Under the pieces are notes generated by a model. It did not search any database. It worked only from the letters and a program-made list of their open reading frames with translations, and was not told where the DNA came from. Below, piece by piece: positions 1-64,000 of a DNA stretch of 64,000 bases. Position numbers and translations under genes: made by a program. The DNA comes from Gavia stellata (taxonomy: Eukaryota; Chordata; Aves; Gaviiformes; Gaviidae), in the NCBI RefSeq assembly GCF_030936135.1, contig NC_082597.1, forward strand, positions 76,552,495-76,616,494, in the 5' to 3' direction. The first letter of the stretch is position 1, and every line of letters begins with the position of its first letter.

Positions 1-1022
1 TGTAACTTAGAAAAGGAGTTTTAGCTGGCAGGTTTCCTGAGGCATCCTGTGCAATCAGGGGAGACAGGCTTGTTTGAAAGGGAGATTCAAAGCAGGAGCC
101 CGAGGCTTGCAGCTTCTGCATGGGGGTGGCCTCTCATGGCAGGGTTGTGCTGCAGACTCACCGGGGCACGAGGATCAGTCACCCGCTTTCTTTTCATCAG
201 ATATTCAGAGGGAAATCAAGGCCCCCCGGAGCTGGTGGGAGCCTCTGTACTGAGCACGCTGGATTTCAGAGCAGCTTCTCAGACTCTGCTAAGTGATTTA
301 TGCAATAATAGGAACAAGAATTCCTTTTTTGAGCTGAGATCTGATTGTGGCATCCATCACAAACTGCTTTGAGACAGCTTTGAATATGGATAGAGTAAAA
401 CCCTTCTTGCTGCTCAAGAGCATTGACATTATTATGAAGTTGCTGATTCCTCTGAACTCTCTGCTACCATTAACATGTATTCTTGTTTCACTGTTAGCCT
501 CAGGCAGCTTTATAAAGAGATGCGTTTACAGTGCAAACGTTCACCCATACCCAGCAAAATGTGCCTGATGTAAAAGGATGTCTCTTACTGTGTGTTTTAG
601 AAAAAATTGTTTGACTCGCAAGAAGCATAATGCCCATTTTGTAGATTGTACATTGATTTTTTTCACTTGCTGAATGTCTTGGGGTATTTGTTTCTTTGCA
701 AGTATGGCTTAGCATAGTACATCATTGAGCACAAATTTTGTTTACAAAATGCTGAATGCACAGTAAATGAATTTTGCAGAATTGGGTCACCAAAAGGTTC
801 TTCCTTTCTCGCCTTTAAGCCTCTGAACAACTCTTGTCCTGAATGCTGGTCGTGTATCCTTTGTTGACAGTTTATTTGATTTGTAACCCTTTGGGGGCTG
901 AAGAATGCTTTAAATCTGTTCTTGAACTGTACAGACTAAAAATACTCCTTAAGTGTGTTGATAACGTTGAATGATGCTTATGGTATGATAGCTGACAACA
1001 CAATATTTGCTGTCTGTTTCAG
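1..1022 (+). other. PPFIBP1 intron, 3' part
   Basis: This is the end of an intron whose start lies outside the window. It closes with a pyrimidine-rich CTGTCTGTTTCAG acceptor. The exon expected before it (human residues around LVEDLRGLLEMME) is not seen here in any frame. No repeat was recognised. Confidence 0.8.
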
Positions 1023-1109
1023 ACTAATGGACATATATCTGGGAATGGAGACGTGTATCAAGAAAGGCTGGCTCGTCTGGAAAATGATAAGGAATCTCTT
1101 GTTCTGCAA
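1023..1109 (+). CDS. PPFIBP1: PPFIBP1 exon 1 of window (coiled-coil start)
   Basis: 29 codons, phase 0 at both ends, donor GTGAGT. It encodes GDVYQERLARLENDKESLV, almost identical to human PPFIBP1 just before the long coiled coil. Confidence 0.95.
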
Positions 1110-4100
1110 GTGAGTAGTCACCTAAATTATTTTTTTCCGCTCTTGCATTCATAAGACTTTATGGTAGTATGTGATAAAAACTCTGAGGATTTGTTTGCAG
1201 TTATGTCATCTTGGACAGTGTTCAGAAGGTTTGCTGGTACCTGAGAGTTAACACACATTAAGGATAGGTGTGAATTTAGATTGCAGGAAAAATCTGAAGG
1301 TCTTTCTTTCTGTGTATGTGATCTCTTTTTGAATCTTGTTAGGTGAGTAGGTCTGCAGAGCGACCACCTTCTTACACTCAAGTGTATCCTTAAGATGACC
1401 ATTTTCCGTGACTGTTCACGTGCTGTCCACAGCAGGTGACAGATGTCCTGTCCTCATGAAAGGTGACAAAAGCTGCAGGACTGGCCAACGGGCAGGAGGA
1501 GACGAGCAGCTCCTCAGAGGTCCTGCTCGTCTGCTACTGGGCTGGACTGGGTCAGTCCCACATGCTCTTGCCAGCTGGCTTACTCTTGCCATCAGAGCTG
1601 GAACTACCTGGCACCCCTTGGTCTGTGCAGGCATCCTGCGGTCCCCTGACGTGGACCTGGCCTAAGGGCTGTGACAACGCTGACCTCTGCTCTAGGCAGC
1701 TTGCCCTTGTTCCCAGCGGTACTGCAGATTTCCTTGACAGAGCCTGTTTAAAACAAAAACTTAATTCAGAAAAGGCAAAATGGGAATCAGTCTGCAGTCT
1801 CAAAGGTGGCGTCTTGGTCTTGCCTAGCTTCAGTCCATGTGGTTTAACCTCCTTTGCTTTTATTGTTCTGAAAAGGAGAAGCTGTATGCTATGGTACACT
1901 GTGTGTAATCACTTGGAAAGCAAAATAAATTGTATGCAGTGAGGTTTAGCTATTTGGTTGTTAAGGTAGGAGCTAGTGGGTTTTAGTTAATGTCTTGTCA
2001 CAGCAAAGGCATAATCGTTGGCTGTAAAATGCAGCAGCCACCCCTTGTGAAAACTTCCAGGACAAGCCAGGAGGGGAGATGCAGGATTGCACTGCATCCA
2101 CCAGAACTTCGGCTGAAATTCCAGTAAGCATGAGGGGAGAGCTTTCTCTCCTCTCTTGTCGACTTTGCCACACGTTGTGTCCGCTGCAGAGCTCTGCTGC
2201 TGCTCCTTCTCCCCCTGTGGTCCCATTTCATCTGTGGCCCAGCCACCACTGTTACTCACATACATTTCTTCAGGTGACACATATGGCATGGGTACAAGGT
2301 ACTAAATATGCATCCCTTTTTCTCTGCTGTGCAGGTAAGTGTGCTTACAGACCAGGTGGAAGCCCAAGGAGAAAAGATTCGGGATCTGGAGTTCTGTCTA
2401 GAGGAGCACAGGGAGAAGCTGAATGCCACAGAAGAGATGCTGCAGCAGGTATTTCACAGGCGCTTGTCTGTCTCGCTGCCTTCATTCTGTCTTAACGAAC
2501 TGCATTTTGCTTTGGCGAGAGCAGTGCACTTCAAGTTGTTGCACCCCTTGATGTCTTTTAACTGAGTGATAATTTTCTACCATATTTGCTTTAAAGTCTT
2601 TGTACTTGGTGATGTCAGTGCTGCTTCACACTGTAGGAATCCAGTCCTGCTCTTTGAGCCTTTCCCCACTGAACTTCAAAGAGACTTGGATTAAAGCCTC
2701 TGGCAGGATGGGTGGGTTCCCCTCAAAGCTCCTTGCTGTTCAGAGCAACTGTGATGACAGACAAGCTTTTTTCTCATCCTGGCAGCCAACCCGTGAGAGT
2801 GCCCCCATGATCTCAGATGCATTCTAGGTGCCTGGAGTCTGTTGGATGGGTAATAGCTATGTCCCAGGGCTTCAGCGTGTCCAACGAAGAGTGTGATGCT
2901 TTTCCCCATGAAAGAGGCCTTTAGCTGTAGAAATAAATTACTGATTTCTTCCCCTTGGATGAATAATTCTCTTCTCTTCCTCTTTATCTTGTATCAGGAG
3001 CTTTTAAGCAGAACATCCCTTGAAACTCAGAAGCTGGATCTTATGGCAGAGATTTCCACTCTGAAGTTAAAGCTTACGTCTGTAGAGAAGGATAGGTTGG
3101 ACTATGAGGACAGATTCAGAGACACAGAGGTGAGTAAAACCCGACTGAATAAATTGTGACAGCTGTGAGTGTCTTCATGTTACCTGAAAATTTCCTGGGA
3201 ATTTTTTTTTTTTTTTTTTTTTTTGCCAGGCAAGAAGGGAATTCATCTTTAAGGTTAAAATGTATATCTCTTAAAATAGAAAGTGTCCTCTTCGGTAACC
3301 TCTGGTTTTACACAGAAAGATTTCCAAAACCAGGTTTTGATTCTTGCCATCACATCTCAGGAGGGATGGCATTTAGGGTGGATTTAAATAAAATCATGAA
3401 CATACTGCACTCTCCTGTCTCAACTGTCATCGTCTTAGTAAGGCATGTCTGAAGCAAATGCTTAAGCCCATTGCAAGTACAAAAAGCATGCATGTGCAAA
3501 GACACGGCACACTAAAAGACGTAACTTTCGGTTTCAGTAACAGAGAGAATGAGGTGACTCTGTGAGGGCATTTTGAAGCATCACTTCAAACCACAGCCCC
3601 GCAGAAGCCCGGGACCAAGAGGCCAGTGGTTACTCATCTCAGCCTGGCGTCAGCCCAGCGGTGCACAGTGCCAGGCAGAGCTGCAGCCTAGACCTGCCAT
3701 CCCTGGCAGCTCTCTCCTCAGGCATTTGCCCTCTGGGCGCCACAGATCTGTGTAGCTGAACCTTGCTCGTGTTTGAAGCCAGAAAGCCTCAAAGCAGGTG
3801 GGAAAGCCCAGTTTTTCCAGGAAACTCCAAGAATCAGGCTGAGCTTCGCTGCCAGGGTGACATACCCCATATCAGAAACCACCTTGGAGCCTGCCTAGGA
3901 AGCAGAACAAAATTTCAAATTCTGTGTTCATCAATGAGCTGAAATGTCGGATATTTGTATTGTGGATGATCTAGTTGTCATTCATTTCTAGAAGGGAAGA
4001 AGCCATTGTCATTACAGGAGACAAAATTTGCCCTTTCCACTCCAGTCAGTGGTTTATCAACTCCCTCCCAGTTTTCTACATGTTTTCCAGTAAAGTGTCA

Positions 4101-7100
4101 TTCCTCACTTGTATTGCAAGCGTAAGAGCAAAAAGTTGGGCTTGCTTTTGAATTACTTTCTTTGGGCCTGTCTGAAGTAATATGCAGACCCAAAGAACTC
4201 CACAGGTTGAAAACTAGTGACTCAAATCATTTTCAGCTTTGAAAGGTAGTGATCATTTACGTAGTGATGGTGGTGTCTGTGCAGTGTAGCACATCTGGGT
4301 GCTGCCAAGCTGCAGATCGAATTCATGTTGCCTCCCATTACCTTTTCCTCTAGTTTGGTACCAGATGTTATGTGAAAGATCACAGCATTGCCTTAGAAGC
4401 GGCTGATTTTGCAGTCCAGGCAAGTGCTGTGCATGGCAGTGCTGGAGAAATTGGCAGGTTGAAAGGTGGAGGGAATCGTTGAAGGTCTTCTGCTTCCATA
4501 GGAGATGTGTTAAGAGCTGGCTGCTTTCTCAGCTCCCATGAGGTCTCTCTGCCCACACAGTGCTTGGATCTTGCATACAACAGATAATGCTCTTCACCTG
4601 TATGCTGACACCTATCATAAGCAGCCCAAACAATAGATAAGTGCATTGACATCAGCAGTAAATGGCTTTGGGGGGGCAAGATCTGGTCCAAATGACTGCA
4701 GTGAGCGGGTGCTTTCAGAACTGGATTCCACTGCGTCTCCATTTGTAAACACCCTGTGGTTTCTTGTGCTTTCCAAAACAGGTAACAAAAGGGATTGGGC
4801 TTCGGGTGATTTGCTTCCTCTCTTTCTATTCTTATTTTTATTGAATATGATTCTTTGCTGAGCTTTCCTGTACTCCCCCTTCTTTCATTTCCCTCCTGAA
4901 CTGCAGTCTCTCCATAACTTAATAGCACAATTCAGGCAGCAGACGAAGAAGGTGGATGTGGAGCTACTTCTGTTCCCAGAAAAGTGGTCAGTGTGAGGAC
5001 CACAACGTGCACTGCAATGCTGTAGGCTCAGTGCAAGAGGCCTACCTGCACGGCAGCTGTGAAGACCTTTCTCTTTGAAATAGCTTGAAATACGCTTAAT
5101 GTCTTTGATAAAAATAAGATAACCTAAATTATGTTTAAAAGGTAATTACTATAATTAGGAGCTATATATATTTATTTCCTGGATATTTATGCTAGAACTA
5201 ATGAACTATTACTAGAATGTTCCTCCCTCCCTTTGAAAACCAGAACGATGTAGTTTAGTGTGATAGAAATTATTATGTTGTTTCTTCTTTATTTCAACAC
5301 TTTATAGCTGTAAAAAGGCTTAGGCTTAGACACTGAAAGGGATAATATGTCTTAATTTCCATATTGTTCAGTGGAAAAATGAATGGCTAATTAGTTGTAA
5401 GGGTCTCAGCCATGCAAAATCTCTGACAGGTATTTTGGAGGCAGGACTTATTCAGAAGCACACAAAATTTTATTCAGTGTTGATCTAATTATATTCCTGT
5501 TTAAAGTAGTAGGTGATCAATTATTTCAGCAGAGCTAAGTAATTAAATTAATATTTAAAATACTCTACCATAAAACATATTATGGCATTTACATGCAGTG
5601 TTCAAAATGGAAAAAATTTCATACCCAAGCTGGGAAAGAACAACTACAAATATTGCTTCTGTTTTTATTTAGGGAAAAGAAAGTGAAAATAAAAAAAACA
5701 TTGACATCTTAAAACAACTTTTGTGGAGCTACTGTCTCCTACAGAATTACCATTCAGTTTAAAACCTTCATATTATCCAGTTTTGACTTATGTCTGTCAT
5801 TGCAACTTCCCATTCCAGCTTGGTACGTTTCTCATATTCACCATTCTTTCTCTAAACAGATGCTTCACTAGATGCGTAAGGTTTTTTTCCTTGGTGCTCT
5901 AGGACTTTCCTGTCTAGATGTTCACAAATACATAGCTTTTTCAAAGCTAATTGTATACTTAATAGAGATTTAGAATTGTTCTGTTCTTTAAATCATTCCA
6001 GTCTTTCCACTTTCTCAGCCGACACCAGTATTATTTTTGTTAAGGAGCACGGATGGTCTGAGTTGGGCTGAGTTTATGTAAGAAAATATCATACGAGGGA
6101 GTTTATTTAGGGAGGAGTCCATAACCAGACATGGTCTTTGAAGCAGCAGCCAGAGGTTAAACTGGCTCACTCATGGGGAATTCTTCATAATTTAAACACC
6201 ACCAGTCTCCTTTGTGCAGATGAGTTTCTGAGTGGAGCAAACTGCAAATGTAGTTTGTGTTTCCAGTGTCGGTAAGAAAGCCTCTAACCTCTGAAGCTTA
6301 AAGTTATTATTGCTTTTTTGTGCCTCCCTGGCCCTGCCGTGAAGAGCGCAAGTGACACGAGCAGGGAAGGAAAAGGTTTTGGGAAATAGGAGTCTGTATG
6401 TCCCACCCTCTCAGCTCCATTCATGGATCCATGCAAGGAAGAGCTGTTGGGTGTTTGCAGGGAGGGACCTGACCCTGGATCAGAAGAGGACCATGTAATG
6501 GCTTTTTCCTGTTTTGCAGGTTTTTAAGACAGGAACATGCATTATGCCCAGGGCAGGTATTGTAACCCATTTGTGGGTGCCCAAAGAGGAGGTATTAAAT
6601 GCAAGCAGAGCAGGTGCCATACACTGGCCACCACGTGGGTGACTGTTTTACTGCTGGTTCATCCAAGCCAGCCAGGGAACTCAGTGGGTTTTTGGTGTGA
6701 TCTCAGATCCTGGTCCCAAAAGCTCTCCAGGTGGGTCATAGGCAGTTGTAATGGTTGGCACCTTCAGGTTTCAAACAATGCTGTGATCTCCTTGCTGGAG
6801 CTGCTGCAGGAGGGGGCAAGGCTCAGTCCTTGCTGTGAAAGGTTTGTAGTCAAAATCAGTTGAACAGAGAATAGTGGAAGAAAAGGTAAATGCTTCAGGG
6901 CAGCAAGCAGGAAGGTGAAATACACTGGGAGGATTAGGATTTCTTAGGGAACCTCAGTGCCTTTGACAATCTCTACCTCCGGTAGCTTGCCCAAAGTTAA
7001 ACAGTAATTCAGTAGCAGGGGAGACAGCCCTGTTTGGACCCTTTCTTTGTCCTCTGCTCATTTTTGCAAGGCTTGACCGTCTCTTTTGTACTAGTGGGGG

Positions 7101-10100
7101 TCTGCATGAGGAACCTGGTGAATCTTTAAGGTACTCCTTTGCCTCAAAAAGATGATAATGAATGTCATTTACAGTTACTGTGTTGTAGATAACTTAAGAC
7201 ATGAGTTAATGTTGCACTTGCAAGAGAGTAATTGAAAATATTTTTTGGGCAAAGCATGCTGTTGGACTTGTATTTAGTTCTATTTAACCCTTGAGCAAAT
7301 GGTACAGTATTTTTGGTGACCAGTTACCAGCGGTAAAGGATCGAGTTACCCATGAGGCCCGTAACAGATTAAGCAGAAGAATTTAGTTTCTGCTCCAAGA
7401 TCTTACACTCTTGGATTCTGGTTGCAAGATTGCTCTGTTTTCCATGACATTGTGAGTGCATCTTGACATTTCTGTTAATCGATATGGGTTGCACTAACTT
7501 TTTTCGTAAAAGGAGCAGAGTTTTGGTTTGTTACTCCTTTTGCTCAGAGGGGCCTTTTGAATACAGATAACTGGTTTCTCTCTCCTCCTCCAGTATATTA
7601 AAAGTCACATAGTTCAAGTGATAAATATGTAGGCAACAACCTCAGCAGTTATTACTACACAGCATATTTTGACACTGGATCATGCCAAAGCAAAAATGAT
7701 GGCTGCAGGAGAGAAAAGTCACAAACAAATCAATTGTCATAGTGTCAAAGCTGACCATCAGACCTGGGAACATAGATTTGTTAGAGATCTCAAACGCTTG
7801 GTGTTGATAAGAAACAGCTCAATTAATGTGGTCATGCAGACTGACATCCGTGTACATTTATACTTGGAAGAGTGATGTGCTTTGTAAAGGTTACACATTG
7901 AAGAATCAGTGAGGAATTGCAGGTGTATCCAAATCAGAAAGTCATACATTAGCAGTAGTAATTACTACTAGCATCAGAATGTTCTGTATTTTTATTTTCC
8001 TTGTAGTTCTGGTAATTGAGCTTGGATCTTGCTAAAGAAATAATGTTGCTCTGTTGCCATCAGATTCATTAAGCACAAAATAATAACCAGAGGCTTACAA
8101 GCTCAGAAAATGTGGCGTGGGGCTGGAAGGCAGGTGATACCAGGGGTCCATGAATACCCTCTAAATGTCAGCTGCTGGCTTAATTTATAAATTATAAACC
8201 TCTACTAATTATGAACTTAGCTCTGAAGAATTGTGCTTACAGTTGTTAGCTCGATGTACAGCACTGCTTGACATGGATAGGATTTGCATTACCATGTAGG
8301 AAGGCAAGCCAACCTAAGTACCGTACTACCTTCTTGGTATTTTAAAAGCCGTTATACTGCAGTTCAAGTTCTTTTATGTTTTGTAGGGTGCGCAAAGAGC
8401 TTATCTCCTCTTTTAAAGAGTTTCCTGGTGATACAGCATTACAGTAGCTGCTGAGAAACTGCTTTTTTCTTTTGCTTTTTTAAATTTTTTTTTCTTTTTT
8501 CACACAAATGTCACACTGATCTGGTGTCCATAAGTAAACTAAAGGTCTGTGAGAGATACATGAGGCAGAAGCTTGCTGGACATCTTTGAGTTGTGCGAAA
8601 ACCACAGCTTTCTGGTAACGTGTTCCCCTGCTGAGCAGGAAGGTAATTTTCCCGATAAGCTTTGGTTTGTTATCTCTTATATGTCTCTCTACTCTGTCCT
8701 GGCTGTCCCCCAGGCTTCCTGCAGCTGGTCTCTTAAGATCCCACTTCCCCATCCAGAGGACAGGAGGTTTGGAGAAAGAGTGCCTTGCACCTTAGTGGGG
8801 CAGTCAAGCTCAGGGTTCATTTGGCCACTGCAGGACAGGAGCTGTAGAGCTGGTGGCACTCGGGGCTGACCTCCAAACCACCTAAGTCTCTTCAGGACAA
8901 TGGGCAGGAGATCGAGCCATTCTCCTGAAGAGCTCAGATGTGAGTTGGTGGTGGCTCCGAATTCCTTCCAAACAAGGCTGAATTTGCAAAGCGCAGATGT
9001 AGTGGCGCCATTGATGCTTAAACACATATGCCTTTGTGCTTGTAGAAACCAGTGATGGCTCTTCTGTTCAGCCCTCAGTTAGAGGACTCATTTGAGTGGC
9101 AGCAACGTGGATTTACACTGTAATCACTTCATGTTTTGAAAAGGCGGGTGACGGCTGGTGAGCCTGGGGAGAGGAGGATGTGGCTGTTGCGTATTGAAGG
9201 ACGGGTGCCATAGTTTTCCATTACCCACTCGTAGTGGCGGACATCCAAGCAGTTGAGCAGCCAGAGGGGCAGGAGGCCTTTCTTGGCCCTCAGCACAGGG
9301 AACACGACTTCAGCTTATGTCCTCTGCCCTCTTGCATTCAGTGCAGTAATGCAGAAACTGAGAAATACAGTCCCTAGATATCTAGGAAGCTCTGACTTGC
9401 TTGGCTCAGCTATGAATTTGGGTGGTGGTTTTTGTGTACAGTGCCTTTTATTGCTGCTGTGTTTTTACGGTCCTGCCAATGGGTAGCTATTGTTCTGTTT
9501 TGTTTACTGAATGTCTTTGTTGTTTCTGGTCTTGTTTTTCCCCTCACTCAGGATTTGATCCAGGAAATAAATGAATTGCGGTTGAGAGTAGGAGAAATGG
9601 ACAATGAAAGACTCCAGTATGAGAAAAAACTGAAAACGACCAAAGTAAGTGAGGCTGAGGGGAAGAAGTAGAGATAGGTGTAAGGCTTTAGAAGTTCACT
9701 CTCTTTTCCCCGATCCTTCCCTGCACCCTTCAAAACCCTGAGCACACTCAGGCCCAGGGGTTTCATGGTACTCACTTAACAACGGGTTATTTCCAAATTT
9801 CATGCTATGGTTTTCAGATCTGGGCATTGTTTTTTATGAAGGATAACTTAACGTGCAGCTGGCTATTAACAGTAAATTTATTACCTGTTTAGACCCTTGT
9901 TTCACATATGTGTCAAGAAACACCAGTTGCAGTGCATAAGGCATGTGCCATAGGTGAGGCCAAAGCTGAGCATTTATTTTCTCCCAAATGTGCTAAAAAT
10001 CAGCCACTTCTGAAGAGAAAGCATTCACCCAAGTAATTCTAGCAGCCTGTTTCTTTAAGTGTCTAACTTCTCTTTGCCATTTAGCCTTGTCTCTTTTCTA

Positions 10101-13100
10101 TCTTTAGTTTTCTCTCACTCCTCTGTCTCTGTTACCAGTCTTTAATGGCCAAACTTTCTAGTATGAAAATCAAAGTGGGTCAGATGCAGTATGAAAAGCA
10201 GCGGATGGAGCAAAAAAGCCAGATGCTAAAGGTGTAGTAGTTTCTGGGTAACATTGGGCCTGTTTTGAATCCTTCATGTTCCACCGTTTTACGGTCTGTC
10301 TTGCATTGTGCTGTCATGCTCTGTTCTTCATTAATTGCTGTGTGTTGATATGCAGTGTGCCCTTTCTCATTAGATGTGGAAAGCTCTTTATGCAGATATT
10401 CCTTGTAAACAGCTTTTATCTTGGATGGGAGAGAATTTTAGTATTGTGAACTTTGCATAGGTTCCTTGCATAGTGGAATTAGACTTGGGTTAAAACCATT
10501 CCCCTTCCAAGGGAAGATTGCCACTTCTGTAGCTTACATCCGTTATTCAAACAGAACTTTTTCTCACCTTTTTTGGAGAAAATTTATTCATGAACACTAG
10601 CTAGAAAATAGTGATTCTTTTATACTGTCCCCTCTCCCACATGTAAATTTACATATCGTATTTCTAGTTCAGGGGAAGAAATACACATCAACAACCACAT
10701 TGCAGCTCTAGTTGCCCATGGGTATAACAGCAGCTTCTCAAGTGACCAAGAGATGGTCTTGTTCTGGAGAAGCATGGGTCCTACACTGGCAGAAATCCCG
10801 TCAAAGTCAGTACCAAATTGGAGCACTGGAGGATTGTATTGCCCAACCCCTGTTCTGGAAGAAGCTTTGATTTCTTGACGATTTTAAGATTGATCTATTT
10901 TTTAATGATGCTTTAGAGCAAACAGGAACCAATTTCAGGAAATTCTGTAGTTTGGGCCATAGTTTGGGTCGCAGACATCAGTGTATATTTGCAACAGAAC
11001 TTTTGAGGGAAGCTCAGGAATATACCTAAGCCACAGTATTCTAGTTTGGTTTATTCCTTTAAGGATTTAAAACTTCAGTTAGAAGCTGTAAATGCCAAAA
11101 TTATGACTCTTGCCTTGTTTTGTTTTGTTTACAAACTGAACAAATTAAATTTTCAGTGTTGGGTACATGTGCACTGAGGGTCCTGTCTTGATGATGCTGT
11201 TGCACAAGATATCCTCGGACATCAAAGAAACATGTTACTAAACTGGGTAGGATTTGACTCAAATTTTAAAAAGTTAAATGCATGGATCCGTGCCAGTCAC
11301 TTGCTAGTGCAGATGGTTAGATCTAAGTTAAAATTTGACAGCATTTATCTAATACAGCCCAACTCTCCCAAACACCATCTGTCTTATTCCCATGAATCTC
11401 AACTCTAAGCTTCCTTTCCTAATGCTTGATCAGCAAACCCAAACTGTGGCAGTGGTACCACATTTTCACCTGAACTGCTTTCCAGTATGTGTTTATGTGC
11501 TTGATGGTGTCGTGATTGATTTTTCTTTCATAGAAGCAGTGGTTATTTCTGAAGCTGTCCTCAGCCTGGTGTAAGCACAGTTCCATAATTGTCCACCTTT
11601 GAACATTCAGAACGCCCTATAAATACCGAAATAAGTGTGTGTAAATTTTAGTATTCAGCCTCATCACCTACACTTTTTCTGTCTCTGCAAGGTTAAATAA
11701 ATAAGAAAAATGCTTTTTTTGCTTTACTCTTTCTTTTTTTAAGCAGTCTGTTGTGATGTTCAGAGTCAGTGTGGTGGGTGTACCCTCAGCCAATGTAAAT
11801 GTCAGGGGGGCCTCCGTCATTTCCACCGGCTGAGGACCTGTCCACTGTGCTTCATGGGAGGGAGTTTTGGCAACGTCTCAGGTGCATGTGGAAGCTGTCA
11901 CTGAGTGATTCTGTGTCTGTTACAGGATGAGCTAGCAGCTTTGAAAGACAAACTAGAGCAGAAGGAAGCTGAGGTAAAAAGGTTGCAAGAAAAATTGGTT
12001 TGCAAGCTGAAAGGCGAAGGAGTTGAAATACTGGACAGAGGTAAGAAGAAGGGAGGCTCTCTCACTATGTTCTCCTCAGTCACCTCATCTGAGGTCATGT
12101 TTCCATGAATGGTTGTACAGGAAATAACAGATAAAAGCCTCAATTTTCATATACTTTCTGTCTTGGTGTTTACTTCTTTTAAAATATTTAGCGGGTGTTC
12201 GTGATGCAACTGCTGAACCGACTGTCATAGCAAGTTCTTGACCAACTGTAAACTAGCCTATGTAATCCCTAGTTAGCTCTTTACATGGCTTGCGTGTGCC
12301 TCAAAAGATGCAGTTTATATTGGCAAAGAAATCCTTAAACTAATTTCAACAAGTTCCCTGAAAAGATTATATTGAGAAGGAAACTTTCTGTGGGGGTACC
12401 TATGCTGGGCTTTGCTTGTACACCCCTTACTGGTGAGGAAGGGGAAAAGCCATACTGCAAACCAAAGTGTGATGTGTACCAGCAAATCTTCAGTGTGGAC
12501 CTAGCTGTAAGTAGGTGAAGTTGAGGACTGGTTCTGGATTTGTGCACTGGTTAAGTCTAAATCCTAATTAAGCTTGAATCAGCACAGAAATTTTACATGT
12601 CAGATAATTCTTTTATTTGCTTGCAAAGAAGAAACAAAATTATTATTTATTTGGGGGAAACTTAGATTTGGGAACTTACCTTAAAATAGAAATTTTTCTT
12701 TAAAGCCTCACAAAAATTTTCCACAGACTTTTTTGACCTGCTGCAATTTCACTTCTGAATATATCTCACTGGTAGTTATTGCTGATTTTAAGATGTGCTT
12801 TTAAAGTATGTTTTTTAGAAAAATAAAGCCACAAGAGATTAATTAGTCTTCTCCCCTGACCAGAGGAGGAAAATGCTGTGTCTAGATTGTCACATTTTAT
12901 TTAATAGAATGATCTGTTTTCAAAACCACTGTGTAGGATCACTAAAAGTGACCATGCTGAACTGTGATTCCTTTTTTTTTTTTTTTTAGAACATTTAAAT
13001 GTGAACAAGGTCTGACTTTATTGCATTTATGACTACTTATATAGGGCTTTTCTTCCTGGGCGCTGCTGTGTACGTTGAACTCCCATTACCCTCTGGTTCT

Positions 13101-16100
13101 CAGTTTTAGTTTAGTTTTCAGTATAGCTCAGCAGGAGATCTTCTGCCATGATGAACCATGTTTTTTTCTGCTTTGGACCAATATTAAGTAATGCTGTTTG
13201 CAGACAACACAGGTTATCTGCCCCATTAGCTGAATTGTGCTTTCTGAACAAATATGCATACATTATCACTTAGCTGGCTTCTGCCAGTGAAGTGTTAGCT
13301 TAAGAGTGATCTGTTGGCATAAGCCTTTTCTGAAGCTTTACAAGTGAAAACATACAGTTGAAAAATATATCCCACAGGTAGCTGTGTATGAGAGCAGTGA
13401 GACTATTTTGTGTCATTAGGAACGTTAGAACTGGGGGAGTGCAGGCTGAAACCGTGAACTGCTTGCTTCTGCAGTAATACGTGAGGAATAGTTGACTCCT
13501 TAAGTATCAATATTGTCTTGAAAGTTATTTAATGTCATAACCTTCATGCTAATTTCAAATCCAATGGATTTTCCTGCACAGATGAAAATTGTAAAAAGAA
13601 GCTCAAAGATAAAAGTAAGGTTTCTGTTGTCTTTCCACAAGCATTTGCATTTCAGAAGTGCTTTCCAGAATAGCTTTCTGCATGTGTTTGCAAAACTGCT
13701 TTAACAAACATTGTTAGGTTGCATCATCTATAACCCTTAATTACACTTAGAGTAACATTTGAGAATAAGGGTGGATATACCACACTTGAAATACAAAGTT
13801 TTCTGAAGAAAAGCTAATAGGCAAAGAAAGATTTGGTCTCATGGAGACTCACAAAACAGTTCCCTCTCAATGAAATGCAGTTGCAATCCGGTAAACTAAA
13901 TTTTCACCTAGCATAACTGAGTGAAAATCATTGGAACTGGATCAGTTGCTGTTTTAGCCCAATGTGTCTAACTGTCTTTCATCTAGAAGGCAAGCCAGGC
14001 AGCTTGTTTTCTTCTTGCATTTCATTAAGGAGGAAAATGTTCTTTCCGCTCTGTTTTCTGAGAAGTTTTAGGAAGTTAAAACAAGGTAAAATGCTTTCTG
14101 GCCTGTGAACTTGGCCACCTGCCTATGTTTGTAATGAAATTTAAAGCTTACTTCATTTATGCAAGGTAGATTTTTAGCAAAAATGGAGATTATTTCCATT
14201 CTTTTTGAATTTCTAGTCCAGAACACCACCAAAATCTAACCTTTTTAGAACGTACATGTTTCCATGTGTTTATACTCCTTTGTAAATAAGGATTATAGAT
14301 GAAGCACAGAACACTGTCGTCTGTATGAGGGACCTTTTCCAAGTCTGAACTACAATATATATTCTAGCATGACTGCTCATCACAGCAAATACTTGCATCA
14401 TTCCATTGTGCTGTCCTCATTTCTACATCCATACTGAATTAAGACTAAGCATCACTGCACAATGCTTTCTTCATCATATCCATTAATCCTAATGCTTTGT
14501 ATAGTGGGTTTTTGAGATGCCATTTGGGGTGTTTGTTGGCTGCTGTAATAAGGATGTGGTTTTTTGCACTCCAAATGTAGTATTTTATGTTTTGGACTTA
14601 TTTGATTATTTGAAAGATGGAGATAGTGAAAGTCAAGCAGTAGTTCTACTCTTGGACTTTTCCATTTTGCTAAGGCTTGGGGAGGTGGGTCAGAAAATTT
14701 CCTGAACTTCATCATTTCCTTGATAAAAATGACAGAAAACAGGTTTTGAAGAAAAAGCGTTTTCTTCTATATATTTTCATCTAAATAGAATTTAAGTGGC
14801 TTATTTTTTGTCTTTTAATTTGTAAATTTACTTTCAGATATTACAGAGCTGCTTCTAGGTTTTTTGGTTTTCTTATTTCCTTGCACTGTCTTAATATAAA
14901 TTGACTTAGAGAACTGTATTGTGTTTTTAGATATAGAGGTACAGAAAATGAAGAAGGCGGTAGAATCTCTAATGGCAGCAAATGAAGAGAAGGTAGCGAA
15001 GTCATTATTTTTTCAGTAATCATTCATCAGATTGAGTTAAATCTCTAAGAAAATCTTCACATATGAACTTGTCACAATTCAATTAAAAAATCAAATTTGT
15101 AAGAATCAATGATTCACTATAGTCAGAAGTACTGCAGTGCCCTTAAGGGACTATTAACTGAGCATTTATGGTCTCTGTCACATGTACACAGAGTCCTTAC
15201 ACTGTTGTGTCATTCAATTCAGTGCGACTGCAATTTACACCGTGTTCTGAAAATGCAAAGAACTCCATACAAGTCCCATGAGATATCACAGGCTGCATTT
15301 CCAAAAGAGCTTTCTGTAAAATACTGTTTTCATGTATGGCTTTGCGCATTCATATGCAAGTGCATTTTGTAGGATGTTTTCTTTTGATCACCAAAGCCCT
15401 AAATCCTTTGATTACTACTGTCTTTGTACATGGCAAATTTATTATACTCTACCTTTGACTTAACAAAGGAGCTGAAATCCACTTTCAAGGCTGGGACAAT
15501 TCTGGTGATTAACGAGATGATAGTTTTTGCTAAATACAGGTTTTGATATTTCAAAGCCTCTCAGAGTTCTGGGTCTTGTCCCATACATGCTTCCCATTTC
15601 CTTTAGTCTCACAACTAATTAAACTGAAGAATATCTAGTATTTGTATTTCTTATTTTTGATTTGCTGAAGGAAGAAGCACAGTCACAACTTTCCTTTATT
15701 TTAGGATCGGAAGATAGAAGAGCTTCGGCAATCTCTGAATAGGTACAAGAAAGTTCAAGACATGGTGATATTGGCTCAAGGTAAAAAAGGTATTGTACAG
15801 TCAAAAAAAAAATTAAACTCTGCTCTCATTTAAACTTTAGGTGCATTGTGGTAGTGTTATATCGTCTCTTAGACTTACTATCTTTGGAAGCATCTCTTAG
15901 GTAGAGTAAAACCCAGTTCTTCAACTGGTGTGAACTGGTAAATTGCCTTTTTTGTCCAGGCAGCTGCACATTTGGGTGCTGTCCCATTTACCATCTGGTA
16001 GTACTAACTATTACTGCCACGTTGCTTATTCCCCCCTTGTAAAATTAGTTTGAATATGATAAGCTCGCAGGCTCTTTCCATAGCCTCCTGAAATGCCTTT

Positions 16101-19100
16101 CAGAGCTGGCTGCTACATTAACTACTAAAAATTGCTGTTCCCCTCTCTTGCATGTATTCCTGGGAAGGGGTTGGTAGCTGAGCAGAGCAGTGCCTGAGCA
16201 TGCACGTGCCTATGTGGCAAACCAGCACCACCCCAGTGGCTGTGCACGCTGTAATAGCAATGCCCAAGAGCTGCAAAAATGTCTGTAGCAAAGTGGATGT
16301 GCTGCCAGGACTGTGTTGCGATGACACGCAACGTCTTTGGCATGTAATGAAGCCTTCACAAACCGCCACATGCAGCAGCTGTGGAATAGTTCTCCTTCCC
16401 TACCGCAGTGGGGGGCCAGGCTGGCTTTTCCTACCAGTCTTTTCTCGCACATCACCCCAAAAAAAGCCTCCTTTGCCACCAGATAATGAGCTTAACTGTG
16501 TGGCTGAAATGCTAACTATAATACATACCATAACATGTAACGGTCCATTCCATGTTCCAAGACTGGTGGAGGTTTCCAGATCCAGGAGCTTCTGATCCCC
16601 AAAGGTGATAAATGTTGAGGTGGTCATCAGCTGGATGTAATTGCATTAAATACCCTATCTCTCTGCTTTCTACCTTAAAAGAAAATCAAAAGAAACGCAT
16701 GTAGAACATGGTTCTGGGTTTTCAGATAAAAACACTTAGATGTTAGAAAATGAGCATCTCCCTTTATAGCAATAATCCTGGCCTGGTGGATTTTTTCCCT
16801 GCATCATCCTGTTCTTTCAGCACTCAAGTTGTATTTTGTAGGTCACTGTCCTCTGAAAGACTTGTCCCCAACAAATTTTAGACATTAGCATTTTGATAAT
16901 GTATGGACGTATAATTTATGCTCAAGTTAAAAGCCTGCGCACCGCAGTGTTGTATTACCGCCTTACGAAAACCTCCTTTGTCACTGAGTCCTCTGAACGC
17001 CGGAGAAGGCCAACCCAGCCTTCCACAGACCTTGAATTGACCTGAGCTCATTGCCTGATCTTCTTCAGGACAGACAAAGGGCTCATGGCTTTTGTTGGCC
17101 ATGCAAATGTTGGAGGTGGATGCTCCTCCTAGGAGAGGGATGTAGGAGCCCTCAGGGCTCCTTTCAAAGAGTGAAGATTGTCACTAGCCAGAAATGAGTG
17201 AGGAGGCAAAATACTTATTTTTGTGGTGGTGGATTCACATTTGGGCTCTTGGTCTGCTGTCTCGGGCCAAGGCAGGAAAAGGGAAGGGCAGAGCCCCATC
17301 TGGACATTGTGCCGAGACAGGGGCTAAGACCCAGGGAAAAGAGAGCTTGCTGGTGCCCCTCTTTACTTCTGCCTGGCTTTTGAGAAGCCATCCCTGCGGA
17401 GTGGCAGTGACTGCAGCAAGGAGATCCCGACCTCCAGTTGTGAGGGCGTCAGCTGATTTGGAGGGATGCTGAAGGCCCTCAATCACGGTCTCCAGCTGCC
17501 TGTCCTGCTCCCGCACGAGCACTGCAGGTTCAGGAAGCAGCTTCTCTTAGTCCCATGTCATGGACGTAAGACTGGACTGGGGCTGGCATGTGCCAGAGCA
17601 TGCTGGGCTGAAAACTGTCCGTGGGCTTTGGATCTTGGTACATAAGGGCTTTTCTTCCTCGAAACCACTGAGGGGCACTAAGGACACAGCTGCATGTCTT
17701 CAATCTGCAAGGCTGGGAAAGCACATTATCAGTGAGGGCAGAGAAAAGGTGGTGATGAGGGTGAAACACCATGCTGAGTGTTAGAGGGGTAGCAGTTTTT
17801 GAATAGGTGTTGCTCTTTCATGCAGTGTTGTGCCTTCGAAGACAGAAAGATGTTAAAACAGACCTCGAGTCTCTGAGAACTGTGCTTTATGGTCCATTCA
17901 TGGAACATGGACAGAGATTTCAGGCAGTGAGAAATGAGCAAGAGAGGTTTTTGCTGTGAACAGACTTTGGCTTGTATTTGCATCAGATCTTTGGCAATGA
18001 GTGCTAGGTTTCTGTTCACTTTCTAAAAGGTATTGGTTGCCTTTAACTTTTTCTTGTCAGTGTCAGTGCTCTGGTATCGATGACAAGTGTGGAAATCCAA
18101 GCCTTTTGGTAGTACTGAGGCAGTTCAGGAGCCGCGAGTTGCTCGTTGGGAGCAGAGGATGCCAGATGCTGGTGCGGGCTACAGCATTAACTAAATGAGA
18201 CACACTCAGTTTGTGGCAGTCTGCAAACGTAATGTAGTCACTTAAAAGCTGGTGTTAGACTCTTGTGCAGTGGGCTGCATTTTTCCTATGGGTAACTTCA
18301 AGATACCATAGAGACATCTTAAGTTTCCAGTAGACTTGACCCCCTGATCTTTCCCTAGTGAATAAGGGTAAAGAAGTATTTAGTATGAAATTCCAGAACA
18401 CAGGACAGGAAATAACTGCTCCAGTTTATTCAGCTTGTTGAAACTGATCCCACTAAATGCCCTGAGGGCATTTGCTGGGTTTTTTGCTGTCAGATGTATG
18501 TCCTCCCTCTGCTCCAACCCTGCTGTGTTGTGGTGGTTGAATTGGGAAGTGACATTTGGCAATGACTCCCCTTCTCCTATTGTAGTCTGTCCTAAAAACA
18601 AATAATAATCCTAGCCTCTTCCCTTTTTGGCCCACAAATGAGCACACTGGCTGTGCCTTGTATGGGAGTGAGGGTCATCACGTATCCAGAAGTAAAGCCA
18701 ACAAGTTCCCATCTTCTCTCCTTTCAGGCAAGGAAAGTGACAGTGAAGACTTCTTGAATTCAGGGTCTGTTTCCACGGTTTTATTGGACACACCAAGTCT
18801 GACTGACCCAGAGAAAAGCCCATCCCCAACCCCAGTAACAGCATCTCCAATCCACGATGAGTTTAACGTGAATATTCATGAAGAGGTATCTTTTTTTCTT
18901 CCTCATTTAATGCCATCACACCTTGAAAACATTGCTTGAGCTGAATTCATATTGCAGATGTCAAAACTCAAGTTTTTGAAAAGATTTTTTCTGGGTTACA
19001 CAGTTTTTAGTAATGTCCCATATCCTTTTGGAGAATGTAGTTTTCTTTTGAAAGCTGCTGAGGAGTTTCACTTGAGTTCAGTTAAATTTATTTGTCTTAA

Positions 19101-22100
19101 TCATCAAGTGGGATCAGGATACAGCAAATAGCTGTATTTGTCATGAGGATGGGTCTAAACTACTTTTCCTATCGAACATAGAAATTACTTTTTATATCAA
19201 ACAGCTGTTTTAGGAGCTGCATTTAATTTGTCAGGAAGTTGAAGTAAACATGTTCGGACTTATTAAATATATCCTGTCATGTTTAAAAGGATGCAATCAT
19301 CATTACATCCATTCAGTTAAATGATAAGTAGGTTGTGGTCCAATCTCTGATTTTTACAATCACGTTTTCTAGTAATAAAACTATAGATCTTTTCTCTTTA
19401 AAGCTCTGAGTCAGAGCAGGGACTTGACTTACTTAACTAAACAGCATGAACACACTATGAAGAAAACAAAATTAAATTAAATGTTTAGCAGCTTTTTGGT
19501 ATTCTCTGAGTGGATGAGGACAGGAGTAAACCTGAAAAGTGAACTACCCTTCTTGGGGTCTGTGGTAGAAACAGATTTAGAAGGCAGCTTTGGGAGACTT
19601 ACGAGATTTTTGTCTGTGCTGTAGCTTATCTCTTCAGTGATTCATGGTTTATTTTCAGTGCCATCTTTCAAGTAGTAAATCATTGTATTACAACAGGAAG
19701 AAAGAAGAAAATAACTTTTAAAAATGTCATTTCAGATCCTTCTTTTCATAGTTTATCTGTTACTCTTTTTTCATTTATGACTGCTAAATTTCAGCTCAAA
19801 ACAGCGTAACATGTATTCTTCACTCTTTTTAGAATTCCTTACAGATCCACACCAGTATTTTACAGATTTCAATCCCTTCTTTTTCATCAACATCCAAGAG
19901 CTCAGAAACTGTTGCAGAGAAAATGAAAACACAGCCTAGGCCAGATCCTGCAAGTGAAATGAGGTATTATTGTTTCCATGTATTTTTCAATTGTAAATCC
20001 AGTATTTTTTGACATTTAATGAGAGTAATAATCTGTCAGTTACTGTACTGTCAAGTCATTAAGTCAGTTCAACAAGACTAGCATTCACTTGGCTAGCTAT
20101 AGCAAACTAAGCTTATATTTGTGAAGTGCGTTGGTTAAATGTTTTTCAGTAAGTAAGTATTAGTTTGGTTGCTGTTGCTTGTAGCGGCATTCATACTCTA
20201 TACCAGCTGCTTCGCAAGAAGTGAACAGAAGGAGAGGAAAACTGATCTAATGTAGTGAAGGACACAGAATCATTATTTTTATCTAGGTTTACATCATCTA
20301 GGTCTGGCTGAGATAGTGTTGGCTGTGCTAGCACAAATGCATTCCTGATGATTTGCATTCAGACATTTTCCACAGTTGCTAAAGATTAGTGTAAGGCACT
20401 GCCAAAACTGCAACAAAAGGACTGTGCAGCTCTAACCCTGAGCGGTTAATGGAGCCCCAGAAGGAAACCCAGGCGGCGTTTCAAAAGATCAGAGAAAGAG
20501 ATATCCTTGCTGCTGTCCTTTGGCATGATGAAATGCAAAGATATTTCTTTGCTCACTCTTATGAGAGCCCTGCCTGAGATTTTGAAAGCTGGATGACATG
20601 TCGGCACAGCGTCCCAGGGAAGCCGGGGTGAGGGTGCATGGCTGTACCCCGGAGCTGTGGCAGAGCTGTGGCACCCAGAGGCCCCCATGCTTGAACCCAG
20701 TGGCAGCCTTCTGGGTGAGAAATGGCCATCAGCTTCCTCCAGCGTTTCTAAGCCTGCACCCTCCTTGCCACATGAGGAAATCTGGCCCCTGCAGATATGG
20801 ACTGGCACTGCAGGGAGTACTGAAAAGCACAACGGACTCGCGGCTAGACAAAGGCTGCGCTAGGGTTTTTTCTTCTGGGTCCAAATCCCTCGCTTTATCT
20901 AAATGAGTATCAAATACTAAGAATCCAGAGGCCAGGAAATCTGGTTGGCTTAAAACAGTCATCGATCTCGATGTGAAAAATCAGTGCAAGCACAAGGAAA
21001 GCATCCTATCCAGCAGACCAGCTTTGCTTGGTTTCTGCTGTGCTGTGCCTTCTGCCGCTCTAGCCATCACCAGCAGGGATTTCATCTGTGTCTGGTCTTG
21101 GAAAAAAAAACAGACAAAGCACTAACCAGCAGCAAAATGCCCCGTGCTGTGGGTGTCTCACAGGGAGCCCGTGACCTTCATTACTTGGTGCTGCTGCAGA
21201 CCCTGCACATGCTGTAGCCTCTGCATTTATTTAAGCTGAATAACGCACTATTGTCATCAACTTACAGTGCAAGTTGTCTTTCCTGGGGCTCTTGAGCTCA
21301 CCTTTCTCCTTTATCTTTTACAAAACTTGCCACTGTAGAGGGGAAATTTGCCATGTGTTAGTACCGTAACAGCTGGAATGAAAACAGGCAAGCAGGCTGA
21401 GATGATAGGATTTCCGTATCAGCAAGGCATTTGGATGGGATCCCCATATGCCTTACTTTTTTCATATCTTTTTTGTTTTTCCAGTGAAGGAAGATCAACA
21501 GGTTCCTCCCCAGAAACTCAGCTGTGTGATAGTCCAGTGTAAGTATCATAATCAAAAATGTTTAGGAAACTTACTTATATGTGATTGTCAACTTGAAACC
21601 CCTACAACGCACCCGCCATATTTTACATACACCTGTAAAGACGTCAACTAATTGTAGCCAAGATGATATTTAGTGGTGGTAGTTTTCTGCTCATGTCCTA
21701 TGTTTTCATGATCATTATTTTCTGATGCTTTACCTGTGCACATGTGCAGTTAATTTCTTTTACATTGTGAAGCATCTCTAATTAGGTTGTAGACTGTCAA
21801 TAAACTTTGAAATTTACGGTTTTCCATAGTACATGTGCATGTGATTTGCTTTTTTCTTTTTATAATGGGGGAAAGGTGATCAGCTGACTACAATAAGAAA
21901 ATAATTTTAATTTCTGCCACATAGCCATATTCCCTAGGGAAATTCAGTATGAACTTGAAGTTGAGTTGAAGCTATTTGTTAATAAGGAGCCCAAGTCAAC
22001 AGGTTTGTCTGGTACACAGTGTGAGGCTCAGTAGCTGTTTTTATTTCAAGTGACTTAGTCGGTGCCACAAGAATATTCCCAAAGCCAAATTCTGCTCCAC

Positions 22101-25100
22101 TTATGCTGGTATAAAGATAGGTAACTTTGTAAAATTCGGTGAAGTTACTCTTAATTTATACCTGGTTGCGGTAACTGTCTTTTGAACCAGACTTAAGTGC
22201 TCTAGACTGTAACTCCTACCTACCAGAAGTTGGGGGATATTTGGTCCAAAGTGGAAAATGGAACTGAAAATAAAATACTAAAACACACATGCTTGACTTA
22301 ATATGCTTGGTTTCTTTAAGGATTAAATTAGTCAGAAACCTGTTGCTAAAAATACTGTTTTTCATAGCTTTTGTTTATATCACTTCCTTTGCCCGTGTAA
22401 CTTCTGCTTGTGCTTCTGAAAATGTAACATTAAATAAGAAGCCAAAAATATCCCAAGGTAGTCATCATGTCACTGAAGCATTAGCAGCAGTAATTATGAT
22501 GTAGAGGTTCTTACAGTATCTCATCAAATTGCGTGGGCTCTGATTAGTACATTGATTGCCTTAATTCAAAATGTCTTGGGTTTAGTATATCTCATCATGC
22601 ATTATAATGCTTTCTTTAAAGCTGATTCCTGAGAGTGTGTTTATCTTGGCAAGTTTAATTCCAGTAACTTGGCTTGGTTTTTCTGTCGTTGTTTCAGAAC
22701 TTCTTCGCTGCAGAAGTCCAGCAGTCTGAGCAGTTTGAGAAAAGAGACATCCGAAGCGGTTGGTTTGGTCTCTTACTTCCTCCCATCCCCTTAGAAAAAG
22801 GGGTGATGTCTCTGTTGTGCCAGTGACCCCATGGACGCTCTGTTGCCTTCTTCTGAGAAATTCTGAGTCAGAGTAGGGCTCCTCATGTCATGTGTTAGCA
22901 ATGCTCACGTACATCTGACATCTTCCAGATTCTATTAAAGGAGAAAATCTGTCCTTGAAAACACAGGTCCTTTTTTTTTTTTTTGCGTGAGGCACTTACC
23001 TGAGACTCTCTTGCTACGTTTTTCCTCAGATAATGAGTTTGGGTTTTTGTTTTCTTGATACGCTTTTCTGATTTAAGACAAGAAGAAAGTAAGTCCCACT
23101 ACCACTTCCTACCTGTGTTTAAGGTGAATAATTATGGAAGGCCATGTAATGAATGCATTATAAAATACAGTCTGGGGTGACTACATGTTTTAGGCAGTCA
23201 GGAACAAATACTGAGCCTTTGTATGTCTGGTGATAGCTTCAGTTTAGGTCTCTTTTGAAGTGACCAAAAGCAGCTAGCCTCTAACAATGTCATCAAATCA
23301 GGGCAATTCCTGTGCTCTTTTTTGACAGCCTAAACTCCTAAAATCTCCTGAGTTCCCTGATACCCAAGCTGCTGAGCTGTGCCTTACAGCTCAGAAGGGA
23401 TGTTGACAGGACTGAAAATGTAACCAGAACTTGATGATGAGAGCTAGAGTTCATGGGTTAGGGGTTTTTTTTTTGTTCATTTGGACAGCCAAGGAGTGGA
23501 GGCTGTGGATGTTTTATCTACTTGGCTTCTACCCTGTCTGATTCCTGCTTTAGGTCCCCTCAGCCAGCTGTGCCAAGTAGTGCCTTAACGGACTGCACAT
23601 CGCTACTTATGTACACAGCTAATCCGTTACAAAGCAAACCGAAGCAACCGTATTTTCATGTCAGCTCACTGACCTCAAAGAAAGCAAGACTTAATCTGTG
23701 TGAAATGCAGCTCTGAAGAGATTTATTTTGGGGGGAAAAAAACAAGCAGGGAAGGGTATTTAATTCAGAATTTATCTCAGGGTAACCATAATGAATTGAA
23801 TACTGGCTATAAACTATGACTTTTTAAATGTCTGTCTTAATCTTTCTCACCAGGACAGAGACTCTGCACAGAAGCCTACAGAGGTAACGTGTGTGTGCGC
23901 GCTTGTGCGTGTACATGGAGAAACACAGACAGTGAGCGGGTGTTGAAAGGCGCAGTTGTGTGAAATTGCGGCGTTCAGTTCCGGAGGGGGAATAGCAGAC
24001 CTGCAGACAAGATAGCGAGGAGTATATGATGGTTGTCACCATAACTTCAGTGTCAGGCTTACGGTGTCTCACACTTTCTTGTCTTCTCACACACGGATTA
24101 TCTTTCAGTCTGGTTGAGCATAAGGTTGCCATCTAAGCTAATGTTTCCCCTGCATATTCTACCACTAGATAATTAGCAAAGCTAACCATTAAGTATTTTA
24201 CTGACTCTGTAATTACCTTTGATTAGTGCCTCTTTAAAAACCTTTGGCTTTCTAAATTGTTTTCTGTGAGTAGCAACTGTGTTCCTAAAAGGACTGTCAT
24301 TGCAGAACAGTTACCCTGCGGTACCGTATGGCCATAGTTTGTGTGCAACAATTATTACCTGAGCAGAGACGACATACCTCAGACACCGCTTGTAGGGTGA
24401 ATGCTGTATTGATTCAGCAAAAGCCAAAGGATCATATTTGGATTGTGAATTGGTTTGCTTCCTCCTCCTTTTAAAGAGACAGTGAAACAACTGGCAAGGT
24501 TAAAACTACTGCTTTAAATTGGTTAACTGGTGTGTCTGATGTCTGTCCTGGCATTCATACTCCTTGCTTGATACTTAATTTCCTCTCAGCTTTGGCAGTG
24601 GACAGAGTCAATTAATCCATTAATTCTGAAATTGCAGAGCAGTGATAGACAAAAAGAACTGTCTGACACTTGGCAGAGAACCGATACAGTGTGGGGGTCT
24701 CGTCTCTCTCTTTGCTTCCCACTGCCCCTACAGCTACCAGTGGGTGAGACAGAAACCCTGGAAAGCTGGAAAAGTTCAAAGCCTTCCAGGACTGTATTTT
24801 TACCTTTTCCCCATACCTGTAAGCCAGCCTTGCAGAAACTGAGAAACGTCTTAAGGAAGACATGTTACTCTTCAAAGGTAGTGATAGTAATCCTGGGTCC
24901 TGAACATATTCAAATGAAGATCTTGTTTATGTTTTCCTTTATGGCTTTTACATTCTTTTTTCTTGTAGTAACAAATGAGAGGGACTCTCCAGGTTACCTG
25001 TCAGCAGTCACTTTGCATTCTCTCTCAAAAGGCCTTTTGCAATTCCCTGATACTGAATCTTTATTTCCCTAACTTGAGCAGGTTAAACCTCCTGTGGAAG

Positions 25101-28100
25101 GTAATAATTTCGCAACCCTCCCTCCAAAGTCTCCTTCTCATGGTGGCACAGGCGACGAGGATAGTTTTGGTACCCGTAAAGCCAGATCTTCATTTGGACG
25201 AGGCTTTTTCAAGATAAAAAATAACAAGAGGACCGCGAGTGCCCCCAATCTGGGTAGGTATTGTGCACCTGCCTGCATGTTCTGTGTGTTTTGAAGGGTC
25301 TTAACAATAGCTGTAACTGTCTTAAGAAGCAGGAAGGCCAGCCTCAGTCGCACTGTGACTTGGTGGCACTTTTCTCACTAGAATGTTTGGCAAATATCAA
25401 ACAGCAACAAAAAAAAAAAACAGAAAAAAGCCTCACTGATGTAATGAAGTATTTGACCTGTTTCAGCCTCTGCTGTGATATCTCCCCTGGGACCTTGTAG
25501 TGGATTGCTGCTGTTTTGAAATGCTAGCTGTCTGGCAGTAGTTCACACATGGGATTTGTGGGCTTTTTTCCCCCCTGGCTCCATCCTCTATTTATCTTTC
25601 ATAAGATTTTCAGATGTACAGAAATGAGGCAGCAGCGTTCGGTCTTCCTCTTTATTTTATGTGTATTTAAGCAGCCTTGCAAAAGAGATGGTGACAACAG
25701 GAACAGGATTGACAAGTTATTCAAGCTTATGTTGATTTTTGGACCTGTAATGGAGGGGGCGTTGTTTTTGTATTGTCATTTCATGACATGCACATGACAG
25801 AGAAATAAACAAAATGTTCTTAATGCAGAAGTCGCTGTTGCCACCAGCTGAAATCCTACTTGCATTCACTGCTCTGCTATAGTGGTCTTTCCACTGTTCC
25901 AGTTCAAGCATCAAGTGAGTCTGTGCATCAGATTTACAGCCATTCATCTAAAGTTTTTGGCTTTTTCCTGCACGAGATTTAGGAATTTAGTTCTATCTTT
26001 CAGCGGCCTGAAGGGGGATAGCTTCTGCTTTGTTGAGCAGAAGAGTCTCCTGTGAGACTCTCCTGTCTCCTCTCTCCTACTCAAAGACAATTTTAGACTT
26101 TCGTTCAAAAGAAGTAACATACCTACACATTGATTATACATTGCCCATATTTGCCTGTGACATACCGCATGGGAACTTGCTAGCTTACTTGGAATAGATG
26201 TACAGTCTATTCTGAGGGTTAGACTCTTTGCTTTGGTTTTTCATGTGTCCTTTTGTGTAATCACTTGTTTCCTCCTGAAATTAATTTGTCTAACAAAGTG
26301 GAGTACTTGTGGCTGTCATAAAGGATTGGAAGATGGGCCATCTAGATCAGGGTCCTGTGAATTTGAGTTAATTATGTTATCCAGATTTCAGTGCTTCCAT
26401 CTGTAAAGCTGGTGTCCAGATACTTGCCACCTCACAGGAGCCCGCGTGTGTCACCTGCCCAATGTGTCATGGAGCAAGTGACTTCCCCGCACTGAAGTGA
26501 CTGCGGTGCTGTTTTACCCTCTCCACCACAGAGCTCTATTGCATTTCTTTTTTGTGAGAGGGGGTTTAACAGTGAATTGGTAATCCTAATCTCTGTGTGA
26601 ATTCAGCATTGTGTGTGTCGCATGTGTCTCATGTACCTCCCTCCTTTTGTCTTGTATTTTGCTGACGTAAGTTTTGAACTGTGTTTTACCTTGTCCCTCT
26701 GCGTGTTCTCTCCCATTGTGCTGCGTGTGGTTATGTGCGTTGTTTGGATATCTGAAGATCGCAGTCGAAGTGCAAGTGCACCTACTTTAGGTATAGTAAT
26801 TCTGCATGTCTGCCTGTACCAGCGCTGTGTTGTGACTGCTGCTAACAGCTGGTTATGGCCACACACTTTTCAGACAAGAACTAGACACCAGAGCTGTGCA
26901 TCAAAACTTTTGTCCATCACTAAAAGGAGTTTTCATGTAACACCTGCCCTCTGCTAAAAGTCAGCTGCGCCATTTCTCAGTAACTGCTACTAATGAGAGA
27001 GATTGCGGGTTAATTTGCAGAGACCTTTGCCGTAACTTTGAGCACAAAGTTACCCACAGACCAAGGTAGCAGGTGAGAATGGGTGATGTTTAAATACCAG
27101 AGGCATCTTTGTGCTGTTGTCTGTCCTGGAGCCCCTGGAAGAGCTTAAAGGGTGGTGAAGCAGGAAATGAGGTGTAGTTCCCAGGCGTTCACTTAGGGGA
27201 GTTCTAGGGGGAAGGATACATAATTCCTCGTCGAAGAGACAGTTACATTTATTATATAATAACTGAACGAGAAATAATCGGGGCGGATGGGGATGGAGCC
27301 ATTCACGTAGTTAAAACCAGTCTTGTGATGTGAGCGTTCCCTGGGTGGTTCCGGCAAGGGCAGGTAAGACCTGCGGGGTCCTGCCTGAGCAAGCAGAGCT
27401 GGGGCAGTCGGGGTGGTTGTACAGCCACCTGGCGCGCCCCTCGCTAACCGAGAGACCACGTGCTCGGTTCCCCATGTGGCCCCTTAAATGTCGGCTGTTC
27501 TACGGGCTTGTGTCAGTGCATGAAAGGGAGCGAGGTACAAGGAGCAAACGTTGCAATACCCGCAAATCTCTGCTACTAATGCACTCAACCTTGTCCTGGT
27601 ATTCTCTCTCTAGAATACTGTTTAAATATGTTTTTTCTAAGCCAGCACTTTTTCTTATACAAGTAAAGCAAAAACCACAAATGCAAAAGCCTGGTTCGAC
27701 GTTAGTGCTGTCTCTCACTGGCAGGATCCCCGTATTCGATAGCGGTCAAACCAAAATGCCCAGAAATAATCTTTTATGTGACCTTGTTGCTTCAGTGCAA
27801 GGTTTAACATCTAAAGCATCGATGGAAAATGGGACATGTTCAAATGTGTTCTGGCTGAATCATCTAAACTTGGCCCAGCAGAAAGATATGCTGGCAAAGC
27901 CTGCAGTTTGTTGTTGTTCGTGGCACGTTGTGGCCACCTCAGTGTTAACTCTGTGGCCTGAGACCACATGTCCCAGCAATGTATGTTCTACCTTGATTCA
28001 TGTAACTTGTTTGGTTTTCTCCTGGAAGCCTGAGAGTCCATTTCAAAAACAAATGATGGTCATCTAATTACACAGCCATGTTAAAAGATGGTAAAAGTGG

Positions 28101-31100
28101 TTACAAACCTGACTGTCAGCCTGCTGCAGGCTGCCTTGCCACGGCTGCTTCATCTGAACAGGCTCGTGCTGTCACTGTTCCTCAGCAAGTAAGTCACATA
28201 ATCTCCACGTGGTGATTTTATTCAGCTATCTGGCACTTGCTGGCACATCTCTGCTTACGTAGCCTAGTAGATACTGCAATTCTTTTAGTTTTCTTTTTAA
28301 ATGATCTTAAAATAGTTTTCTTCTTTGTTAGTTTAGCTTTTACTAAACGATCTTGTGACAACTTCCCTTTTGGGGACAGGAGCCCTCAGGTTTGTTGTCA
28401 TAGAAACCAACAGCTACAGATCAAAGATTTAATGCTTTTGGAGTGGGTGGTAATGTGTAGGGTCTCTCAGAGATGTTCTGTGCATCCCTCGAAAGAGAAT
28501 ACCTAGTTCAGACAGAGCCTAAACTCCCCAGTGTATCTCTGCAGAAGAACAAAATATTCCACAATTTGCAGAAGTGAGGGGAAGAGGGCCGTGCTGCTCC
28601 TGGGGCAGGAGGAGTTGTTCATTGCAGGAATTTCCTGGATGGGGAACTTATGGGATACTGCAAGTTATTAGGAAAGGTGCCTGGAGGGAAAATACTTGTT
28701 TTTCTGTGCTTCGGGGACTCCTGGTTCAGTGCCCTGCCATGGCACTGAATTGTTCCTGGGCATCCACGTGCCTCGGCTCTGTCTGTGAAAGAACTGTAGG
28801 ATCACTCCCCAAGGAAGAGTAAACTTGGGATGTAATTCACTGATTGATTCACGAGGTGGTTTTTGCCCACCTTGGATGCAAGGCACTTAACCGGTGCAGA
28901 GCATTGCCTTGGAGTCTTCCCAGTCAGGCCCATGAAGGAGGAACACATCTTGTTTCTCCTGGATTTTCCAATCCCTCTTTGCCCCATTTTCTTAACATGA
29001 TGGCTCTCAATAATTTTAGCAAGAGTCGTTCCCAAGTTCAGGAGTGTGTCTGTACAGTCCTGTGCAAGTGAATCTTGATGTGGCTTTTGCTTTCTAATAG
29101 CTGAAACAGAGAAGGGATCTGCAGATCACTTGGACCTGGCTGGCTTGCCCCCTCGCCCAAAAGAAACGGATAGTCTACAGATGACTCCACCTTCTCCAGA
29201 TTCCAAGAAAAAGGCCAGAGGGATCAAGAAGTTATTTGGAAAGTAAGTAAAAGATGAGAAATTACTGTTCTCCAGAGCTGGGGCTTGCACAGGGGTTTGC
29301 TGGGAACACATCTTCCCTTTTTCCCCCTCCAACCTGTGGCTCCGTGGTTTACTGTCTCAAGAGCAGGAGCCTGTGTGGCATTTGAGGGAGCTAACAGCAG
29401 GTCAGAGCGGAGGAAGAGCTACAAACCTCACAGGAGATCTTACCTATATCATTTGTAGTAGTAGAAGCATGCTGTTTCCTTAGCCAAATGGGAATATGCT
29501 TTCTTCCTTTAAACTAGACTTAAAAGAAGTCAGTCTACTACCTTCAACCCAGATGACATGTCCGAGACGGAGTTCAAAAGAGGAGGGACAAGAGCAACAG
29601 CGGGGCCACGACTGGGCTGGTCTCGAGACCTGGGGCAGTCTCACAAGTAAGACGAGTGGTGCAAGTGTGCTGGTGCTTGTCTTTCTGGCAGCTCCAGTTG
29701 AACGCGGGGTCCAAAGGAGAAGCGCAGTGCCAAAATGAAACGTCCTCTGTCCTGGCAAATAGAAGGAGGCAGATCCAGGCCGTTTCCTCCTTGGAGAGAT
29801 GGTCTTTGCGGGGTTGAGGTTGGTTGGGTGGTGGGGTCATGCTGCGAGCGGAGCCTTCCTTGTCCATGGCTTTGCAGGAATGCAGCTGTGAGGCTGTGCA
29901 AAGCGGAGTGTGAGCCCTCATGTGGCAATGACAGCTATTCCTCTGGTACGTGTCCTGCTGCACTTCTGGGGATTAAAGGGTAAAGCAAAACACTGTGGTC
30001 TTACTTCAGAGTTTTAGCCACCCTAGCCACAGAGGTGGTTGTTTCAGTAGTATTAATAGACTGTGTTTATTGTGATAGCGGCAGGAGATCAGCAGCAATC
30101 AACGCTTCGTGGTCCTGACAGTTCAGAAGTAGAGACACCCTCTGCTTCACGAGGCTTACCTAACAGCCGACCGTGATGCATGTTCTCTTATGGAGATTGT
30201 CCCAACTCCCACAAAATACTCATGAATTAGGCTTAGGTTTTGGGTTTATGTATGGTTATGTATGAGAATAGGAGATCTGAGACATGGGATTTATCAGTCT
30301 TTTTTTGGTAAAATCTTCTGTAGTGAGCTGGACATGCCATTTGCAAAGTGGACGAAGGAGCAGGTTTGCAACTGGCTCCAGGACCAAGGGCTAGGCTCTT
30401 ACATTAGTAATGGCAAACACTGGATATTGTCCGGGCAAACGCTTCTGCAAGCTTCTCAGCAGGATCTGGAAAAGGTGAGAAATACTGGAAACACTGCTTT
30501 CAAATTAAACGTACAAAAAATTGCTATTTCTGTGCATGTAAATCATGTCTGTAAGGTGCATCCAGTAAAAAAAAATTAAAAAGATCAACTTTTAAAATTT
30601 TGTCATCTGCAGTGATGCCAAGTCTGTTTTTTCTTAGTTGAAGTTTCGTAGAAATGTAGGAAATGTATTAAGCATGGACATATCAATCGGCTATGCCACT
30701 TTAAAAATATGCACACAAGAGTGCCTCATTATCATATGGCTTTGTAGATTCATTAGCACTTGTGTATGGTACAGTTATTTTATGCCTGTGTGAGTAAGGT
30801 GTAAAAAGCTGCTGTTTTGGTCTGACTGTATTTTCTGCACTTTTTACACAAAGAGGAATGAGGATTTGTTACACACAAGGGCGATCAGTTTCTTTGTCTT
30901 AAATCACTGTAGAATTGTTTATGTCTTCTTTTCTAAAACTAGAAACATTAAAAAAGTTGATTCCATCTATACTTCGAATCCACAGTATTCACTAACATGG
31001 ATTTTCAGCTTTTAAAAATCACTATCCTCACTAAATAGTAACCCTGTTTTCTCAATGAGGGAGTGAGCTAATTCGAAGTTGTAGTTATACTACAACCGGT

Positions 31101-34100
31101 GTAAGAAAACAGTGATATGGACATAGTGGCTTGTAATAATGTTATCAGAGGTAACATTAACTAGCAAGCACTGGTGAAAGTGTATATGGGATTGATCCTG
31201 GATCCTGGAATGGCTGCACTTGCGACTAAACTGGGGAAGGTATTATGCATTTGGAAGTATTAATAAAGTTCAGTAATTCCTGGGACCTTCATGTGCTCTT
31301 AACTAAATAATTCTTTTAACCTTACCTGCCTAAGTGGGAGGGAAGGAAGTAATCCCATCAAGTATTTTTATGAATGCTAACATGTTTTATATTGTGGGGC
31401 TTTTTTCACCTGGTTTGCTGCTTTCCTTCCTCTCACAGGAGCTTGGGATAAAGCACCCGTTGCATCGGAAGAAGCTTCAGCTTGCTCTGCAGGCACTCGG
31501 GTCTGAAGAGGAAAACAATCATGGAAAACTGGATTACCACTGGGTTACCAGTAAGATTTTATTACGTGCTGAAGCAGCAACTTTTGATAGGGTTTCCTAA
31601 TCATGGCTAATTTGGGGCTCAAAGAGCGAGAATAACACTAACTGGTGCTAGGTACCTCGGCTGTCACACTAACATGAGTGTCTGTCTCTGCCTTAGGGTG
31701 GCTGGATGACATTGGCCTCCCCCAGTATAAGACCCAGTTTGATGAAGGAAAGGTGGATGGCCGAATGCTCCATTACATGAGCATCGTGAGTAAATGGCAT
31801 TTCTTTTCCTGACATCTTGTTTGTGTTCTTAGTTTCTCCCCACTTCCATATGCTCTGGCATACCTCCAGATAGCTCACTAAAGACCAGGTGAGACTAGAC
31901 AGACCTGCTTTCACTGTGCCTATTGTTGCGACTGCATAGATACTATATTCACTTAACATCCTCCTCCCTCTCCATCCCAGCCTCCATCTTTCTCTTGCTC
32001 CCTTTAGGTCAATTTGCCAGTGGCAGCAACCTTTTTTGCACCCCATAGCACCAGGACCTGTGCACTACCACGCACCTCTGCAAGCAGCCTTCTCCCTGTC
32101 CCACATTCACCTCCTCTCAGCCTCCCCTAAAGCCTTCCTCCAGCGGCAGCCCTGGCCCCAAACGCACCCTCCTGCCCCTGCTATAAGGGGGAAGGGGGGT
32201 CCGGGCAGCAGCTGGCCCTGAGAGACAGCTGCCGGCGGCTGGAGAGGAGGCGCTGCCACCAGCCACCATTGCCAACCTTCTTCCCCTCGGCCCTCCTGTG
32301 CGAGCTGCCACTGGCCAAATGCTGGCTGGCCCCACAAGCAACCCGCTTGTAGGGTGCAGAAGGGGATCTATGGCTGCTTGGGCAGCTCTCGTGTTACAGG
32401 CAGCCGTTCTCAGGTCCCTTACGGGCATCTTATGGGATCCAGTCTCCACAAGGAGCCAAAGAGCCGGATCACAGCGATCTGGCTTGTAGCTTCCTAGAGC
32501 GGAAAGCTGGCGCCCGTGGCGGGGTCAGCAGACCGTCTGTGCATTACTCTGGGCCTGTGTTGAAAGTTTTAAAAAGGAATGTGAAAGTACCATGTGGTTG
32601 CCATCTGCGCATGTGAGTTTTGCCCCAGATGACTGGATCTACTGAAAGGAAGCTAAAGTTGGAGGTTACTCTTACTTGCTTTTGCAGTGTCACAGAGGCT
32701 ACACCTATGCGCATGTAGTGTACCGAAAGTACAGACTTCAACAGCTACACGTCTCGTGTGTCTCATGAGACTTTCTAACAATAATTTCAAAGATGTTGAA
32801 TGGTTCATAAATCAGGTCTTCAAATTTTCTGGATAATTGAAGGGAGAAGGCTGAGGGAAGTCAGAGTGTCAGAGGCATCGCTGCTGCTAAAAGGATGCCA
32901 GAATGCCATATTTGTGTGCTTCATTGCAGTGTTTAAAGGACCTCTTGAAACTGTAGTGGATGTCCTGTGTTAAGCTAATGCTAATAGCTGTAACCTATAG
33001 AAAACAGAAGGCCTGATACTGCTACTCACCTGCAAGTATTTCCTATATTCTTTCCAGCTATCTTAAGGTGGAAGAGAAAACACAGTAAGCAAGAGCCCGG
33101 ACTCATGTATGAGAAATGGGCAATCTTGTGCTTAACAGTTGTGCATGACACTGATGTGCTCAGGCAGCGTTTGTAGGTACACGAAAGTGTGCAAATTCTG
33201 TGGTCGCAGTTCATGCAGCTGGGCCTTTGCTCATCAGGTTGTTATTAATTAATAGAAGTAGATGGAATTTTTTTTTCAGTGAGCAAACATTTGGTCTACT
33301 TACCTATTCATGTGGATGCTTAGGTGAAGAAAACACAAGCAATTTCCTTTGAAGAAAATTGCAGTTTTAAGAGCCAACTTGTTTGAAAACAGGCTACATT
33401 TAATAGCTTTTGTGTAATGTATTTCAAAATGCTTAGCACCAGCGTCAGCTCCCCACTTTACTTACTGCTGGTCAGGTGAAGCCAACCCAGCAGGTTTTCT
33501 TTGGGTAAGGTCTCAGGTAAGATGAGGTAAGACCTTTGTTCTCTGGAGACACAAATGCAAACTGAGCATCACCAATATTAATTCCCTCTGCGTAACAAAG
33601 AAGAAATCAATCACGCTCCTGTTCTCTCATGAGTCGTGCCATGGGCAGAGTAAAAGTTACCTTTTTATGCCACATCTGCATGTATTTTCTGTAGGCTTTA
33701 CAATAGCACCGGGAGGAAGCCTAGGGTTGATCCATCTAACTCTCCTCCTGTAAGACAAGCACAGCACTGCTGAGGAACCGCAGCCACTGCCCGGGACTGA
33801 CCTGCCTCGGTTGCCTGGCATGACTTTGCTGTTGAGTCCATTTTGGTCAAATGTTAAATACTTGCTGCTTATGTAGTGTGGTTTGGTGTTTGTTTGCTTT
33901 AGTTTTTTGTGTTTGGACATTAATATAAAAGTAGGAGGCAGTTTCTTTCTTCTGCTTCTTAAGTCTTGGAGATCTGATGCCAGTAGGCTCAACTGAGCTT
34001 GATCTTGCATTGGGAGACTTTACCACTGTATTACCTGGACAAGGATTGAATGCAGATAAGACACAGCATAGGCTGTATTGAAGGGAACTTGTATCACTCA

Positions 34101-37100
34101 ACAGTCAGTCTTTTTTCTATTAAAAAAGAAAGAAAAGTAATAGGTGGACAGAGGAGGGATGTGTAGCAGGAGCTTTGCCTTTTAAATAGATATTCTTTCT
34201 GTTACTTCCCTTTAATTGTACATCACTAGGGATATTTTTAGACAGAGTTTAATCATCAAATTATAACAGCAGCTTCAGTGTAAACAATCAACTAAATACA
34301 GCTATATGCAAAGTATGAAAGAAGTACTTTTTAAAATCACATGAAGTTACCCTGACTTAGCAAACCACAAAAGAGAAACTCTAATCCTAGAGTTTATTTG
34401 GGCAAGCGAAGAATTTAGTCTTAAATATTCTGACAAAATAGAGTCCAGGATTTGTAACGCATAAGTAATGCTAAAACATATTAAGCCAAGGCACAAGGAT
34501 GCATAAATTTATCTGTCAGCCAACTTGCACCAGCAGAGAATTGGACTTTGAGACACTTAACGGCTTAGTTAGGACTCAATTACAACTGAAGAGCCTACCT
34601 TAGCAGGAATGCAAGTCTCACAGCATGTGACCACAGTTGCAGTGCACGCACGGGAGGTTTTTCTTTTGTAGCACTCCTCTGGAGTGCCAGCAGCAGCAAG
34701 CAAGCTGGGAAGTCTAGCCAGGCCTGTCACATACTCCTCCTTGGAAGCTTTTCATGGCTTGGCTCCTGAAATAAGAGAGAATCTGATTATTTTGGTTTTG
34801 AAATGCTAAGTTTCTGGGGCTAGTCGTTGGAATGAAACCAGAGGTGGGCAAAATGTGACATCTGCATGGCTTAGTTTGCAAACCTGTCATCAGGTCAGGG
34901 TGGTGGGTAGCACCAGCAGCCTTTTCTAATCTGTGAGCCTCATCTAAACCTTCTGTCTCCTTTGCCATTGTCCACCACTTGTGTCCTGTGAGTTGAACCC
35001 CCTCAGGTGCCAGAAGGCTCTGTCTCACCTCCTCGGTGGTTTGAAGGAGCCCTGAGTACAAGAAGGAGAAGAGGGAACTTGAATGGAGCCAAAGGGAAAC
35101 TCCTGCTGGCTGCTTATGAAGTGGGGAACTCATCTCTCCCGTCTCTTGACAACCAAAAGCGAGCTGTCCAGCCGAAGGCAGTCGTCTGTGCCCTGTGGTC
35201 AGTGCAGAGAGGGGCACTGTAAGGTGCTGTCTCCTTCCTTAGCATGGCATGAATTGTCCTAAGACATGCCTGACACTTTCCATGGACGCTGGTGGGAGCC
35301 TAAACAGCCCGTCTGTGCGAACTATAAAATGAGTCCCCTGTGAGATGAATGTTTAAGTAAAAAACATTGTGAGGATTGAGCTTTTGGAGAAAGAACCACC
35401 TGCTTTTGTTAGTATCGCCGATGCGTTGCAGGCAGGAGTGTGGCCGTGCCTTTGCAGGCTCTTGCCCTGCGATGTGTGAGAAATGGTGTGGTGTAAAGGC
35501 TCAGCCGGGTTGCCAGCCTTCAGGCTGCCCGTGTGTCCAGCGTGCTCCCTTGGCGTGTGAGGGGGAATCGGTGCTCCTGGCCAATCTGCCCTCCTTCCCT
35601 CGAACCATAGCGGGTGCCTGCCAAGGTAGGAGCTACACAGTGATGGTGAGCTGGGGGCAAGGAGCCTTAAGATGAGCCACTCCGCAGCCTGCGTATGGTC
35701 ACCCTTTCCATCGTTCCATCCCTTGTGACAAGCATTTTAAAAAACATTTATACTTTGCAGTTGTGGGAGACCAAGCTGACACACCTTCGTATTTTTCTTC
35801 CCTCTTTTTTTTCATTCTAACTATACAGAATGCCTCAATTTTCAGGGTAATTTATTGTTTTCAGTTAAACTTTTAGCTGGATGTTTGTGGATTTAAAACT
35901 TTTGGCAGGATTAAATGCAAATGCCAGGTAAGTCTGATGCACTGTGTTTGGAAAGCTGTCCTGGCTCTAACCAGATTGCTGAGGATGTGTCATCTCACCC
36001 TCTTCCCTCCTCATTATCCCAGGTTTCTTGTACTAGGCTCTGTATCCTATGTGAAGAACTTTGCCCAGGAGCTAGTACAGAGCAACATGGGAAGCTTTTA
36101 TTTTGGGACAGATGGTTTGACGTTAATCACATGTCTCACATACTAAAATCTTACTCCAGAATGTGTCAAGATGTGCCATTTTAAGCCAGGGTCCAAAGCA
36201 GTCTCCTCCAGTCGGGTGCTGATTCCACCAATAAGCACGTTTATGTTTATTAACTCCCCCTTCCTCTTCAACAGGATGACTTGCTGTCCTTGAAAGTTGT
36301 CAGCGTCCTCCACCACCTCAGCATCAAAAGAGCCATTCAGGTTTTGAGAATAAATAACTTTGAGCCCAACTGTCTGCGCAGGCGGCCGTCTGATGAGGTA
36401 CCGCTTTAAGACGAAACTCTGAAGAGGAATCCTCTAGGGTTTTCCCCTGGTGTTTCTGATTATTCCTGCTCTGCCCTCTTCTCCTTTCTCCCTCATCCTA
36501 TTTCATTCTGTTTCATTTTCGGTTTCCTATTCCTCATGTTGTTCTTCCGAGTCTTATGCTCTGCCGTCACTACGTGGAACACCATTTTCTTTCCTCCACC
36601 TGTCATGGCCCCAGACTCATGTCCCCTTGCCAGATCTCCCGCTCCTCTTCCTAGCCAACAGCTGGCTGTTCTGGCTTAGTCTCTGGTGTGCTGTCTGGAA
36701 CATAAATCATCCTGAACTCAGTGCACTGTTGCCACGAGCCTTGTGTAACTCTCTGGAAAATTGATGGCTGTGTCAAAATTTTCTGTATAAAAAGAGTTGT
36801 TAGGCCCTGTTACCAGATGAGAGACTGCCATCAGTTTGTTTTGGAAGCAGCGTATGCTGGATAGGGCAATGGATGATGAAGCAACCCAGACTCTTGGATT
36901 TAGATTCATGATGCGTATCTGCAAGAAAAGCACAGCAGCTCATGGAGGTAGTTAAATTTTCAGCTCTACTGATAGAAATTGCAAGTAGTCCTAGTGCACA
37001 GCAGGATAATCAAATGGCATGAAGGGTAATACAGACCTGCCCACTGTCCAGACCCATCTCCACATTGGTATTGCTGCAAGATAGCAATCCAAAAAGAGGT

Positions 37101-40100
37101 TTTTTTCTCAAGTGTGAAGTGAGCTTGCATTCATTCAGGGCATGACAGGTTTGTTTCAGTAAAGATTGGGGCTGGGACAGCTGAGTCAGGAAGTCTCCTT
37201 AAGTGCCGGTTCCTCCCGTTCACAGAATAACGTCACACCTTCTGAGGTCACCCAGTGGACCAATCATCGCGTGATGGAATGGTTACGCTCCGTTGATCTG
37301 GCAGAGTATGCTCCTAATCTGCGGGGGAGCGGCGTGCATGGGGGACTGATGGTAAGGTTTTAGGCTGGCTTATTCCATTTTATTCAAAAAAATATGGCTG
37401 AGAATCGCTAGAGCAAAGTTCCGACATCATCTTTGCTGCACACACCTTATCTTCTTGTTCTGCTTAATAAGAAGTCACTGTAAAAATTTATTACCCTATA
37501 GTTTAAAGGACATGAATGTCTTGGGCAGAATTAGTGTGGGCAGCAATGGGTTTGATTATCTGTATTCCCCTCACAATTTAATTTAGGTATGGCATTCTTC
37601 GCCTCCTGTCCTACGATGCTGTACACTGCTATCATGCTGTTAAATAGCCATTGTCTTCCTTCCTAGACCTGGATATGTTTTTATTTTGTGAGGAAGGCTT
37701 GTTACTTCTGTAAAATTTGTGATTTCAGTGTCAAACCAGGATTGTTTTTAATTGCTCTAGCATCAGATACTCCAGGCAAGAGACTTACACTTCCAGAAGT
37801 TTGTTGTAGTGATTAACAGGTATATCCCTGCTCCAAACATTTTATGTCTGTTTATTTTCCATCATTCCTCTGGCTACGTTTTCCAGAATTAAAGAGGATA
37901 GTGGGTAAACATTTTGTGGCGGCTTCACACATTACATGAGTTAAGGGGGGATTTATCTGTTACTTTCTTCTTACCTGCCAATTTGTTTCTATTTATAATT
38001 CAAGAAGGAAAGCCTGGAGGTAGCATTTTATGAATCCTTTAACTAGTTAACTCTCTTTTATCTCTCTTTGTTGTATGTTTCCTCTAAAACAAACAAAAAC
38101 CCCAAAGCAACCTTAGGAAGTGGCCAAGATAGGCATGCCTGTTGATGTCCTTGAGACCTCATCAGACAGTACTGGCTTCAGCTGGATTCTCTGTGATGTG
38201 ATTAATAGGTTTTGGAGCCTCGTTTCAATGTAGAAACCATGGCACAGTTGCTGAATATCCCACCAAACAAGACGCTACTGAGACGGCACTTGGCGACTCA
38301 TTTCAACCTCCTCATTGGGCAGGAGGCCCAGCAGCAAAAACGCGAAGCCATGGAGTCCCCAGACTACGTCCTCCTAACAGCAACTGCCAAAGTAAAGGTA
38401 AGTCACTTGTTCTGGGTCGGTGCGTGAGCTTCCAGGCAGACATTTAGATCTCCAGCGTGCTGGTTTTATCTGTGATTGGAGGGCAGTTCAGTAAGGTCTG
38501 AGAAAAGGTTCTGGCTGCTAATGAAAGAAGCATGAGAGCAGGACTCAGCAGATCTGGGTTTGACACTTGTGTCTGCCATGAACGCACCGCATCTCAGCCT
38601 CTCAAATACACAGACAAGAGGTAGTACTCTTGTGTGTTGTCCTTCTCTCTGTACTGCGAGATGTTTGGGAGGGAGACTGTCTCTTACTGTTTATATGCTC
38701 AAGGTTTAATGCAGTGGGATTCTGATCTCATTTGGGATCCTTTAAATGGTGTTGTCTTAACAGTGGTAGAATGAGGGGACACATCTTGTTCTTTTGGATG
38801 CTGTTATCATGAAATACAGCTATTCAGAAGATCTTCATTTAGGAGAGCAGTGAGGTTTTGACTCTTCATCATTGAAACACCAATGCCAGGGTAAGAGATC
38901 TGATAATTCTTTGCTGACTCTCTAACTTCTTGACAATTTTCTCTTCACTTGTAAGCCAAAGAAACTTGCCTTCAGCAATTTCGGGAGCCTGAGGAAGAAG
39001 AAGCAAGATGATGTGGAAGAGTATGTGTGTCCTATGGAGCTGGGGCGGGCATCTGGAAGTGGGTCAAAGAAGGGTTTTAAGCCTGGCCTAGATATCCGAG
39101 TATATGACGATGACGATTTGGACAGGCTGGAGCAGGTAAGCCAGTTCTAGCAGTTTGGAGTCCTTAACTGTGCTGTCAGGTTCGGTGGAAAAACCTTTCT
39201 TTTCACAGGGAAACCTTCCTTTTGCTTTGGCCTGTGAAGGTCCTGACTTCTTGCAGTTACACAGCACCACTGACAAATGTGTCTTTCAGCCCAAGGAGGT
39301 TCAAGCTGTGAATACAGCGCCTTTAGGACCTACTCTGGCATAACTGTCCTCTCCTGACAGGGCACGCCTCTCCGTTGCTCTGACCATACGGAGTGTAATC
39401 AATCAAGCATTTACTTTATTTGCTGCACTTAATTGCCACTCTGTTGTGGCATACAATGAATTTATTCATTATTCATTGTCTGTTTTTTGTAGATGGAAGA
39501 TTCAGAAGGGACAGTGAGGCAAATAGGAGCGTTTTCTGAAGGCATCAACAACTTGACAGTAAGGCTTGAAAGTGGGGTCTGTGGAGTAAGAGCTCTGTTT
39601 CTGTAAGATGGATATAAACCCCTTGACAGTCGCTAGTATTAAATAGCGGTGCTATTAATATAAATATCAATATAAAATAGCACCGTTATTTAATACAAAT
39701 ACACCAAGTATAACATTTCTTCATTATTACTGGCTCTGTTAAGCAGCTGAGTTTTGTAGTTTTGGGGGCTATTACTCTGACTGATTTCAGCGCATAGCGG
39801 GACCTAGTCTTTGGATAGAGTGAAGCGCCACTCGTCTCTGAGGGCTAAAGTATGTCAAGTACTGTGCAAACCATGGGTATAGCGAAGCCTCATCAGAACT
39901 AAGGGGCAGATGAGGTCCTTTTGGTTTTGTCCAGGGACAGAGGGGAAAAGAAAAATTAGCAGTTGAGGAAGATACCCGCCCATCCTGGCCGGGGGGTTCC
40001 CCCAGCTAGGAGTGGTGGCCCGTGGTCACCAGCCCTCTTTGCTGACTCTCCACCCTCCGGGGAGGGCAGAGGACACGGCACCCAGCTTTAAGTCGGCGGG

Positions 40101-40489
40101 TTGCCCTTGGGCGGTGGGTTGCCCTTGGGCAGTGGATCGCCAACCGAGTGTCATGGCGCGTTTTCTTGGTGGAAGCCCAGCCCCAGCCGGCGCTCCCCCA
40201 GCCGTTTGGGCCGGCAGAAAGGGGACTGAGCCACGAGCTGGTCAGCAACCACTGCGGGTGAAAAACATCCTCAGCAGGACGAAGCGATGACTGGCAGGGC
40301 TGACGGCGGTGTTTGCTGCTGGGCTCAGGATTGGACCATCCCAGGTGCTTGGTTTTAGTTGTGAGGGCCTGAACCTTGACTCTTCCCTCCTTTCCTTTCT
40401 AGCACATGTTGAAAGAAGATGAAATGTTTAAAGACTTTGCAACTCGCTCTCCTAGCACCAGTATAACAGATGAGGACTCCAACGTGTGA
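1023..40489 (+). CDS. PPFIBP1: PPFIBP1, liprin-beta-1 (27 exons, 5' end outside window)
   Basis: Liprin-beta-1 is a cytoplasmic scaffold that pairs with liprin-alpha and works at focal adhesions, the cell cortex and synaptic active zones. Twenty-seven exons join in one frame to 946 codons including the stop. Domains in order: coiled coil (residues ~1-268 of the visible part), Ser/Pro/basic linker (~269-570), SAM1 (~575-645), SAM2 (~654-725), SAM3 (~741-815), acidic tail ending ITDEDSNV. That C-terminus, VEKDRLDYED and LIQEINELRL match remembered human PPFIBP1 far better than PPFIBP2, whose tail and linker differ. All junctions are AG/GT and phases agree throughout. The human protein has about 1,011 residues, so roughly 85 N-terminal residues and the promoter lie to the left. 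Splice variation is visible: a 33-nt exon at 13,582, a 9-nt tandem donor at 15,781 and a 33-nt exon at 26,758. Identity is sure; use of the variable exons is inferred. Confidence 0.97.
2335..2448 (+). CDS. PPFIBP1: PPFIBP1 exon 2 of window (coiled coil)
   Basis: 38 codons, phase 0-0. It begins with VSVLTDQVEAQGEK and ends TEEMLQQ. The exon starts with the bases GTAAGT, which look like a donor directly after the acceptor GCAG, but the reading frame and homology need them as codons Val-Ser. Confidence 0.96.
2998..3129 (+). CDS. PPFIBP1: PPFIBP1 exon 3 of window (coiled coil)
   Basis: 44 codons, phase 0-0, from ELLSRTSLETQKLDLMAE to RFRDTE, donor GTGAGT. The stretch VEKDRLDYED is typical of beta-1 and absent from beta-2. 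Confidence 0.97.
3130..9551 (+). other. PPFIBP1 large intron (6.4 kb)
   Basis: No exon is needed here: the flanking exons join RDTE to DLIQEINE as in human. It holds a run of about 23 T at 3,202-3,224, an A/T-rich stretch near 5,090-5,700 and another T-rich tract near 8,460-8,500. The long minus-strand frame at 4,380-4,928 resembles no protein I know. No transposon was recognised. Confidence 0.7.
9552..9644 (+). CDS. PPFIBP1: PPFIBP1 exon 4 of window (coiled coil)
   Basis: 31 codons, phase 0-0, from DLIQEINELRLRVGEMD to KKLKTTK, with the heptad pattern of a coiled coil. Acceptor CTCACTCAG, donor GTAAGT. Confidence 0.97.
10139..10231 (+). CDS. PPFIBP1: PPFIBP1 exon 5 of window (coiled coil)
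   Basis: 31 codons, phase 0-0. SLMAKLSSMKIKVGQMQYEK is as in human, but the last five residues read SQMLK where I recall WESLK in human. The donor is weak (AAG|GTGTAG), so this junction may be spliced less efficiently than its neighbours. Confidence 0.94.
10232..11925 (+). other. PPFIBP1 intron (1.7 kb)
   Basis: Single-copy-looking intron DNA between two coiled-coil exons. No exon or repeat was recognised. The minus-strand frame at 10,620-10,826 has no recognisable similarity. Confidence 0.7.
11926..12040 (+). CDS. PPFIBP1: PPFIBP1 exon 6 of window (coiled coil)
   Basis: 115 nt, phase 0 to 1. Encodes DELAALKDKLEQKEAEVKRL and ends GEGVEILDR plus one base. Donor GTAAGA. It can join exon 7, or skip it to exon 8, without changing frame. 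Confidence 0.96.
12041..13581 (+). other. PPFIBP1 intron (1.5 kb)
   Basis: Intron before the 33-nt exon. It contains a T run near 12,971-12,988. Nothing else was recognised. Confidence 0.65.
13582..13614 (+). CDS. PPFIBP1: PPFIBP1 exon 7 of window, 33-nt cassette
   Basis: 33 nt, phase 1-1, encodes D-ENCKKKLKDK with its flanks. It matches the optional human segment DENFKKKLKEK, so it is very probably a cassette exon adding 11 basic residues within the coiled coil. Acceptor CCTGCACAG, donor GTAAGG. Confidence 0.9.
13615..14930 (+). other. PPFIBP1 intron (1.3 kb)
   Basis: A/T-rich intron DNA. The overlapping frames near 14,452-14,715 are on opposite strands and neither resembles a known protein. 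No repeat was recognised. Confidence 0.65.
14931..14992 (+). CDS. PPFIBP1: PPFIBP1 exon 8 of window (coiled coil)
   Basis: 62 nt, phase 1 to 0, encoding NIEVQKMKKAVESLMAANEE plus K. The acceptor is T-rich (GTGTTTTTAG); the donor GTAGCG is weak. Confidence 0.95.
15705..15780 (+). CDS. PPFIBP1: PPFIBP1 exon 9 of window (end of coiled coil, two donors)
   Basis: 76 nt to the first donor, phase 0 to 1, encoding DRKIEELRQSLNRYKKVQDM through ILAQ. A second in-frame donor (AAAG|GTATTG) 9 nt on, after 15,789, would add three residues and give AQGKKGK. The same AQGK / AQGKKGK alternative is known for human PPFIBP1, so the tandem donor is probably used. Confidence 0.95.
15781..18727 (+). other. PPFIBP1 intron (2.9 kb)
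   Basis: The first nine bases are part of the alternative donor. The rest holds overlapping short frames on both strands at 16,118-16,627 and 17,194-17,784, none resembling a known protein. No transposon was recognised. Confidence 0.65.
18728..18885 (+). CDS. PPFIBP1: PPFIBP1 exon 10 of window (linker)
   Basis: 158 nt, phase 1 to 0. It starts GKESDSEDFLNSGSVST, acidic and Ser-rich, and contains EKSPSPTPV, which is conserved in human beta-1 and offers proline-directed phosphorylation sites. Confidence 0.95.
18886..19832 (+). other. PPFIBP1 intron (0.9 kb)
   Basis: A/T-rich intron DNA; no exon or repeat was recognised. It ends with the T-rich acceptor CTCTTTTTAG. Confidence 0.65.
19833..19963 (+). 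CDS. PPFIBP1: PPFIBP1 exon 11 of window (linker)
   Basis: 131 nt, phase 0 to 2. Encodes HTSILQISIPSF, matching human TTILQVSIPSL, then a Ser-rich and Lys-rich stretch (SSTSKSSETVAEKMK). The linker is less conserved than the coiled coil and SAM parts. Donor GTATTA. Confidence 0.93.
19964..21484 (+). other. PPFIBP1 intron (1.5 kb)
   Basis: Contains overlapping frames on both strands at 20,446-20,962, a sign of locally higher GC rather than of genes. No repeat was recognised. Confidence 0.65.
21485..21538 (+). CDS. PPFIBP1: PPFIBP1 exon 12 of window (linker)
   Basis: 54 nt, phase 2-2. Encodes EGRSTGSSPETQLCDSP; the TQLCD core matches human VDTQLCDK. Strong donor GTAAGT. Confidence 0.92.
21539..22697 (+). 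other. PPFIBP1 intron (1.2 kb)
   Basis: A/T-rich intron DNA with no recognised exon or repeat. Confidence 0.65.
22698..22758 (+). CDS. PPFIBP1: PPFIBP1 exon 13 of window (linker)
   Basis: 61 nt, phase 2 to 0, encoding TSSLQKSSSLSSLRKETSEA. Matches human TSSLQKSSSLGNLKKETSD. It has a basophilic-kinase look (KSSSLSSLRK). Confidence 0.95.
22759..23853 (+). other. PPFIBP1 intron (1.1 kb)
   Basis: Contains a T run at about 22,970-22,984. No exon or transposon was recognised. Confidence 0.65.
23854..23883 (+). CDS. PPFIBP1: PPFIBP1 exon 14 of window, 30-nt micro-exon
   Basis: 30 nt, phase 0-0, encoding DRDSAQKPTE. It stands where human has EKETIQKTSE and is bounded by a good acceptor (CTTTCTCACCAG) and donor (GTAACG). 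Because it is in frame it could be skipped without harm to the rest. Confidence 0.85.
23884..25081 (+). other. PPFIBP1 intron (1.2 kb)
   Basis: Starts with a short GT/CG-rich stretch at about 23,888-23,913. The 146-codon frame at 24,632-25,072 resembles no known protein. Confidence 0.65.
25082..25253 (+). CDS. PPFIBP1: PPFIBP1 exon 15 of window (basic linker)
   Basis: 172 nt, phase 0 to 1. Contains SFGTRKARSSFGRGFFKIK, almost as in human, then NKRTASAPNL. The RTASAP hexamer fits a 14-3-3 mode-1-like site (R-S/T-x-S-x-P). Confidence 0.97.
25254..26757 (+). other. PPFIBP1 intron (1.5 kb)
   Basis: Intron leading to the alternative 33-nt exon. No repeat was recognised. Its 3' end is C/T- and GT-rich (26,690-26,750) before the acceptor ATCTGAAG. 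Confidence 0.65.
26758..26790 (+). CDS. PPFIBP1: PPFIBP1 exon 16 of window, 33-nt cassette with RSASAP
   Basis: 33 nt, phase 1-1, encoding DRSRSASAPTL with its flanks. It matches the optional human segment DRKRSASAPTL. Its end is a near copy of the end of the previous exon (TASAPNL and SASAPTL). RSASAP fits the 14-3-3 mode-1 consensus RSxSxP exactly. The acceptor has a poor pyrimidine tract, as expected for a regulated exon. Confidence 0.9.
   Translation: MAVEVQVHLL
26791..29100 (+). other. PPFIBP1 intron (2.3 kb)
   Basis: Contains a 246-codon frame (27,330-28,067) without recognisable domains, discussed as a finding. No transposon was recognised. It ends with the acceptor TTTCTAATAG. Confidence 0.65.
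29101..29242 (+). CDS. PPFIBP1: PPFIBP1 exon 17 of window (linker)
   Basis: 142 nt, phase 1 to 2. Encodes ETEKGSADHLDLAG and PPSPDSKKKARGIKKLFGK; the latter is nearly identical to human. The basic patch before the SAM domains is conserved in liprins. Confidence 0.97.
29518..29646 (+). CDS. PPFIBP1: PPFIBP1 exon 18 of window (linker before SAM1)
   Basis: 129 nt, phase 2-2. Encodes RSQSTTFNPDDM and RGGTRATAGPRLGWSRDLGQ, a block strongly conserved between liprin-beta-1 proteins. Donor GTAAGA. Confidence 0.97.
29647..30323 (+). other. PPFIBP1 intron (0.7 kb)
   Basis: Contains an exon-like S/P-rich open stretch at about 30,080-30,175 whose phase does not fit its neighbours. No repeat was recognised. 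Confidence 0.6.
30324..30474 (+). CDS. PPFIBP1: PPFIBP1 exon 19 of window (SAM1, first part)
   Basis: 151 nt, phase 2 to 0. Begins SAM domain 1 with MPFAKWTKEQVCNWLQDQGL and ends QQDLEK. The Trp-x6-Trp spacing and the helix pattern are those of liprin SAM domains. Confidence 0.97.
30475..31438 (+). other. PPFIBP1 intron (1.0 kb)
   Basis: A/T-rich intron splitting SAM1. No exon or repeat was recognised. Confidence 0.65.
31439..31550 (+). CDS. PPFIBP1: PPFIBP1 exon 20 of window (SAM1 end, SAM2 start)
   Basis: 112 nt, phase 0 to 1. Encodes ELGIKHPLHRKKLQLALQAL, the last helix of SAM1, then HGKLDYHWVT at the start of SAM2. Confidence 0.98.
31697..31785 (+). CDS. PPFIBP1: PPFIBP1 exon 21 of window (SAM2)
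   Basis: 89 nt, phase 1 to 0. Encodes WLDDIGLPQYKTQFDEGKVD, the core of SAM2. It ends HYMSI where human has HYMTV. Confidence 0.97.
31786..36274 (+). other. PPFIBP1 large intron (4.5 kb)
   Basis: Splits SAM2. A GC-rich stretch at about 32,040-32,520 carries open frames on both strands, and a 168-codon minus-strand frame lies at 34,714-35,217; none resembles a known protein. No CR1 or other transposon was recognised. Confidence 0.65.
36275..36397 (+). CDS. PPFIBP1: PPFIBP1 exon 22 of window (SAM2 end)
   Basis: 41 codons, phase 0-0. Encodes DDLLSLKVVSVLHHLSIKRA and ends NCLRRRPSDE. Virtually unchanged from human. Confidence 0.98.
36398..37225 (+). other. PPFIBP1 intron (0.8 kb)
   Basis: Pyrimidine-rich in its first 250 bases. 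No exon or repeat was recognised. Confidence 0.65.
37226..37351 (+). CDS. PPFIBP1: PPFIBP1 exon 23 of window (SAM3, first part)
   Basis: 42 codons, phase 0-0. Encodes TNHRVMEWLRSVDLAEYAPN, then RGSGVHGGLM, the most conserved liprin SAM segment. Confidence 0.98.
37352..38208 (+). other. PPFIBP1 intron (0.9 kb)
   Basis: Intron within SAM3; no exon or repeat was recognised. The acceptor is GTGATTAATAG, with a short pyrimidine tract. Confidence 0.65.
38209..38397 (+). CDS. PPFIBP1: PPFIBP1 exon 24 of window (SAM3 end)
   Basis: 63 codons, phase 0-0. Encodes VLEPRFNVETMAQLLNIPPN and the last SAM3 helix (RRHLATHFNLLIG), then YVLLTATAKVK. Confidence 0.98.
38398..38955 (+). other. PPFIBP1 intron (0.6 kb)
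   Basis: No exon or repeat was recognised. The acceptor CACTTGTAAG is unusual in being short of pyrimidines just before the AG. Confidence 0.65.
38956..39135 (+). CDS. PPFIBP1: PPFIBP1 exon 25 of window (tail)
   Basis: 60 codons, phase 0-0. Encodes PKKLAFSNFGSLRKKKQ, YVCPMELGRASGSGSKKGF and an acidic DDDDLDRLEQ. Matches human beta-1. Confidence 0.97.
39493..39558 (+). CDS. PPFIBP1: PPFIBP1 exon 26 of window (tail)
   Basis: 22 codons, phase 0-0, encoding MEDSEGTVRQIGAFSEGINN plus LT. Conserved in beta-1 and not found in beta-2, which ends earlier and differently. Confidence 0.97.
39636..39696 (+). repeat. Intronic hairpin, 21-bp arms
   Basis: Arms at 39,636-39,656 and 39,676-39,696 around a 19-base A/T-only-but-one loop. 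They are reverse complements at 20 of 21 positions. The odd pair becomes G-U in the + strand transcript, so the RNA stem would be unbroken. The length suits a small-RNA precursor or the remains of a palindromic DNA element. Neither is proven. Confidence 0.85.
40098..40130. repeat. Two-copy 18-bp tandem repeat
   Basis: The 15-mer GGGTTGCCCTTGGGC occurs at 40,098-40,112 and 40,116-40,130, with a period of 18 bases, in a GC-rich intron stretch. Confidence 0.8.
40403..40489 (+). CDS. PPFIBP1: PPFIBP1 exon 27 of window, last coding exon
   Basis: 28 codons plus TGA at 40,487-40,489. Encodes MLKEDEMFKDFATRSPS and ends ITDEDSNV, the C-terminus of human liprin-beta-1. Acceptor CCTTTCTAG. Confidence 0.98.
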   Translation, partial: HMLKEDEMFKDFATRSPSTSITDEDSNV

Positions 40490-41518
40490 CAGTAACCACC
40501 AGGCACTGACAAAGGCTCACTTCCCTGTGTGCAAGAAACGTCATCATTATACATGACGGGCAGCAGATTGTGTACATTACATTGCTCTTGCTTCTGTTTG
40601 TTAGAAGTAATATTGGGGGGTGGAGAATTTGAAAAAAAAAAAGGAGAATAAAAAAGGTGCCTGCTCTAAAGTTGCCATAAGAAACACCCAGACACTGGTG
40701 AATGGTAATTGTTTTTACTATATTTAATGTACAAACCGGTGATATGTTTCAGAGTGTTGCATTTAAATTTACGTGGTATCATAGCACTCCTTCTGCTTAT
40801 TCACAGACTCAGATAATCCTTTATTCTGTTTCAAAATAACAGAAGATGTTAGATAGAAGTATTGCATCTGTAGATATTGTGCATCAGCTTTCTCTAGGCT
40901 CTCAATTGAAAAAAAGGTATTACTGCTCTTTTTCAAGTGCATTTGCTCAGTACAAATACCAGGTCTGCCCTTCCTATAGTATCCAATGTAGGATTTTAGT
41001 CATCCATGCCTTGCATAAACTCCCCCCGTAGCTCTGGACTGTTGCTCTTATTTTTATACTGTTTTATAAAAAAAAAAAGGAAAAAAGAAGTATATGAAGT
41101 ACATATAAAAGCAAAAATTTAAATTTTGTGAGATAGAGTGATGACAAGTTCGAGGTGTGGGGGAAGGGGAGAGGGTTGTAAAAAGATTATGCCAGTTTGC
41201 ATACCAGCTGGTTACTGGAAAAGGCAGGCTGACCTTTGGAACTGTTTGCTTTCCTTGCTTTTTACTAAGTGCACGGTTTAATGATCTTCCATTTGGGATG
41301 AAACAATTATAAAGTATGTTTCGTCTAGCAGTGACTCTTATGGAAACGGCATGTTTTCAAACGTCTTCTTTCTTGTTCCCAGCAGCAGTCGTTACAGCGT
41401 TCAAACAAGGTTAACACTTCTGTGACTTAAAAATTTCCTTGAAGTTGAGAGTACTCCCTGCGTATGGAAGGGATATTTCTGTGCTGTGACTAACGTAAAG
41501 ATGGTGGAGTTGCAAAAA

Positions 41519-41524
41519 AATAAA
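41519..41524 (+). terminator. Candidate proximal poly(A) signal, PPFIBP1
   Basis: AATAAA about 1 kb after the stop, within an A-rich stretch. It may give a shorter 3'UTR than the distal signal. Confidence 0.5.
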
Positions 41525-43082
41525 GTTATATAGAGAAATGTATAGGAAATATATTATTTCATATTAAACCTAGGGTGGGACTTTTCCTCAAAAATTCAAA
41601 TATCAAACATGTTGCTCATTGTTTTACCTTCTTAAATCACAGCTCCTCTGCTTTTGAAGGTCATCAGATTTTAAAAATCCTAACTAGCCAGTGGAAATCT
41701 TTTGTCAGCCTTTCGGTATTGCGAGGTGTCCTAGCCAAAAGCAAATGAAAAAAAGTAACTCTGTTTATCACAGTGGTCATTCATATGGTGTTGAATGTTG
41801 CATGTATTTTAGCACAATGGTATGAAGCTTCTTTGCTTTGTAAAGGCAAAAAAAGTACAGCTGGAATTGTTCCTTGCGGCGGCGTGTTGCTTTTTCGAGC
41901 GTTGTCACTCGTTTCATTACTCTCCTTGCTGGAAGTGAGACCGTTTCCGACACACTGCCAGTGTGGTGCAAGGGCTATTAGATTTGTGCTGACTTTGTGG
42001 GTATTTCTGAAACACTATTAACAAAGGTAGGAGAGGAAGAAAGGTTCTTCTAGGGGCTTCCAGGGAGCTCCCGTCAGATGTTGGGGTAGATTGGAGAAAT
42101 ATTCTAGAATTATATTATTGTAACCTGATAAGCTACGACCAGCCTGGTTCTTTGAAGGCTGTGCAGTGTAGGCTATTATTTATGTACCAAGATGAAAAAT
42201 TTTATGTGGCCTGGTTGTGTTATACATAATATCGAGTGCTGCCATTTTCTCTTTAATATATGGAGCCAGGCAAACAATCCATAATCCTGACGTAAAATTG
42301 TTTGTGCTGCTTATGTTTGTCTACAAACAAATCACAACTGATGCTTTATTCAGAATTCCTGACTTAAGTAATGTCCGCAACTAATTTGCCGTCTTTTGTT
42401 TCTTCCTCTGCAGTCTTGGGGTTGTTGGAGCTATTTTATTCGGGCAGAAATACCACATTGTGTAACATCTGCTATCGGCTTTAGGGTGCAAATGCTTGGG
42501 AGGTGAATTCAGGGCTCGCCTTCTGTGAGTACTTCGCAGTATGGTTATTATTTTACATGGAAGTTGGACTTAAGACATTGCTCTCCCAAATGCTGCAGAA
42601 GTACTGGGAAAATGTGGTGCAGGCTCCTGAGCAAAAGCATTCCTTGAGATTCACGGTCGCTAGACACCGGCTAGTGAATGTAATGACTGGATATTCACAG
42701 GGGAAAAAAAAGGGGGGGGGGCTAGTGACACATTATTCTGTGCTGAAATAGGCAGAAACAAATGCTCTCCATTTTCTCTTCAAGTCCAGTGCTATTAGCA
42801 AGCATATCAGCAACGGCAGATGATGGTTTATTTTAAGTCCAGTGTAAATAGCATTTTCTCCAAAACAGCCCTTTCCCTGCATTTACAGGTTGGAAACCAG
42901 GTCGTCCCTTCAAAGCTGCTGTCATCTGAACCTTGGTTATTTTGTGAGGGTGGAATATGAAAGCAAGTGATAAAATCGGGAAGTTTATGTGTGCATGTGC
43001 ACAGCTGATACTGTTAGAGTATTTTAATTTGTGCGTGTTTGAAGAGGGCAACATAACTACTGTGTATTGCCATGATAAATCC

Positions 43083-43088
43083 AATAAA
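43083..43088 (+). terminator. Candidate distal poly(A) signal, PPFIBP1
   Basis: AATAAA followed within 25 bases by a GT-rich element, the usual layout of a vertebrate cleavage site. Best candidate for the end of the longest PPFIBP1 mRNA. Confidence 0.55.
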
Positions 43089-43105
43089 GTCTGTGGAAAA
43101 TGCCA

Positions 43106-45489
43106 AGTGTTTCTGGAAGCTGGCTCCTTTTTAATGTATCCTTTTTTTTCCCCTTTTTATTTTCCTAAGCAGCTCAGTTTGTGCTATTTAAAAGACAAAG
43201 GAGGGAGAAGGGGCAAAATAGCATGTTTTTGTGGAGTGATTAGTTTGTTTGTTGGTAGTGCCTGCAGAAAGACTCAGCTAACAGCTAAGAAATCAGCTAT
43301 CATCATCCCAAGTGTTTTTCCTTATTTCTGCGCTCCAGATTTGAACCCTTTGGGCTTGTTTGGTATGGTGTGTTCAGAAAGTTCCCCATTGCTCAGTGTG
43401 TGCTCCTCGGGGAGTCCTTGCAGGGTGCCAAAGGAAGGACCGGCTGTGGCCCCTCTCGCTGTAAGGGCAACCATCTCTCTGGTCCCAGGTGTCGTTCCCT
43501 CCCCGTGCCCTCGCAGGCCTCAGCAGTCGTAGGAGCTGCACCTCCTTTGCCAACAGGAGTTGAGCTTCCCCAAACTACACTTCGTTGCTGGGGTGCAGGT
43601 ACAAATGATGATCAGTGTTTTGCCCAGCGTAGCCCAGGTAACAGACCAGGGAATGCAGAACTCCTACCTGGACCTTCGTTTCTGTGGGTTTGTTCCTCAG
43701 CTCAACATTTCAGTGGGAACACTGAGGGTAAACACTTTGAAACCTAGAGTATAATAAACTTTTGTTGTCTGTTTCTTTACAGTGATGAGGAAAAGATAGA
43801 TGTGTATCGATCAAGAGCCTATGGAGATTAAACCCAGCTTTTTTCTCTTCGCTTAAATTACATACATGCTTAGGAATGGAGATGTAATACAGAATAACCT
43901 CTGGAATGAGTCTTCTGATTCCCATCCACTAGGTATTGTTGCATCCTGGCTTTCTGTTTAGGAGAGAAGTTGCACTTACCCTACCTGCGTGCTTTTTATA
44001 CCTTGCACCACTTGTTGTTACGAATGTTTAGTGCATACTTTATGCTTCACCTTAGTATTTTGGCATTTTCATTTGCAGCAAGAGCTTTTCCTACTGACCC
44101 TCTTTATCCTCAGTTGGGAGGAAGAAGATAGTGCTCTTTGAGGCAGCTAAGAAGCAAAAACTTCTGAGTTGCCAGTAGATTTGGAGAGTAGTCAGCAAGG
44201 AGAGACTATTAGGTGCTGGGGAACCCTTGAATAGAAAGGAAATTAGAGTTACGGTCAGAAAGAGGAGAAGCAGCAGCGTGCTCCCTAGCTGTGAGAAGGT
44301 CATGAAGGAATGGAGACAGGCCATGACACATTTGAAGACCTGTGGAAGAAAAGACATGATCTGTTTCTTAGAGAGGGGGACCTGAAGGCAGCAGCAGGAC
44401 TGACCAGCCCATGCACCTGAGAAGGTGTTTTCCTGGGGTGGCAGAAGAACATTAACATCTGTAGGCAGAAGGAGAGAGAGATCAAATGAAGATGTTTTGA
44501 GCAATGAGAGTAAAGAGGGCAGAGGAAGATCCTCAACACTTTTTTCGCTCATTCAGAACTAAGAGGAGGAGGAAGAGCAGCGTTCAGCAGGACAGAACCT
44601 GTTTTTTGGGAATGGTGGTGAGATCCCGGGCCAACGACGAGACCATAGTGGTGCATTTGGCACCAGGAACATCCAGAGCTAAACAGAGGTGGCTCCTGCT
44701 GCAGCGGTAACATACGTTCTTCCACAGCTAGGGAGACTGGGCATTTTTTTAAGGTTAGGAAGTTTGTTTATTTATAGCTATATTTGATAGTCATGCATGG
44801 TGATGCATTGAGTGTCCAAGCTTCCCTGCGATAATCCAGCTACAGGCAGCAACAGCACAACCTTCTCAGTTGAGCCAGAAGTCCAGCTGAGTCCGCGTAC
44901 ATTGCCGTGGCACAACTAATGCCACTGACAGTAGCGGCAGTTAATACTGGGATACAGGCAGGACCCCATCAAGAAAGACCACCGCCTCATTTCAAGCACC
45001 CTGTAGAAGTCTTCAGGTTCGGACACATACCCTTCTCTGGGGAATTAAAACGGTTGTTTCAATGCCAGGAAAGACCCAGTGCCAATAAAATGGCTTCTCT
45101 GGAGTAGTCCTACAAAGGAGATCAAAGGAGATTAGACCAGACTGGAATGAGATAGCATCAACTAAAGAAATGGTGCTGGAATTAGTAAGGAAAACAAGCA
45201 CAGGTTAGTTCCGTACGTGTGAAAGTTACTGGGCCTGTTGGGCTGGTTGCTGCTCAGTGAGCTGCGGAGAAACACACCCAGGAGAAAGCCCGTCTGCCCC
45301 CCAGGACGGCAGCTGGCCTGCAGAGCTCAGCTCTGCTGCTGCTGGGACCTTTATCTGGACGGCGGGAGGTAACCCTGTGTGTGCTTAATTGGTCTGGCTG
45401 AGCCCAGCGCCTACAGAGCCTTCGCTGGAAAAGGAAGGGACTTCCGCAAGGCAGCCTGCATGTGGAAACAACCTCCTCCTGCACAGAAA
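43106..45489. other. Spacer between PPFIBP1 and REP15
   Basis: About 2.4 kb that should hold the REP15 promoter and 5'UTR. An exon-like segment with a strong acceptor lies at 43,784-43,831. The stretch before the REP15 start (45,250-45,480) is GC-richer. The frames at 44,091-44,552 (minus) and 43,370-43,747 (plus) resemble no known protein. Confidence 0.6.
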
Positions 45490-46212
45490 ATGGGCCAGAA
45501 GGTCTCACATGAGGACAACCAGGAGAACACACCTGAAACTCTGTTCATCTGTGAAGTCTTCAGCCAAGGTGTGGTCCATGCATCTCAAAGGCTCAAGGAC
45601 TATCTTGGTTTTGTAGATCCTCAGAGCAAGTTCCAGCCAGCCACAAACACACTGAGCGAGATCTTTTTGGTCAACTTCATCAGCTTCTGCATGGAAAAGG
45701 GAGTGGAGGAACGTATCACAACCAGCAAAATGACCAGGCAGCAGTCCTCCCTGTTCGGGGTGGACTGGATCTGGACTCTGTCTGGAGCTGACAAGCAAAT
45801 CAAACTTCAGATTGCCGTGCAGGCTTTACAGCTGGCCGAGCTTTTCTGTCGCGAAGGTGGCCCTGCTGAGGTGGTGGAGGACTGCTGCCGGGAAGCCATG
45901 CTGACAGACGAGTGCTTCCAAAACAGGAGTAGGTTTGAGAAGCTGGCGGAGTTCTGCCGCTTGGTGGGATGGGACTGCCTGGGCTTGTTCGTCGTGTTTG
46001 GTGTGCCAGGGAAGCCCAAAGACATCCGAGGAGTCATGCTAGACAGCATTGCCAAGGAGGAGCAAAAATGTTGCCTGTCGGGCAGGAATGTGCTACTGCA
46101 ATTTGTCACCAGTACTGACAGCTTCCTGCCCACAGAAGACATGTTGGAATACTGCCTCTGCACCAAAAATGGACCAAAGGAGGTGGGCAATGTGTACATA
46201 AACTTCCTGTAA
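45490..46212 (+). CDS. REP15: REP15, Rab15 effector protein (single exon)
   Basis: REP15 binds Rab15-GTP and acts in return of transferrin receptor from the endocytic recycling compartment. The frame gives 240 residues against about 236 in human. Matching blocks: QRLKDYLGF (~35), ANTLSEIFLVNFISFC (~51), the GVDWIWT block (~89), DKQIKLQIAVQALQL, GLFVVFGVPGKPKDIRGVML and the end EVGNVYINFL. The ATG at 45,490 has a good context (A at -3, G at +4) and yields MGQKVS, as in human MGQ; an in-frame ATG at 45,460 has a poor context and would hide Gly2. Gly2 with Ser6 fits the N-myristoylation pattern MGxxxS. It follows PPFIBP1 on the same strand, as on human 12p11. It has no coding intron, as in human. 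Confidence 0.94.
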   Translation: MGQKVSHEDNQENTPETLFICEVFSQGVVHASQRLKDYLGFVDPQSKFQPATNTLSEIFLVNFISFCMEKGVEERITTSKMTRQQSSLFGVDWIWTLSGADKQIKLQIAVQALQLAELFCREGGPAEVVEDCCREAMLTDECFQNRSRFEKLAEFCRLVGWDCLGLFVVFGVPGKPKDIRGVMLDSIAKEEQKCCLSGRNVLLQFVTSTDSFLPTEDMLEYCLCTKNGPKEVGNVYINFL

Positions 46213-46602
46213 ACTGCTGGTTAACAGCAGTGGCTCTGCACACCAGCACCAGAGGCGGCGTGGGACTCAGCTCTGCCGCTCTCGCTTTTCTTCTCGCACG
46301 CTATTCCCTCCACCCCCTTATTTCCCACCGTCTCCTCCGCCCATCGCATTCCCTTACCTCCTGCAGAAGCCAGGCTGAGTCAGTCACTCCAGGTTTTAAA
46401 CAACAGGATGTACCTGCCAGAAAAATGTGTTTATAGAAGGCACGTCATTTTTCCAGAACATTTTGTTCGCCAGACATTAAGTCTTGGCTGGAGCCAATGA
46501 AAGCTTTAGCGCCCTGAGCCTTTGGGAGGTCGTGGTAGACTTGACTCACAGCCTTTGTTTACTGTGTGGCAGGTTTTTTCTGTAATAGGAGGTTGAGGCT
46601 GT

Positions 46603-46608
46603 AATAAA
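46603..46608 (+). terminator. REP15 poly(A) signal
   Basis: AATAAA about 390 bases after the REP15 stop, the first such signal downstream on this strand. Confidence 0.65.
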
Positions 46609-46629
46609 GAAAAAACGTACTGGTGCTGG

Positions 46630-48970
46630 TCAGAAGATTTGCACTGAGTATGAAGAACAATACCAGGGCTTAAAAATGCTGGTTTAGAGGTAAGAGCTGG
46701 TTCACAACTAAGAAGAAAAGCCCTTCCCCACGACAGAAATGGGCTATATGACAGACTTATTAATTACCTGCCTGTTAAAAGTAGATCTGTGCCAGGGTAC
46801 GGAGGGCCTCAGAGCTGTGGCCAAAACACAGGGGCAGGCTCGGTCCCAGCTGCAAAGCCTGCTCTTGCTGAGCAGCTGCATCAGGTCCAGGTGTGGCAAA
46901 AAGCAGTGGCAGCTGTTAAAGAAAACTTGGGGAACTCAACCAACAGGGACAAAAAAAAGCTCCTGACCACTGCTGGCAGAGAGCAAAAGGCTGTGGGAGG
47001 CAGAATGATTTCACTTTGACTTTGTTTTCAGTAGCTTAGCAGCTGATTGTATCGATGGACCAGTTTATTCCATGTCCCTCAGCTTTTAGTGGACAAAGTG
47101 AGACTTTTGAGTTGCACAATTGTAATCACTTACTTTCAGCCACTGTTAACCAGTGAAGGAAGACCTGGTAAACTCAGTTAGTTTATAGCTATCATCATCG
47201 GAATAGTTTTGTTAATAGTTAATAGTTTTTTTTAACTCCTCTGCCTGTAGTTTTCTTATAATTTCATTTTATTTACCAGAATAAAAATAATTTCAAACTC
47301 TCATTCGTATTTTACTATTTGCTATGTGAGTTAGTTAGTTATAAGATGGGGCAGCTGTGACAGCTGAGAAATAAAGGCTGTTACTTACACAGCCATTAAA
47401 AAAGGGCATAAAGAAGCTGCAGCATCAGTGCCAGAAGTTTTCGCAGCTTTCCATGGTGCAGGCATGGAGGCTGAAAGGTGAACTGAAATAAAAAAACACG
47501 CACAGAACTGTGAAATTTTTTTGCTGAGTTACAATCATAGCTGGGTAATGGGGAAGGGAGGCCTTTTAGTTTTGAAATAGTTGAGATGCAGTTGTTTTTA
47601 AAGAGCTGGCATTGTATTTTGTGTGTGTAGCAGAGGTTTGGTGGGACAGAGGGGAGAGTTCTGGTGTTTTACATGAAAAACATGCATAGCTACGGGCATA
47701 TGTGCAGAGAGCGAGGACTCTGTGCCCATTCAGGAAGGGGTTTTGGGTTTTTTTTTGCCTGTTTAAAGTAACAGCATAATCAATACTGCAGCTGGATTGA
47801 TTGGTTTATAAAAGGCCACCAGAAAAAGCTTTCATTTTGCATTAAATTGGTGTCTTACTTACTTACATGTCTCTTAAGCAATTCAGTTCTGTGGGAATGC
47901 TGTCTCTCTGAAAACTGGTTGGGCTTTTTCCTTTGGATGTTTTGCAGGCTTTTCCAGAGTTGGAAGGGGAAAATCAAAATGTCTTGACTATATAGCATTT
48001 GGACTATGGAAGTTACATATTGGGGCAGTTGCCCATTTGGTTCATATCCTCCGAAGTGGCTCTGTTACCTCAGAGGCATCACACAGGCTTAGTGTTTATT
48101 CTGGGAGCCAGGGTCCATGGCCCAGGCTGCACCACACTCTTCAGCTGGTTGCCTTGAGGGTTTTAGCTCGGGAGCCTGGGCCCCCAGCAACGGTGGGAAC
48201 TGGCCAGGATGCCGTACTACAGGTAATAATGGTGGAGATGCACAACAACGTATTTAATGATGTAAATTTGACCCTGTTCATTTATTCAGCCAAGCTGGAG
48301 GCTCAGCTCAGGTGACTCACAGCTGTAGCACAAGCTTCTGTAATTGCACATACTGATTTACCAGGTAAGGTGCTGACCTCAGACAGTTTAATCCCATGGT
48401 AATTTGTGGTATGAGGTTAGTAAAAGCAAAGCAAAGAGGTTGGGTTGTGTTGTGGATTTTCTTTTTTTCCTTTGGACATCATTTGCTAATGTATGGTTTA
48501 GTATAATGTATAGTTTGTAGTTGAGCTCGAGCTCACGGAAGCATAGCTCAGTGAAGAAACGCATCAGAAGAGGAAACTTGAAGCACTGGTTAGCTTAGGC
48601 AGGTAGGTCTTCCTAACAAGAAAAAGCAGAACAGCTCACCCCACCCTTTTTAAAGAAACTTTCATTTAAGAAGCATGATTAGCTTATCACAGGATACAGA
48701 TATCCACCCTACCTGGGCCCACCAGGAGTTTCTGACTAAAGTAGAGATGACCTGGGCCCTTGGTGCCAGTGCTTTATTACTCCAGGAGGGCATCTGGCAT
48801 AGCCCCCCATCCCTTCTGCTCCCCTGTCAGAAAACTGGAGAAATACTCTCATTTTCTGTAAGACACATGAAAAAAAAAAGTAAAACTAACTTTTATCACT
48901 GACTTGTTTAAATGCTATAGTATAGGACCATCAAGCAAAAGGGACTGTGACACAGTTTTGTTTCAGTAGA
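46630..48970. other. Convergent intergenic spacer, REP15 / CYB5R
   Basis: About 2.3 kb between two 3' ends. Only short frames on both strands were seen, with no recognised protein, RNA gene or transposon. Confidence 0.6.
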
Positions 48971-48988
48971 TTATATAAAATCCCTCTA

Positions 48989-48994
48989 TTTATT
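48989..48994 (-). terminator. Candidate poly(A) signal, CYB5R gene (distal)
   Basis: TTTATT on the + strand, which is AATAAA on the minus strand, 2.2 kb after the CYB5R stop. Confidence 0.4.
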
Positions 48995-49288
48995 AAAAGA
49001 GCCTCATGTTCACAAGAAAGATGTACAAAATAAAGGTAAAAGAGGAGATTGGAGTGATAGGGAGAAAAACAGAGACAGTTTACTCCTTGACTCGGCATCC
49101 AAATACAGCAGTTTTCACCAAACTCAAACAAAAGAAAGAGATAAGCACTTGGGTAAACAAATCTAACAGGCTTTCTTTTTTTTTTTTGAACCTTCACTTT
49201 TATAGAGTGTTTTACAGTTATAGTTTCTCTCTTACAAGGTTGAAAATGGTGTGCTCAGTAACACCCAGGTGATTCACCTGCAAGATAC

Positions 49289-49294
49289 TTTATT
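49289..49294 (-). terminator. Candidate poly(A) signal, CYB5R gene
   Basis: AATAAA on the minus strand about 1.9 kb after the stop. Nearer to the stop there is only an ATTAAA-like site (about 51,098-51,103). Which one is used cannot be told from sequence. Confidence 0.45.
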
Positions 49295-51215
49295 TCTTAC
49301 ACAGATGTGAAAAAAGCCAGTAATTGAATAACCAGAGTAAGTAATACAAAATAGTTGATGGATAACCAGCTAGAGTTATTTTTTACCAGAAAACTTCATT
49401 AAATACAATAATGAAAAGTATCTACGCGTATCCCACAGTGATACAAACCAGCAGCAAGATAATTTCTCTCATATTTCTGCTTTTTGCCTCCTAAAAAAGG
49501 AACTGAAACTTGAGTATTATTTGAACTTTGGAGCATAGTATTAAAGAACAAGTTTCAGAAGTGCACATCAAAAATTCAAGACGTCAGAGGCAAGCGTCTA
49601 ATTAATAAAAGTAGTAACAGTATTATCCATTTGAGGTTCCTTAAATTAACTGTAGTATCTTTTTCTCCTTTTAATTCATGCTGAAAATTAACCTTTTAAG
49701 TGCACAGTACCCATCTGTTGTACAGGCACAAAAGAAAACACAGCAAGCTATAACCTCAAATACCTACCCGAATCTTTAAAAAAGTGGTATTATGCACTGA
49801 CACTTGTAGCTAACTAGCATCCACATTACTTCATATATGACTCAACACCCTTTCGGTCACTCTGATTTTATCACCAGAACAAGATTTTTAGTTTCATAGA
49901 TTCCTTGCAGGCCAGCTCTAATCTCAGCAGCATCTCTGTAGTTTAGAAGCAGAAGGTTCGGCATGCAAGATGCCTTAAGTTTACTAAAGGCTAGGTAAAA
50001 GGCTGCTGTAAAAAAAAGTATATTAAAAAAAATAAAAATCAGAGCTATAGTAAACAGCATTAAGAAACAGTTTTAGATTCAGTGAGACATTTGAATTTGC
50101 TGTCAGTTTGGTGACCTAAGGCTGTTCCCATGCATCCTTACCAAGCAAAACCCTTTGGAGCTTTGCTTGAGCAAGACACGCAGGCGAGTTCCCCAACTGT
50201 ATGCATACCACATCTGAAACTGGGCTACCTGCCGAAACCCACCCTGGCAATGAAACCTGAGCTCCCTTTGTTCCAAACACATCTCTGGGAAACAGAAACT
50301 AAAACTAGATCCAGTTTTCACCCAGCATTTTTTTCACTGCACAGGACATGCAGAACAACTGCTTTTGTACTCCTGTGGCACCATCTGCTATTTAAAAGTA
50401 AATACAAAAGTCAGTATTTTTTTTTCAGTATTCCACACATACATATACAAGCAAAAAATTCCAGCTATTTGTGGAACAGTGCACAAAGCTGCCTGCTTTC
50501 TGTAGTTTCTTTCATTGCCCAGGGATGAGAACTGTGACCAGCTGGAAAAGTGTTTGCATTTATGAGAGGCTATTCCACAACACAAGGAAACAAACTTTGT
50601 ATTGCTCTCTACCTCTCTGTGTTGATTAACAAGGCAGCTTGAACATCTTCAGTCATAAATGGTTAATTGTCATCCTTCATCTGAACAAGCATCTTTAAGC
50701 TTTTGATGTTGCAAAGATTATGCATACAAGGCAAACACTCCTGGCCCTCATACTGTAAAATCTGTAAGGATTAAAATTTGGCATAAACAAAGTGAATAAT
50801 CCAGCACATTCTATATATTTTCATACTTCATACCAAAGAAAATACTGGGTATGCACAGTGTTAGGAAGTAGGATATTACTGCCATTTGATTACAGTGCTA
50901 AGAAAAAGTGTAAAAGAGTGTTTACTGCCCTAAGCAGCTATACTGTCCTCCCTTGAGATGGAGTACACAATACAGCCGAGCACTGGGCATCACTACCTTT
51001 CCACAATACAGTTGCTTCTGTGCAACATACAGTACAGTTTTAGTACAGTTGAGCTTACGTGTCTTACTTGCCAGAGATTCAGAAAAAATGAAGCATTTTT
51101 AATTTAAATGTAGCTTCCCAGCACTGTGCATCAGCCATCTCTGTAACTTTCTCCTGTTCCCCATTAAATGTTTTTTCTTCCCTTCCACACAAGATCACTG
51201 AATTATCGGTCGTCT
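49289..51215 (-). other. CYB5R3: CYB5R 3'UTR (probable extent)
   Basis: Runs from the stop codon to the candidate AATAAA. It is A/T-rich and lacks convincing frames. The extent is inferred. Confidence 0.5.
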
Positions 51216-51388
51216 TTAGAAGGAGAACCTCATGTCCTTGGTGTAGCCCAGTTTGTCCAGGTTGGGAATGCAAGCATACTGGATCATTGGAGGAGGTCCA
51301 CACATGAGGATCAGAACATCATTTTGAGGTGGGGGCAGGTGGTCTCTGATCATCTCTTGGTTCACAAATCCTTGGCTGTAATCCCAAT
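51216..51388 (-). CDS. CYB5R3: CYB5R last coding exon
   Basis: 173 nt, entering in phase 1 (two bases complete the Asn codon), TAA at 51,216-51,218. Encodes [20 protein letters not shown], then the NADH-binding [10 protein letters not shown]. Confidence 0.96.
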
Positions 51389-54300
51389 CTGTTAAAAAAA
51401 TGAAAGTAGGGGAAGGGGAATGAGGGGAAAAGGAGGAAAAGATAGATAGAAGTCACTTTAGAATGAAGTGTGAGGGTTTGGGTTTTTTCAGTAACATTCT
51501 GGACTGTAGCATTTGTACACTCCACTCGCATTAGTGTCCTCAACAGTTATGCTACATGGAAAAACTGCCACCTCTGCTTTTAAGATGCAAAACTGATGCA
51601 TGGAGAAAACAAGGGCTAACTTTTAATAGAGCTTGCTAAAAGCCCCAAGGAAATCTCAAGCAGAGCTGTGAACAGAATGTGAATCTTCTCAGCTCCAGCA
51701 CTGTGAAATAACAACATCCATCCTTGTTACCCCACTGTTTACAAGTTCACTAGGGGAAATCTAGCTGATGAAGTTCCCAGTTGGAACGCTCACGGTGCTA
51801 ATCAGTTAATACTAGGATTCAGGTTTACCCATCGCATTCCCAGCCCTGGATGCAAAAAGCTGCCGACCCAAACCTTTGGGCACAGTAAGACTGACACATT
51901 TTTCTCCCACAGATTATCCAAAAATTTCCAGTTTTGGTCCAGTTTCACGTATGGTAGTGCAAGTCTGCAAAACAGTGTTGAGGGGGTCTAAGGAGGAACT
52001 TTTATCGCAACTGCAAAGATCAGTTCACAATTCACAAATATCAAAGAAAAGGAACAGTGATTAGAAATTCCAGGAGAACACTCATTGCAGAAGATGACAC
52101 AACAGCAACAGCCTGTGGGGAGGGCAAGGCCCTTCCCCCCACCCTACCAGAGGTGTATTCTTGGTCACAAAGTAAGAGAAGGCACATGGCTTTTCCTTCT
52201 CTGCCCCAAACTACCACTGAATAGGAGTGTGAATTTATTCTGATGTGGGTGGGCATGACGAGGAATGGTAAGAAGGGAAAAACGACAAGGAATGACATGG
52301 AAACAATTGAGCCTTTTCACAACAGCAGTAAATATTTAGCCTTTTCTTCCTCAAACTTGCATAGCTAAGGGAGGCACATTCAGCTAGCTCATCCTCTCGC
52401 CGAGACAAGCCAACTATATCACATTATCTTTAAAACTGGACTGCACCAAGCTGGAACAGTATTTTCATTGAGAAGCACTGTTAATAACAAAAGGAATTCC
52501 ACTGCCTAGGAAGAAGATCAGCTACCATGAACTGCCATACAGTGACAGCTAGGTAGGAGCCTGCACTAGGTCGCATCTCCGTGAGATACAGTGCCTCTGA
52601 CACTCACACTGCAGCTGCCTTAATGCATGCTCTGAACATGAGACAGTAAGATAATAGGCTATATTTATGTCTGCGGGGAAGGAAAAGGAAGGTCACCTTC
52701 CAGAGTAAATAATACTAAACACTCAGGTGTAGTCATGGGAGGAACACTGCACTACCATTCACCTGAGGTGAGCTTTGTAGCTTTGGAAACACTGCCTGAT
52801 TACATCTAAGAGTTTCTGTGCATCACCATGTGAAGAATGATGCTACTGGATGCATTCAGACACGATTCATTAAGCAAAAAAGGAGCTCAGAAATATGCAC
52901 ATGACATAGCACAGCTCCTGTCAAACACATGCATTAATACTCATAACTTAAGCTTCAGTGGAAGTAGCATGTTAGATCTTACTTTCAGGTGCTCTGTCCA
53001 GTGTGTACCAACACTTAAAGCGACCGGGATTCTGAACCTGGATCTCCTCTAGCTCAGAACGTAACAGGATATCCTTCTCGGTCTGCGGGATAAGGAAAAC
53101 AATGATTATGCTCAGCCCTCAGATGACCACAAAGCATCGGCTACTCTACAGCCCTGTGAGGTGGAACAGATTATTCAACTCCGTTTTACAGTCTGAAGAG
53201 AGCAAACACAAGTTATTTCCATGACTATCCTGTGGCAGAGGAAATAAAAAGGTTCATAACTTTCCCAAATCCTGACCATGCAATGTCTTCCCTCTAAAAA
53301 ATGAAACAAAGCAAAACCTGTATCAAACACAGTACCTTCATTTGTTCAGGGAGTAAGTGGTAGCATCAGAAGAGTAAAGCCCTCTTTTAGCACTCCTGTT
53401 ACAAAAGCAACTTTCATCAAAAAACTAACCATGACTGCATACAAGTATCTCCCTACCACTCCATACTGTGCCGTTCAGTCAGGAAAATGCCAGGTTTTTC
53501 ACCTTTGCCACTTCAAATTTCATCAGCACTGCCATACGGAGATGGTTTGTTTTTTAAACAGGATGTGGAACAAATAACCAAAAGGGTATCAAGTTCTGAT
53601 TGGAACAACAAATGTTACCCAGGGTATCAAGTTCTGCTCCTCCCTGATGCAACATCATTGAAGGCCAAAAGAAAGCCTTATTCCCGTAACAGCAGCTGCA
53701 GTTTGGGAAGGAGGGAAAAGGGTAGAGACTAAAAGAGGTACCATCCTCTGCAGCCTTAATAATTTGGCACTGAGGACACCACTATGTCTGTAACTGTGGG
53801 GGTGAGGAGGAATGTGCCAGCAACTATTGCTGAGAAGGTGCCTATTTCTGGATCTGCAGTTGCACGTGTTCCAGAAAAGCTATTACTGGGTCTGACCAAC
53901 TCAAAGCATGCTAGTCGGAAGCACAGTACGAGCCCACATACATTGTCGTCTGTAACCCAACACAGTTCTTCCACGTGGGTCAAAATAAAAGATCAGCACA
54001 GCACACTTTAAAAAAATATTTTAAAATATTAAATATTAAAAAACATCTAGTCTGCACGCTTTCCTGACTGACCATTTGTCACGAGGCTGCTTTATATTTG
54101 TGCAGTTACTGGGTACAAGGACTCTTTAAAGCCAAGGATTGATGTTTACACAGGCTGTTACTAATACGCAGGCAACTGTTCAGGAGTCCTTCCTGCAAGA
54201 AGCAGTAGGTTTTCTGGGTTGCTAAAGAGCTCTAGCCCTGTATTAATCATTCTGAATTACTCATAGCAAATCCTGGCCCTCCTGCCCTGATACGGACTGC

Positions 54301-57300
54301 ACTTTATGCCAACTCCTAGGGCTCAGCAGAGACCAGCTGCTGCAGCCTCACCAGCCAGCACCAGAGGGCACCGGCAGAGCTCCTAAAGAGGTATTACTGT
54401 AATAAAGCCTCAGAACCGGGCATCTGTTGGCACTTGGATCATAGCTTCTGGGCAGAAAAATCTTAAGTTTATAATTCAGATATGGTACAAAGGAAATGAG
54501 GACACACTGAATATCAGAGGAGAGAGGAATGCCAGAGGAGAGCCTACGGAAGCTAAAAAACACAGGCATGAAGTGATGTTCACCACAAATAATGGCTCAT
54601 AATCTAGAAACAAATATTCATTATGACAGAGAAATTTAAAAGCAAAAGGATTAATACCAGAATAAGATCAGGCAAAGAAGGGGTGTTGCAGTTCAGCAGC
54701 ACACCACCATTTGGATTGCCTGGTCATCCAAGAAATCTCTATTGCAAGGATTCCATGGATGAAAGAGATCTTCCCTTTGTCCAACACAGCAGTGTAACAC
54801 ACCTCAAAGAGCAAGAGAAACACATGAAGAACTGACAGAGGGAATGGAAATGGAAGGAGACAGTCATGCAGAATCACAGCTCCATAGTTGAGGGACCTGC
54901 TGGAGGCCACTGTTAATTTTAGCCTCACCTAAGGTGTTCTCAAGCAGAAAGATTCCACATACAAACCCTGCTGCAAAGTTGGGGAGTTACAATTGCTGAA
55001 GGAGACAAATGTCCACCTCTTTCATGCTTCCACTAAGAAAGACAGCTCTGAAAGTCTGCCCAAACTGTTAACAACTTCCACAAAGGAATGCAGAGTTTTA
55101 AAACATTTATAAACCGGATTAGAACAGAGCAAAAAGACACAGGGAAGCAAGCATTAGCTGGAAGGAAAGCGGCATTTCTGTAGTAACACTAAAAACCCAA
55201 TTCATTATAGTGCTTTTATACGGGAGGTTTTCAACATTTCAGTTCACTTCTCCCCTCAGGGTTTGTATTTCTGTACTAGGCTTTCTCAGCAAGAATTTCA
55301 TTTGCTGAGTGGAGTTCTGTTAGTTAAGTAAAACTTTATAAACAGAAAAAAAGACAGAATTACCTGATTAGCAAACAGCAGCTGACAAATGGTAGGGTCA
55401 TCTTTATCTTTTATGATTGCTCGAATGATCTGCAGCATAGGTGTTATCCCTGAAAAAGAGAGGCAGGTCAATGATGGGAGAATGCAATGGAGCAAAAGAA
55501 AATGCAAATGAGCACATGAGAGAAAATATGAACAAATAAATCTACCAGCTGTCAGAAACCAAGGATGAATCTTTATATATACGTACCAGTCCCACCTGCA
55601 ATCATCCCCACATATTTCACTGTCTTAGTAACTGGTTCAGCTTTCTTTTCAGGCCGAATGGCAAACTTGCCTGAAGAGAGAGAGAGAGACAGAGAGAGAG
55701 ATTGAAAACCATCGAATAAAGCAGGAAACAACACCTGTGATCCCTTCCCAGCACCTTCAGCTGATTGACTTTGTCTCAGCCCTGTCACCCTTCCCCCTCC
55801 GTAAAGCAGAAGGAGGAAACAGACAAAGGTGAAGATGTCACAAATTAAAACAAATCCTGAAAGATGATTAGAGATTGTAAGATACACAATAACATCAGAC
55901 ACTGACAGGGGTTATTACTTACTCCTGACTACAGCATCAAGCCATCACTACCTGTTTTTCTATTTGCTCACATCCCATACCCCCAGTGATATTCAGAAGC
56001 CCAGATTCTGGAAACAGTTCTACACAAAGGAATTAATCTGCTCAGAGAGTTTATTTACCCTATGCAGATTACTTTAAGGGAAAACCTGAAATATGCAGGA
56101 TGTATGTTTTTGTATATTTGCCTCTTCTTTTTGAGCTGATTTGTCAGTTTCAGCCAAATCTGACTCGAATCAAACTCTTGAAATTGCCCCAAATGTTCTA
56201 TTTGTTGTATTCACACCTCTCTTCATCCAGGATAACACAAACAAAACATACAAAGCTCTGGAAAACCACATGTCTGAGTTCTGCTGCTCACAAAACCACC
56301 AGAAGGTTTTTGTGACACATTTGTGGCTGCACTATGCCAAAGTGAGATATTTTATATTGGCATAAAAGTACTTCCTACTGATGAAGTTCATTTTCACTAG
56401 GGAAATTAGCACTGGACAGCACAAATACCAAGTGTTTTTATCAGTGTATAAACTATGTCCATATGAGCAGGGAGAGAGTTCCCTTCTTTGAGAATATTAT
56501 CAGTAACAAGCAGTTCTATAGTCATATAACCATCCCCCTCAGGATGGCCGTTAACTTAATTAAGACACTAGCAATTTCTTTTTGTGCAGAGATGCTAACA
56601 ACAGAAAAGAAACCCTGTGTCTAGTGTGAGAGGGTGAGTATATTGAGAGTACCAGCCTGAATAATAAATAGAGGTGATAGCTAAGGTTCAGTTCATGCAC
56701 TACGTGTAATCAAAATGTAGCCACAGAGATTCTAACCCTCTACTCTGCTCTGGTGAGACCCCACCTGGAGTACTGCATCCAGCTCTGGAGTCCTGAGCAC
56801 AGAGGAGACATGGACCTGTTGGAGCAGATCCAGAGGAGGGCCACAAAAATGATCATAGAATGGTTTGGGCTGGAAGGCACCTTAAAGATCATCTAGTTCC
56901 AACCCCCCTGACATGGGCAGGGACACCTTCCACTAGACCAGGTTGCTCAAAGCCCCGTCCAACCTGGCCTTGAACACTTCCAGGGTTGGGGCATCCACAA
57001 CTTCTCTGGGCAATTTGTTCCAGTGCCTCACCACCCTCATGGTGAAGAATTTCTTCTGAATATCTAAGGAAGGATATATTCCTTACATCAGAGGGATCGA
57101 ACACCTCTCCTATGAGGAAAGGCTGAAAGAGTTGGGGTTGTTCAGCCTGGAGAAGAGAAGGCTCCAGGGAGATCTTATTGTGGCCTTTCAAGTACTTAAA
57201 GGGGGCTTATAAGAAAGATGGGGACAAACTTTTTAGCAGGGCCTGCTGCAATAGGACAAGGGGTAGAAGTTTTAAACTAAATGAGGGTAGATTTAGACTA

Positions 57301-60300
57301 GATATAAGGAAGACATTTTTTACAATGAGGGTGGTGAAAGACTGGAACAGGTTGCCCAGAGAGATGGTAGATGCCCCATCCCTGGAAACATTCAAGGTCA
57401 GGTCGGACAGGGCTCTGAGCAACCTGATCTAGTTGAAGATGTCCCTGTTCACTGGAGGGGTGTTGGACTAAATGACCTTTAAAGGTCCCTTCCAATCCAA
57501 ACCATTCTATGATTTTATAAAGACTTGAACCCAGCTGGAAAAAAATGTGACCAGTATTGCTACTACATTATATTGTTTTTTCTGTATTGTTTACTCTGGA
57601 TAAATTATATCTTCCGAGTCAGCCTTGCCTTTTCCTTTGTAGACAAGTAGGCCACTTGGTCCTCTGAAGTCAATAGTATCCCCTATTTTCAGGCTGTCTA
57701 AGTACTGAGACATCTTCCCTCCATCAGGAAACTTCGGATGGACACTTTTAAAGTAGATCTGTTAAAAATAATGATGAAGTAATTAATCTCATACCTCAAA
57801 GATGAGCATTTGCCCTTCAATATTTAGGTACCCATACTCCTCATGCAAAGAACACAATTACTACATAACAAAATACTATCAATGCAGATTTGACTGACAA
57901 TAAAAGAGAAGCACCGAGTTTTCTGAAAAAGATTAAAATGCCACTCTTGCCTCAATTTTGATCAGACTGGACACAGACTGGCAACTTCTCCATTGTATTT
58001 CTGGAACATAGAAAATATCTCTAAATAATCAATATGATTCACACCCAAGTTCAAAAGGGAAAAAAAAAAAAGGAAAAAAAAAAGCCACTGGGATTTCAAA
58101 CAGAAAAAATTCTGAGAAAGATCCCTGACAACTCAGTTGCAAAGGGATATACCCAAACCTTCTTGGGATGCCAACTATTTGCACCTCAAAGTTAGAGTAA
58201 CAAAAAGAGTGGATACCAACTTACTGAATATTCAGCCATTCATCAACAGGTATCAGTGGGTGTAGTTATGTTGCTGGAACTGTCCTGGGTTTTTTTTATT
58301 TTAAATCACATGGTTGGGAAAAGAATTCAAGCTGAGACTAGCTACACTTTTACAAGAACAGCATCATTTACATGCATGGAGAGCCACACTGGGAAGAAGT
58401 AGTCTTGTGAAAAATTTCTATCTGAGTCAAAGGTTTACATTTTCCCTTGTCATGTCTTCAGTGTGCAACACCATGCTCATGAAGATAAGCAGATAGTAAA
58501 AGGCAAATACACACTTAGTTTCACAATAAATAAAGTGTTATTAGTTGTAAAGAAGAAAAAAACTTAAATAAGAGTAGAATTCTGAGAGGAAATCCAGAGC
58601 AGATATTCAGGTTTTAAATTCCTGTCAGCTTTAAATATATTTGCTTAGTCTAGTTACCAAGAGCCAAAACAAAAGTACATTATCAAAAGGCTCAAAATCA
58701 CATTCTTGCCAATTACATCAGTCATTCACATTGTCTGGATCAGTAACAATAATGATCGCTGCTCTTAATGATCATAATGATGATATTCATTAGCTTCAGA
58801 AGAAGCTGACAGTTCAGGCAAGGTTAATTCCTTATTTCAGAAAGATTAAAAAAGTGTGTGAACATCTGCAACTCTACACAGATTTTGGAAAACTGCAGTA
58901 TGCAAATTATGCAGCATCTCATGAGACACACTCACGACAGAAGTGCTTGCAAAATGCCATATGGATTGTAGGTAATTGCAGATCCCTTGTTGCAATAGTG
59001 GAATTCCGCAGCCACATATACCTGAACCGCAGCCAGCACATCAGACTTCACATAGCACTGCAAGTGTAAAGGTGGGCTCTGAAGTTTCCCAGCCTGGTAA
59101 AAGAGCGTGACATTCTCACCTTGACAACAAGATCCACAAAGCCCTTGTCATCATCACTGGAAACTGGAGTGTAAGGTCTAACAACTAGAGCTCCATCAAT
59201 CCGTGCAGACAGGTAGATATGCTGTCCTGTATGCAGGGAAGAAAAAAAGCAGTTTGCTTTCAAAAGATTTTTCTTTCAGTGGATGTACTGAGTTGGCATG
59301 GACTGCAAACACAGTCTCAAAGCTCTCCTAACTACCTTGTTTTGGGAAAAAACTTTTTCCTCTCTCTTTTTCCTGACATTGTAGCACCTTGCCAGAGTTG
59401 TTAACCATGCACAGATTCCACCTGGAACAGCAGACAACTCTGCTGCTAACTTTATGTGTCAATCATATCTGTTCTGATATCTTCATACATTTACATTTAC
59501 CAAAGCCCTAACTGTACGTGAGATCTTGCTAAAGATGTGATATGTGTCTCCCATACACACAAGTAAAAAGGACACAGGAGGGGAAAACTGTCAAGTGCTG
59601 TTCACACTTCTTTATTAACATGTTAGTTATAAACTGTTACAGTTTAGTTACAACTGAGTTTATATCTGTTCCTACTTTGACCACCAATTGCTCATGTCTA
59701 CCAGGAGGTCTTCTAGCTGCCATTGCTAAGGCTGCCCAGACATAAAGCACACTTCTAACCCTGCTATTCCTCCAGCTTAACATTTGAATGTAACGATCAC
59801 ATTTCAATCTGTCACACATTCACTGAACTCTCTACAATAGTTTCTTTTCTCAGTGTTCACGTTTTTGATGAAAAAAAACTAGAATTAACTCCTTCGAAAG
59901 GTTCTCCTATAAAATTCCAACACCCTGAAGAGACCCAAGTGAAGAATATCTAGGGGGAGATTTGTTTTTTGTTATTTTATCACCACTAGGTCAACAGAAC
60001 ATTCATCTCAGGATGAATGCAGCTCTCCAAAGATGGTGCAGCTCCTCTGCCTGTTATGGGAACACAAAGGGGGGGATTTTACCAGGAGCTGGTTTGCCAA
60101 GCTGGAGGGCCAGTGAGGCAAACCAGTGGGTGAATGAAGATGTGCTACCTGGTGACTCGGGAAATGAGCAACCATAACTCACTTGAAGCTGTACACGGAC
60201 ATAACGTAAGGGTGATTCAAATAACCCTCTCAGCAAAGCCTATACACATCTTGTAGCACATATGTTTCCTGCTAGGGAAGACCTGAAGGGAGCTGCAGCA

Positions 60301-61827
60301 GCAGCCTCCCCTTCCTCCTCCAGGCAAGGGATGGCCTCACCACCCCCTCCTCCAGGAACAGACCGATGGTGACCACGGCAGACTGTGAACCTGGACAGAT
60401 GGGACCGCTGTTGGGGCATGTCTCACAAGAACTGGTACAAATCCAAAAAAGGTGCTCCTCCCAAAGGGAAAACAAGCCTTATGCTCTTACTTGTTAGAGC
60501 TTTACCCCACCCTGATAGGACAGCAGCTGTCAGCCTCTGCGTGGGGCCATACCCAATCCCGCTCTCCCTCAGAGTGAAATCATGTTTTTTCCTGTAACAC
60601 TCCAGCTGGTGGTAAAAGCTAAATGCTGGTGCTGGACTAAACATGCAGAGTGCATGCCACAGCTGCCAAGCCTGCTGCTCCCAGCTGCCAAGCCTGCTGC
60701 TCCCAGCTGCTTTTACCACCAGCTTTCAGCTCTCTTTGCTTCCCAAGTCTTGCCCAGTAAACCACTACCTCAGTTACCCAAAGGTTAGCCCATGCAGAGC
60801 ACCTTCAGGAGCATGACTATGCTGCTCCCGGGACCGTGCAAGGCTAGGTACGCGCCTTCTCGGGCTACGCTGAAACAACTGGCTGATTTGTCCTGACCTT
60901 ACAAAAACATTGGAGGAAGCCGTGGCATCCAGCAGGCCAAATTCACCCCAGACCGCTTCCTTGCTGTTAACAGGTAGGACAAGAACAATTACAGAGGTGA
61001 GACAGCCCACTCCTCGTTGTTCATTATGGGCAAGGGAGAGAAACTAGCTTTGCCCTCATGGCTACTTAACAGGATCAAGAGAATAATGTATCCCAAACAA
61101 GACGGAACCTAAACACAATGGACTGTAATGCTAGAAAGGTGCTGAGGACTACCACGAAGCACCTGATCCACAGATCACTGCAACAGGTTGTTAAAGCAGA
61201 AATCCCTATTAAACACAAGTCACAATTAAATGCTCTTTATATAAGCAGTAGGAAACAATAGCACTAAGCTATTATGGAAGGCAACATGCCATATGGCAAG
61301 GCCTAAGGAAACATCTACCCCATGGTGATTAAGAAGTTCCATGAGACTGACTGCAAATTCAGAAGTGAGCACATCATCTGGTAAACCACATGTATTAGAG
61401 GAGAAGTAGCTGAGAGAGCTGCCTCGGGGGATGGAAAGGGACCACAGAGACCAAGCACCACAGGAACACACACTGGAAAGTTGAAATTGGAAAAATACAA
61501 GTGAAGACCATGTTTGTTTCTACTGTCTTCACAGAAACAAGCTGGATGTACACCCTCTGTAAGTACACGAGATTTCAGACCCTGCAGATGACTCACAGCA
61601 TGAGGATAATCTTGCAAAGCTCTAAATACCAGCTCAAGCCATGTGGATAGTATTCAAAATTCGAAGTTCAAAATGTAGGAAAAAAATCCCCACAAAATCT
61701 CTTATACTATAATTAACAACACTTGGATTCTCAGTAAGGAAAGACAGAACATACCTATAGGGAGACCCAGAACGTGATCTATGGAAGGGAGAGCAAATCG
61801 AAATCTTCTTGTGTCATGACTAACTTC
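51216..61827 (-). CDS. CYB5R3: NADH-cytochrome b5 reductase, CYB5R3-like (7 exons, 5' end outside window)
   Basis: A flavoenzyme that passes electrons from NADH through FAD to cytochrome b5, for fatty-acid desaturation, sterol synthesis and methaemoglobin reduction. Seven exons join in phase to 250 residues plus stop; human CYB5R3 has 301, so about 50 N-terminal residues, including any membrane anchor, lie to the right. Motifs: RPYTPVS (FAD site), GGKMSQYL (flavin phosphate), GGTGITPML and CGPPPM (NADH site). [12 protein letters not shown] and [10 protein letters not shown] are CYB5R3-like, whereas the end [14 protein letters not shown] is closer to the CYB5R1/R2 ending. Family is sure; exact orthology is open because the gene sits beside PPFIBP1, not in the setting of human CYB5R3. 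One intron has a GC donor. Confidence 0.93.
51389..52982 (-). other. CYB5R intron (1.6 kb)
   Basis: Intron bounded by donor GTAAGA and acceptor TTTTTTTAACAG. No exon or repeat was recognised. Confidence 0.65.
52983..53082 (-). CDS. CYB5R3: CYB5R exon TEKDILL
   Basis: 100 nt, phase 0 to 1. Encodes [20 protein letters not shown] and WYTLDRAPE; human CYB5R3 has [14 protein letters not shown] and WYTLDRAPE. Confidence 0.96.
53083..55363 (-). other. CYB5R intron (2.3 kb)
   Basis: Contains a 15-base direct repeat at 53,584-53,636. No transposon was recognised. Confidence 0.65.
53584..53636. repeat. 15-bp direct repeat, two copies
   Basis: GGGTATCAAGTTCTG occurs at 53,584-53,598 and again at 53,622-53,636, 38 bases apart. 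Confidence 0.8.
55364..55449 (-). CDS. CYB5R3: CYB5R exon ITPML
   Basis: 86 nt, phase 1 to 0. Encodes [20 protein letters not shown] and ends LLFANQ. Completes the GGTGITPML nucleotide-binding loop across the splice. Confidence 0.96.
55587..55670 (-). CDS. CYB5R3: CYB5R exon [10 protein letters not shown]
   Basis: 84 nt, phase 1-1. Encodes [20 protein letters not shown] and VGMIAGGTG. Its acceptor pyrimidine tract is a CT repeat. Confidence 0.96.
55674..55702 (-). repeat. CT/GA microsatellite in splice acceptor
   Basis: A GA repeat with one interruption on the + strand; on the minus strand it reads (CT)n right up to TTCAG and is the polypyrimidine tract of the next exon. Confidence 0.85.
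56852..57086 (-). mobile_element. CR1 LINE, minus strand, nested in older CR1
   Basis: On the + strand it begins with the reversed CR1 tail CATAGAATGGTTTGGGCTGG, running through CAACCTGGCCTTGAACACTT to about 57,086 where it is 5'-truncated. ATCA flanks it at both ends (56,852-56,855 and 57,087-57,090), consistent with a short target duplication. About 235 bases. Confidence 0.92.
57178..57432 (+). pseudogene. CR1 ORF2 C-terminal remnant
   Basis: An uninterrupted 84-codon frame. It encodes the end of the CR1 reverse-transcriptase polyprotein: the YLKGAY block, [19 protein letters not shown] and [14 protein letters not shown]. Nothing upstream allows translation of a whole ORF2; it is a dead fragment. 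Confidence 0.88.
57629..57758 (-). CDS. CYB5R3: CYB5R exon [10 protein letters not shown]
   Basis: 130 nt, phase 0 to 1. Encodes [20 protein letters not shown] and [13 protein letters not shown]. The flavin-binding GGKMS is here. Its donor must be GC: GGAAAAG|GCAAGG; no GT nearby keeps the frame. Confidence 0.95.
57759..59119 (-). other. CYB5R intron (1.4 kb)
   Basis: A/T-rich; contains an A-rich tract at about 58,060-58,083. No transposon or exon was recognised. Confidence 0.65.
59120..59226 (-). CDS. CYB5R3: CYB5R exon [12 protein letters not shown] (FAD site)
   Basis: 107 nt, phase 1 to 0. Encodes [20 protein letters not shown], then [21 protein letters not shown] is the FAD-binding R-x-Y-S/T-x-x-S motif. 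Donor GTGAGA. Confidence 0.97.
59227..61754 (-). other. CYB5R intron (2.5 kb)
   Basis: Contains the tandem and inverted repeats at 60,604-60,724. No exon or transposon was recognised. Confidence 0.65.
60604..60724. repeat. Inverted repeat enclosing 22-bp tandem copies
   Basis: AGCTGGTGGTAAAAGC at 60,604-60,619 and its exact reverse complement at 60,709-60,724 enclose two and a third copies of CAGCTGCCAAGCCTGCTGCT (period 22, about 60,659-60,710). Confidence 0.88.
61755..61827 (-). CDS. CYB5R3: CYB5R first exon seen ([11 protein letters not shown])
   Basis: 73 nt, phase 0 to 1. Encodes [20 protein letters not shown], then GLPIG. The acceptor CCTCTTTCAG shows that another exon lies upstream, beyond the right edge. 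Confidence 0.96.
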
Positions 61828-64000
61828 CTGAAAGAGGAAAATAGAAAGAACAATCAGCTATGTTGTTGGGATTTAATGTTCGTGACTTCCCTTGTAAAAC
61901 CAATATGCTAGTCTGGCTTCCTGCAGGATTAAATATTTGGGGGGGGAGCAGCGTCCTAACTGCAATTTTTGCGTAATGCAAATGTGAACTTCTCCGAATG
62001 TGTCAATCCTGCAGAGGTCAACTTTTCATTCAAACTCCTTGAAAACTTAACTTTATCTCAAAATATTTTAGAAGTAATACAGAAGTAAAAAGAGAAATAA
62101 AGTGAACAAATGCAAAAACCGTTTCGATGTAGATTTAAATGTGAATAGCAAAACTTAATAACTCATATGCAGATTAAGACTAAACAATAACTTCCTAAAT
62201 AGTATAAACATTTACATTGCCTTCCGTGAGAAGACCACAAGATAAAAATCAATCAGTTTTTCAATTCTCATTTGAAGTTTAAATATGCAGGCGTTCAAGG
62301 CCAAACAATTTTGATTTTGATGAATTCAATTTCAATGTAGAAGATAATTTCAGAAGACACTAGTGGATGTCAAGAAGATTAGAAAGTAGCAACCTGGTCT
62401 CCTTTGCTATGCTATAAGCCTTAAAAATATTTTCCCCATCAAAACTGAATTAATCCTTAATTAAAATTGAAAAGAGAACTCTATTTAGATGAGAACTTTA
62501 TTATAAAATTATGACAATTTACGCAGCCCAGCTGGGAGAATTATTCCAGCCTTTTGCTAGGAAAGTCATACCTTGAATAAAATTTTGGTACTGAGTAAAT
62601 AAAATGTTATTTCTTATACTATGTAAGTTTTACATCTTAAAAATCAGGTCACATTCATGGGATTGAAAAAGACAGCAAAAAAAGACAGAAAGAAACAGCA
62701 TACAGCCTAATGCCTCATCCAATCACTTTCTTTTTTTAAAACCCTAAGGACACAATATCCCTTCTAGAGGGAAGTTTCATAAACATCTTATAAAATACTG
62801 TAACCCTTTTTTGTTTGTTTTTTGTTTTTAAAGTAACCAGTGGAGACAGATTTCTTTCATCACAGTTCATCTAGTCTTCACTTTACGAGCTCTAGTCACA
62901 CTGATGGAATTTTCTTCACAATACATCATTTTAAGGTAAATGCTGAAGAAAGAAGGGAACTGAGCAACAGTCTAAAAAGGGCTTCTCTGTACTTATGTCT
63001 ATTCAGGGACAGCAACTGCCACTGAAAACGCCACTAGAAAGACAGATAACATGGACTTAATGCTGCTGCTCTCGCACTGATCGTTGCTGTTTCAAAATTA
63101 AAATTTCAGCACCAGCTTCACTACTTCAAAGCTGGATTTTGAAGTGAAGTGTGAAGTCAGTCTAAGCGGTTCCTGCCACTTCCCTTCCTGGTCAATCCTC
63201 TTGTTCCTTTGCTTGGGGCACAGTCCACTGAGAAAAGTTTCTGCAAGGCCATACTCTCAACTATCTCATTAAAATATGTCAGGTTAAAAATTACAATCCC
63301 CAGCTACTCCCAAAACAGGAAGTTCATTTGTTCATTTTTTGTTTAAAACACAAATCATTTTGCTGCTCTGCTGGTGAAGACAGCTTCATAGTCACAAAAA
63401 GGGAATGATAAATACCAACATGGGAACAGCAGAAACTTCAAAAATATGAGGATCTTTAGCTAGGCTGGCAAGCAAAAGGAGCAACACTACAAGGTGAAAC
63501 CAGCGTACTGAAATTCCTCTTGCAATGGAAGGTAAACTCTAGCCAACCACAGAGATGTCTTGAGTAGGCTCCACAACCACGCTAAGAGCCACGAGTCTCT
63601 TCCCAAGTTAAAATGTTTTTTGTAATGACAGGTGGTTTTAGATTAAAGTTCTCATCCACTTCAAATTTAGTAGCTTGTAAAATACAAACTGAAGCATATC
63701 AGAAAGACTCTGACTAATTTCATCTTTCCCAGACAGGTGGATATGGCAATGTTGAGAAGTTTAGTACCAAAGATTGCACCAGATTTTTGGCAGGACGTTA
63801 GAAGCTAATAGCACTTAATGTACGAAATTATTGTTTTTCAGAATTGACTTCTATTTCCAGGACACATTTCCCATTTAGGCAAAAAATTATAAACATTCAT
63901 CAGTCAAGTATTCTCAGTTGATCAAGGTACCACGTGCAGCAGCATTTGACCTCGTTATGTAAGAGTTATTCCTTCATCCCAAGATTAAAAAAAAGCATAC
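61828..64000 (-). other. CYB5R intron, part
   Basis: No stretch on the minus strand fits the expected preceding exon (human residues near SPDIKYPLRLIDRE). The region is A/T-rich; no transposon was recognised. Confidence 0.65.

What the first reader, a model, noticed from the sequence alone, without database searches (positions are those of the whole stretch)
40403..61827. CYB5R3-like reductase gene beside PPFIBP1-REP15: a paired ancestral block
Seen: PPFIBP1, REP15 and a CYB5R3-like gene lie in 64 kb. Known human map: PPFIBP1 and REP15 on 12p11, PPFIBP2 next to CYB5R2 on 11p15.4, CYB5R3 on 22q13; OVCH1/FAR2 (12p11) and OVCH2/FAR1 (11p15) are further pairs of the same two blocks. Inference: the liprin-beta to CYB5R linkage predates the vertebrate genome duplications. 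Either CYB5R3 moved away in mammals, or this is another CYB5R ohnolog that mammals lost. The second case would be a gene missing from human-centred lists.
Basis: partly seen in the sequence, partly recalled or inferred. Interest (0 to 1): 0.7.

Follow-up and report, generated by a model that had tools for sequence, protein, structure and literature searches.

The report
CYB5R3 gene beside PPFIBP1 and REP15
This stretch of what looks like a bird chromosome carries the ordinary CYB5R3 enzyme gene next to two genes that in humans sit on another chromosome, which most likely marks where an old chromosome block was later broken in mammals rather than a lost gene.

Summary
PPFIBP1 (+; last coding match 40403-40486), REP15 (+; 45490-46212) and seven 3' coding exons of a CYB5R gene (-; 61827 down to 51216) lie in the window, REP15 and CYB5R tail to tail. 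The CYB5R exons join into 250 aa without stop or gap. The protein is 77-78% identical to human and pig CYB5R3, 68% to CYB5R1, 64% to CYB5R2; trees joining it to R1 or R2 have AU p 0.043 and 0.017. In chicken, the chromosome 1 interval given for PPFIBP1 ends 240 kb before TSPO, then SCUBE1 and MPPED1, and a gene called CYB5R3 is on that chromosome (PMC12414907). Best reading: the CYB5R3 ortholog at the join of the human 12p11 and 22q13.2 blocks, not a lost ohnolog. CYB5R2 lies beside PPFIBP2 in cattle (PMC6375599), so the liprin-beta/CYB5R neighbourhood probably predates the vertebrate genome duplications. Not checked: a second CYB5R3 beside A4GALT, and any fish outgroup, since no vertebrate genome could be searched. 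Interesting synteny; ordinary gene.

The parts
1023..40486 (+). PPFIBP1 (liprin-beta-1), coding matches from human residue 91 to the C-terminus; earlier exons were not found in the window
   Evidence: tblastn with recalled human PPFIBP1, colinear exons; SAM region best hit liprin-beta-1 3tad_C, E 1.7e-52, next liprin-alpha-2 E 2.8e-12
40403..40486 (+). last coding stretch of PPFIBP1
   Evidence: 89% identity over 28 residues to the C-terminus
45490..46212 (+). REP15 (RAB15 effector protein), single exon, 240 aa plus stop
   Evidence: PF15208, E 9.5e-125, 1-240/240
61755..61827 (-). CYB5R3 exon, start of the FAD domain (73 nt)
59120..59226 (-). CYB5R3 exon with the RPYTPVSS stretch (107 nt)
57629..57758 (-). 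CYB5R3 exon with the GGKMSQYL stretch (130 nt); followed by a GC donor
   Evidence: sequence
55587..55670 (-). CYB5R3 exon with GMIAGGTG (84 nt)
55364..55449 (-). CYB5R3 exon, ITPMLQ...LLFANQ (86 nt)
52983..53082 (-). CYB5R3 exon (100 nt)
51216..51388 (-). CYB5R3 last coding exon with MCGPPPM and stop codon (173 nt)

Best explanation
The gene is the ortholog of CYB5R3 (NADH-cytochrome b5 reductase 3), an FAD enzyme that passes electrons from NADH to cytochrome b5. It sits at the join between the block that is 12p11 in humans (PPFIBP1-REP15) and the block that is 22q13.2 in humans (CYB5R3 to MPPED1). The most likely history: a liprin-beta gene and a CYB5R gene were neighbours before the two vertebrate genome duplications; one copy of the pair is PPFIBP2-CYB5R2, another is PPFIBP1-(REP15)-CYB5R3, and CYB5R1 (human 1q32, recalled) is a third copy without its liprin-beta. 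This lineage kept PPFIBP1 beside CYB5R3; on the mammal line a break between REP15 and CYB5R3 put CYB5R3 beside POLDIP3. Shown here: gene identity, order, orientation and reading frame. Taken from papers: the chicken and cattle positions. Recalled: the human positions. Inferred: the direction of change and the ohnolog relation.
For: PDB search: of 18 sequences matched, the top 11 (E 2e-133 or better) are animal cytochrome b5 reductases, 8 of them labelled reductase 3 and 3 labelled without a number (the human and rat enzyme, recalled); the next is a nitrate reductase at 3.4e-78. Identity 77.1% to human and 77.9% to pig CYB5R3 against 68.3% (R1) and 63.5% (R2) over 249 gap-free columns. Trees: with R3 AU p 0.973, with R1 0.0426, with R2 0.0174. 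Distance to R3 0.30-0.33 against 0.58-0.76 among the paralogs. Chicken chromosome 1 intervals, GRCg6a: KRAS 67.19, PPFIBP1 68.205-68.288, TSPO 68.529, SCUBE1 68.576-68.693, MPPED1 68.889 Mb, with CYB5R3 and ARFGAP3 named among chromosome 1 genes in LD blocks for the same trait (PMC12414907, passages). Cattle chromosome 15, 44.46-46.37 Mb, lists OVCH2, RF00026, CYB5R2, PPFIBP2, OLFML1, SYT9 in that order (PMC6375599). Cattle chromosome 5, 113.91-114.47 Mb, lists POLDIP3, CYB5R3, ARFGAP3, PACSIN2, A4GALT, and SLCO1C1 and PDE3A (12p genes, recalled) lie at 89.29-89.68 Mb of the same chromosome (PMC6842931). Turkey chromosome 5 holds ARNTL, OVCH2, PPFIBP2 (PMC8470100), and hens express a gene called CYB5R2 (PMC6839265).
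Against: At the 17 sites where human R1 and R2 agree and both R3 sequences share another letter, the window has the R3 state at 8 and the R1/R2 state at 5, three of the five in its last 13 residues. That fits retained old states, but would also fit an extra paralog that branched near R3. PMC12414907 gives no coordinate for CYB5R3, its intervals look like SNP ranges assigned to genes rather than gene borders, its LD-block genes span much of chromosome 1 (EPHA1 at 78 Mb), it does not mention REP15, and it spells the name 'cytochrome b5 reductase 1 (CYB5R3)'. The turkey list names OVCH2 and PPFIBP2 but no CYB5R gene, so CYB5R2 beside PPFIBP2 was not seen in a bird. No fish, amphibian or reptile gene order was seen. 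That A4GALT or ARFGAP3 follow beyond 64000 was not seen.
Confidence: 0.76

Rival explanations
1. The CYB5R gene is a further ohnolog, sister to CYB5R3, kept here and lost in mammals; a true CYB5R3 lies elsewhere in the same genome.
For: Five of 17 R1=R2 sites carry the R1/R2 state, three of them in the C-terminal 13 residues; a five-sequence tree cannot tell an ortholog from a sister ohnolog by shape; the own-genome check did not complete.
Against: Distance to mammal CYB5R3 is about half that between the paralogs; in chicken the PPFIBP1 interval lies 240 kb from TSPO, the order expected if the true CYB5R3 block begins there.
Confidence: 0.06
2. The gene is CYB5R3, but the PPFIBP1-CYB5R3 neighbourhood is a join made on the bird or reptile line; mammals keep the older order with POLDIP3.
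For: Both blocks lie on one chromosome in chicken and 12p and 22q13 genes share a chromosome in cattle, so a rearrangement within one chromosome on either line could have made or broken the join.
Against: A chance join would have set a CYB5R gene within two genes of a liprin-beta gene although another CYB5R gene already neighbours the other liprin-beta gene. Human PPFIBP2 and CYB5R2 are, as I recall, tail to tail as here; that orientation was not checked.
Confidence: 0.15
3. Lineage-specific duplicate of CYB5R2 (or CYB5R1) inserted beside PPFIBP1.
For: Family membership only; c-ELW does not exclude the R1 placement.
Against: AU p 0.0174 (R2) and 0.0426 (R1); the window shows 8 of 73 R2-only and 7 of 61 R1-only states against 20 of 51 R3-only states.
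Confidence: 0.03

Closest known systems
CYB5R3 (NADH-cytochrome b5 reductase 3), mammals
   Same: 77-78% identity over 249 residues without a gap, both Pfam domains, FAD and NADH stretches
   Different: Neighbours: REP15 and PPFIBP1 here; POLDIP3 in cattle. Three R1/R2-type letters in the last 13 residues.
PPFIBP2-CYB5R2 block (human 11p15.4, cattle chromosome 15)
   Same: A liprin-beta gene beside a CYB5R gene
   Different: No REP15 in the cattle list; the human enzyme CYB5R2 (recalled) is 63.5% identical to the window protein.
PLEKHA4/5/6/7 - PIK3C2 - SOX paralogon
   Same: A published duplicated block with Plekha7-Sox6, Plekha6-Sox13 and Plekha7/6/5-Pik3c2a/b/g pairs (PMC8983885, passages); that its human members sit on 11p15, 1q32 and 12p12, like CYB5R2, CYB5R1 and PPFIBP1, is recalled
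   Different: That paper's main text has 0 occurrences of CYB5R or PPFIBP; adding CYB5R1/2/3 to the block is my inference.

Membership tests
CYB5R3 | FAD_binding_6 and NAD_binding_1 domains | tested here: met
   Pfam E 7.3e-35 and 6.1e-36, 119.7 and 123.8 bits against cut-offs of 21.1 and 22
CYB5R3 | closest to CYB5R3 among R1, R2 and R3, by tree | tested here: met
   AU test, R1 and R2 placements rejected at 0.05; five sequences, R1 and R2 recalled; R4 and CYB5RL not in the tree
CYB5R3 | intact frame with catalytic motifs | tested here: met
   250 aa, no stop; [33 protein letters not shown] present; roles of the motifs recalled
CYB5R3 | N-terminal membrane-anchor exon | tested here: inconclusive
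   not convincingly found in 61828-64000; probably beyond the window
CYB5R3 | A4GALT/ARFGAP3 as next neighbours | not testable with these tools
   beyond the window; genome search not answered. Chicken intervals in PMC12414907 fit
CYB5R2 duplicate | groups with CYB5R2 | tested here: not met
   AU p 0.0174
lost sister ohnolog of CYB5R3 | a separate CYB5R3 in the same genome | not testable with these tools
PPFIBP1 | liprin-beta rather than liprin-alpha | tested here: met
   3tad_C liprin-beta-1 E 1.7e-52 against 2.8e-12 for liprin-alpha-2
PPFIBP1 | PPFIBP1 rather than PPFIBP2 | tested here: inconclusive
   no liprin-beta-2 is among the 24 PDB sequences listed and none was compared; the call rests on exon identities, mostly 79-100%, to recalled human PPFIBP1 and on REP15 next door

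The most novel reading that the evidence does not exclude
The gene is a fourth CYB5R ohnolog, sister to CYB5R3, still beside its original liprin-beta partner and lost from mammals, with the true CYB5R3 elsewhere in the same genome.
Probability: 0.06. Interest if true: 0.6.

Novelty: already known. Interest (0 to 1): 0.3.

Why it matters
The gene itself is a known enzyme under its known name. What is worth keeping is the position: it ties CYB5R3 to the liprin-beta block, predicts that CYB5R1, CYB5R2 and CYB5R3 arose in the vertebrate genome duplications along with the SOX5/6/13 and PIK3C2 block, and puts a mammal-line break point between REP15 and CYB5R3. Ten literature searches were answered, eight of them with a CYB5R term (the other two are 22 and 27). 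In their listings (titles, starts of abstracts) and in the passages I opened I saw no paper that states this; the library holds open-licence papers only, and I did not open every paper listed.

Tried and rejected
Lost ohnolog: disfavoured by distances and chicken gene order. CYB5R2 or CYB5R1 duplicate: rejected by AU test. Pseudogene: not supported, the frame is open over seven exons. Chance matches: rejected with decoys. RNA genes: none by ARAGORN (bacterial code) or Rfam at gathering scores. Relatives in viral contigs: none; in prokaryote genomes 27 pattern matches, none confirmed. NCBIfam gave 16 families, all 16 far below their cut-offs. A paper on bidirectional promoters concerned CYB5R4 and was not used. 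The mammalian karyotype paper gave 12q/22 associations and the Ambystoma paper a 7/12 association in the passages seen, not the 12p11-22q13.2 join. Two chicken papers cited for this region are not held. Mended on checking: chicken positions are now called intervals, not gene borders; the odds of the best explanation went from 0.85 to 0.76 because the rivals together left no room for more.
Full report
What is there. The window carries three protein genes. PPFIBP1 runs on the + strand to its last coding stretch at 40403-40486; colinear matches from human residue 91 to the C-terminus are found, and its SAM region matches solved liprin-beta-1 at E 1.7e-52 with liprin-alpha-2 next at 2.8e-12. PPFIBP2 was not compared; the choice of PPFIBP1 rests on the recalled human sequence. 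REP15 is a single open frame at 45490-46212 (+) covering the whole Rab15_effector model. The CYB5R gene is on the - strand, with seven coding exons at 61827-61755, 59226-59120, 57758-57629, 55670-55587, 55449-55364, 53082-52983 and 51388-51216. Seven of seven acceptors are AG, five of six donors GT and one GC; the joined frame is 753 nt, 250 residues plus stop. The first 51 residues were not convincingly found in the last 2.2 kb. REP15 and the CYB5R gene point at each other.

Chance. The seven CYB5R3 exon matches, E 4.8e-9 to 1e-24, stand against a best of 0.16 for that query and 0.007 to 0.16 for the four queries over 21 decoys.

Which CYB5R. Of 18 PDB sequences matched at E 1e-10 or better, the top 11 are cytochrome b5 reductases at E 2e-133 or better, 8 labelled reductase 3 and 3 without a number; the next is a nitrate reductase at 3.4e-78. 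Over 249 gap-free columns the window protein is 192 of 249 identical to human CYB5R3, 194 to pig CYB5R3, 170 to human CYB5R1 and 158 to human CYB5R2; the three human paralogs are 59.8 to 65.5% identical to each other. It has the R3 state at 20 of 51 R3-only sites, the R1 state at 7 of 61 R1-only sites and the R2 state at 8 of 73 R2-only sites. Against this, at the 17 sites where R1 and R2 agree and both R3 sequences share another letter it has the R3 state at 8 and the R1/R2 state at 5, three of these in the last 13 residues. Sites that would group it with R1 alone or R2 alone number 2 and 3. LG+G4 trees: grouping with R3 has AU p 0.973 and RELL support 0.962, with R1 AU 0.0426, with R2 0.0174; the c-ELW test keeps the R1 placement in its 95% set. 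Distances are 0.33 and 0.30 to human and pig R3, 0.50 to R1, 0.67 to R2, and 0.58 to 0.76 among the paralogs. Five sequences cannot separate a CYB5R3 ortholog from a sister ohnolog by shape alone; the short distance speaks for the ortholog. The human R1 and R2 sequences are recalled.

Where CYB5R3 sits elsewhere. Passages of a chicken association study on GRCg6a (PMC12414907) give chromosome 1 intervals for PPFIBP1 (68.205-68.288 Mb), TSPO (68.529), SCUBE1 (68.576-68.693) and MPPED1 (68.889). These look like SNP ranges assigned to genes, not gene borders. The paper names CYB5R3 and ARFGAP3 among chromosome 1 genes in LD blocks for the same trait, without coordinates; that gene list also reaches EPHA1 at 78 Mb. 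TSPO, SCUBE1 and MPPED1 are human 22q13 genes near CYB5R3 (recalled). So in chicken the 22q13 block begins within about 240 kb of PPFIBP1, where the window shows CYB5R3. In cattle CYB5R3 lies with POLDIP3, ARFGAP3, PACSIN2 and A4GALT at 113.91-114.47 Mb of chromosome 5, which also carries SLCO1C1 and PDE3A (12p genes, recalled) at 89.29-89.68 Mb (PMC6842931). If the human orientation is as I recall, the break in mammals lies on the 3' side of CYB5R3, the side that faces REP15 here.

Direction of change. Cattle chromosome 15, 44.46-46.37 Mb, lists OVCH2, RF00026, CYB5R2, PPFIBP2, OLFML1, SYT9 in that order (PMC6375599), and the human 11p15.4 locus of PPFIBP2 holds CYB5R2 and OVCH2 (PMC4633711). 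Turkey chromosome 5 has ARNTL, OVCH2 and PPFIBP2, with no CYB5R gene named (PMC8470100); hens express a gene called CYB5R2, whose place was not seen (PMC6839265). A liprin-beta gene beside a CYB5R gene in both blocks is best explained by descent from one pair before the genome duplications. A rough estimate, from five CYB5R genes among some 20,000 (recalled figures) and four places within two genes of PPFIBP1, puts a chance repeat at about one in a thousand. The published paralogon of PLEKHA4/5/6/7 with PIK3C2 and SOX genes (PMC8983885) would hold CYB5R1 (1q32), CYB5R2 (11p15) and CYB5R3 as a further set; that paper's main text does not mention CYB5R or PPFIBP, and the human map positions are recalled.

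What was not done. No vertebrate collection is on hand; scans of viral contigs and prokaryote genomes gave no relative. The species is not known; CR1-like repeats in an intron (by eye) and the fit to the chicken gene order suggest a bird, which is an inference.

Papers. The papers cited were seen as passages found by search terms and, in listings, title and start of abstract; none was read whole.

Verdict. Observation confirmed. The gene is an ordinary CYB5R3; its place is a useful marker of an old vertebrate gene pair.

Noticed in passing
57629/57628: The CYB5R3 intron after the exon ending at 57629 has a GC donor (AAG|GCAAGG) with a normal AG acceptor just before 55670.
   Followed up: partly
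56850-57530: CR1-like retroelement fragments in the same intron, in both orientations (identified by eye from recalled CR1 features; a Pfam scan of the frame 57127-57432 gave no match).
   Followed up: partly
60660-60710: A 22-base tandem repeat, 2.3 copies with 100% matches, in a CYB5R3 intron.
   Followed up: no
40094-40135: An 18-base tandem repeat, 2.3 copies, some 270 bases upstream of the last PPFIBP1 coding stretch.
   Followed up: no
36275-36397: One PPFIBP1 exon is 100% identical in protein to recalled human PPFIBP1 over 41 residues, the highest of the stretches listed (next 93.5%).
   Followed up: no
45490-46212: REP15 lies between the liprin-beta and CYB5R genes here, but no REP15 is named in the cattle PPFIBP2-CYB5R2 list; it may have been gained or lost after duplication.
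   Followed up: no
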